DNA of 26,345 nt from a virus. The position numbers were made by a program, and so were the translations under genes. Below are positions 1-26,345 of the stretch, piece after piece. A model generated the notes under the pieces. The model had not been told where the DNA came from, did no database searches, and saw only the letters and a program-made list of their open reading frames with translations. The DNA is taken from positions 1 to 26,345 of the IMG/VR virus record IMGVR_UViG_3300050139_000116. One strand, given 5' to 3'. Numbering within the stretch: position 1 is the stretch's first letter; every line of letters begins with the position of its first letter.

Positions 1-2832
1 ATATGTTCCAGCTGTAATTACTGTTGCACCACTAATAATGCCACCAGCACCACCAGCACCAGCTATACCACCAGAACCACCGCCTCCACCACCACCGCCA
101 CCAATAACAAGGTAATTTATTGCTGCATTAACACTAGCCCCACCAGCTAAGAATCTACCCATTTCTGATGTTCCATTAGAGAATATAATATCAGCACCTA
201 AACCACCTAATACACTAGATGATTTAAGAGTTAGTGTTGATGAAGTTAATGAACCACCATATAGTATTGGTGATGTCATACTAGTAGCCGCAGTATATGT
301 ATTAGCCGAAACAGTTGATGCACTTGTTGCTTGTAATGATGTTGTACCTGTTACTATTAAATTACCATTAACAGTTAATCCAGATACTGTATTAAATAAT
401 ACGTTGAACGTTCCACCAGTATTATTTGTATATGTAAATGTATTATTTGAATATGTAGCACCAGTAACTCTGATATCTGTTGGTAAGTTCAAATAAGTTG
501 TTGCACTTATTATTGGACTATTCATCGAAGTGCTTGCACTCCAATTACCATTACCATCAATTGTTATTGATGAATCTTGACTATTGCTTATACCAGATAA
601 AATTATCATACCACCACCATTAGCAGTCAAGTGACTACCACTATAGTTCATATGTATATTATTATCTTCAGCTTGTATTACTTGTGTATTGAATGTTGAT
701 GCAGTTCCTAATACAGTTACGTTACCAGTAATAGTTACACTACCATTTACTGTTCCACCTGTAATAGGGAAATAATTAGGTTGAATATTTAAACTAGTTA
801 CTGTAAATGTACCACCAGTATTATTTGTAAATGTTTCAACACCTGTTGATGAATTATAAGTTCCACCTGTTGTATAAGTATCTTGAATTGTTAATCCAGA
901 TACAAATGATGAAAGTGTTCTATATTTAACATTACCAGAACTATCTTCAACCAAAATACTTGTAAGACTATTATCATTAGGTATTGTCTTGATATTAAAT
1001 GAATCAACATATGTTGTATTATCAGTTACTCCTGTGATATTAGCTCCTAATACAATTGTATTATTTCCACTAGCAGTAGAACCAGAACCATGAACAAATG
1101 ATGTATTTCCACTTGCTATTGAATTTATACCACCAGCATGACTTGCATATCCCAAGGCTGTTGTAAAATTACCTTCACTATGTGATGATTGTCCAGATGC
1201 AAGTGTTGAATCACCTTCAGCATGTGATATTAATCCTATTGCTTGTGTATTTGCACCTTCAGCATGACTGGCTTCACCACCAGCTAGTGTTGATTCACCT
1301 TCAGCATGAGAACCATCACCTTGTGCTGTTGTTGTATCACCTTCACTATGTGATGATTGTCCAGATGCAAATGTATAACTACCTTCACTATGACTTGATG
1401 TTCCACTGGCTATTGTATAATAACCTTCGGCATGATTATAATCACCATTAGTTGTTGAACCATAACCTTCAACGTGACTTGCTATACCTAATGCTGTTGT
1501 TGATTTACCTTCACTATGGCTTATATCTCCACTAGCTGTTGTTAAATTTCCTTCAGCGTGACTTGTTTGACCTATTGATTTTGTTCCAGCACCTTCAGCG
1601 TGACTTGATATACCAGAAGCTATGTTTAATTGATGTAAAAAACCAAGTGCATATCCACCTTCAACGTGTGAATAATTTCCTAACGCTGTATTATTAATAC
1701 CTTCAGCGTGACTATATATACCACTTGCAAGTGTACCACGTCCTTCAGCATGTGATGTATCACCGCTTGCTATTGATTGAAATCCTTCAGCATGACTATT
1801 GTCACCACTAGCAACATTCGATACACCTTCAGCATGTGAATAATCACCACTAGCTATTGTTTGATTACCTTCACTATGACTAGCTTCTCCACTTGCTGTT
1901 GTACCTTCACCTTCTGCGTGACTATAATCTCCACCAGCAGTTGTTGTAAATCCTTCAGCATGCGCTGTATGACCGTTTGCAAAAGTAGAATCACCTTCAC
2001 TATGACTTGATTGTCCAATAGCAAATGTATAACTACCTTCAGAATGACTGGCTAACCCCATAGCAGTTGTATTGGCTCCTTCGGCATGACTGGCCTCACC
2101 AGATGCTAATGTACCTTCACCTTCAGCAACTGAATAATTACCAGTTGCATCTAATCCAGAATCATTTAGTGCATGAATTGATTGATGTCCTGTACTACCA
2201 CTTATCCAATATGTATCAGCTGATAAACCTGTATTAGGTAAATTAAAATACGTTGTTGCTGATATTGAATCAAATATTGCTGATGTACCAGTTAATCCAC
2301 CCGATAGTATACCACCAGTTAAAGGAAGATAATTAGCTAAATTAATTGAATAAAAACCACTAGTAGCTTGAAATGTTACTCCACTTGGATATAACCCAGG
2401 TATCGAACATACCTCAGCCAACCAATCCAATTGCAACTCAATATCCATGCTCCATCCACCCAACTCATCATCATAATTCTCATAATAAGGCTCAAATCCA
2501 GATTCATCACTTGGAAAAATATCATAAAAGAAATCCTTCCAAATAAATGCTTTTATATCTAAACATGTCTGAAATGAATCAGATAATACACTATTCCTAT
2601 TTGAGACATCTTTAGATATCTGGTCAAGTATTTGTATCTTATGTCGTAATACAATACTATCTTTTCTCAACGTTGATGGTTGAGGTATCACAATCATTAT
2701 TGGATAAACTGCCTCATCTGATACAGATACATCCCATTTAGGACCATAATAAAATGATTTTATTTGACCATGGTCAGTTGCTATGGCCGCAAAGTAATTA
2801 ATGATATTTTGAAGACTAAGTTGTTGACTCAT
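1..2832 (-). CDS. Large tail fibre/adhesin with YadA-head-like repeats (3' end outside window)
   Basis: An open frame of 944 codons starts at ATG 2832 and runs off the window edge without a stop. Residues 1-150 form a globular domain resembling small tail-completion proteins (inference). Then comes a tail-fibre-like motif, YLPLTGGILSGG. Residues about 232-590 hold about 25 copies of a 14-residue unit, SHAEGxxTxASGxx, the pattern of the left-handed beta-roll of trimeric YadA-type adhesin heads. Residues 600-900 are Ser/Thr/Asn/Gly-rich beta repeats. Residues about 907-931 are almost pure glycine, like the glycine-rich domains found near phage receptor-binding tips. It probably forms a trimeric host-recognition fibre on the virion. 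It is the first gene after the large terminase and has its own putative late promoter. The adhesin role is well supported; the N-terminal role is uncertain. Confidence 0.85.
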   Translation of the reverse strand, partial: MSQQLSLQNIINYFAAIATDHGQIKSFYYGPKWDVSVSDEAVYPIMIVIPQPSTLRKDSIVLRHKIQILDQISKDVSNRNSVLSDSFQTCLDIKAFIWKDFFYDIFPSDESGFEPYYENYDDELGGWSMDIELQLDWLAEVCSIPGLYPSGVTFQATSGFYSINLANYLPLTGGILSGGLTGTSAIFDSISATTYFNLPNTGLSADTYWISGSTGHQSIHALNDSGLDATGNYSVAEGEGTLASGEASHAEGANTTAMGLASHSEGSYTFAIGQSSHSEGDSTFANGHTAHAEGFTTTAGGDYSHAEGEGTTASGEASHSEGNQTIASGDYSHAEGVSNVASGDNSHAEGFQSIASGDTSHAEGRGTLASGIYSHAEGINNTALGNYSHVEGGYALGFLHQLNIASGISSHAEGAGTKSIGQTSHAEGNLTTASGDISHSEGKSTTALGIASHVEGYGSTTNGDYNHAEGYYTIASGTSSHSEGSYTFASGQSSHSEGDTTTAQGDGSHAEGESTLAGGEASHAEGANTQAIGLISHAEGDSTLASGQSSHSEGNFTTALGYASHAGGINSIASGNTSFVHGSGSTASGNNTIVLGANITGVTDNTTYVDSFNIKTIPNDNSLTSILVEDSSGNVKYRTLSSFVSGLTIQDTYTTGGTYNSSTGVETFTNNTGGTFTVTSLNIQPNYFPITGGTVNGSVTITGNVTVLGTASTFNTQVIQAEDNNIHMNYSGSHLTANGGGMIILSGISNSQDSSITIDGNGNWSASTSMNSPIISATTYLNLPTDIRVTGATYSNNTFTYTNNTGGTFNVLFNTVSGLTVNGNLIVTGTTSLQATSASTVSANTYTAATSMTSPILYGGSLTSSTLTLKSSSVLGGLGADIIFSNGTSEMGRFLAGGASVNAAINYLVIGGGGGGGGGSGGIAGAGGAGGIISGATVITAGTY
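1061..2135 (-). repeat. About 25 tandem 42-bp coding repeats (14-residue YadA-head units)
   Basis: In translation the unit SHAEG/SHSEG/SHVEG recurs every 14 residues, about 25 times. Nearly every copy keeps S-H-x-E-G and a later A-x-G. One unit, near 1650, is 8 residues longer than the rest (17 residues instead of 9 between successive SHxEG motifs). The edge units are degenerate (SVAEG first, SFVHG last). At the DNA level the copies differ at many third positions, so this is an old array under protein selection rather than a fresh expansion. Confidence 0.9.
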
Positions 2833-2850
2833 ACGATAATTGTTTCTATT

Positions 2851-2874
2851 TATAAATACTTTTTAATTTATGTT
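2851..2874 (-). promoter_or_regulatory. Putative phage late promoter, class B (AACAT-N10-GTATTTATA)
   Basis: On the minus strand AACAT is followed after 10 nt by GTATTTATA, 18 nt before the ATG of the adhesin. The same pair occurs before 8442, 20154, 22684 and 24246. It lies in the 58-nt gap after the large terminase. The promoter role is inferred from position and recurrence. Confidence 0.55.
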
Positions 2875-2890
2875 TTTATATGCCAATAAT

Positions 2891-4219
2891 TTAATGTTCA
2901 AAGAATTGAAATTCACCACCATCTTCACCAATTTCTCTATCTGGCAAATATATACCACCTAGTGATTTATTTATCTTTATTGATTCACTAGGTGCGTTTA
3001 TTGATGAATATATATGATATCCCCCTTGAAGCTTATTCTTTAAATATGAATCCCAAGCAATTGCAATCGACATAACTATATCATCATGCCCACTACTTGC
3101 ATGAAACTTTATCTTACCAGTCTTGGTATATTCAAACACAAAACTATTTAACTCAGCCTTCAATTCCTCATTATTTAATACCCTAATCTCCCTAGAACTA
3201 AAAGCTGATATCAATTGATTGATTATATCTGCCTTGCTATCTGATGTTGTTATAAATCCCTTTACATTGGGTATATTCTTTTTTATATGCTGAATAATAG
3301 GTAACCCCTGGTTATTTTCTTCGACCACCAATTCACGTGGCTTAAAGGTTGAATATACCTTCTCTATCCTTTTTATAAGCTCTGGTGCCTCTAATCCACG
3401 TGCTCTATCCATATATACCATCTCACCCTTCTGATTGAATACACTCAAAACATAATAATCTGTCAATAACGCTATATCAACTCCAATATAATAAGTTTCA
3501 CCATAAATTGGCCCATGTTGCTGATTTAATACCGCCAATTCATATATGTTATTGAATACACTATTACTATCAGTCCACTCAGCTAAGAACTCTTGTGCAA
3601 ATATTCCCTCTGGTAAAGATAACTTAAATGTCTCAATCAGAGCTTTATTTGCCAACGGATTATCATAACTATTGAACTTGAATGACTTGTATCCCTCAAT
3701 ATCCTTATTACCCCTTAACCATAATTCATAGAAAAAGTTCTTTCCTTTAGGAGTTGATATTATCAGTATCTTCTTACCAGCAACCGATAAAGACGGTAAT
3801 ATAATCTCTTCTATCGTCTCTTGCTTGATAAAGGCTGCCTCATCTAGTATAAGGAAGTTTACACTACTACCCCTAAGTGTATCCTCAGATGCTGCTGACT
3901 TAAACTCAATCCTAGCACCATTATGCAGTTCAATCATTATATTTCCCTTGGATTGAATCTTATTCTTAATCAGACCTAATGGTTCCATTATAGATACCAA
4001 AGAACGCCATACAACCTTGGATTGACTCTCGGAAGGAGTAACATACCATATAAGGGCTTTCTCGTTCTTTATAGCCCAATTAAGTGTTTGATACTTGGCT
4101 AGTGTTGATTTACCACTTTGACGACCAGCACATACTACTGTCCAGAAATTTGGTGATTTAGGTGAACAAGCTATATGAACTGCTTGTTGATGTTTATGTG
4201 GTGAATAGTTCAGTTTCAT
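2891..4219 (-). CDS. terL: Terminase large subunit
   Basis: This 442-aa packaging motor pumps DNA into the prohead and cuts the concatemer. The ATPase domain shows Walker A AGRQSGKST (31-39), Walker B LILDE (123-127, with catalytic Glu127) and a coupling motif STPKG (155-159). The C-terminal RNase H-like nuclease shows three acidic patches: Asp248 in GVDIA, Glu300 in LVVEEN, and Asp379/380 in GHDD. Length and motif order fit the Terminase_6/6C families. The start at 4219 has no Shine-Dalgarno. The gene is separated from the small subunit by a 46-aa gene and 370 nt of non-coding DNA, which is unusual because the two subunits are normally adjacent. Confidence 0.95.
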   Translation of the reverse strand: MKLNYSPHKHQQAVHIACSPKSPNFWTVVCAGRQSGKSTLAKYQTLNWAIKNEKALIWYVTPSESQSKVVWRSLVSIMEPLGLIKNKIQSKGNIMIELHNGARIEFKSAASEDTLRGSSVNFLILDEAAFIKQETIEEIILPSLSVAGKKILIISTPKGKNFFYELWLRGNKDIEGYKSFKFNSYDNPLANKALIETFKLSLPEGIFAQEFLAEWTDSNSVFNNIYELAVLNQQHGPIYGETYYIGVDIALLTDYYVLSVFNQKGEMVYMDRARGLEAPELIKRIEKVYSTFKPRELVVEENNQGLPIIQHIKKNIPNVKGFITTSDSKADIINQLISAFSSREIRVLNNEELKAELNSFVFEYTKTGKIKFHASSGHDDIVMSIAIAWDSYLKNKLQGGYHIYSSINAPSESIKINKSLGGIYLPDREIGEDGGEFQFFEH

Positions 4220-4592
4220 GGTTATTTAAGTATTTAATTGCTTCTGATAACATCTTTATGTTTATCCCAAATCTCTGTGTTTATTAGTGTTTTAATCATA
4301 TTTTAGCGACTTTTTTACTGTTTATGGTTCTTAAGGGATTACCAAACGTTTGGCTAAATCATTTACGTAATTCGCTTCGCTCTTACGGCCTTCGGCACGT
4401 AATTTCAAAATCGGCTTCGCTCTTACGGCCTTCGGCACGTAATTTCAAAATCGGCTTCGCTCTTACGGCCTTCGGGCTCGTTGTCTGAAGCTTGGCTGTT
4501 CCAAACTTGCACAAGGTCAGCTTTGAAAAGGCACCTGGTATGTACATATATCTAAATCGGTTTAGGACTCTCATCGTTACATTCAACGCTTA
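4220..4592. other. Non-coding stretch between small and large terminase genes
   Basis: No convincing gene lies here. The stretch holds a 12-bp perfect palindrome CCAAACGTTTGG (4342-4353), GC-rich 40-bp tandem repeats (4375-4475) and a 10-bp palindrome TATGTACATA near 4540. Its composition is clearly richer in GC than the surrounding genes. A 67-codon open frame across it reads mostly repeat-derived sequence and is not credible. Position between the terminase genes makes a packaging (pac/cos) site or an acquired host repeat plausible; neither can be decided here. Confidence 0.5.
4375..4475. repeat. GC-rich 40-bp tandem repeat, about 2.5 copies
   Basis: The block beginning CTTCGCTCTTACGGCCTTCG restarts at 4375, 4415 and 4455, an exact 40-bp period. 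The first two copies continue with GCACGTAATTTCAAAATCGG; the third diverges after about 21 nt. Copies are essentially identical, suggesting recent duplication or selection. Confidence 0.85.
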
Positions 4593-4733
4593 TCAAAGCC
4601 ATAACCTCAGAGCCCTAAGTAGGGTTGATATCGGCTCATACACCAGCATCTTACCTATCACATAGATAATCACTCCAAGTATTATAACTGGTATCATCAT
4701 ACATAATCCAACCATTTGAATGAACTTATACAT
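4593..4733 (-). CDS. Small single-pass membrane protein (46 aa)
   Basis: The ATG at 4733 overlaps the last 8 nt of the small terminase gene, so translation is probably coupled. The protein starts MYKFIQMVGLCMMIPVIILG and continues with a hydrophobic stretch to about residue 28, then an amphipathic tail rich in Leu and Arg. This gives one transmembrane helix. No family is recognised. Given its place in the packaging block it could be a virion or lysis accessory, but nothing in the sequence says which. The tight overlap and clear hydrophobic helix argue that it is real despite its size. Confidence 0.6.
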   Translation of the reverse strand: MYKFIQMVGLCMMIPVIILGVIIYVIGKMLVYEPISTLLRALRLWL

Positions 4734-5223
4734 TGGATTCTTCTGATGTCTTATCATCGGAGATGTTCCCCAAAGGAGTTATATCTATGAAGCTGGTATC
4801 ATCGGGGTCAAACCCGTTGAAATCAAGCTTCTGACTTATCTGTATGTTGGTCACGGTCTTATCATGGTTGTAATAGCCCATCATCTTATTGAGCATATCT
4901 AACACTTCTACCTGGTATTTGTAGTTCTTATCGGCTTTGGCTTGGTCTAATAGAACCTTTAGTTCTTGTACTACCAGGTGTTTCGGTACATGAGCCAGGT
5001 GTTTTAATTGAGATGAGAGGCTGGCAATTGATGCTTTCACTTCTGGTTGCTTTAATAATCTATAACCATTAGAAGATGCAGTACTCTTATTTTTTACCTT
5101 ATATACAGCCATATAAGCATCTGGTACTGACATATTTTTAATAAGCATATTATCAATAAATGCTTGTTGTTTATCATTAAGAACTGATTCTTTTTCTTCT
5201 ATTTTAGTTACTTTATCACTCAT
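4726..5223 (-). CDS. terS: Terminase small subunit
   Basis: A 165-aa DNA-recognition subunit of the packaging machine. The N-terminal signature LNDKQQAFIDNML (15-27), followed by a helix-turn-helix-like segment with PDAYMAVYKVKNKSTASSNG and a third helix RLLKQPEVKASI, is typical of the Terminase_2 family. The middle (about 75-115) is helical and would form the oligomerisation core. The acidic C-terminus probably contacts the large subunit. The ATG overlaps the stop of the upstream homing endonuclease gene (ATGA at 5220-5223). A second, divergent copy of this N-terminus is fused to that endonuclease. Confidence 0.88.
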   Translation of the reverse strand: MSDKVTKIEEKESVLNDKQQAFIDNMLIKNMSVPDAYMAVYKVKNKSTASSNGYRLLKQPEVKASIASLSSQLKHLAHVPKHLVVQELKVLLDQAKADKNYKYQVEVLDMLNKMMGYYNHDKTVTNIQISQKLDFNGFDPDDTSFIDITPLGNISDDKTSEESNV

Positions 5224-5903
5224 TTCAATCGATTTTTTTCTCTTGTTTCACAATATTGTTTTACTATTTCACTAGTTTCTTTTGTTAATCCTTTATTCCA
5301 AGGAGCTCTACCTATTAGTTTATGAACTTTTTTATAAGACTTTTTAAATTCTTCCAATCGTTCATCAGCTAATTCTTCAAGTGTTTTACCAGTTATATAT
5401 GGTTTTCTACCAACGTTAGCTTTTCTCATCTTATCAAGAGTTTGTTCTGAATGTGGTTTTCTATTCTTCTGTGATTGTTTCATTTTATTCCTAGTATCTA
5501 AACTAGGTTTACATCCAGAATACATACCAATTCCACCATTATCTAAGTTAACAAGTTTAAAACCCCAAGCTTTTAATTGTGATATCCAATACATTTCTAA
5601 CTGATAGGCCATATCTTCTGTTAAATCTATCTCAATTTTTTCAGAATAGAATCCATATTTATTAACATAGTTATTCCAATAACCACTTCTACCATGAATA
5701 CTATTTAATCTACTTTTAGAACCCTTTCCAACATAAAAAGGTATATTAGTTATGGGATTATAATGAATATATACATAAAATTTATTTGTCATATTGATTG
5801 TTTTGTTTTTCAAACCATCAACAATAATCTTATTAACAAAGGCTTGTTGTTTGTCAGTAAGTTTAACGGTAGCTGTTAAGCCTGTGTTAGTTGTTTCTTC
5901 CAT
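5220..5903 (-). CDS. GIY-YIG homing endonuclease with a small-terminase-like N-terminal extension
   Basis: The 227-aa product has a GIY-YIG nuclease domain (about 41-125): VYI at 44-46, YVGKG at 57-61, Arg65 and catalytic Glu103. A NUMOD3 DNA-binding motif follows (PHSEQTLDKMRKANVGRK, about 150-167). Residues 1-37 are foreign to this family. They read LTDKQQAFVNKII at positions 15-27, co-linear with the small terminase downstream (LNDKQQAFIDNML, same positions). The nuclease alone could start at the internal Met38 (ATG 5792). The element probably inserted into a small terminase gene and left part of one copy fused in frame. It spreads by cutting related phages that lack it. Confidence 0.88.
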   Translation of the reverse strand: MEETTNTGLTATVKLTDKQQAFVNKIIVDGLKNKTINMTNKFYVYIHYNPITNIPFYVGKGSKSRLNSIHGRSGYWNNYVNKYGFYSEKIEIDLTEDMAYQLEMYWISQLKAWGFKLVNLDNGGIGMYSGCKPSLDTRNKMKQSQKNRKPHSEQTLDKMRKANVGRKPYITGKTLEELADERLEEFKKSYKKVHKLIGRAPWNKGLTKETSEIVKQYCETREKNRLK

Positions 5904-5905
5904 AA

Positions 5906-6034
5906 TTATATTCTATTATCATTTTTAGTTTTAAATCCAATAAGATGTTCTTTTAGTATCATTTTAGCCTTCTTCTATTCAAGCTTTGTTATTTTATCTT
6001 GTAGATGTTTTATCTGTTTATCGATATCTTTCAT
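5906..6034 (-). pseudogene. 42-codon small gene interrupted by an in-frame TAG
   Basis: From ATG 6034 the frame reads MKDIDKQIKHLQDKITKLE, then TAG, then continues KKAKMILKEHLIGFKTKN and ends at TAA 5906, two bases before the homing endonuclease start. Upstream it begins 5 nt after the HAD gene stop. The full frame therefore fits the gap exactly, as packed phage genes do, and both halves look like one helical, Lys-rich peptide. Possibilities are a recent nonsense mutation, amber readthrough, or two tiny genes (19 aa and an 18-aa frame from the internal Met). No amber-suppressor tRNA is visible in the window. Confidence 0.45.
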
Positions 6035-6039
6035 ATTAG

Positions 6040-6393
6040 TTACTTTACGAGTATTGTGTCAATATATGGTGCATTTATGTTTATTTCTTGTAGATTGGCT
6101 AGGGTATCATCCCAGAAGACATCTATTTCGTAATGTATAAGGAATGGTGATTTATCTTGTTGTTGAGTGAATATTACGTTATTTATATCTATTCCTAATT
6201 GATTTGTTATGTTATATACTTCATCACTTCCACCTTCAATAGCTTCATCTGGGAATCTTTTGGTACATATGTATACTTGTTTGTTTAATGATAGTAGATA
6301 TGTTGCTAGGAGTTGATATTGTTTTTTATCTAGCACACCATCAAAATCGAAGCAAAAGACGTGTTTTTTGAAGTTTATATTGGTTGTCATCAT
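6040..6393 (-). CDS. HAD-superfamily phosphatase-like protein
   Basis: A 117-aa (or 116-aa, from the second Met) protein with the compact HAD core. Motif I is DFDG at 16-19 (nucleophile Asp16, acid/base Asp18), motif II a Thr in ICTKR (Thr44), a candidate motif III Lys81, and motif IV WDD (Asp95/Asp96) that would hold Mg2+. No cap domain is present, so a macromolecular or small phosphoester substrate is possible. Its short length resembles phage HAD-like phosphatases, sometimes called 5'-nucleotidase- or PNK-phosphatase-like. The substrate is unknown. Confidence 0.65.
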   Translation of the reverse strand: MMTTNINFKKHVFCFDFDGVLDKKQYQLLATYLLSLNKQVYICTKRFPDEAIEGGSDEVYNITNQLGIDINNVIFTQQQDKSPFLIHYEIDVFWDDTLANLQEININAPYIDTILVK

Positions 6394-6398
6394 ATTGG

Positions 6399-6665
6399 TT
6401 AGAGATAGTTGTATATACCTGTGTTCTTATCTTCAATAGGAGTTGGTATTGTTTTTTCTTCATTACATTCGCAATAAGCCTCAAATTCGCCACATTCTGG
6501 GCATGTTGGTCTTTTATTATCATATAAGATAGATGCGAGTTGTTTTTGTATTTCAGTTAATGTATCAATTCTAGATAAGTCTTCATTTATGTCTAAAAAC
6601 CATGTATTTCCAATTAGTTGGCAATATGAATGTTTTCTTGTTGATATTTTTATATCTAGTTTCAT
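6399..6665 (-). CDS. Small zinc-ribbon-like protein
   Basis: An 88-aa protein starting MKLDIKISTR at ATG 6665, chosen because the start overlaps the preceding 28-aa gene as ATGA. Upstream codons give an alternative longer frame from 6719, which is less likely. Four cysteines, CPEC (55-58) and CEC (65-67), near a Gly/Glu-rich turn suggest a metal-binding knuckle. The N-terminal 50 residues are mixed alpha/beta without a recognised family. The role is unknown. Confidence 0.6.
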   Translation of the reverse strand: MKLDIKISTRKHSYCQLIGNTWFLDINEDLSRIDTLTEIQKQLASILYDNKRPTCPECGEFEAYCECNEEKTIPTPIEDKNTGIYNYL

Positions 6666-6748
6666 TTTGATATTGGTTTGGGTTGAGGTGTTGGGTTGGT
6701 AGGACGAGGTTTTCCACAACCACAGTCTCTATATTGTTTTATTTTCAT
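6662..6748 (-). CDS. 28-aa Cys/Pro-rich microprotein
   Basis: ATG 6748 opens 6 nt after the stop of the ATP-grasp-like gene, and its TGA overlaps the next ATG (ATGA). The peptide begins MKIKQYRDCGCGKPRPTN and ends in a proline-rich tail. The CGCGKPRP segment resembles half of a zinc knuckle. It fills the gap between two genes with no spare bases, which supports it as a real coupled gene. Function unknown. Confidence 0.5.
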   Translation of the reverse strand: MKIKQYRDCGCGKPRPTNPTPQPKPISK

Positions 6749-6753
6749 ATCTA

Positions 6754-8037
6754 TTAAAATTTGTATCCGATTTTATCTTCAAGATTTTGTATTTCAGATA
6801 GTATTGATTCTAATACATTATCTTGATAATAAATGTCATAACCTTCTACACTTGAGGCTATTTCGATTGCTTTATTCATTATTTCTTGTATATCATTACC
6901 AACTACTACAACGCTTCCAAAGGCATCTAATTCATAATTTGCGGCTCTTTTGAATGGCACCACATAATGTTGTTCATTACGAATAAAGGAGCCTTTAAGC
7001 TTGATATTGTCTTTATATTCATCTGGGAAGGTAACTGTTAAAAAATCATTAGAAACCCATTTAGACTTAAGAAGCAATTCAACACCATATTTGTATTTAG
7101 AGGTTGGTTCGACTAGTATGCCAGAGGCACCTTTTTCAATTATATCACTCCAATTATCATACATAGCCAAATATACATTAGATGCTGGTTGTGCCATTCT
7201 AGAACAAATATCGTTATAATAGTTCTTTTTTGTGTCTAGATTGCTTCTAATTTCAGTTGAATAGAAATTAGTAGCATGATAGACCTTTAAAGCTGGATTA
7301 AATGCTTCATTTATTTGTGTTATAGCTTTAGGGGCTTTATCTTTAGATTCAAATTTACCTAAAAAAGCTGCATCTTTTGCTTCCACTCCAAATAGAAAAT
7401 GGTCTGGTGTATCTCCATCAATTACAAAGCTATCCATACCTATTTCTATTACATTACCATCGATAGGTTCTTGAACTATATAAACAAGGTCTTCAGCCAA
7501 CGGACCTAATTCATATTCAATTTTATCGAGCATAGGTTCAGAATGGTTGGGGTTTTCATATCTGAATGTTTCACCAGCACCTCTATAAAAATTTATTTTT
7601 GCAAAACTACCATTATTTTTCTTTTGTTTAATGAATTTTCTTAGGGCTTTAAACCCTTGTATTTTTTGAAATGGGGCTACATCCATATCTAAACGGTCTT
7701 GAACACTGTAAAATTGGTCCCTTTGAGTTTCTAATACATCTAATGTACCACCAAATGTTAATTTTCCCATTTGTTTTAGAACCTTGACATAATCACCAAG
7801 GTATATGTCGGGTACAATAACGATATCAAATAGATATAGATTATCCCATATTGAGGTAAGTACTTCAATACCTTCTATATTGCTTCCTATTGCATCTGAG
7901 TGAGGTGTAGGGAATGGAGATACATTTGGTATATGGTAATACATTTTAGAGAAGCTTTCAGATAATTTGATAGCTTGTGGTAAATAATTTCCTCCTGGAC
8001 AGTCTAAAAAAAGAGCTCGTAATTTTGATTTGGTCAT
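6754..8037 (-). CDS. ATP-grasp-like ligase
   Basis: 427 aa. The order of features fits ATP-grasp enzymes, especially phosphoribosylamine-glycine ligase-like phage proteins. There is a Rossmann-like N-terminal part (SKLRALFLDCPGG, then FDIVIVPDIYLG near 70-81), a GGTLDVLETQRDQF linker (97-109), a candidate ATP-binding Lys147 in FAKIN, and an acidic strand VYIVQEPIDGNVIEIGMDSF (185-204). A C-terminal segment ELDAFGSVVVVGNDIQEIMN resembles the end of the fold. It would join a carboxylate to an amine at the cost of ATP, either in purine synthesis or in modifying a peptide or surface molecule. Catalytic acids further on are not clear enough to name, so an inactive or diverged member is possible. 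It sits in the unit that leads into the terminase genes. Confidence 0.55.
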   Translation of the reverse strand: MTKSKLRALFLDCPGGNYLPQAIKLSESFSKMYYHIPNVSPFPTPHSDAIGSNIEGIEVLTSIWDNLYLFDIVIVPDIYLGDYVKVLKQMGKLTFGGTLDVLETQRDQFYSVQDRLDMDVAPFQKIQGFKALRKFIKQKKNNGSFAKINFYRGAGETFRYENPNHSEPMLDKIEYELGPLAEDLVYIVQEPIDGNVIEIGMDSFVIDGDTPDHFLFGVEAKDAAFLGKFESKDKAPKAITQINEAFNPALKVYHATNFYSTEIRSNLDTKKNYYNDICSRMAQPASNVYLAMYDNWSDIIEKGASGILVEPTSKYKYGVELLLKSKWVSNDFLTVTFPDEYKDNIKLKGSFIRNEQHYVVPFKRAANYELDAFGSVVVVGNDIQEIMNKAIEIASSVEGYDIYYQDNVLESILSEIQNLEDKIGYKF

Positions 8038-8038
8038 A

Positions 8039-8254
8039 TTAGTTTTTATTTAATATTTGATTTAGGTTATGTATTTGTTTAACAATATTAAGTCTATATT
8101 GTAATAAAGCATCAGCAGTTAAGAGGTCGAATTCAATCTTTTTCTTTCCAGACATTAGTTCAGCTTCAGCTTGAATTGCTTGGTCATATCTTATTTCCAA
8201 TTCAGTTATTTTATCTTGAAGTTCTTGGAATAGTTCTATTGATAGTGTTTTCAT
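8039..8254 (-). CDS. Hypothetical helical protein (71 aa)
   Basis: A short, highly charged protein dominated by two amphipathic helices: residues 3-32 (ELFQELQDKITELEIRYDQA) and 45-68. This suggests a coiled-coil dimer. Its ATG overlaps the stop of the upstream 63-aa gene (ATGA), and its own stop is one base before the ATP-grasp-like gene, so all three are one translational unit. No family recognised. Confidence 0.6.
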   Translation of the reverse strand: MKTLSIELFQELQDKITELEIRYDQAIQAEAELMSGKKKIEFDLLTADALLQYRLNIVKQIHNLNQILNKN

Positions 8255-8442
8255 GTTAAAAGGTCTTTTAATAATAAATGTTTATATAGTTGATTAAGGC
8301 TATTTTGTACACAACTTCTACAAGTTTTTTTACCATTGGGATAGACCCCAAAATACTTTTTATATGTTTCGAAGATATAATCTATTTCTTTTGAATTGAC
8401 TAGATTATTTCTTTTTAATTGGGTTATTTTTTGTAGAGTCAT
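8251..8442 (-). CDS. Hypothetical protein with CRSC motif (63 aa)
   Basis: First gene of a minus-strand unit, starting 3 nt after a GTATTTATA element, so the transcript could be nearly leaderless. The sequence includes YKKYFGVYPNGKKTCRSCVQ, with the two cysteines spaced as in a redox or metal motif, followed by the helix NSLNQLYKHLLL. It ends with TGA inside the next ATG. No family recognised. Confidence 0.6.
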   Translation of the reverse strand: MTLQKITQLKRNNLVNSKEIDYIFETYKKYFGVYPNGKKTCRSCVQNSLNQLYKHLLLKDLLT

Positions 8443-8445
8443 TAA

Positions 8446-8468
8446 TATAAATACGATAATAAGATGTT
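8446..8468 (-). promoter_or_regulatory. Putative phage promoter, class B (AACAT-N9-GTATTTATA)
   Basis: On the minus strand AACAT and GTATTTATA are separated by 9 nt (10 at the other four sites), directly before the 63-aa gene. It would drive the ATP-grasp, HAD and terminase genes. It sits between the sigma-like gene stop at 8471 and this start. Confidence 0.5.
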
Positions 8469-8470
8469 TT

Positions 8471-9055
8471 TTATGTTAAACCTTCACGTCTAATCTTTTT
8501 CTTTAGTTTTTTTTTAACTTTATTAAATGTATACCAAATTGAATAACCTTTGATATTGATATCTTTAGCCAATTCGTTGCAGTATTTATCTGAATAGGCA
8601 ACCAATTCAAAGATTTTCTTTTCATAATAGGTCATTTTATCCAGTTCTTTATTAACCAAGTTGTTTAAAGCTTCTACATCCCAATCCTGTCCATTATCGG
8701 AAACACCATTATCTATATTAATATTGGATATGTCATCAGATAGTTTATTTATCTTGGTGTTATATTGACGGCTATATGGGCTTGTTGATAATAAGAATTG
8801 TTTCTTGATAATCATGAAGATGAACCATTTAAGTTTTTTATTGGTATTAAGGTCGATTATAAGGCTTTCTGGTTTTTCTAATAGGTATAAATAAGTCATT
8901 TGTAATAGGTCATCTATATTAGATGATTTACAGAATCGTTCAATTTCCTTTCTCATTTGTTTATCTCTGGCAAAAGCATCAATAATCTGATTTTTTGTAT
9001 GTGCTGAGACATAAAATCCAGGAGTCGAATTAGTTATATTATTCTTATAATTCAT
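8471..9055 (-). CDS. Sigma-70-like RNA polymerase sigma factor
   Basis: 194 aa. A region-2-like block (about 46-90) reads NIDDLLQMTYLYLLEKPE, matching the helix that binds the beta' clamp in sigma factors. It is followed by basic/aromatic residues suited to -10 recognition. A region-4-like block (135-190) begins NKELDKMTYYEKKIFELVAY, then has a recognition helix in KGYSIWYTFNKVKKKLKKKI. The linker is short, as in small ECF-type factors. It would redirect host RNA polymerase to phage promoters. It is the most diverged of the three sigma-like genes here. Its stop lies just before the class B promoter of the next unit. Confidence 0.65.
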   Translation of the reverse strand: MNYKNNITNSTPGFYVSAHTKNQIIDAFARDKQMRKEIERFCKSSNIDDLLQMTYLYLLEKPESLIIDLNTNKKLKWFIFMIIKKQFLLSTSPYSRQYNTKINKLSDDISNINIDNGVSDNGQDWDVEALNNLVNKELDKMTYYEKKIFELVAYSDKYCNELAKDINIKGYSIWYTFNKVKKKLKKKIRREGLT

Positions 9056-9382
9056 TTATAGATATTTAGCTTTTAATTCTTCATCAATAGCTTTGATTTC
9101 TTTCTTAAGGCTATTCTTATACATACTCTTACTTAATTTAATATAGTGGTCAATTTCGGCTTTATGAGCTTTATTGATGGTTTCGGCAAATAAAAAAAAT
9201 TCACCATCAACAGCTTCTTTTAACCATTTATAATAAACTGTTAATGATTCTCTAACATCAGCCAATAATTCTTCTTGATTGATGGTAGCGGTTAATAATG
9301 ATATCAAGAAGAAATCATTATTATCTTCATTTATACCTTCGCAATAATTTACAAAGTCATATAGGTTTCTAATTTTTTGCAT
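9056..9382 (-). CDS. Hypothetical protein (108 aa)
   Basis: An acidic N-terminal half (YDFVNYCEGINEDNNDFF) and a Lys-rich helical C-terminus (KKEIKAIDEELKAKYL). Helical throughout by composition. It lies between a 48-aa coiled-coil gene, with which it shares one base (TAATG), and the sigma-like gene two bases downstream. That arrangement would suit an anti-sigma or sigma-partner role, but no family supports this. Function unknown. Confidence 0.55.
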   Translation of the reverse strand: MQKIRNLYDFVNYCEGINEDNNDFFLISLLTATINQEELLADVRESLTVYYKWLKEAVDGEFFLFAETINKAHKAEIDHYIKLSKSMYKNSLKKEIKAIDEELKAKYL

Positions 9383-9528
9383 TATTTGGTTGATTCTTTA
9401 TATTCCCCTTCACTACCAATATCAATTGATGGAAATTCTCTTATCATCTTTTCCATGTGTCTTTGTGTTTCTTTAAGTTGTTCTATTTGAGCTTTAATCT
9501 TGTTGATTGTGTCTTGTAATTCATTCAT
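9382..9528 (-). CDS. 48-aa coiled-coil microprotein
   Basis: ATG 9528 lies 4 nt after the stop of the PD-(D/E)XK-like gene, and its TAA shares a base with the next ATG. The first 30 residues, beginning MNELQDTINKIKAQIEQLKE, form heptads with I/L at core positions, giving a clear coiled coil. The tail is short and acidic. The exact fit between two genes argues that it is real. Function unknown; a dimeric regulator or structural clip is possible. Confidence 0.55.
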   Translation of the reverse strand: MNELQDTINKIKAQIEQLKETQRHMEKMIREFPSIDIGSEGEYKESTK

Positions 9529-9532
9529 GGTA

Positions 9533-10114
9533 TTAAATATTTAATATATCTTTCTTATTTTTTGGGTAATGGTATTTAAAAATAGTTTTTGCATTAAAAG
9601 ATAGTTTATCGTAATCTAAAATAAAGTCTATTTTTTGTCCATCAGTTACTTTTAAATATACCACTTCTTTATCAACATACTCTTCTTCACCATTAACACT
9701 TTTGTTTTTTAATTTATCCACTATAAAATCACTAGGTTTAATCTTAGTAAGGTCCCATATCATAATACAGTCATAAAAGAATACAATAAATCTTGGTTTA
9801 AGGGCAATATGACTAACTATACGACCTTCGATTGAATTGGTGAGAGCATCATATTTTGTTTTTTCAAGTATCCATTCACCAGTTCTACCACCAAGCGTTT
9901 CAGTTGAATAGTGTTTTCTGACCTTTAATTCACCGATACAACGGCTATTATGGTCAGAATAGATTACATCCCAACTATCGTTGGATTCTTCATCAGTTGT
10001 CATATGAGCTTGATAGTTCATATGGTTTTCCAATTCCTGGAACGCCAGACGTTCTCTTATTCCATAATATATATACGCTACGTCTTTTTGTCTTAGTGTT
10101 TTAATTTTTCCCAT
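9533..10114 (-). CDS. PD-(D/E)XK nuclease-like protein
   Basis: 193 aa. The core shows WDVIYSDHNSRCIGELKVR (48-66), in which Asp49 and the Glu62-x-Lys64 pair match the D...ExK active site of restriction-endonuclease-like folds. Next come WILEKTKYDAL, a strand RFIVFFYDCIMIWDL and a mixed C-terminal part, an arrangement common in this fold. It may cut host or competitor DNA, process replication intermediates, or serve as a Holliday-junction enzyme; the sequence does not decide. It heads a minus-strand unit under a class A element and faces a divergent plus-strand gene. Confidence 0.55.
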   Translation of the reverse strand: MGKIKTLRQKDVAYIYYGIRERLAFQELENHMNYQAHMTTDEESNDSWDVIYSDHNSRCIGELKVRKHYSTETLGGRTGEWILEKTKYDALTNSIEGRIVSHIALKPRFIVFFYDCIMIWDLTKIKPSDFIVDKLKNKSVNGEEEYVDKEVVYLKVTDGQKIDFILDYDKLSFNAKTIFKYHYPKNKKDILNI

Positions 10115-10131
10115 ATATATTGGTTGTTTAT

Positions 10132-10157
10132 AATAAATATGCAGCTTTATTAAAAAA
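10132..10157 (-). promoter_or_regulatory. Putative phage promoter, class A (TTTTTTAATAAA-N5-ATATTTATT)
   Basis: On the minus strand a T-run with AATAAA lies 5 nt before ATATTTATT, 17 nt upstream of ATG 10114. The arrangement resembles sites before 11706, 13301 and 14770. The last base of the ATATTTATA core is T rather than A. Confidence 0.4.
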
Positions 10158-10178
10158 CCTGGATTTGTTGAAAATAAA

Positions 10179-10210
10179 TTTGATTTCCTGGATAAATATT
10201 AGTATATTTG
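10179..10210 (+). promoter_or_regulatory. Bacteroidetes-type vegetative promoter
   Basis: TTTG (10179-10182), 20 nt, then TATATTTG (10203-10210) exactly fit the Bacteroidetes -33/-7 consensus. The ATG at 10215 is only 4 nt after the -7 box, so the transcript would start at or next to the start codon (leaderless). Confidence 0.75.
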
Positions 10211-10214
10211 TAAC

Positions 10215-10679
10215 ATGGAAAAAGTAGGAACAGAATATTCAATAGATTTAGATATCTTATCGTGTAGTGCTGGTACAGTAAATAGACACCATTGTAAAGC
10301 CTTTTATATACAATTGGGAGGTTGGATGGATATAAGTGATGTAGAAGATAAAATAGTTGTTCTGAGACGATTTAAAAGCTATTTAAACAATAGTATACGT
10401 GCTATTGCATTTGATATTCATTCTGATTCTTTATATACCTTTGTTGATATGGATATTCCAGAGAATTTAGGTCTTACCACCAATACTGGTTTTTTTAGTA
10501 TTGAGACTACTATTATGCTTAAAGAGCCTATAAAAAACTTTAGAACTGATATAGCATTAGAAGCCAATATCAAGGCATTTGGTGGATTGGTTGAGGGGAT
10601 GTTGGATAAAGTTGAGGGGATGTTGGATAAATTTGATGATATACATGTATCAAAACGTAAGTTAGCTAAGGTTATTTAA
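10215..10679 (+). CDS. Hypothetical early protein (154 aa)
   Basis: A lone plus-strand gene behind a host-type promoter, so probably expressed on entry. The body (10-110) looks like a compact alpha/beta domain, with short strands such as SIRAIAFDIHSDSLYTFVDM. Near the C-terminus a seven-residue unit VEGMLDK is repeated (residues about 126-139), encoded by a 21-bp tandem duplication. Its last 18 bases overlap the end of the convergent sigma-like gene. No family recognised; takeover or anti-host functions are typical of such positions but unproven. Confidence 0.6.
   Translation: MEKVGTEYSIDLDILSCSAGTVNRHHCKAFYIQLGGWMDISDVEDKIVVLRRFKSYLNNSIRAIAFDIHSDSLYTFVDMDIPENLGLTTNTGFFSIETTIMLKEPIKNFRTDIALEANIKAFGGLVEGMLDKVEGMLDKFDDIHVSKRKLAKVI
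10590..10631 (+). repeat. 21-bp tandem duplication
   Basis: GTTGAGGGGATGTTGGATAA plus one more A occurs twice back to back (10590-10610 and 10611-10631) without a mismatch. It adds seven residues to the C-terminus of the 154-aa gene. Perfect identity suggests a recent event. Confidence 0.9.
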
Positions 10680-11165
10680 TTCTTTATATTGTTTTTTAAG
10701 TAGTCTTTTTATTTTTTGAAGTCTAAAATCAATAACCTTTAGCGTTACACCTAATACACTGGCCATATAAGGTCTAGTCCATTTTCTCCAATAAAGGAAT
10801 CTAATTAGTGCTTTATCCTTAGGTGGTAATTCATTTATAAGTCTTTTTTTAATCTGGTCGCTTTCACCATTTTTATCTTGATATGATGCTGATATTAAAT
10901 CTAATCCATAAACTATCATTTTTACCTTTTTACCTTTTTGGCGTTCAAATATTCTAAATATCTGGTTACGTATTGTTAAAAACATATAACCCTTATATTC
11001 TTCATAATTATCACAAGGTACTTTACCTTGATTGAATTTCTCCAGGAGTTTTATAACTGCATTATTTAGGCAAGTTTGGCGTTCATGGTTATTTATCTTA
11101 TACCATCCAGGTATAACCTTGGCCAAATTTTTAATTTCTTTCTGATAATCTTGTAATGGTTTCAT
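10662..11165 (-). CDS. Sigma-70-like RNA polymerase sigma factor
   Basis: 167 aa. A region-2-like segment (30-80) includes CLNNAVIKLLEKFNQG, then YEEYKGYMFLTIRNQIFRIF and a basic patch ERQKGKK. A region-4-like segment (108-158) starts INELPPKDKALIRFLYW and has the helix-turn-helix RPYMASVLGVTLKVIDFRLQ. This is the layout of ECF-type factors without region 3. Its start lies 35 nt inside the end of the upstream sigma-like gene, so the two are made together. Its 3' end is convergent with the 154-aa gene. Confidence 0.65.
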   Translation of the reverse strand: MKPLQDYQKEIKNLAKVIPGWYKINNHERQTCLNNAVIKLLEKFNQGKVPCDNYEEYKGYMFLTIRNQIFRIFERQKGKKVKMIVYGLDLISASYQDKNGESDQIKKRLINELPPKDKALIRFLYWRKWTRPYMASVLGVTLKVIDFRLQKIKRLLKKQYKELNNLS

Positions 11166-11706
11166 AATTCTTCTTTAAAACTTTTTTAATCTTATTTAAT
11201 CTAAGTCTGATTGTTTCTCGTACAACACCATGTTTTTGACCTAATTCATTTAGAGTCATTTTTTCAAAATAATGGTCCATTATTAGGTTTCGGTCATCTT
11301 CATCAGTAAGTGCATTTATAGCCATTCTAAGACACTCTATGTGTGTTTGGTCCTCTTCTACCTCGTTGGCTATAAAGTCTTCTAAAATGGCTCCATTTTC
11401 ATCCACAGGGGTATTGGTTGATACGGTCTTGATTAGGTTTTCTTGACCTATCATTTTTGATGGTGTTCGGATTGTGTTGGAATTAAGCTTTAAAAAGCTA
11501 TTCATACGGTTTCTTATAGCAGTTGAGATATAAGCCCACCAACTGCCTTTGCCATCATATAGCTTTGAAGCATGCCAAATAGCGATATAACCTTCTTGTT
11601 CCAAGTCTTTTGTAGTTTCTTCGTCTTGGTTATAACGTTTAGCTATTTTTAGAATATATGCTCTATATTTTGTTGGGTCGAATTGGTCCCTGTTAACTAT
11701 GCTCAT
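11131..11706 (-). CDS. Sigma-70 family RNA polymerase sigma factor
   Basis: 191 aa and the clearest sigma in the window. Region 2.2 reads DLEQEGYIAIWHASKLYD (34-51). Regions 2.3-2.4 follow with SWWAYISTAIRNRMNSFLK (55-73), aromatic residues suited to melting and -10 contact. Region 4 (131-178) reads ALTDEDDRNLIMDHYF, then the helix-turn-helix TLNELGQKHGVVRETIRLRL. It would bind host core RNA polymerase and direct it to phage promoters. It is first in its minus-strand unit, 3 nt after a class A ATATTTATA element. It may therefore control its own promoter class. Confidence 0.85.
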   Translation of the reverse strand: MSIVNRDQFDPTKYRAYILKIAKRYNQDEETTKDLEQEGYIAIWHASKLYDGKGSWWAYISTAIRNRMNSFLKLNSNTIRTPSKMIGQENLIKTVSTNTPVDENGAILEDFIANEVEEDQTHIECLRMAINALTDEDDRNLIMDHYFEKMTLNELGQKHGVVRETIRLRLNKIKKVLKKNYETITRLSERN

Positions 11707-11709
11707 GTA

Positions 11710-11735
11710 TATAAATATAGTGATTTATTAGAAAG
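11710..11735 (-). promoter_or_regulatory. Putative phage promoter, class A, before the sigma operon
   Basis: On the minus strand CTTTCTAATAAATCACT precedes ATATTTATA, which ends 3 nt before ATG 11706. AATAAA lies at the same offset from the ATATTTAT core as in the site before 10114. Confidence 0.4.
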
Positions 11736-11981
11736 TTTAAAGAATGTTTGCAAAGGCTGGTTCTTATTCCCTTGGGGAAACCTTTTAGCGGAACTTTTGG
11801 AAGGGGTTGAAGTGGGTGTCCACCTCCCGTGGGGTTGAGTTGTGCTTTTACCTTGTTTTTAATACATATATCGATAAAAGAAGAATTACCACTTCGTGGA
11901 GATTGAGTATTGTTCTTTCAAGGTTTAAAAGAAGGTGGGCGAAGCCATCATAATCAATACAAGTATTTCTTTATATTTTGC

Positions 11982-12025
11982 TACTATGATAGTACTATGA
12001 TTCCTATTTTGATTAATACTATGAT
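11982..12025. repeat. Three TACTATGAT direct repeats
   Basis: Identical 9-mers at 11982-11990, 11993-12001 and 12017-12025. The spacing (11 and 24 bp start to start) is close to one and two helical turns. A short iteron set or protein-binding array. Confidence 0.65.
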
Positions 12026-12037
12026 TACTTTAGGGGG

Positions 12038-12122
12038 TCAATAGGACCCTCATTTAGGTTCAATAGGACCCTCTCATAGGGTCCAGCTGGACCCTCAACT
12101 GGGTTCAATAGGACCCTCATTT
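12038..12122. repeat. Iteron-like array: TCAATAGGACCCTC repeats plus an 18-bp palindrome
   Basis: TCAATAGGACCCTC starts at 12038, 12060 and 12105. Between the last two lies a perfect palindrome AGGGTCCAGCTGGACCCT (12078-12095), whose right half supplies a fourth GGACCCT. The four cores start at 12043, 12065, 12088 and 12110, at intervals of 22, 23 and 22 bp, placing them on about the same face of the helix. Confidence 0.8.
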
Positions 12123-12131
12123 TTATAGTTA

Positions 12132-12148
12132 TTTGCGAAAAACGCAAA
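12132..12148. repeat. Inverted repeat TTTGCG-AAAAA-CGCAAA
   Basis: A perfect 6-bp inverted repeat with a 5-nt spacer, ending 8 nt before the -33 box of the plus-strand promoter. It could be an operator for that promoter or part of the origin-like region. Confidence 0.55.
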
Positions 12149-12156
12149 AGATTTAT

Positions 12157-12187
12157 TTTGACTTTTATCATACTTTTAGTATATTTG
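12157..12187 (+). promoter_or_regulatory. Bacteroidetes-type vegetative promoter for the plus-strand operon
   Basis: TTTG (12157-12160), 19 nt, TATATTTG (12180-12187). Transcription should start near 12193, giving a leader of about 120 nt before the likely start at 12313. The repeat array and an inverted repeat lie immediately upstream. Confidence 0.75.
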
Positions 12188-12222
12188 TATATATTTATTA
12201 AAGAACATCGCAAGATTAGTTC

Positions 12223-12267
12223 CTTGGGCGTTGGACGGGATAAGCTCCGTCCAACATCCTTCCCAAG
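12223..12267 (+). promoter_or_regulatory. Structured 5' leader element (two-tier hairpin)
   Basis: Inner stem GTTGGACGG/CCGTCCAAC (12230-12238 with 12247-12255, loop GATAAGCT) is a perfect 9 bp. Outer stem CTTGGG/CCCAAG (12223-12228 with 12262-12267) encloses it, with a one-sided internal loop. It is rich in GC in an AT-rich leader, and no U-run follows, so it is not an intrinsic terminator. It could be an RNA operator, a stability element or a metabolite sensor. It does not match a riboswitch class I recognise. Confidence 0.65.
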
Positions 12268-12312
12268 TAAAATAAGATGGTAAAAATAACAATAAGGAAT
12301 AAAAATAAACAA

Positions 12313-12933
12313 ATGAAAACAACAACAAAATCAAACTTCGTACCACTTTATGATGCCATATTAGCATCTAAGAATCTAAATTCAACTCAAAAAATATTTA
12401 TTAGTATTGTACTTAGATGGCAAGCTACTGGTAAAATATGTAAAGAAACCAATCAATCTTTGGCACAAAAAATGGGTATGGAAATGCAAGGTATTAAAAC
12501 TCTAATCAAGAGAATGAATAAATTACCATTCTTTACTTCAATTTCTAAAGATTCAGAAAAAATCAAAGGTGGTTATATTTCAAGACATGAGATAACTATT
12601 GATAGAGCTAAGTTAAATGATTATTTAACAGCAGTTATTGTTAAAGAACCTGTGGTTAAAAAAAACAAGGTAAAAGAAAAATCAATAATAACACCATCAA
12701 CTCAAAAAATAGGTTTAGATGAAGATGTTAATTTATATACACTGTTACCATCAATAGGTTTTGAATTTGATGATGTTAATATTATAATAGAAGAAATGGA
12801 TGGTAGTACCGTTACATTTAAAGATTTAATATCATGTATAACAAAGTTTAAAAAAGAGGTTCAATATGCTGATTATGAAGGTCCATCAATAAATAATAAT
12901 ATTATTAACAATTTAAAACAATTATCTAAATAA
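12313..12933 (+). CDS. Winged-helix DNA-binding protein, possible replication initiator
   Basis: 206 aa from ATG 12313; an in-frame ATG at 12277 would add 12 residues. 12313 is preferred because AATAAACAA precedes it, like the A-rich context of neighbouring starts, and the first 12 residues are low-complexity. Residues 10-75 look like a helix-turn-helix/winged-helix domain (LNSTQKIFISIVLRWQ, then NQSLAQKMGMEMQGIKTLIK as recognition helix). The C-terminal half is acidic and unrecognised. It is first in the early operon, just after an iteron-like array, so it may bind those repeats to start replication or control its own promoter. Replication initiator is inference only. Confidence 0.6.
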   Translation: MKTTTKSNFVPLYDAILASKNLNSTQKIFISIVLRWQATGKICKETNQSLAQKMGMEMQGIKTLIKRMNKLPFFTSISKDSEKIKGGYISRHEITIDRAKLNDYLTAVIVKEPVVKKNKVKEKSIITPSTQKIGLDEDVNLYTLLPSIGFEFDDVNIIIEEMDGSTVTFKDLISCITKFKKEVQYADYEGPSINNNIINNLKQLSK

Positions 12934-12934
12934 C

Positions 12935-13258
12935 ATGGAATCTAAAGAAGCACAAGATTTAAGACTTAAAGAAATGCAATTTGATTTTGAAAGAGAAAAA
13001 TCATTAGATGAATCTTTATCAGTTCTTCAACGTTCAATACTTGCTACCACACATTATTGGTGTATTAGATATGGTTTCTATGGCTTTTATAAAACAAAAG
13101 TTTATAAGGATTATGAATCAGTCCATACCAAGAAAGAAATTGATGAAGCTATTGATAACTTATTAAAAAGAGACTATTTAAGAAAAGATACCAAGTTAAT
13201 TACTTATAATGGTAGATATTCTACACAAGTAAAACTATATGTAGAAGAATATTTTTAA
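12935..13258 (+). CDS. Hypothetical, possibly winged-helix protein (107 aa)
   Basis: Starts one base after the previous stop. It has a charged N-terminal helix, then SVLQRSILATTHYWCIRYGF. The C-terminal half (SVHTKKEIDEAIDNLLKRDY, followed by a beta wing ending QVKLYVEEYF) resembles a winged-helix domain. It may work with the preceding DNA-binding protein. No family assignment is certain. Confidence 0.55.
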   Translation: MESKEAQDLRLKEMQFDFEREKSLDESLSVLQRSILATTHYWCIRYGFYGFYKTKVYKDYESVHTKKEIDEAIDNLLKRDYLRKDTKLITYNGRYSTQVKLYVEEYF

Positions 13259-13270
13259 AAATAAATTGGC

Positions 13271-13296
13271 GTTTTACCAAAAGCTACATATTTATA
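13271..13296 (+). promoter_or_regulatory. Putative phage promoter, class A
   Basis: GTTTTACCAAAAGCTAC directly precedes ATATTTATA, which ends 4 nt before ATG 13301. The distance from GTTTTA to ATATTTATA (17 nt) is the same as at 14731-14756, and the flanking AAAATAAA and TGG-G bases are also shared. Confidence 0.45.
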
Positions 13297-13300
13297 TTAT

Positions 13301-13669
13301 ATGAACAAAGAATTAGAATATATTAAAAAGAAGAAGTTAACTGAAAAAGAAACATTTCTATTTTATATAGATATTGGTTATAAACCAAAAGAGGCATTAT
13401 TTAATATTAAAGGAACTTTTTCAACACCATATGAACAACTATGTGAATGTATAAAAATACTTAATGAAGGTTGGTACCCTAATTGGAACAACCAAAATGA
13501 ATACAAGTATTGGATTTATTTCACATTAAACGGTGGTTTCTCGTATAACAATGTGACTTATCGCAATACTTCTGCGCATGTTCCATCGGCCCTTTGCCTA
13601 AGAACTGAGGAACTTGCTAACTTAGCAAGTAAAATATTATTACCATTGTATGAACAAGTTTATAAATAA
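13301..13669 (+). CDS. Hypothetical protein of a type common in Bacteroidetes phages (122 aa)
   Basis: The N-terminal 50 residues are helical and charged. The C-terminal part has a conserved-looking block LNEGWYPNWNNQNEYKYWIY, followed by an aromatic/Gly segment and SALCLRTEELANLASKILLP. I recall similar WxPNWxxxxxxKY...LCxxxEELA proteins as hypotheticals in Flavobacterium phages and prophages; their role is unknown. Bases from about 13535 to 13620 are richer in G and C and use different codons from the neighbours, so this domain may have been acquired recently. Confidence 0.65.
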   Translation: MNKELEYIKKKKLTEKETFLFYIDIGYKPKEALFNIKGTFSTPYEQLCECIKILNEGWYPNWNNQNEYKYWIYFTLNGGFSYNNVTYRNTSAHVPSALCLRTEELANLASKILLPLYEQVYK

Positions 13670-13694
13670 CAAAACACTAAAAAAAATAAACAAA

Positions 13695-14144
13695 ATGAAA
13701 GAAATAGAAAAAGAATTAAGAGAAAAATTTACTGGTAGTAATAATGCATTTAGAACACCTAAAGAATTTAGAGATTTGTTTAAAACAAAAAGAACAAAAC
13801 AAATAGAATTAAGTCAAAAGATTCTTGATAAAAATACAATTTTATTTAAAGAAGAATTAGCTAAGATTAACAGTAATAATGAATATACATTTATTAGATC
13901 ATCTATTGATGCTGACCCCTATGATGATACAATACCTTTAAAACACGTATATAGAATAAAATGGGGTGAGTATTTGTTTTATTTATTCTATGCTGAATCT
14001 AAAGAAATATTTTATAGTATTATTAGTGAAGAACTTGAAGAACAAAAAAAAACTGCTATTAGACAAATTAAAATTTTAACCTTTAAAGAACAAATTTCAA
14101 CACCAGAAGGACTAATAGAATTTATTAAAGAAAATATTAAGTAA
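13695..14144 (+). CDS. Hypothetical protein (149 aa)
   Basis: ATG 13695 is preferred over an upstream ATG at 13650, which would overlap the previous gene, because AAATAAACAAA precedes it as in other starts here. The protein is Lys/Glu-rich and helical at both ends (MKEIEKELREKFTGSNNAFR and a C-terminal Glu/Lys helix). In the middle is a likely beta section RIKWGEYLFYLFYAESKEIF. It abuts the next start with no gap. No family recognised. Confidence 0.55.
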   Translation: MKEIEKELREKFTGSNNAFRTPKEFRDLFKTKRTKQIELSQKILDKNTILFKEELAKINSNNEYTFIRSSIDADPYDDTIPLKHVYRIKWGEYLFYLFYAESKEIFYSIISEELEEQKKTAIRQIKILTFKEQISTPEGLIEFIKENIK

Positions 14145-14411
14145 ATGACAAATGAAGTAGTAGAAACCCTTAAAAAGATTGGTGAAGAATTTTCTAACGA
14201 AATTGTAACCTATAATATAAAACTCATTAAAACACTTGAAGAAGAACAATATGAAGAATCTGCACGTTTAAGAGATGAAATAGAATATCTCATTCAACAA
14301 ACAACCTTTTTATTCGTTAGTATTGGTGGCCTTGAAAAAGAGAGAATTTTAAACCATTTCAAGGAGCAAGACACATATGTTAAAATGAGATTAAATGAAG
14401 AAAATAAATAA
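14145..14411 (+). CDS. Hypothetical protein with UVR-like motif (88 aa)
   Basis: The segment LEEEQYEESARLRDEIEYLI (about 31-50) follows the UVR motif of UvrB/UvrC and related regulators (charged helix with A-x-x-LRD-x-I). The rest is helical. In UvrB/UvrC this motif mediates protein pairing. A role in repair or in binding a host Uvr protein is possible but not shown. Its stop shares a base with the next start (TAATG). Confidence 0.55.
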   Translation: MTNEVVETLKKIGEEFSNEIVTYNIKLIKTLEEEQYEESARLRDEIEYLIQQTTFLFVSIGGLEKERILNHFKEQDTYVKMRLNEENK

Positions 14412-14719
14412 TGATAAATCAACCTAAAAAAGCTGAAACTGATTTTACTGAAGAACCATTCCAAGTGGTAATACAACCAGCTCAGATGCCTCATATGTTG
14501 CGTTTAACGTATTCAAAGAAGAAAGGTGGTAAACTACTTCAAATGGAAGAAATCAACGCTAATGAAGAAGTATTAGGGTTATGTACCTTCAAGGGTAAAT
14601 CTGGTAGTGGTTCTAAATGTGATTGGATGATAGAAGTTAAGAGAGCTTATTCTGGAATGAAAGCTACAGATTGGGTGATAAGCGGTCTTTATGTTGACCA
14701 ATATTACAAAAAACATTAA
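14411..14719 (+). CDS. Hypothetical protein (102 aa)
   Basis: One-base overlap with the preceding gene. It looks like a small beta-rich domain, with alternating hydrophobics in HMLRLTYSKKKGGKLLQMEE and in CDWMIEVKRAYSGMKATDWV. Nothing else in the window resembles it and no family is recognised. It is the last gene of the first plus-strand unit before a second set of promoters. Confidence 0.5.
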   Translation: MINQPKKAETDFTEEPFQVVIQPAQMPHMLRLTYSKKKGGKLLQMEEINANEEVLGLCTFKGKSGSGSKCDWMIEVKRAYSGMKATDWVISGLYVDQYYKKH

Positions 14720-14730
14720 AATAAAATGGT

Positions 14731-14756
14731 GTTTTAATAAAATACTAATATTTATA
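14731..14756 (+). promoter_or_regulatory. Putative phage promoter, class A
   Basis: GTTTTAATAAAATACTA directly precedes ATATTTATA (14748-14756). It lies 13 nt before a 13-codon frame and about 60 nt upstream of a separate host-type promoter, so the following genes could be read by two polymerase forms. Confidence 0.45.
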
Positions 14757-14769
14757 ATAAACAAAGAAA

Positions 14770-14811
14770 ATGGAAAAATTTTATTATAATCTCAAAAGTA
14801 AACAAATATAA
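14770..14811 (+). CDS. Possible 13-aa leader peptide
   Basis: ATG 14770 follows AACAAAGAAA, the usual start context here, and encodes MEKFYYNLKSKQI before TAA. It sits between a class A element and the -33 box of the next promoter. It is too short to be sure it is translated. Confidence 0.25.
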   Translation: MEKFYYNLKSKQI

Positions 14812-14817
14812 AATAAA

Positions 14818-14849
14818 TTTGGTAGTATCAATTAAAATACGTACCTTTG
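14818..14849 (+). promoter_or_regulatory. Bacteroidetes-type vegetative promoter
   Basis: TTTG (14818-14821), 20 nt, TACCTTTG (14842-14849), an exact match to the -33/-7 consensus. Transcription should start near 14855, leaving a leader of about 15 nt before ATG 14871. Confidence 0.75.
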
Positions 14850-14870
14850 TACTCAGAAACTTAAACAAAT

Positions 14871-15065
14871 ATGAAAACAGCAAAAGAAATACATGATGAA
14901 CTTCCAAATGATATGGTAGAACTGATTATAATAGGTCAGAGTTATTCTAGAAAAAATCCTAATTTAGATGAATCAAAAGTCTTTAATCAAATGATGGAAT
15001 CTGAAACAGCTAATCTAATAGGTCTTAAATCAATAGTAGCATTATTAATCTTTAAAAACAACTAA
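14871..15065 (+). CDS. Hypothetical small protein (64 aa)
   Basis: First gene after a host-type promoter, with AAACAAAT before the ATG. The sequence is an acidic/amphipathic helix set (AKEIHDELPNDMVELIIIGQ) with a hydrophobic end LKSIVALLIF. Not recognised. Its position as the first product of an early promoter makes it a candidate host-takeover protein, by inference only. Confidence 0.55.
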   Translation: MKTAKEIHDELPNDMVELIIIGQSYSRKNPNLDESKVFNQMMESETANLIGLKSIVALLIFKNN

Positions 15066-15066
15066 T

Positions 15067-15171
15067 ATGGAAAACGAAGTAGATTACTCAATTATATCAA
15101 ACTTAACACCAGAAGAACTGGAGGCTTATTTCACTAACCTTAAAATACAAATAACCTATGAAAACCATTAA
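15067..15171 (+). CDS. 34-aa acidic microprotein
   Basis: ATG 15067 lies one base after the previous stop, and the gene ends 14 nt inside the next gene. The peptide, starting MENEVDYSIISNLTPEELEA, is acidic and helical. The tight packing with both neighbours is the main evidence. Function unknown. Confidence 0.5.
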   Translation: MENEVDYSIISNLTPEELEAYFTNLKIQITYENH

Positions 15172-15661
15172 ACTATTGATTTTAACCCTTGTATTGGGAG
15201 GGTTTATATCTTGTAAAAAACAAGCAGTTATAACTCCATCAAAAATACAACAATCAGTTCATATAACCAATTTAGTAACTCATACATTGGTTATTAAATA
15301 TAGTTATACGCCTAATTCAACATCTATTTTAAATTATTCTGGGTTTACACTAACCCCTAATAAATATGGTAATAATGAATATGTCCAAAATTATCCAGGA
15401 AGTCTTCATCCTTTAACTTGGAATGATACAATTAATAATAAAATTTTTAAGGATTCACTTCAATTACAACCAAATCATTTTATGGAAATAATAGGGGGTC
15501 TTGTTGTTGGTGATACTATTTATTCTGGAATTGGCTTTTCAGAACCAATTCAACAAATTCAACCAGTAATACAAAGTTGGTATTTAGATGGTGTATTTAT
15601 TGGTTCTGATACAAATATAAACCGTTCAACTCAACAAGGAAGAGTTATTCCAATACATTAA
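15158..15661 (+). CDS. Phage-encoded lipoprotein
   Basis: 167 aa. The signal peptide has a basic start, a hydrophobic core LLILTLVLGG and a lipobox ending FISC, so Cys19 would be lipidated after cleavage by signal peptidase II. The residues after Cys are KKQAV, without the acidic lipoprotein export signal of surface lipoproteins, which suggests the periplasmic face. The mature part is Asn/Thr/Ser/Pro-rich and beta-like (HITNLVTHTLVIKYSYTPNS). Phage lipoproteins made early often block superinfection by masking receptors or DNA entry. That role is plausible here but unproven; host-derived cargo is the alternative. Confidence 0.7.
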   Translation: MKTIKLLILTLVLGGFISCKKQAVITPSKIQQSVHITNLVTHTLVIKYSYTPNSTSILNYSGFTLTPNKYGNNEYVQNYPGSLHPLTWNDTINNKIFKDSLQLQPNHFMEIIGGLVVGDTIYSGIGFSEPIQQIQPVIQSWYLDGVFIGSDTNINRSTQQGRVIPIH

Positions 15662-15664
15662 AAT

Positions 15665-15856
15665 ATGACAACAAAAAGCATACAAATCGAAATTTGCAAA
15701 CACTTAAACTTGATTTATAATCATCTTGATAAGATTAATCAACTAAATAACCTATTAAAAGATGAATCTAAACCTCTAAAAGAATTGGATGATTCTAATC
15801 TAATAGTAGGAACTTTTACAATTGCTGATAATGATGACAACACATATTCACTTTAA
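15665..15856 (+). CDS. Hypothetical small protein (63 aa)
   Basis: Starts 3 nt after the lipoprotein gene. A helical Leu/Asn-rich N-terminal half (ICKHLNLIYNHLDKINQLNN) and an acidic C-terminal tail. Its last 26 nt overlap the next gene in another frame. Not recognised. Confidence 0.5.
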   Translation: MTTKSIQIEICKHLNLIYNHLDKINQLNNLLKDESKPLKELDDSNLIVGTFTIADNDDNTYSL

Positions 15857-16301
15857 ACAAACACCATCTAAACTGATAATCACTTATACAAAAGGTAGTA
15901 TCAAAATAACCATCACTAGCTCACCTAAGGAGCTTTTGAAGGTTTATGGTCTTACAGCATCGCAAATATGTTTGGATAGCTTAAAAATGATTATAAAAGA
16001 TAATAAACTATGTATACTTAAGTCTTATAATTTAGATAGTACAGTAGAAGAATGGACAACCATTAATGGTAAATTCACCTTCAAGAAAGAAGATAATCTT
16101 ATTATATGTGTTAATAATGCTGATACAGGTGATTATATCTATCTAAAGGATAAAGATTTAAAAGGTAAGAATAGATATAAACTTACCAGTAAAGAGTATA
16201 TTAAACTTAAAAATATTAAAAATGCGGAGAAAGCTGCCAATATGATATTGGCAGATAATATCAATTTGAATTTTGATTTAAGCCAAGGGCTTGAAATATA
16301 G
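15831..16301 (+). CDS. Hypothetical protein (156 aa)
   Basis: ATG 15831 (or 15834) is chosen; the frame is open to a TTG nine bases upstream. The protein is beta-rich at first (KLIITYTKGSIKITITSSPK) and Lys-rich and helical later (KLTSKEYIKLKNIKNAEKAA). It is the only identified gene in the window that ends in TAG. Its 3' end overlaps the convergent endolysin gene by 24 nt. No family recognised. Confidence 0.55.
   Translation: MMTTHIHFKQTPSKLIITYTKGSIKITITSSPKELLKVYGLTASQICLDSLKMIIKDNKLCILKSYNLDSTVEEWTTINGKFTFKKEDNLIICVNNADTGDYIYLKDKDLKGKNRYKLTSKEYIKLKNIKNAEKAANMILADNINLNFDLSQGLEI
16234..16254. repeat. Perfect hairpin CTGCCAAT-ATGAT-ATTGGCAG
   Basis: An 8-bp perfect stem with a 5-nt loop inside the last codons of the plus-strand gene, just before it meets the convergent endolysin gene. 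No clean U-run follows on either strand. It may stall or stabilise converging transcripts. Confidence 0.5.
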
Positions 16302-16730
16302 TTCAGCTTCAGCATTTCTGCGATAAACCAATCCTTCCAATACCTTACCATTTGCTTTATTCCATAATTTAAAACTATCAGTTATGGTAGGGTCATTTGG
16401 GTTAATATTAATCTTACGTAGAACGGATGAGGAATAGAAATTACCTGGACCTATGTTATAACATAAACAAACCAAAGCATCAAATTGATTTTGATTGATG
16501 GGTTGTTTTACATATGCTGTTACATTATCAACGAAATGTTGAACAACATTATTAAATAGCATATCAGCTCGTTGTTGAGTGATTTCATCATATAATTTAA
16601 CCTTAACACCATTTTCATATTGAGTATTACCCCATCCAATAGTTGGAATAAATACACTATCTAAATATGCGGATAATTTGCAAGATTCGAAATGTTTAAT
16701 AAGGTTGATACCGTTTTGTCCTAATTGCAT
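16278..16730 (-). CDS. Endolysin, GH24 lysozyme (muramidase)
   Basis: 150 aa from ATG 16730. HFESCKLSAYLDSVFIPTIG carries Glu15, Asp24 and Thr30, with exactly the spacing of the T4 lysozyme triad (Glu11-Asp20-Thr26), followed by GWGNT. Later blocks QFDALVCLCYNIGPGNF and LEGLVYRRNAEAELY are typical of this family. It cleaves the MurNAc-GlcNAc bond of peptidoglycan at lysis. There is no signal peptide, so it depends on the holin-like proteins upstream. An earlier in-frame ATG at 16751 lies inside a terminator hairpin and would add MVFFYIN; the later start is favoured. Confidence 0.92.
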   Translation of the reverse strand: MQLGQNGINLIKHFESCKLSAYLDSVFIPTIGWGNTQYENGVKVKLYDEITQQRADMLFNNVVQHFVDNVTAYVKQPINQNQFDALVCLCYNIGPGNFYSSSVLRKININPNDPTITDSFKLWNKANGKVLEGLVYRRNAEAELYFKPLA

Positions 16731-16738
16731 ATTTATAT

Positions 16739-16760
16739 AAAAAAAGACCATATTATGGTC
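16739..16760 (-). terminator. Intrinsic terminator directly upstream of the endolysin
   Basis: On the minus strand GACCAT-AAT-ATGGTC (16746-16760) is followed by seven T (16739-16745). Only 8 nt separate the T-run from the endolysin ATG at 16730. It would end transcripts coming from the holin-like and tRNA genes, so the endolysin needs readthrough. Confidence 0.75.
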
Positions 16761-16940
16761 CTAATACTGTAGTAATTAATTTGTTATTTTATTACTTACT
16801 TACTTATCTTTGTTATTTATATTGATTATATTTAAACTAGTATATATTTTAATATTGCAAAATTACTCTTTTTTTCTGACAATAGCAAGTTTCTAAAGAT
16901 AAAAAATACTAATTTAGTGATAATCAATTTAATTAAATTG

Positions 16941-17011
16941 TAGCAAAAGAAGGACTCGAACCTTCAATTAAGGGTTATGAGCCCTTTGTGATACCCTTTC
17001 ACTATCTTGCA
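16941..17011 (-). tRNA. tRNA-Met (CAT), initiator-like
   Basis: 71 nt. Acceptor TGCAAGA/TTTTGCT (6 of 7 paired), D stem GTGA/TCAC, anticodon stem AAGGG/CCCTT with loop CTCATAA, variable loop AATT, T stem GAAGG/CCTTC with loop TTCGAGT, discriminator A, no encoded CCA. The first acceptor pair is a T-T mismatch, and the anticodon stem ends in three G-C pairs next to the loop. Both are hallmarks of initiator tRNA. The D-stem pair T11-A24 is more elongator-like. An Ile tRNA with modified CAU anticodon is the other option. It lies 6 nt downstream of the second holin-like gene. Confidence 0.85.
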
Positions 17012-17017
17012 ATATTA

Positions 17018-17233
17018 TTATTTATCTTGGATATTTCCTGGTGTATCTGCTGTAAAGAATGTTGATAGAAATTGTCCTATAGCACCCATACAAATAGCTA
17101 TAATACCAAAGACTTTATAGTCATTATATATACTATATGTACCTATTGTTACTGATGTAACCAATAGAGCATGACCAATTTTTTGAACCATTACTGGTGT
17201 TGGTTGACTATAACCAGAGAAGCTAAATTCCAT
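17018..17233 (-). CDS. Holin-like membrane protein (71 aa)
   Basis: Two hydrophobic segments, about 18-33 (KIGHALLVTSVTIGTYSI) and 41-60 (KVFGIIAICMGAIGQFLSTF), joined by a short polar turn, with a charged C-terminus. It shares one base with the preceding gene (TAATG) and lies just before the tRNA and endolysin. Size, topology and position fit a phage holin that opens the inner membrane at lysis. Which of the two small membrane proteins is holin and which antiholin cannot be told. Confidence 0.65.
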   Translation of the reverse strand: MEFSFSGYSQPTPVMVQKIGHALLVTSVTIGTYSIYNDYKVFGIIAICMGAIGQFLSTFFTADTPGNIQDK

Positions 17234-17424
17234 TATTTATTAAATTTAGATTTAATGTAATTATATACTTTTCTACAAGCTAAAGAAACCACAAAAGATA
17301 CCACAGCACCAATACTAGCAAGACAAGCTGTTTTAACTATATCTTCAGAATGAAGTGTAAAAATTGTTATAAGTGTTCCTCCAAGTGTTCCTAATAGAGT
17401 ATGTGTGTGCATATGTGTTGTCAT
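17233..17424 (-). CDS. Holin-like membrane protein (63 aa)
   Basis: N-terminus with His/Thr repeats (MTTHMHTHTLLGTLGG), a first hydrophobic helix to about residue 24, a second at about 31-49 (KTACLASIGAVVSFVVSLAC), and a strongly basic tail KVYNYIKSKFNK. Two-helix proteins with basic tails are typical of class II holins. Translationally coupled to the next holin-like gene. The pair may form a holin/antiholin timer. Confidence 0.6.
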   Translation of the reverse strand: MTTHMHTHTLLGTLGGTLITIFTLHSEDIVKTACLASIGAVVSFVVSLACRKVYNYIKSKFNK

Positions 17425-17457
17425 TTTTAATTTATTTAATTAGTTCTAATAAAACAT

Positions 17458-18099
17458 TTATCTAATACCTACAAATTCAATATAATCATCAAGACTTAAT
17501 CCCCATCCTCTATATTCTGTAAGTGTCCTATTACCACCTAAATTAGGTAAATAAATACCACCATTATATGATGACCTATTAGGATAATACAAATCAGCTC
17601 CGTTGCCATTTTGGCCTAATTGAGGATTTAAGTAATTTGGATATAAATCAGTATTAGATACAAGAAATTGAGATGTTCTTTGTGCATAAAATGCAGCTTT
17701 TTCACGGTATTTTTCTATTATCCATTCAACATCTTGTCTAGCTGCTGGTTCAGAAAAATCTGATTTTTGAGATACAATAGATTTATTTTTAAACTGAAAT
17801 TCAATAAATGGTAATAAATGAATCATCGTAGATGCAGCAAGCATAGGGCGAAGAAATTTGGTTAATAATAAATAATTATTAGCATCAGCACCAATGGTAC
17901 CACCAGATATTTGAGCTTCAATTTGTTTATAGAGTGTACTACCTAATACTGGCATAATATAAAGGTCACTAGCCGTTTGTATTGCTTCAATAATTATTTT
18001 ATCATCAACATTACTATTTAAGGCAGTTGATTGTTTTAAATAAACAGCATCAATAAAAAATACTGTACTTGGCCAAGGTGAATAAATATTAATACTCAT
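17458..18099 (-). CDS. Head-tail connector (head completion) protein
   Basis: 213 aa, starting 3 nt after the portal stop. The N-terminal half is helical, with NVDDKIIIEAIQTASDLYIM, PVLGSTLYKQI and LLLTKFLRPMLAASTMIHLL. This is the pattern of the DUF6712/gp6-like adaptor proteins next to portal genes in Bacteroidetes phages. The C-terminal part is Gly/Asn/Tyr-rich. It would dock under the portal ring after packaging to seal the head and receive the tail. Name by family resemblance and position; no catalytic role expected. Confidence 0.65.
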   Translation of the reverse strand: MSINIYSPWPSTVFFIDAVYLKQSTALNSNVDDKIIIEAIQTASDLYIMPVLGSTLYKQIEAQISGGTIGADANNYLLLTKFLRPMLAASTMIHLLPFIEFQFKNKSIVSQKSDFSEPAARQDVEWIIEKYREKAAFYAQRTSQFLVSNTDLYPNYLNPQLGQNGNGADLYYPNRSSYNGGIYLPNLGGNRTLTEYRGWGLSLDDYIEFVGIR

Positions 18100-18102
18100 A
18101 AT

Positions 18103-19722
18103 TTAGTTTATTTCTTTTTTCTTTTTAGGTAATTGATTAATATATTTTGGCAATTGAGGAACAACTGCCATATTCTCTTCTTCATCAGAACCTAAGAATG
18201 TATCAATTTGTTCATCATTTAATCCATATCCAGATGATAATAATACCTTGGCTTGTTGATGTGTTAATTTCTCTTGATTAACTTGTCTAATGATTCTTAA
18301 TAAACCACCATGTTGACGGCCTGTAAGACTATTTAATACACTATTAATAACTGGAGCATCTTCATCAGACATTCCTAAAGGCTTAGAAGCACTTGTAGGT
18401 GTAGTTGGTGTTGTAGATGCATCAGCATTAGATATATTAACACCAAGATTAGGTATATCAGTTTTAGCCAAAGGAGGTAAACTAATACGATTACGTAATT
18501 CATTTACTGTCATTATATTTAATAATGTGGCATCATCATATGTGAAATTAATTGGATGATTATCTTTAATAAATACTTTAAGAGTGAATCCATTAAAATC
18601 TAATATCTCTTGTATCGTTTCTTCGAAAAGTGTTTGAATTGGATATATAACATTATTCAAATATAAACTAGCTGATTGAGCTAATTCATTAGACAACCCC
18701 AATTGTCCAGGTACCGCCACTCCAGCTAATACTGGATTAGGGATTTGATGGGCTCTTATAATACTATTATCACAAAATTCACTTAAACGACTATATATCT
18801 CACTCATATTAGATGTCTCAATAGGAGTGATTGTAGTGGCATTAGCATTACTTTGATTATAGCTTAATATGAACTTACCAGCTTTCGCTGAACCACCATA
18901 TAAAGCGTTTATTGATTGATATTGAACCTTCATATCTTCTTCAGTAGGTATTCCATTATTATAGTTAATAACCATAGAAGGACTTAAACCATTCATTACA
19001 CTGGATAACATATATTGACCAACTTCATAAGATAATTGAATAGCTGTAGCTGCTGGTTGCCAATCTGGTAATCCATAGAAACGAGTATTAGATTTATAGT
19101 TACGAATCATCATAATACTATCAGCTTCAATTCTATTTGAAGGGTCAAATACTGGTATTTCTTCTGGAGTAAAATCTTTCTTTTTATATTGAGTCCAATC
19201 TTCAGAATAATAAAAACATTCAATTTCTCTTGTTTCTATATTTGGAATACCAACTCTTACTTGAGCAGCATCAACATGATATATCTTTGCAATCTTGGTA
19301 CGGTCATTTGACCAACGAATACCAATATAGAAATAACCAAACATAACGTAATCAGATATACATCTTTTAAGAAGTTTATTGATATTTGTTGTTTTAAGAA
19401 AATCAGTTTGTTTTGATAACATATCCTTATCTTGTGAATCTTCAACTTGAAACCCTTCACCATATATATTTTGGATTTTATTGGTTACTATAGCTTGATG
19501 CAAAGGACAATTATTGGTAATAGATATGAGCCAATTTGGATAAAGGTTATCAATACCATTATTTACCCATAATTTGTTTTTCTTTTCTTTAAATACAGGT
19601 GGTTTATAAGTAGCAAAACTAATACTTTGTATATTACTATTTGGTTTAAATATACTTTTATCATTAGATAAAATATCTTGATTATTTATAAACTCTTGTA
19701 ATTCATTATTAATATCGCTCAT
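18103..19722 (-). CDS. Portal protein
   Basis: 539 aa. A dodecameric ring at the capsid vertex through which DNA enters and leaves. Family marks are VNNGIDNLYPNWLISI (53-68), MFGYFYIGIRW (127-137), the portal signature YGLPDWQ (216-222) followed by long helices, and a helical crown near QSASLYLNNVIYPIQTLFEE. The C-terminal 110 residues are Thr/Pro/Ser-rich and then basic (LPKKKKEIN). It belongs to the HK97/PBSX-type portal group. It lies downstream of the capsid genes rather than beside the terminase, an unusual order. Confidence 0.9.
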   Translation of the reverse strand: MSDINNELQEFINNQDILSNDKSIFKPNSNIQSISFATYKPPVFKEKKNKLWVNNGIDNLYPNWLISITNNCPLHQAIVTNKIQNIYGEGFQVEDSQDKDMLSKQTDFLKTTNINKLLKRCISDYVMFGYFYIGIRWSNDRTKIAKIYHVDAAQVRVGIPNIETREIECFYYSEDWTQYKKKDFTPEEIPVFDPSNRIEADSIMMIRNYKSNTRFYGLPDWQPAATAIQLSYEVGQYMLSSVMNGLSPSMVINYNNGIPTEEDMKVQYQSINALYGGSAKAGKFILSYNQSNANATTITPIETSNMSEIYSRLSEFCDNSIIRAHQIPNPVLAGVAVPGQLGLSNELAQSASLYLNNVIYPIQTLFEETIQEILDFNGFTLKVFIKDNHPINFTYDDATLLNIMTVNELRNRISLPPLAKTDIPNLGVNISNADASTTPTTPTSASKPLGMSDEDAPVINSVLNSLTGRQHGGLLRIIRQVNQEKLTHQQAKVLLSSGYGLNDEQIDTFLGSDEEENMAVVPQLPKYINQLPKKKKEIN

Positions 19723-19725
19723 AGG

Positions 19726-20154
19726 TTAATAGGTTTTAAAAAAGATATTATTACCAGTATTACCAGTAAAATAGATGTAATTATTTGTTGTATTAGGTTT
19801 ATAAAAGACTCTACCTTCACCAACCAATCCAATTGTTTGTGTTGGGTTAAGATTGTCTCTTGTTGTTTGTTCATATATTTTATATAACCAAAAATTACCG
19901 TTGCTTAGACTTATAGTACCACCTGTTAAATTGGTATAAGTAGAACCAGTTTCAATAATATTGAATTGGTCATAACGGGTTCTTGCTGATATATCAGCTA
20001 TGTTATCAGCAACAAAATAGATTGATTCATTCGTACTTTCACTTGTGAAATTAAAAAGAAAATAAGGCGTACTTGAAGAAAATACCCAAGATTGACTATT
20101 AACTGTAAGGTCCAAATATATATTATTATTACTATCTTGTGCTATATTAATCAT
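19726..20154 (-). CDS. Hypothetical virion-associated protein (142 aa)
   Basis: First gene of the portal unit, 3 nt before the portal start, with its own class B promoter. Almost entirely beta and Asn/Thr/Ser/Tyr-rich (SWVFSSSTPYFLFNFTSEST; later NGNFWLYKIYEQTT and YIYFTGNTGNNIFF). No cysteine and no signal peptide. This is the look of a capsid decoration, tail or neck protein. No family recognised, so only the structural role is inferred from composition and neighbours. Confidence 0.5.
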   Translation of the reverse strand: MINIAQDSNNNIYLDLTVNSQSWVFSSSTPYFLFNFTSESTNESIYFVADNIADISARTRYDQFNIIETGSTYTNLTGGTISLSNGNFWLYKIYEQTTRDNLNPTQTIGLVGEGRVFYKPNTTNNYIYFTGNTGNNIFFKTY

Positions 20155-20170
20155 AGATTGATGCTTCTTA

Positions 20171-20194
20171 TATAAATACCATTTTATTTATATT
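20171..20194 (-). promoter_or_regulatory. Putative phage late promoter, class B (AATAT-N10-GTATTTATA)
   Basis: On the minus strand AATAT (AACAT at other sites) lies 10 nt before GTATTTATA, 16 nt upstream of the start at 20154. It sits just downstream of a terminator, so the portal unit has its own start of transcription. Confidence 0.5.
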
Positions 20195-20199
20195 ATCTT

Positions 20200-20240
20200 A
20201 AAAAATAAAAGGCCATACCATTTTAAGATATAGCCCTTTA
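20200..20240 (-). terminator. Intrinsic terminator after the tail tube gene
   Basis: On the minus strand GGCTATA pairs with TATGGCC (7 bp with one T-G wobble), flanked by AAA/TTT, and is followed by CTTTTATTTTTT. It lies 20 nt after the stop at 20261 and immediately before the portal promoter. Confidence 0.6.
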
Positions 20241-20260
20241 AGTGGATTATGGAGGAAAAA

Positions 20261-20824
20261 TTAAATAGAGATTATACCTGGAATTACACTAGCTGCAACT
20301 TCTAAGTTTGGTACTCTTTCAGATGCTGAGAATACAAGTGAATATCCATTGGTATCACCGAAGGCTTTACCTGGACCACTAGTAGAATCCATCATATCAA
20401 CACCATTAGATGATGAAGGTGATGTTCCAGTACCATCAGTACCAATAAGCCAATATTGACCATTTCTATCTTCAGCAATAACCAATAATTTGGTGTTTGC
20501 AAGCAAGACCATTTGGTTTCTTACAGCTGTTGAATATTCTGATAAATATAAATTGATTGTAGTTTCAAACGAAGTAGTACCGTTGGTAGCACTTGCATGA
20601 GGAACCTCAGAAAAATCTGAACCTTCTTTAGTTAAATCAAAGGTATAAAATTTACCAGTATTAATTGTTAAACCTGTAATTTGGTTTGTTGCATTTAATG
20701 TATAAGTTACATTTTCTGCTGTATTTGTACCACCTGTGAAGAAATTCGCTATGAACATTCTTCTGACACCTGGCATAAAATTTTTACATGGAAGTGGTAA
20801 ACCACTTGTTAATGAACATGACAT
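20261..20824 (-). CDS. Probable major tail tube protein
   Basis: 187 aa, isolated between two terminators, as expected for a single highly expressed virion gene. It begins MSCSLTSGLPLPCKNFMPGV. Beta strands and glycine turns follow, and a typical late segment YSLVFSASERVPNLEVAASV ends in a hydrophobic strand. This resembles the small tube-forming proteins of Bacteroidetes siphoviruses, whose rings stack around the tape measure. A capsid accessory or minor structural protein is the alternative; naming rests on size, fold impression and position after the capsid gene. Confidence 0.55.
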   Translation of the reverse strand: MSCSLTSGLPLPCKNFMPGVRRMFIANFFTGGTNTAENVTYTLNATNQITGLTINTGKFYTFDLTKEGSDFSEVPHASATNGTTSFETTINLYLSEYSTAVRNQMVLLANTKLLVIAEDRNGQYWLIGTDGTGTSPSSSNGVDMMDSTSGPGKAFGDTNGYSLVFSASERVPNLEVAASVIPGIISI

Positions 20825-20851
20825 AGTTTTATTTGTTTTTAAGTATTTTTA

Positions 20852-20884
20852 TAAAAAAAGCCAGCTGTTTATCAGCCAGCCTTT
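20852..20884 (-). terminator. Intrinsic terminator after the major capsid gene
   Basis: On the minus strand AAGGCTGGCTG-ATAAA-CAGCTGGCTTT forms an 11-bp stem with three G-T wobbles, followed by a run of T. It is 27 nt after the capsid stop. It should set the ratio of capsid to downstream tail tube message. Confidence 0.8.
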
Positions 20885-20910
20885 ATTTATTTTTTTGTTA
20901 TTTTTTAATT

Positions 20911-21954
20911 TTAGTATACAATTACTTGAGAAGGGAACTTAACAGTTGACGCAATTTTCCATTTTGTGGTTGCTCTTAGTTGATCAAAATCATAAGATTT
21001 CCAAACATGAGTTTTTTCGTAATCATTTAATAAATCCACACCAACTGCGATGTTGTCATCGTTAGTACAAATGAAACCTTGGTAACCAGATCCAGAAGGA
21101 CCAGCTAAACCAATTGTACCTCTAAGTGTAACGTTATTTCTACCAATAACTGTCAAGTTCAAATCACCTGTAGTGAAAGAATCTGGAGCATAATGGAATA
21201 AGTTTAAGTTAATAAGAGCTCTACGATACATATCGATATATTGTGGTTGACACCAGATACTGATGTTTTTTTCCATTAACATGTTATTTGGAATTGCACC
21301 AGTAATCAAATCGATAATGTTATAAATTGTAGCTACAGTTGGAGCACCAGAATATGGAACTACAGTTGCACCACTCATAGAAGTTTGGTTAAGGATGTTA
21401 TATAACAAACCTTGACAACCAGCTAAATATTGCCAGTTACCAGTTGTACCAGTACCAGCTGTATCACTTAAGTGACCAGTTTGACCAGTATTTGAAGTAC
21501 CTGTATATTGAATGGCATAAGGATTATATGAACCTAACCATACAGCATAATCTGTAGCTTGAGATACATACTTAGAAACAAGACCCATAAAGGCATCTTC
21601 AAAAGTAGGAAAATCATCTTGATATGAACCGATACGTTGTAACATACCTAAATAGGTTTGTTCTAAACTTCCGTTTCCTTCAAGAATAAATGAGTTATTT
21701 AATTTTAAATCACAAACTTGTAAAAACACTTGTGTCATTAAAGTGGTTCCACTATCAGTAAAACCATTTGAACTTGCGTTGTTTAATTGTACTGTGAATG
21801 GATTTAAATCCATAATGTTAAAAGAATCTGAATTCTTTACACCTTGAATAATATCAACATACTTAAGAGTATTTGATTCAAGGATTGCTTTTGAGATAAT
21901 TGGTTGACTTAATTGGTCAACATATGCTGCTAGAGCATTTACGTTAATAGCCAT
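20911..21954 (-). CDS. Major capsid protein
   Basis: 347 aa. It follows a scaffold gene and an XkdF-like protease gene, the usual capsid order. The N-terminal arm is helical (NALAAYVDQLSQPIISKAIL), and a Gly/Thr/Ser-rich middle would form the E-loop and peripheral domain. The C-terminal segment NIAVGVDLLNDYEKTHVWKS and KWKIASTVKFPSQVIVY matches the last strands of HK97-fold capsid proteins of Bacteroidetes phages. It has no promoter of its own; it is read with the scaffold gene 25 nt upstream and ends at a strong terminator. Confidence 0.85.
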   Translation of the reverse strand: MAINVNALAAYVDQLSQPIISKAILESNTLKYVDIIQGVKNSDSFNIMDLNPFTVQLNNASSNGFTDSGTTLMTQVFLQVCDLKLNNSFILEGNGSLEQTYLGMLQRIGSYQDDFPTFEDAFMGLVSKYVSQATDYAVWLGSYNPYAIQYTGTSNTGQTGHLSDTAGTGTTGNWQYLAGCQGLLYNILNQTSMSGATVVPYSGAPTVATIYNIIDLITGAIPNNMLMEKNISIWCQPQYIDMYRRALINLNLFHYAPDSFTTGDLNLTVIGRNNVTLRGTIGLAGPSGSGYQGFICTNDDNIAVGVDLLNDYEKTHVWKSYDFDQLRATTKWKIASTVKFPSQVIVY

Positions 21955-21979
21955 GGGTTATTAGTTTTTTTTAATTTTT

Positions 21980-22684
21980 TTAGAAATTCTTAAAGATGTC
22001 TTTAACATCAATAGGTTTCATGTTATTATTTTTAATTTTTTTAACATCTACCTTAGAAAAGGTTTCAGTTGTTTGTTTAGTTGTATCAGCAAGTGTTTTA
22101 TTCTTTGCTTTGTATTCTTTTTTCCAATTTTCTAAATATTCACCAGCAGTTTGTTTACCAGTTCTTTCAGCTTTGAAAACTTCTGGAGCAGCTGCTGAAT
22201 TCATTTTTTCAACACTCATTTTGGTTGCTGAAACAGCATCTTCTAATGCAGAAAGTCTGTCGGTAATATTCTTGATTATTTCAATCATAGTACCCATATC
22301 ACCATCTCCGTCAGCATCTGGAGTTGCAGTTGCCACTGGTGGTACTGCATCAGCCATAGTGGCTGGAGCATCTGATGTTGGATTAGCAGCAGTTGTATCT
22401 GGTGCTGGAGCAGCAGCAGTTGTATCTGCTGGAGTTATTGATTCAACAACACTTGATTTGATAACTAAAGAGCTACCATCTTCAAGTGTATAAGGACCAT
22501 CTGGAGCTGGAGCCGAAGTTCCATCTTCTGAAATAAGAACAACTTGAGAACCTGTTTTAAAGGCATCATCAGTTGTTCTTAGAATACTGCCATCAGCAGC
22601 TTTAGCATCAAGGAAGGACTCCTTTTTTACTAGTTGAAACAATTCAACAAGTTTTTCTTTTATACTTTTCGTATTTTTACTCAT
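21980..22684 (-). CDS. Head scaffolding protein
   Basis: 234 aa from ATG 22684. The frame is open to 22762, but the extra codons cross a promoter-like element and enter the protease gene, so the later start is right. The N-terminus is Lys-rich and helical (TKSIKEKLVELFQLVKKESF). The middle is Ala/Pro/Thr/Asp-rich, a flexible linker. A coiled coil follows (MIEIIKNITDRLSALEDAVS), and the C-terminus is basic (KKIKNNNMKPIDVKDIFKNF), as scaffolds use to grip the capsid protein. It would be removed by the neighbouring protease during maturation. Confidence 0.75.
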   Translation of the reverse strand: MSKNTKSIKEKLVELFQLVKKESFLDAKAADGSILRTTDDAFKTGSQVVLISEDGTSAPAPDGPYTLEDGSSLVIKSSVVESITPADTTAAAPAPDTTAANPTSDAPATMADAVPPVATATPDADGDGDMGTMIEIIKNITDRLSALEDAVSATKMSVEKMNSAAAPEVFKAERTGKQTAGEYLENWKKEYKAKNKTLADTTKQTTETFSKVDVKKIKNNNMKPIDVKDIFKNF

Positions 22685-22714
22685 TTTTAATAAGGTTTTA
22701 AATCTCGTATTATC

Positions 22715-22738
22715 TATAAATACAAGTCTGGTTATGTT
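22715..22738 (-). promoter_or_regulatory. Putative phage late promoter, class B (AACAT-N10-GTATTTATA)
   Basis: On the minus strand AACAT, 10 nt, GTATTTATA, lying exactly in the gap between the protease stop (22740) and the scaffold start (22684). It would drive scaffold and capsid genes at high level. Confidence 0.6.
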
Positions 22739-22739
22739 T

Positions 22740-23432
22740 TTATAATTTATTTGATAAATCAATATCTTCCTCTGATAAGAGTTGAGTCAATTTATCTATC
22801 AAGTTCATTTCTTCTTTATTTAATCCTATCTCTTTAGAGAAAGTTTCAATTGGTCTTGCACTCATACTATATAAACCTTCTACCGAAAAGCCTTTCAATT
22901 GGCCAGTTTTGATATAAGACTCCCAAACTTGGTCATTAGGTAAATACACCACACCCATCCATGTACCTTTGGCTAAACCTTTAAAATTATAAGCACTTGA
23001 TTTATCATTTTTAGGGTCAGTTATAATCCAATTTTCTAATAAGAAAGCATTATCAATATCAGTTGAATGGGATAAGTTAATATTATGTGAATAGTTCTTT
23101 TTTATAAAATTCTTTTGAGCATTAACCACATCTTCTTCAGTAAAGATTATATTATATTCTTTGGTTATATTACCCATATCATCCTTTTCAGTACGATATA
23201 TTTCAAGATTTGGTATCATCAAAGGGCCTATAAGACATCTCTTTGATGTATCTTGTATCTTGAATGTTTGTTTTTTTATAGATGAATTGGTTCCAAAAGA
23301 GATAAAATCAACTCCAATAGCTGGAACATCAACAAGAGATATCATATTGGTTTCAGTTGAATCACAAAAATCTTCTGTGCATTCGTTTACCTGTAAACGG
23401 TAAACTGGTAATTTTGTTTCTTTATTTTCCAT
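22740..23432 (-). CDS. Prohead protease, XkdF-like (S78_2 type)
   Basis: 230 aa. ISLVDVPAIGVDFISF (31-46), CLIGPLMIPNLEIYR (66-80), IIFTEEDVVNAQKNFIKKNY (95-114), NINLSHS (117-123) and GQLKGFSVEGLYSM (177-190) are the ordered blocks of the XkdF-like serine protease family. Candidate catalytic residues are His122 and Ser183. It would cleave scaffold and capsid precursors during head maturation. Its start overlaps the preceding gene by 11 nt. Confidence 0.85.
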   Translation of the reverse strand: MENKETKLPVYRLQVNECTEDFCDSTETNMISLVDVPAIGVDFISFGTNSSIKKQTFKIQDTSKRCLIGPLMIPNLEIYRTEKDDMGNITKEYNIIFTEEDVVNAQKNFIKKNYSHNINLSHSTDIDNAFLLENWIITDPKNDKSSAYNFKGLAKGTWMGVVYLPNDQVWESYIKTGQLKGFSVEGLYSMSARPIETFSKEIGLNKEEMNLIDKLTQLLSEEDIDLSNKL

Positions 23433-24246
23433 CTAAATATTTTTTATAATCTTCGGTCTCTTTTTGATATGTTAAATCATTAAAGACGTTTATTAAGTTT
23501 AATTTTGTTATTTCATCAAATCTGGTTAAATCACCACCAGCCATTTCTCTTACCATTCCATACCAATTCCATTTTTCAGCATATTCAACAGCAAAGGATT
23601 TAACCTTATCATTTATTGATTCATCTGGGATTCTACTGGTTGGGAAGAGTCCTTGATAGTTTCGCTTAAATTCGTCCCTATTAGTAAAAAAAAAAGCTAC
23701 ACATGTGTAGAGATATGGCATCGGCATCTTCTCAAGGAAGACTTCTGAATCCTCCAATAAATCATCATATGAATATGCTTTGATTTGAGGCTTTCTTTTA
23801 AGCATCTTATCAATCTTGGTATGTTTGGTTTTACGTATAAAACTAGCCGTAATCTTATGAGCATTATCCCATACATCACCAGTCTTCATTATCATATCCA
23901 AATCAATAAATTGTCCTAATGACATCTTATTAAATTCTCTATCCAAATGATATTTTTGACCATCTATTTCTAAAGAAACATCTTCAAGAGTTGTAACGTC
24001 ACTTGATGTAAGATTCATTAGTTCGTGAAGAATTTCATTATATTTAACGGGTATTAATTCATTAAGAATCTCTATATCAATATTGGTTACAATACTAAGA
24101 TATTCAAGGGTATATTCAATCTCATCTTCTTTATTAGCTTTAGCTTCATGCTCACGCATTCTTAAGAAGGTTTTTAAATTGATATCCATCCAATTTGACG
24201 GGATATTAAATTTATCTTTACCTTTACCTATTCTGATTACTTTCAT
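23422..24246 (-). CDS. Hypothetical tail-assembly-like protein (274 aa)
   Basis: Begins with a beta strand and IPSNWMDINLKTFLRMREHE, then YTLEYLSIVTNIDIEILNEL, a pattern seen in proteins next to tape measure genes in Bacteroidetes phages that may act as tail assembly chaperones. The remainder is helical and charged. It follows the tape measure gene directly and precedes the protease. At about residue 183 a run of ten T in the coding strand encodes Phe codons; slippage by -1 there would end translation one codon later. The chaperone role is inference. Confidence 0.5.
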   Translation of the reverse strand: MKVIRIGKGKDKFNIPSNWMDINLKTFLRMREHEAKANKEDEIEYTLEYLSIVTNIDIEILNELIPVKYNEILHELMNLTSSDVTTLEDVSLEIDGQKYHLDREFNKMSLGQFIDLDMIMKTGDVWDNAHKITASFIRKTKHTKIDKMLKRKPQIKAYSYDDLLEDSEVFLEKMPMPYLYTCVAFFFTNRDEFKRNYQGLFPTSRIPDESINDKVKSFAVEYAEKWNWYGMVREMAGGDLTRFDEITKLNLINVFNDLTYQKETEDYKKYLDGK

Positions 24247-24249
24247 ATC

Positions 24250-24273
24250 TATAAATACTTATTTTTTGATGTT
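24250..24273 (-). promoter_or_regulatory. Putative phage late promoter, class B (AACAT-N10-GTATTTATA)
   Basis: On the minus strand AACAT, 10 nt, GTATTTATA, ending 3 nt before ATG 24246, so this transcript would be nearly leaderless. It sits between the tape measure stop and the 274-aa gene. Confidence 0.6.
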
Positions 24274-24281
24274 ATTGTGAT

Positions 24282-26303
24282 TTATTTAAGATTAGCTCTT
24301 CTAGCTATTGTAGCTGATTTATTCTGTTGATTGCTCATATCCTTATCAACAACTATTGCCTTGATTATTTGTTGACCTTGACCTTGATTACCACCAGCTT
24401 TAGGTGCCAAAGGATTATTAAATCCAGATTGACCACCAATATGTTGAAGACGTGGGTCACCAATATAATGACTTTGACTTGAAACTCCACCAGAACCTCC
24501 ACCAGAACCTCCACCAGTTGAAGGCATTTTAACACTTCCACCACCAGGAACGGCACTTAATAACTGAGTAGCTTTAGCCACGTTGGTTAATACACTAGCA
24601 ATACCATCAGCCATTTGAACAGCACCAGCAATACCCATAGTTTCACCATTTTCTGGGTTTTCCATAGCAGCTGGTATAACAGCAGATATAGCCTTGGCAG
24701 TATCAATACCAATTTGAGCTACTGCTAATCCTTTTTGAATAGCAACTGCATCAGATGAGTTTTGACCCATTATATTTGTAAGTGATGTAAGAGAAGATAC
24801 GGTATCAGTTGCTATTGCTAACTTAGCATCAGAAATAGCTTTAGCTGCATCCAATTCTTTTTTATCTTTTTCATCTTGAAGTTTCTTTGCTTCATCAGCT
24901 TCTTTTTGTTTTAAATCTTTTAAATCAGTACCGAATTTTGTTTCAATAGCTAATTTACCATCAATATAGGCTTGATAAGCTTCAGATGATTGATTGGTTG
25001 CATTATATTCGTCTTCAAGACTTTTAAGATTTGCTTCTTCTTTAAGTCTTAATACTTCCTTTTCATCAGTTAAAGCATCAATTTTAAGACCTTTAACTTT
25101 TTCAATTAATTTTTCAGTATTTTTAATTTCTTGTTCATCATATTTTTCTTGAGCTTTTAACCCATCAGCAATTATCTTAAGACGTGCTTTTTCAGCTTCA
25201 GCTTCTAATTTTTCTAATTCTTGTTTAGCAGCTTCACCTTTTTTCTTTCTTTCTTCATTAGCTTTATCATGAATATCATCTATTTTTCCTTCATATTCCA
25301 TCACCTTCAATTGACCTTCTTGAAGTTGTTTTGTAGCTTCTTTGATTGTTTTTTCACCTTCTTCATCAACCTTATCTGGATTGAATATCATACCAGCAAT
25401 ACCACCAGAAAACTTTTCTTCAAGATTTAAACTTTTTTCCATTATACCCAATTTAACCATTCCTTCTGATAATAGGTCAATTGTTTTAAGCATTATTGTA
25501 ATAGGTGCTGAAATAAATCTAATTAGATTTTGAGTCAGTTCTTTATTATGTATTGCTTGTTGTTTGGTTGTTTCTTTAACAAAGATAGCTTTTTGAAGCT
25601 CTTTCTTCATTAATTCATTTACAATTTTGGTTTGTTTAATTTTGTATTTAAGAATTGCTTCTTCACTCATACCAGCCTTTTTAAGACCATCATCCAATTT
25701 ATTTGTAAAATCTAAATGTTCTTTAGCTGCTGTAACTATCTTTTTTTGTACTTCTAATTCTTCTTCAGCCTTGGCAGTTGCACTAAAATAATTATTATAT
25801 ATTGTAGCACCAATAGCTGCAACTGCTGCTAACGCAACAATAACAACACCAATTGGATTGGCATCAAACGCAGCCTCAATAACCAAACCAGCTTGTTGAC
25901 CAGCTTTGCCAAATTCGGCAAACTCACCAATAGCTCTTGTCATACTAGCAGCTGCTTGTACCTTTAATAATGTCTTTTCAATATCTTCACTCTTCTTACC
26001 AAATAAAGCACTTGCCGCTGTAGCTCCTTCAAACCCAGCTGCTATCTTTTTACCAACACCAGCAATCGCTCCCATCTTGGCAGCATTAGAAGATAATACC
26101 TTAACAGCTTCTGATGTCTTGGTCATCTTCTCATTAAGCTCACCAGCTGCTTGTGCAAGCTTTAAAAAGTTTTTATCACCAGAGTCACCAATTTCATTTA
26201 ATGCACTCTTGATATCCTTAACAGCTTTCTTTACATCTTTAACCTTGGTTGCTGATTCAGCTGTATTTATAAGTAAATCTATGTTTATTTTTTCGTCTGA
26301 CAT
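24282..26303 (-). CDS. Tape measure protein
   Basis: 673 aa from ATG 26303 (MSDEKINIDL); an ATG three codons upstream is less likely. Long amphipathic helices dominate. A hydrophobic Ala/Val-rich section, DANPIGVVIVALAAVAAIGA (about 147-166), may insert into the host membrane during DNA entry. A long charged coil follows (Glu/Lys-rich, about 330-490). The C-terminus is Gly/Ser-rich and ends VDKDMSNQQNKSATIARRAN, typical of Bacteroidetes phage tape measures. By the usual 0.15 nm per residue rule the tail would be near 100 nm. No lytic peptidoglycan domain is seen. Confidence 0.88.
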   Translation of the reverse strand: MSDEKINIDLLINTAESATKVKDVKKAVKDIKSALNEIGDSGDKNFLKLAQAAGELNEKMTKTSEAVKVLSSNAAKMGAIAGVGKKIAAGFEGATAASALFGKKSEDIEKTLLKVQAAASMTRAIGEFAEFGKAGQQAGLVIEAAFDANPIGVVIVALAAVAAIGATIYNNYFSATAKAEEELEVQKKIVTAAKEHLDFTNKLDDGLKKAGMSEEAILKYKIKQTKIVNELMKKELQKAIFVKETTKQQAIHNKELTQNLIRFISAPITIMLKTIDLLSEGMVKLGIMEKSLNLEEKFSGGIAGMIFNPDKVDEEGEKTIKEATKQLQEGQLKVMEYEGKIDDIHDKANEERKKKGEAAKQELEKLEAEAEKARLKIIADGLKAQEKYDEQEIKNTEKLIEKVKGLKIDALTDEKEVLRLKEEANLKSLEDEYNATNQSSEAYQAYIDGKLAIETKFGTDLKDLKQKEADEAKKLQDEKDKKELDAAKAISDAKLAIATDTVSSLTSLTNIMGQNSSDAVAIQKGLAVAQIGIDTAKAISAVIPAAMENPENGETMGIAGAVQMADGIASVLTNVAKATQLLSAVPGGGSVKMPSTGGGSGGGSGGVSSQSHYIGDPRLQHIGGQSGFNNPLAPKAGGNQGQGQQIIKAIVVDKDMSNQQNKSATIARRANLK

Positions 26304-26345
26304 TAGATACATAATTTCTATTTATTTAATTTCTATTTTATTAAA

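Follow-up and report, generated by a model that had tools for sequence, protein, structure and literature searches.

The IMG/VR record IMGVR_UViG_3300050139_000116 covers part (26 kb) of the genome of an uncultured phage, and the stretch analysed here (positions 1 to 26,345; hereafter the window) carries genes on both strands. The plus-strand genes have Bacteroidota-type promoters. On the minus strand, five units (Table 1) are each preceded, shortly upstream of the start codon, by the bipartite motif AAYAT-N9/10-GTATTTATA, in agreement with the original prediction. The gap between the AACAT partner and the core is 10 nt (9 nt at 8446), and the variant AATAT is found only at 20171. The motif is not palindromic. 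It lies on the coding strand and is confined to the starts of late units: the units that bear it are structural or late only. The core had been described as directly upstream of the starts; it is upstream at all five, but the distance to the start codon varies, being 3 nt (8446, 24250), 16–18 nt (20171, 2851) or 30 nt (22715). Between TerS and TerL an Rfam search gave no match, and an RNA element there, whether a group I intron or another kind, was dropped as a possibility.

Table 1. Promoter-like sites, late genes and sigma-like genes in the window
Feature	Position	Strand	Predicted RNA start	Details
P1	24250..24278	-	24246 (A of ATG), register as in relatives	element ACAATAACAT 24269-24278, gap 10, core GTATTTATA 24250-24258; unit: g23422, then protease
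P2	22715..22743	-	22711	element ATAAAAACAT 22734-22743, gap 10, core 22715-22723; unit: scaffold-like gene (ATG 22684), capsid-like gene; in relatives the scaffold gene has a promoter at the syntenic place
P3	20171..20199	-	20167	element AAGATAATAT 20190-20199, gap 10, core 20171-20179; unit: g19726 (ATG 20154) and portal
P4	8446..8473	-	8442 (A of ATG)	element TAAAAAACAT 8464-8473, gap 9, core 8446-8454; directly behind sigma-like gene; unit runs towards TerS and TerL
P5	2851..2879	-	2847	element ATAAAAACAT 2870-2879, gap 10, core 2851-2859; unit: adhesin-like gene (ATG 2832), YadA head repeats
Portal protein, late unit	18103..19722	-		phrog_33693 1.6e-38
XkdF-type maturation protease, late unit	22740..23432	-		PF14550 1.4e-11
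Terminase large subunit, late unit	2891..4219	-		phrog_2 1.6e-49
sigC, 194-aa ECF-type sigma-like protein	8471..9055	-		best late-sigma candidate
sigA, sigma-70 region 2 + region 4	11131..11706	-		Sigma70_r2 6.5e-11, Sigma70_r4 1.2e-6, phrog_351 1.5e-22; alternative candidate
sigB, sigma-like, weak region 4	10662..11165	-		PF08281 0.0013 (below cut-off), phrog_1740 2.7e-4; alternative candidate
Host-type promoter, TTG-N20-TATATTTG	10180..10210	+		before plus-strand gene at 10215
Host-type promoter, TTG-N19-TATATTTG	12158..12187	+		before plus-strand gene 12277-12933
Host-type promoter, TTG-N20-TACCTTTG	14819..14849	+		before plus-strand gene 14871

The bipartite pattern occurs five times on the minus strand of the window, and neither on the plus strand nor in the reversed control. 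In 1000 dinucleotide shuffles of the window its mean count is 0.021 and its maximum 1. In a weight-matrix scan the five sites score 21.4–25.4 and the next best place 13.6, about what Markov-random sequence gives; as the same sites served to build the matrix, what is informative is the absence of intermediate scores. The core had been thought to occur nowhere else in the window, but the tape-measure gene contains a sixth GTATTTATA (plus strand, 26263), which lacks AACAT. The core alone is thus found six times against 1.2 expected, and the shuffles also reach a maximum of 6. The significance is carried by the bipartite form, the core alone being less exceptional.

The Bacteroidota housekeeping promoter consists of TTTG and TANNTTTG, with an AT-rich motif around -28 (PMC6847099). 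This sigma-ABfr type is present before plus-strand genes and was found at none of the five sites. Its general geometry is the same as that described below, with an element at -12 to -5 and an AT-rich region around -28; the window core differs in having no TA at -12/-11 and no G at -5. The clear host-type promoters (10203, 12180 and 14842) are all on the plus strand, ahead of plus-strand genes. The claim that no host promoter precedes any minus-strand gene therefore holds for the clear ones, but one host-like TTG-N20-TAATTTTG precedes the lysozyme gene on the minus strand (16865). A further plus-strand pair, TGGYGTTTTA-N11-ATATTTATA, is seen at 13267 and 14727 and hints at more than one class of phage promoter.

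No near DNA match to the window phage was found among the phage sequences searched, and single-protein searches with its portal and TerL yielded no close relatives. The relatives compared are distant ones that share the gene order of the window. Only a few scattered matches to the motif of the window were counted in them, and for this reason the motif proper to each lineage was sought. In IMG/VR, AACAT-N9/10-GTATTTATA is present in at least 120 stretches, and most of the matches listed are inside genes, so that the exact string is not diagnostic beyond the window genome. A first EM motif search returned only start-codon context and was replaced by k-mer enumeration against an upstream-region background.

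The relatives have analogous bipartite motifs, spelled differently from lineage to lineage, ahead of the same late genes; each genome has 3–5 copies. Their cores are CTATTATA, (A/C)GTT(A/T/C)(A/T) and ATATTTATA; set side by side, the group spellings read CTATTATA, CGTTAATA and, in the window, GTATTTATA. The motif TCTATTATAT occurs 3–5 times per contig upstream of genes, against 0.00–0.01 expected, and CGTTCATGTA is found in four copies upstream of genes. The isolated Nonlabens phage P12024L (NC_018272) has four copies of its own version, TTCCGTTAAT (core CGTTAATATA), before the same genes, as CGTTATAT is in L379 and L399. The group-2 relatives have a GGAAC-like element at -32 and a GTT core; the L060 group shares only ATATTTATA with the window and has no clear AACAT. 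In many relatives a late core precedes the pre-portal gene, mostly at exactly -12. The k-mer finder overlooked G011, G014 and G020, lineages in which the core is short or divergent and shows only on alignment to the pre-portal ATG. A scan of genome contigs gave a single contig, of the CTATTATA type, filed under a Euryarchaeota MAG and probably misbinned.

At 140 CTATTATA sites in relatives, a 10-mer, CAAATAAATA, forms the upstream element and spans -20 to -11 relative to the core. As in the window, its end is separated from the core by 10 nt, and AACAT occupies the position of its downstream half. The original prediction had remarked that the spacing is short and unlike that of -35/-10 elements. 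The spacing is indeed short, but the anomaly is resolved because AACAT is only the promoter-proximal half of a 10-nt element, and once the 10-mer had been found, AACAT was no longer read as a whole -35 box with unusual spacing. With the core starting at -12, the upstream element falls at -32 to -23, and this geometry is common to most relatives.

At two of the five window sites (P1 and P4) and at 53 of 141 CTATTATA sites, counting 12 nt on from the core's first base leads exactly to the ATG. Among the CTATTATA sites with a leader, A is over-represented at position 12. This register suggests that late mRNAs are leaderless where the ATG falls at position 12. It would place the RNA start about 3–4 nt after the 9-mer, nearer than the 5–12 nt expected originally. 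Against this, ECF start sites are usually a few nucleotides further from the core. Also against it, Flavobacterium transcripts are mostly leadered, with leaders of over 10 nt (PMC6847099).

The phage encodes sigma-like proteins, of which sigC is the best candidate for the late sigma factor. It has no sigma match in Pfam (phrog_1190 at 0.012), but against profiles of the two late-sigma groups of the relatives it scores 36.9 and 43.1 bits. Its AlphaFold model (pLDDT 76.5) is helical and in two parts joined by a low-confidence linker, region 2 being the less confident; as modelled, the protein consists of region 2 and region 4 with no region 3. The Foldseek matches listed are sigma factors, the top ones being ECF sigmas. 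Predicted region 4 aligns with sigmaE at Z 9.5 (2.1 Å over 69 residues), and over both parts the VIA-align Z is 10.5, with a large rmsd. Most relatives of sufficient length to judge encode an ECF-like sigma of about 190 aa; the candidate late sigma of P12024L is gp35. In relatives the sigma gene is located ahead of the first late promoter, and sigC likewise stands directly before that of the window.

In the relatives sigma clade and core spelling go together, an association that rests on about three deep clades. In a crossed test, CTATTA at -12 was found 16 times in genomes with type-1 sigma and never in those with type-2, and (A/C)GTT was found 21 times with type-2 and once with type-1. The genomes with CGTTATAT have a type-2 sigma, a pairing predicted before the sigma was looked at. 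On the sigma tree the core labels need 3 changes, against a shuffled mean of 11.4; sigC itself forms a long branch outside all the motif groups.

A phage-specific late promoter, as originally proposed, is the best reading of these sites, considering their restriction to late units, the syntenic analogues in relatives, the host-type promoters on plus-strand genes and the presence of a phage sigma, whose variants in relatives follow those of the motif. The five sites are probably late promoters read by a phage-encoded ECF-type sigma, most likely sigC. The plus-strand genes with host-type promoters would be read first by the host sigma factor, and the phage sigma would then bind the host core RNA polymerase. 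Contact with the A-rich element at -32 to -23, whose lower half is AACAT, would be made by region 4 of the phage sigma, and region 2 would be responsible for melting the core GTATTTATA, which begins at -12. RNA synthesis would begin about 12 nt downstream of the core's first base. The P1 and P4 mRNAs would then begin at the AUG or within a nucleotide or two of it and be leaderless, and those of P2, P3 and P5 would have leaders of about 13–27 nt.

It is rather unlikely, though the strongest of the alternatives, that the same late promoters are read by sigA or sigB, sigC then being inactive or acting on a different promoter class. Pfam clearly recognises regions 2 and 4 in sigA, whereas sigC is below its sensitivity, and the second plus-strand pair noted above would fit more than one phage promoter class; however, sigA scores only 18.0 to 21.5 bits against the late-sigma profiles, well under sigC, and it is sigC that occupies the position of the sigma gene in relatives. 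The sites might also be read by an alternative (ECF) sigma of the host that the phage exploits, the phage sigma-like genes being unrelated. Bacteroidota hosts have many ECF sigmas, and the group-2 elements resemble the general ECF layout, but the change of core spelling with the phage's own sigma clade, including the pairing predicted beforehand, makes this improbable. About equally improbable is the binding of a phage regulator (a repressor, an activator, or a packaging or replication protein) at sites that lie beside promoters and are not promoters themselves. A strict 9-mer with a partner at a fixed gap could be an operator; against this, the motif lacks a palindrome, its -12 register to the ATG in many lineages fits an element that fixes the start site, and a host-type promoter was not found at any of the five sites.

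The T4 late promoter is the 8-mer TATAAATA at -10 on the coding strand, read by gp55, and the reverse complement of the window core, TATAAATAC, contains it exactly at all five sites. T4-type late promoters on the opposite strand are nevertheless very improbable and were rejected, because all would fire antisense, away from the late genes, the spelling is not kept in the relatives (the cores CTATTATA, AGTTATAT and CGTTCATG have no TATAAATA in reverse complement), and the register is to the minus-strand ATG; moreover, the 8-mer is on the minus strand only at 2851 (overlapping), the window motif is accompanied by an upstream element, and a late sigma of the T4 type was not recognised in the window phage.

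Promoters of the sigmaE-like ECF type read GGAAC...GTC. The two-domain sigma and the GGAAC-like and GTT elements of the group-2 relatives agree with this class, but AACAT and GTATTTATA of the window do not match its consensus. In Salmonella phage 7-11 the late promoters are GTAAtg-(16)-aCTA, read by the phage sigma SaPh711_gp47 (PMC8948821). These, too, are bipartite, occur in several copies before late genes, and are served by a phage sigma on host core RNA polymerase; their positions are similar to those in the distant relative phiEco32 despite different spelling. Phage 7-11, however, has other motifs and another host group and is unrelated to these small tailed-phage genomes, in which the sigma is smaller and ECF-like and the start codon is often exactly at the predicted RNA start. 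The middle/late promoters of phiEco32, tAATGTAtA, are read by phi32_gp36 (PMC8948821, PMC4331800), a phage sigma with its own AT-rich -10-like element, but they are a single element with no upstream partner. The late promoters proposed here are a new, lineage-variable version of the strategy known from phiEco32 and 7-11, and in the literature searched no late promoter was found described for this phage group.

We give about even weight to the wider view that small tailed phages forming a large group, with Bacteroidota as their probable hosts, have lineage-specific late promoters with the start often fixed on the AUG, make much of the virion from leaderless mRNAs, and have re-spelled their ECF-like sigma and promoters together at least three times while the promoter positions stayed the same. 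If true, this would offer a natural series for the -10 recognition code of sigma factors. The present results supply a natural set of sigma/promoter co-variation, a rule for locating late genes and their cognate sigma factors from sequence alone, and a possible example of virion genes without leaders in hosts that mostly use leadered transcripts themselves. For a common and mostly uncultured phage group they provide a testable model of late transcription, which P12024L, as an isolate, allows to be tested directly.

A string search of the window, which is the entire IMG/VR record, finds GTATTTATA, the core of the bipartite late motif, at five minus-strand positions, each with AAYAT 8–11 nt upstream. 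The plus strand and the reversed control contain no such pair, and the five sites of the original prediction are borne out. Its claim that the window holds no further GTATTTATA is incorrect, as there is a single plus-strand copy. Against five in the window, the bipartite pattern has a mean count of 0.021 and a maximum of 1 over 1000 shuffles that preserve dinucleotides; the core by itself has a mean of 1.2 and a maximum of 6. With the proposed weight matrix, covering both the upstream part and the core, the five sites score 21.4–25.4 and the best other place in the window 13.6, equal to the random-sequence level.

Coordinates of late sites and other features in the window
Feature	Position	Strand	Description
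Late core, ATG 24246	24250	minus	uncharacterised gene, then protease
Late core, ATG 22684	22715	minus	scaffold/capsid unit
Late core, ATG 20154	20171	minus	gene preceding portal
Late core, ATG 8442	8446	minus	unit extending to TerS/TerL
Late core, ATG 2832	2851	minus	adhesin-like gene
Other GTATTTATA	26263	plus	within tape-measure gene
TTG-N19/20-TAHHTTTG	10203, 12180, 14842	plus	host-type, before plus-strand genes
TTG-N19/20-TAHHTTTG	16865	minus	one candidate, 5' of lysozyme
sigA	11131-11706	minus	Pfam regions 2 and 4
sigB	10662-11165	minus	weak sigma match
sigC	8471-9055	minus	ends ~19 nt before first late core
ATATTTATATAC	11706-11718	minus	immediately 5' of sigA ATG; late -12 register, without AACAT
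Adhesin-like protein	1-2832	minus	YadA head repeats (PF05658); glycine-rich stretch near window edge
TGGYGTTTTA-N11-ATATTTATA	13267-13297, 14727-14757	plus	two exact copies, before/between plus-strand genes
Homing endonuclease gene	4726-5903 region	minus	NUMOD3, phrog_314; ends on terS start
terS-terL interval	4220-4725		about 500 nt without convincing gene; no Rfam match
AATAGGACCCTC words, repeated	12031-12112		non-coding, 5' of replication-initiation-like gene

Among the late units named originally, portal, protease and the adhesin-like gene are supported by database matches, as are TerS and TerL; scaffold and capsid are named by position alone. The statement that minus-strand genes lack host-type promoters holds except for the lysozyme candidate, the other host-type promoters being on the plus strand.

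No near DNA relatives of the window were found among deposited phages; of the named phages, those of Nonlabens, P12024L/S, come nearest in portal and protease (~28–30% identity). Through portal alignment, 80 distant relatives that share its gene order were collected, in which the window's own string shows no concentration. A search within each of these genomes for words enriched 5' of genes turned up an analogous motif in many of them: TCTATTATAT in nine contigs (3–5 copies 5' of genes, rare elsewhere; expected 0.00–0.01), CGTTCATGTA in G012 (four copies), TTCCGTTAAT in P12024L, TTTCTATT in G009, and CGTTATAT in L354/L367/L379/L399. These copies precede genes equivalent to those of the window, namely the first structural gene, scaffold and the gene before portal; in the L060 group, ATATTTATA precedes scaffold and tape-measure-sized genes. 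The cultured P12024L (NC_018272; L126/L252/L253) offers a ready test system: four TTCCGTTAAT-like sites resembling late promoters precede ATG codons in its genome, and upstream of terL it encodes gp35, a sigma-like protein. The contig L351 (PBGL02000003.1), assigned to a Euryarchaeota MAG probably by a binning error, also belongs to this phage group and has CTATTATA promoters.

Alignment of 140 distinct CTATTATA sites places an upstream element, CAAATAAATA, at -20 to -11 from the first base of the core (gap 10 nt); in the window AACAT lies at -15 to -11, the gap being 10 nt in four cases and 9 nt in the other. The ATG falls exactly at position 12 from the core's first base in 53 of 141 CTATTATA sites, and 68% of the leadered ones have A there. 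Two window sites have ATG at position 12, and the others A, A and G. The pre-portal gene of relatives keeps the -12 register under other spellings (CTATTATAnnnT, AGTTATATnnnT, AGTTAAATAGAT, CGTTCATGTAAT, CGTTTATAATAT), off by one or two nt in a few lineages. This sequence pattern suggests that RNA starts at position 12. If so, the core would cover -12 to about -4, with the upstream element at -32 to -23; both would lie near elements of Flavobacterium johnsoniae promoters, one at -12 to -5 and an AT-rich motif around -28 (PMC6847099). This geometry would account for the short spacing originally thought odd.

Most relatives long enough to tell have one sigma-like protein (about 160–220 aa), its gene in most cases lying 5' of the first late promoter. 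These sigmas form groups: type 1 occurs with CTATTATA, type 2 with (A/C)GTT cores, and a third, found in the L060 lineage, with ATATTTATA. Counted at exactly -12, CTATTA has 16 occurrences in type-1 genomes and none in type-2; (A/C)GTT(A/C/T)(A/T) has 21 in type-2 genomes and one in type-1. A type-2 sigma, predicted beforehand for the CGTTATAT group, was then found there (112 vs 36 bits). The three core labels require 3 changes on the tree versus 11.4 in shuffles, a contrast inflated by near relatives.

The window, a 26 kb phage fragment, encodes three differing sigma-like proteins within 8471–11706. Against the relatives' late-sigma profiles sigC scores highest (36.9 and 43.1 bits; sigA 18.0). 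Its AlphaFold model (pLDDT 76.5; region 4 >90) has sigma factors as its listed Foldseek matches, ECF sigmas at the top, and aligns with E. coli sigmaE at Z 10.5 when both parts are included and at Z 9.5 (2.1 A) for region 4 only. The least secure step is the assignment of GTATTTATA to sigC, because sigC sits on a long branch outside all motif groups. The ATATTTATATAC before sigA may be a weak start, either late-type or autoregulated.

As for other features, TGGYGTTTTA-N11-ATATTTATA may be a further phage promoter class whose TATTTATA core also occurs in the late one. At its N-terminus (LTDKQQAFVNKI) the homing endonuclease duplicates the beginning of TerS (LNDKQQAFIDNM), which would fit insertion of its gene into terS.

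The motif, its placement, register, synteny and the predicted fold are computed results; from here we infer timing, binding, start sites and sigma-promoter pairing. The host holoenzyme would transcribe the plus-strand genes via host-type promoters; sigC, or another phage sigma, would then recruit the host's core polymerase to the five late promoters. Of the late mRNAs, two would begin at AUG or no more than one or two nucleotides from it. A Bacteroidota host is suggested by the plus-strand promoters and by the relative P12024L, a flavobacterial phage. The closest described systems are phages 7-11 and phiEco32, in which a phage sigma acts on host core polymerase and the late promoters (GTAAtg-(16)-aCTA and tAATGTAtA, respectively) occupy similar genome positions with different spelling (PMC8948821, PMC4331800); the strategy is therefore of a known kind. 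The open-access papers searched describe no late promoters or late sigmas of this phage group. What is new is the phage group itself, the -12 register that it keeps on AUG, and the motif's repeated change of spelling alongside the sigma.

Follow-up and report, generated by a model that had tools for sequence, protein, structure and literature searches.

The locus described here raises the question of how a GIY-YIG nuclease ORF came to start with a second copy of a small-terminase N-terminus, directly ahead of a complete small-terminase gene. Homing endonuclease genes spare their carrier by residing in introns, inteins or intergenic gaps, or by splitting a protein that is able to reassemble. 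The stretch of DNA that we analyzed (the window; 26,345 nucleotides) is a 26-kb virus record from IMG/VR, in which the relevant minus-strand genes follow one another in the order HAD-like gene (6040-6393), GIY-YIG ORF (5220-5903; 227 aa), terS (4726-5223; 165 aa) and terL (2891-4219). The HAD-like gene has a weak 5'-nucleotidase match that falls under the Pfam cut-off. TerS is an SF6/SPP1-type small terminase with an N-terminal helix-turn-helix (HTH) domain (PF03592, E 2.2e-9 in a profile search); it also matches PDB entry 3zqp by profile and the SF6 DNA-binding domain (2cmp/4zc3) by fold, and its HTH helices span residues 17-57 in the predicted model. The large terminase TerL (Terminase_6N, E 8e-19) served as the query for finding relatives. 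A perfect 40-bp tandem repeat of 2.5 copies (4374-4475) lies in the GC-rich gap between terS and terL. Elsewhere, the window contains a tRNA-Met gene (anticodon CAT; 16940-17011) and two overlapping, consecutive sigma-70-like genes (10662-11706), the second of which matches Sigma70 regions 2 and 4.

The core of the GIY-YIG ORF (residues 38-227; 5223-5792, minus strand) matches PHROG 314, annotated as homing endonuclease (E 1.3e-18 in a profile search), and carries a NUMOD3 motif. A comparison with PDB recovered the solved GIY-YIG protein 9u75 (E 5e-8), and the Pfam GIY-YIG family itself scored under its cut-off (E 0.78). Residues Y45, Y57-x-G59, R65, E103 and N119 are invariant in nine nuclease sequences, so the catalytic residues are intact, with the Arg, Glu and Asn having the roles described for I-TevI (PMC2988022). 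By these sequence criteria, the protein has both the GIY-YIG fold signature and the catalytic Arg, Glu and Asn. Most of its GIY-YIG relatives begin with MTNKFYVY, MTKFYVY or MFYVY, which is equivalent to residue 38 of the window protein, at position 5792. Residues 1-37 therefore look like an addition to the nuclease, and the ATG at 5792 was probably its ancestral start. The best phage homolog of the nuclease, from Flavobacterium phage FpV4, is 52% identical over 39% of the query. In FpV4 (L172, 1690-2910), this nuclease family seemingly lies inside an intron of a helicase gene, and the nuclease ORF opens with residues (KQINPV) that echo the start of the downstream exon (DDKQINPV), with 18 of 19 nucleotides alike by eye.

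The added residues (the head; 5793-5903, minus strand) resemble the N-terminus of TerS, which is encoded 680 nt away. A sequence-only reading of this DNA had aligned residues 1-33 of the two proteins without gaps and had placed L-x-DKQQAF at positions 15-22 in both. The ORFs, the register and the motif are as it described, with 8 of the 33 positions identical (M1, L15 and D17-F22), but the real similarity is confined to about residues 14-31, where both proteins carry LxDKQQAF and additional similar residues. No shuffle reached the best-segment score of 46, whether in the same register (20,000 shuffles) or in any register (1,500 shuffles). At the DNA level, the previously reported count of 29 identical positions of 35 is correct in this register, although the two coordinate ranges quoted for it are offset from each other by one base; elsewhere in the window, the best match is 24 of 35. 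The head also matches the TerS of a relative, L176 (KLTDKQQAFV...GL versus KITDKQKAFV...GL), with a tblastn E of 3.8e-5 and a score that none of 1,000 shuffles reached, and no match to this TerS was obtained with residues 38-77 of the GIY-YIG protein, which we used as a control. The small-terminase profile PHROG 51 aligned to the head in the same register as to TerS, with a weak score (E 0.39), and joining the head to terS from codon 34 onward raised the family-profile score from 62 to 67 bits. Together, these analyses confirm that the resemblance exceeds chance and that the duplicate N-terminus is real.

Searches with TerS, the GIY-YIG protein or TerL alone recovered no close relatives: 50,697 phage records yielded none for TerS, and IMG/VR yielded none that was close. 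The relatives that we compared were reached by TerL searches, as a group at 40-47% identity, and the window TerL is 46-47% identical to those of L176, L177 and L275. In both L176 and L177, a homolog of the HAD-like gene (40-42% identical) is followed within a few bases by a single terS, then by terL and the next gene, with no nuclease in between; L176 also keeps a 427-aa gene ahead of the HAD gene. The presence of the nuclease is thus patchy, since L176 and L177, whose terminases are related and whose genes follow the same order, are without it at that place. This supports the earlier proposal that the nuclease landed in a terminase gene, and each of these two phages has one TerS N-terminus, the opposite of the paired N-termini that the proposal had named as evidence against itself. 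Because terS directly trails the HAD gene in L176 and L177, the head in the window occupies the place of the terS start. In L275, the interval from the 427-aa gene to terS, occupied by the HAD gene in L176, contains an HNH-like nuclease (1518-1985; under the Pfam cut-off).

Codon style bears on which of the two N-termini is the resident one. At synonymous third positions, the fraction C/(C+T) stands at 0.44 for the HAD gene and 0.33 for the head, drops to 0.07 across the nuclease and to 0.00 (0/28) across TerS codons 1-66, and rises to 0.57 (29/51) across TerS codons 67-165; C- or T-ending codons are few in the head (21) and in TerS codons 1-66 (28). Splitting TerS at codon 66 gives p = 6e-8, which was matched by none of 3,000 codon shuffles, and among 23 other genes no split did better than p = 0.008; the test was chosen after the GC-skew profile had been seen, so these p-values are somewhat optimistic. 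A two-state path across the HAD, GIY-YIG and TerS genes changes only at GIY-YIG codon 37 and TerS codon 67. The first of these boundaries lies no more than about six codons from where the TerS homology stops and coincides with the start of the nuclease homologs, neither of which was an input to the path calculation. The GC and GC-skew profile has a similar block. A likelihood model of codon usage, with the nuclease core as its training set, proved too noisy and gave no support for the block; the synonymous C/T test took its place.

The simplest reading of these sequence patterns is a single foreign tract of about 770 bp (5026-5795, minus strand), made up of the nuclease and codons 1-66 of a donor terS. 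TerS codons 1-66 (5026-5223) would then probably be donor-derived and codons 67-165 (4729-5025) probably resident. The first 66 codons span the whole HTH domain, and the join falls just behind the domain border. The TerS C-terminal half is nearest to the TerS proteins of L275 and L176. The 3' part of terS is itself unusual for this phage in being GC-rich (41%), and it could be the odd half. A tree of TerS N-termini gave no resolved placement for the window or for L178, a second locus described below.

The sequence-only reading had assigned the opposite polarity, with a foreign N-terminal piece left in front and a complete terminase behind it, kept translated by an ATGA junction. The intact terS frame and the ATGA overlap, in which the nuclease stop and the terS start share positions 5220-5223 (minus strand), are present as described, but the polarity is probably reversed. 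We read the front piece as resident because the head, the HAD gene and TerS codons 67-165 have a common codon style, and it is TerS codons 1-66 that look foreign. If the nuclease had instead landed just upstream of an unchanged terS, the head would be a stray or captured terminase fragment. The complete terS reading frame fits such an event, and so does the similarity of the two N-termini to other TerS proteins, which is about equal (22 versus 30 of 55) and favors neither as the resident. A stray fragment, however, would not be expected behind the HAD gene at the position of the L176 and L177 terS start, nor to have resident-style codons while TerS codons 1-66 share the style of the nuclease, and we regard this explanation as unlikely.

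We consider it reasonably probable that a GIY-YIG gene invaded terS near codon 32 together with the 5' end of a donor terS, and that this rebuilt a donor-resident hybrid gene. In this event, the nuclease would have cut the conserved 5' region of an uninterrupted terS, and repair of the break from the donor would have installed the nuclease and the donor terS start, either carried along or by co-conversion. In the rebuilt gene, donor codons 1 to about 66, with the HTH domain, would run in frame into the 3' part of the resident terS. The stub displaced from the resident 5' end would keep its ATG and read in frame into the nuclease, ribosomes finishing the nuclease could restart on the rebuilt terS at the ATGA, and the new 5' sequence could shield this gene from the nuclease. 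As resident codons of about 33 to 66 are gone, the event would be an insertion with replacement. Replacement of this kind is what co-conversion would be expected to produce during repair of a double-strand break from a related donor. The proposal builds on the observed duplicate N-terminus, insert-free relatives, coinciding boundaries, hybrid codon style and intact catalytic residues, from which we infer that uninterrupted terS is cut, that the break is repaired from a donor, that the fused protein is made and that the hybrid TerS works. No donor with both the nuclease and the foreign terS 5' end was found.

A comparable layout occurs in a second locus. We compared 96 loci with a TerS N-terminal match, and two TerS N-terminal copies were present only in the window and in L178 (the same as L301), apart from L309. 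The TerS frame of L309 (1059-1439) is broken by one in-frame stop, which could reflect a pseudogene, recoding or a sequencing error. In L178, an ORF at 4871-5983 fuses a full TerS HTH domain (PF03592, E 1.6e-9) to a T5orf172 nuclease domain (E 2.4e-10); three bases past the stop codon of the fusion come a complete TerS (E 2e-19) and then terL. Over 66 residues, the two TerS N-termini of L178 share 44% identity. The fused one belongs to the 'NGxNATxAYxSVYK' type, as in L176 and L177, and that of the complete TerS shows the shorter 'LD-MNAS..A-GYS' form found in mainstream terminases. L179 and L182, which are 57-63% identical to L178 in TerL, each show only one TerS match. Because T5orf172 and the window nuclease belong to different GIY-YIG subfamilies, the layout probably had two separate origins. 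The C-terminal half of the complete L178 TerS is closest to TerS proteins whose N-termini are more like the fused than the present copy, and the phages holding those proteins have no matching TerL. This comparison is only suggestive of a hybrid origin for the L178 TerS, and its codon style has no block like that of the window. No annotated terS lies alongside T5orf172 in the annotated phages KP13-27, P7869 and RHph_I3_18, and no phage record covers at least 80% of the fusion protein of the window or of L178 in one place.

The L178 fusion also speaks for the possibility that a terminase N-terminus was recruited as a working domain, providing the nuclease with DNA binding or a contact to the packaging machine. 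Both fusions are in frame, L178 contributes a complete HTH domain, and T5orf172 nucleases are described as commonly bearing modular DNA-binding domains (PMC10448857). The head in the window, however, is predicted to form only one helix (residues 17-33), corresponding to HTH helix 1, followed by a low-confidence linker in the model (mean pLDDT 58), and it contains no recognition helix. Judged from this model, DNA binding by the head is very unlikely, and the suggestion that the fused segment binds terminase partners finds no support in a segment with a single helix of the domain. Recruitment is more plausible for L178 than for the window, where we find it improbable.

Internal duplication of the terS 5' end, followed by entry of the nuclease between the copies, would account for the shared register and the 29/35 DNA identity of the two copies, but they differ outside the conserved motif and in codon style, which makes this origin highly improbable. 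A group I intron carrying the nuclease inside terS, as the apparent intron location of the FpV4 homolog might suggest, was rejected as scarcely credible, since no Rfam intron family matched the window at E up to 1 (a weak argument, as the presumed FpV4 intron also escaped this search), the coding pieces on the two sides overlap rather than join, and the following exon restarts at codon 1, such that splicing would give no normal TerS.

The proposed insertion with replacement has its closest known counterpart in fungal mitochondria, where mobile ORFs carry in foreign gene ends and thereby create gene hybrids, first in Allomyces macrogynus atp6 and later in four genes of Glomus sp. (atp6, atp9, cox2 and nad3), one of them with a GIY-YIG enzyme (PMC3630166). 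As in those hybrids, a nuclease ORF in the window lies in an essential gene with what are probably a foreign end, a hybrid gene and a remnant of the native end, and two copies of one gene end, here the TerS N-termini, adjoin the nuclease ORF. In the mitochondrial cases (PMC3630166), the 3' (C-terminal) end is replaced, whereas here it would be the 5' (N-terminal) end, and in a phage. The nuclease of the window would also be read from a captured resident start, and its donor and mobility are putative. The window locus is a variant of the mitochondrial type and not a member of it, because the end concerned is the N-terminus.

In T4-type phages, the homing genes mobE in nrdA of Aeh1 and mobA in T4 gene 60 split their host genes, and the products reassemble (PMC2988022). 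There, too, an essential phage gene is interrupted and its function must survive, but as two polypeptide halves, whereas in the window the insert is followed by a single complete gene that is probably a hybrid. GIY-YIG and T5orf172 homing genes of the free-standing kind are described as adjoining essential genes, overlapping neighboring ORFs and co-converting their flanks (PMC2988022, PMC10448857), and a terminase gene occurs in 35% of the T5orf172 neighborhoods surveyed (PMC10448857). Unlike the free-standing genes in the passages considered, none of which is seen fused to a duplicated gene start, the window nuclease has such a fusion.

We found no phage case of a carried-in 5' gene end in the open-access literature. 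To our knowledge, a replacement gene end brought by a homing gene is known only from fungal mitochondria. If confirmed in phages, the event proposed here would provide another route into the coding region of an essential gene, as a mirror image at the 5' end, in which the nuclease captures the start codon of the interrupted gene and the DNA-binding domain of a packaging protein is replaced. Loss of the cut site and any change in packaging specificity would then become testable questions. Given the HNH-like nuclease of L275, the neighborhood of terS may be a repeated target, or hotspot, for nuclease genes. We further offer, as a speculation that we think more doubtful than not, that phage terS is a recurrent homing target for at least two subfamilies of GIY-YIG-type nucleases, which exchange the TerS DNA-binding domain each time. 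If this were true, homing would be a route for swapping the part of the terminase that recognizes packaging DNA while the gene stays intact.

Follow-up and report, generated by a model that had tools for sequence, protein, structure and literature searches.

A predicted terminase-linked sigma factor family and a candidate staged transcription programme in a phage with three sigma-like genes

Why would one phage carry three sigma-like genes close together, and which promoters would their products serve? As the earlier note on this DNA had stated, phages usually encode no sigma factor or one: in a survey of 4,350 genomes, 86.6% lacked sigma genes, and the shares with one, two and three were 11.7%, 1.1% and 0.7% (PMC9429907). 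The window analysed here, 26,345 bases long, is an entire IMG/VR record and probably only part of a genome, so additional sigma or anti-sigma genes may lie elsewhere in the phage. It encodes TerS, TerL, a portal protein, an endolysin and other phage proteins. Nonlabens phage P12024L, which was isolated from a marine Bacteroidota host, has a portal with 28% identity to the one in the window. The minus strand carries late-type genes, and a plus-strand cluster lies at 12277-16301. An Rfam search of the window returned only the tRNA, and the 4.2-4.7 kb gap gave no credible match. The three sigma-like open reading frames, S1, S2 and S3, were recovered on the minus strand where they had been reported, all within 3.3 kb, with S1 and S2 1.6 kb upstream of S3. 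The reported 35-nt overlap of S1 and S2 is exact (11131-11165); the two genes are in differing frames, and the overlap suggests co-translation or coupled expression. The genes concerned are as follows.

11131..11706, minus strand: S1, sigma-70 family, regions 2 and 4, proposed middle sigma factor (Pfam, PHROG and PDB sigma factors)
10662..11165, minus strand: S2, sigma-like; partner, decoy or second middle sigma factor (region 4 in common with S1, region 2.2 signature lost)
8471..9055, minus strand: S3, proposed late sigma factor; predicted ECF-like member of a phage family linked to the terminase (96 loci, PDB profile, fold)
4726..5223, minus strand: terS (Terminase_2, E=2.2e-9)
2891..4219, minus strand: terL (phrog_2, E=1.2e-49), on the same strand as S3 and downstream of it

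All three products had been described as showing region 2- and region 4-like blocks, and this description stands for S1 (by Pfam), for S3 (by family profile and structural model) and for region 4 of S2. S1 is a clear sigma-70 family protein that passes curated cut-offs for both regions (Sigma70_r2, E=6.5e-11; Sigma70_r4, E=1.2e-6; both above gathering). It also matches phrog_351, a sigma family (E=1.5e-22), and sigma factors in the PDB, and its region 2.2 signature, DLEQE, is intact when aligned with the S3 family. S2 stays under the curated Pfam cut-offs (Sigma70_r4_2, E=0.0013), with residues 6-162 matching a second sigma family, phrog_1740 (E=2.7e-4), and a C-terminus 39% identical to S1 region 4 over 59 aa (E=2e-7). 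Its region 2 aligns weakly, and region 2.2 reads TCLNN, in which the D/Q/E signature seen in S1 and in the S3 family (EDIVQE) is absent.

Residues of the region 2.2 motif touch the core clamp in the sigma factors studied, and their absence suggests that S2 may be impaired in core binding. The earlier idea that one of the three proteins acts as a decoy or antagonist may therefore have a specific candidate in S2. Taken further, S2 would be no sigma factor but an antagonist or partner that binds class B DNA (described below) or S1 itself and damps or modifies the middle tier. The TCLNN substitution, the closeness of the two region 4 sequences and the suggested coupling to S1 are all consistent with such a role, yet we consider it somewhat unlikely, because region 2 is otherwise sigma-like (KGYMFLTIRNQIFRIFERQKGKK), the sigma PHROG match extends over most of the protein, and sigma factors with poor motifs are still able to bind core.

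The earlier ranking of decreasing clarity, from S1 through S2 to S3, arose because single sequences were read, and it is overturned by family comparison, in which S3 is the conserved member and S1 and S2 appear to be accessory. Taken alone, S3 is almost unrecognisable (E~0.01 to a sigma PHROG, and under the Pfam cut-offs). Iterated S3 profiles, run after a portal-based scan had led us to fetch 80 related viral loci, recovered homologs in related phages, including gp35 of P12024L, which passes Pfam Sigma70_r2. A second scan using part of the family identified 261 relatives in viral contigs, 80 of which were kept. The family occurs in 96 fetched loci, a count that includes overlapping copies of some records, and in 47 of the 47 loci that also contain terL, the family gene precedes it on the same strand, at distances of 0.8-7.6 kb. 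Two first-pass matches, in L058 and L068, dropped out of the iterated profile, and a second phrog_1740 match in the related phage G021 proved to be an acidic low-complexity ORF. Tandem sigma-like genes also occur elsewhere: L133, L136 and L141 each have an S3 ortholog followed by a divergent second copy with a 22 nt overlap. Single-sequence searches gave no relatives of S1, S2, S3 or TerL in viral contigs, none of S1, S2, S3 or the capsid candidate among INPHARED phages, and none of S1 in genome contigs, where S3-family relatives were also not found; such searches reach close relatives only, which makes absence weak evidence.

Several comparisons indicate that the S3 family is, as modelled, ECF-like, with region 2, a flexible linker and region 4. 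A 22-member alignment matches the region 2 profile of a PDB ECF sigma factor (1h3l) at E=2.5e-4, and 8 of the 22 members match Pfam Sigma70_r2 at E<=0.01. In S3 itself, region 2.2 reads DDLLQM, retaining D and Q. A model built from the alignment (mean pLDDT 71) has helical domains at residues ~17-91 and 123-194 joined by a low-confidence linker; a poor single-sequence fold (pLDDT 45) was discarded. Sigma factors occupy 49 of 50 VIA-align rows for the model, among them Escherichia coli sigma-E region 4 (Z 10.8, 71 residues, 1.8 Å) and Mycobacterium tuberculosis SigL (Z 9.8, 154 residues). Alignments to SigL or sigma-E that span ~150 residues have high rmsd because the two domains are differently placed, and the low whole-chain TM-scores, ~0.33, fit the same difference. 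BFVD fold matches include phage ECF sigma factors, for example from Cronobacter phage GAP52. The predicted fold of S3 thus matches sigma factors at both domains, in agreement with the structure check proposed earlier, and S3 contains region 2, linker and region 4 only, as ECF sigma factors do.

The 9-mer GTATTTATA occurs six times in the window. Five of these copies have minus-strand orientation; each of the five stands immediately ahead of a gene, with AACAT or AATAT preceding it by 9 or 10 nt. We refer to this pattern, AA(C/T)AT-N9/10-GTATTTATA, found at five minus-strand sites upstream of late operons, as class A.

8446..8468, minus strand: class A, beginning 2 bp past S3 and directed towards terS/terL; its box is 12 nt from the ATG of 8442
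24250..24273, minus strand: class A, box 12 nt before the ATG at 24246
22715..22738, minus strand: class A, 39 nt before the ATG at 22684
20171..20194, minus strand: class A, AATAT variant, 25 nt before the ATG at 20154
2851..2874, minus strand: class A, 27 nt before the ATG at 2832 (tail-fibre-like gene)

The fitted pattern occurred at most once in any of 500 whole-window shuffles. Because it had been fitted to the window, we also ran an unsupervised bipartite search, whose score was equalled in 7 of 500 shuffles. Taken by itself, GTATTTATA does not reach significance among upstream 9-mers, as ~23% of shuffles contain an equally frequent 9-mer, and an unsupervised positional 5-mer test fails for the window (25/300). 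A T4-type late promoter was rejected as an explanation of TATTTATA, because this sequence is TATAAATA in reverse complement and is accompanied by an upstream element.

Related S3-bearing phages carry -10-like boxes of their own at a conserved distance from the start codon. In P12024L, the motif AAAACA-N15/16-CGTTAATA precedes five genes or operons, including the portal operon, and the C of CGTT lies exactly 12 nt before the ATG at all five; the bipartite motif is absent from all genome shuffles, and none of 300 shuffles reached its unsupervised score. In class A, the upstream element sits ~4 nt closer to the box than it does in P12024L. In the related phage G033, the box CGTTATA(C/T)T lies 12 nt before the ATG at three sites and 13 nt at one, and in G021 the box CGATATAT lies 12 nt before the ATG at three sites and 31 nt at one, ahead of a doubtful short ORF. 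Of the 13 gene-adjacent sites in these three phages, 11 have a box whose first base is exactly 12 nt ahead of the ATG. The same spacing occurs at three sites in the window, two of class A and one of class B, before S1; the remaining three class A sites are 25-39 nt from the ATG. De novo tests on most other S3-bearing contigs yielded no significant motif. Two candidates were rejected as mostly coding or local duplication: TACAAGAG, from the L127/L133/L088 clade, and CAATTGA, from G034. The flavobacterial sigma-A -7 box covers positions -12 to -5 (PMC9723704; PMC6847099), and in these bacteria a CGT -10 box has been attributed to an ECF sigma factor (PMC9723704). If the phage boxes occupy the flavobacterial -7 register, the ATG would be +1, and late mRNAs are predicted to be leaderless where the box stands 12 nt before the ATG. 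This would be notable in hosts in which leaderless mRNAs make up ~5.5% of the total (PMC9723704).

The earlier note had claimed two motif classes; class A is upheld by its five sites and the shuffles, and class B is tentative. The class B box, ATATTTAT(A/T) with a T-rich/AATAAA stretch upstream, is related to that of class A. It and the host-type sites, which follow the Bacteroidota sigma-A pattern TTTG/TAnnTTTG, are located as follows.

11710..11718, minus strand: class B (tentative), 12 nt before the ATG of S1
10132..10140, minus strand: class B (tentative), before gene 9533-10114 and the gene run ending with S3
13288..13296, plus strand: class B (tentative), 13 nt before the ATG at 13301
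14748..14756, plus strand: class B (tentative), in the gap 14720-14870
10179..10210, plus strand: TTTG/TAnnTTTG site of the Bacteroidota sigma-A type; gene 10215-10679 follows with leader 0
12157..12187, plus strand: host-type promoter-like site; the plus-strand cluster from 12277 follows
14818..14849, plus strand: host-type promoter-like site, before gene 14871

Host-type TTTG/TAnnTTTG sites are not above chance in the window (5 versus 3.2 expected). Before S1 and before the S3 gene run we looked for a host-type promoter and saw none, whereas P12024L has a host-type promoter, at 20451, for the operon that includes its S3-type gene. This difference suggests that a tier has been inserted in the window.

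We hypothesize that a tailed phage of a Bacteroidota host would combine the host core RNA polymerase with successive sigma factors. Host sigma-A would read the TTTG/TAnnTTTG promoters of the plus-strand early genes; in an intermediate tier, S1, possibly with S2, would read class B sites before S1 and the S3 gene run; and S3 would then read class A sites, turning on the structural and packaging genes, the first operon being directly behind its own gene. A box at 12 nt from the ATG would place the transcription start on the ATG itself. We infer the pairing of each sigma factor with a promoter class from position, and infer likewise the order of the tiers and core binding by the phage factors. 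The staged programme on borrowed host polymerase that the earlier note had envisaged gains support from the sigma folds, the sites before late operons and the S3-terL order, with the pairing as its provisional part, and a cascade from host sigma-A to S1 (with or without S2), S3 and the late genes is on balance probable. S3, whose family is widespread in phages and always stands ahead of packaging genes, probably switches on late genes from phage-specific promoters, many of them directly adjoining the start codon. The fuller picture, in which a terminase-linked ECF-like sigma factor and ATG-locked -10 boxes yield leaderless late mRNAs, and a tier of S1 with an impaired S2 has been inserted between sigma-A and S3, is a possibility that we put forward tentatively.

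The cascade has a competitor, in which S3 is the sole working late sigma factor, S1 and S2 are accessory regulators (of host or superinfection functions) or were recently acquired, and the middle tier does not exist. In its favour, 38 S3-bearing or related records contain no relative of S1, the fetched related loci contain none of S1 or S2, class B is weak, and in P12024L the operon of the S3-type gene has a host-type promoter. We nevertheless hold it to be unlikely, given that S1 and S2 share the strand of S3 and lie a short distance upstream, that class B boxes stand before both S1 and the S3 gene run, and that a host-type promoter was seen before neither. Weakest is the proposal that the ATG-adjacent boxes are translation-initiation signals or base composition and not promoters, which could draw on their fixed distance to the ATG and on Bacteroidota mRNAs having no Shine-Dalgarno sequence, an A-rich upstream context and bS1 near -12 to -15 (PMC6847099), but which is improbable because the box varies among phages, a second element lies upstream at near-constant spacing, and in the window the box is retained 25, 27 and 39 nt from the ATG with the same upstream element.

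The staged cascade bears on a subject, transcription control in Bacteroidota phages, that is little described. A terminase-linked sigma family with readable -10 boxes would let late genes and their start sites be predicted in uncultured phages, and the S3 family offers a natural set for studying how sigma factors shift promoter specificity. As P12024L is an isolated phage, the core claim is directly testable.

Three-sigma phages are rare but already known, in SPO1 and SP10. Both are Bacillus phages and much larger than the phage considered here. They encode middle, late and sporulation-like sigma factors, with gp28 as the middle and gp34 as the late factor of the SPO1/SP10 type (PMC9429907). 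The window would resemble them in its three sigma-like genes and in the proposed middle and late stages run on host polymerase (PMC9429907), where the pairing is read from position. The differences are that the three genes here sit inside 3.3 kb of a 26 kb record, that S3 is ECF-like and terminase-linked, and that no member in the window was identified as sporulation-like. Phage 7-11, a relative of phiEco32, has one sigma factor, and its middle and late motifs were found computationally at low copy number (PMC4331800). These phages resemble the window in combining a phage sigma factor with computationally found low-copy motifs (PMC4331800), but they are enterobacterial podophages with one sigma factor and an anti-sigma factor, a TGATGT motif and no ATG lock shown. 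P12024L resembles the window in that gp35 belongs to the S3 family and lies upstream of terL, and in that the phage has its own bipartite motif before structural genes; it differs in the box CGTTAATA, in the host-type promoter on the operon and in that S1 and S2 counterparts were not found.

The late promoter of T4 consists of one TATAAATA box that is recognised without region 4, whereas the box in the window has two parts, and its coding-strand sequence is TATTTATA. T4 gp55 nonetheless parallels the proposed role of S3 as a phage late sigma factor on host core (PMC9429907). In two-subunit sigma factors of the SigO/RsoA type, regions 2 and 4 are divided between two proteins acting together; in the window, S1 itself holds both regions and only S2 is degenerate in region 2. 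Against these systems, what is new here is a terminase-linked ECF-like family in Bacteroidota-type phages, phage-specific boxes locked to the ATG and the addition of S1 and S2.

Within the sigma cluster lies a single plus-strand gene, predicted to be read leaderless from a host-type (Bacteroidota sigma-A) promoter; the 3' end of the gene overlaps S2, one of the three minus-strand sigma-like genes, by 18 nt. A family search with its product returned zero matches above the cut-off, and the gene may be a candidate early anti-sigma or antisense. Repeats lie in the divergent region that separates S1, another of the three, from the plus-strand cluster.

10215-10679, +, single plus-strand gene within the sigma cluster
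12044-12118, GGACCCTC / GGTTCAATAGGACCCTC repeats

Three related contigs carry a divergent second sigma-like gene that overlaps the ortholog of S3, the terminase-linked sigma-like gene, by 22 nt.

L133 9471-10067, second sigma-like gene
L136 4921-5517, second sigma-like gene
L141 9471-10067, second sigma-like gene

On the plus strand of another S3-bearing locus (L178), GTATGTCAAATTTTTTGTTTATATTATA is strongly conserved at four sites (1345, 1797, 10666 and 11024), three of which also have CTAACCAA ahead of ATG, representing a further promoter-like, phage-specific motif.

Directly before terS is a homing endonuclease gene. Near the N-terminus its product has a stretch, LTDKQQAFVNKIIV, that resembles LNDKQQAFIDNMLI of terS, giving the appearance that the endonuclease gene had entered a copy of terS or become joined to one. 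The terS-terL gap contains three GC-richer 40-nt tandem repeats (4369-4488); searched against Rfam with a permissive threshold, it still yielded nothing credible.

5220-5903, -, GIY-YIG/NUMOD3 homing endonuclease
4220-4725, terS-terL gap, 505 nt
16940-17011, -, tRNA-Met (CAT), amid late genes
1-2832, -, tail-fibre-like protein

The tail-fibre-like protein contains numerous short SHAEG-type repeats, which are reminiscent of YadA-like head repeats.
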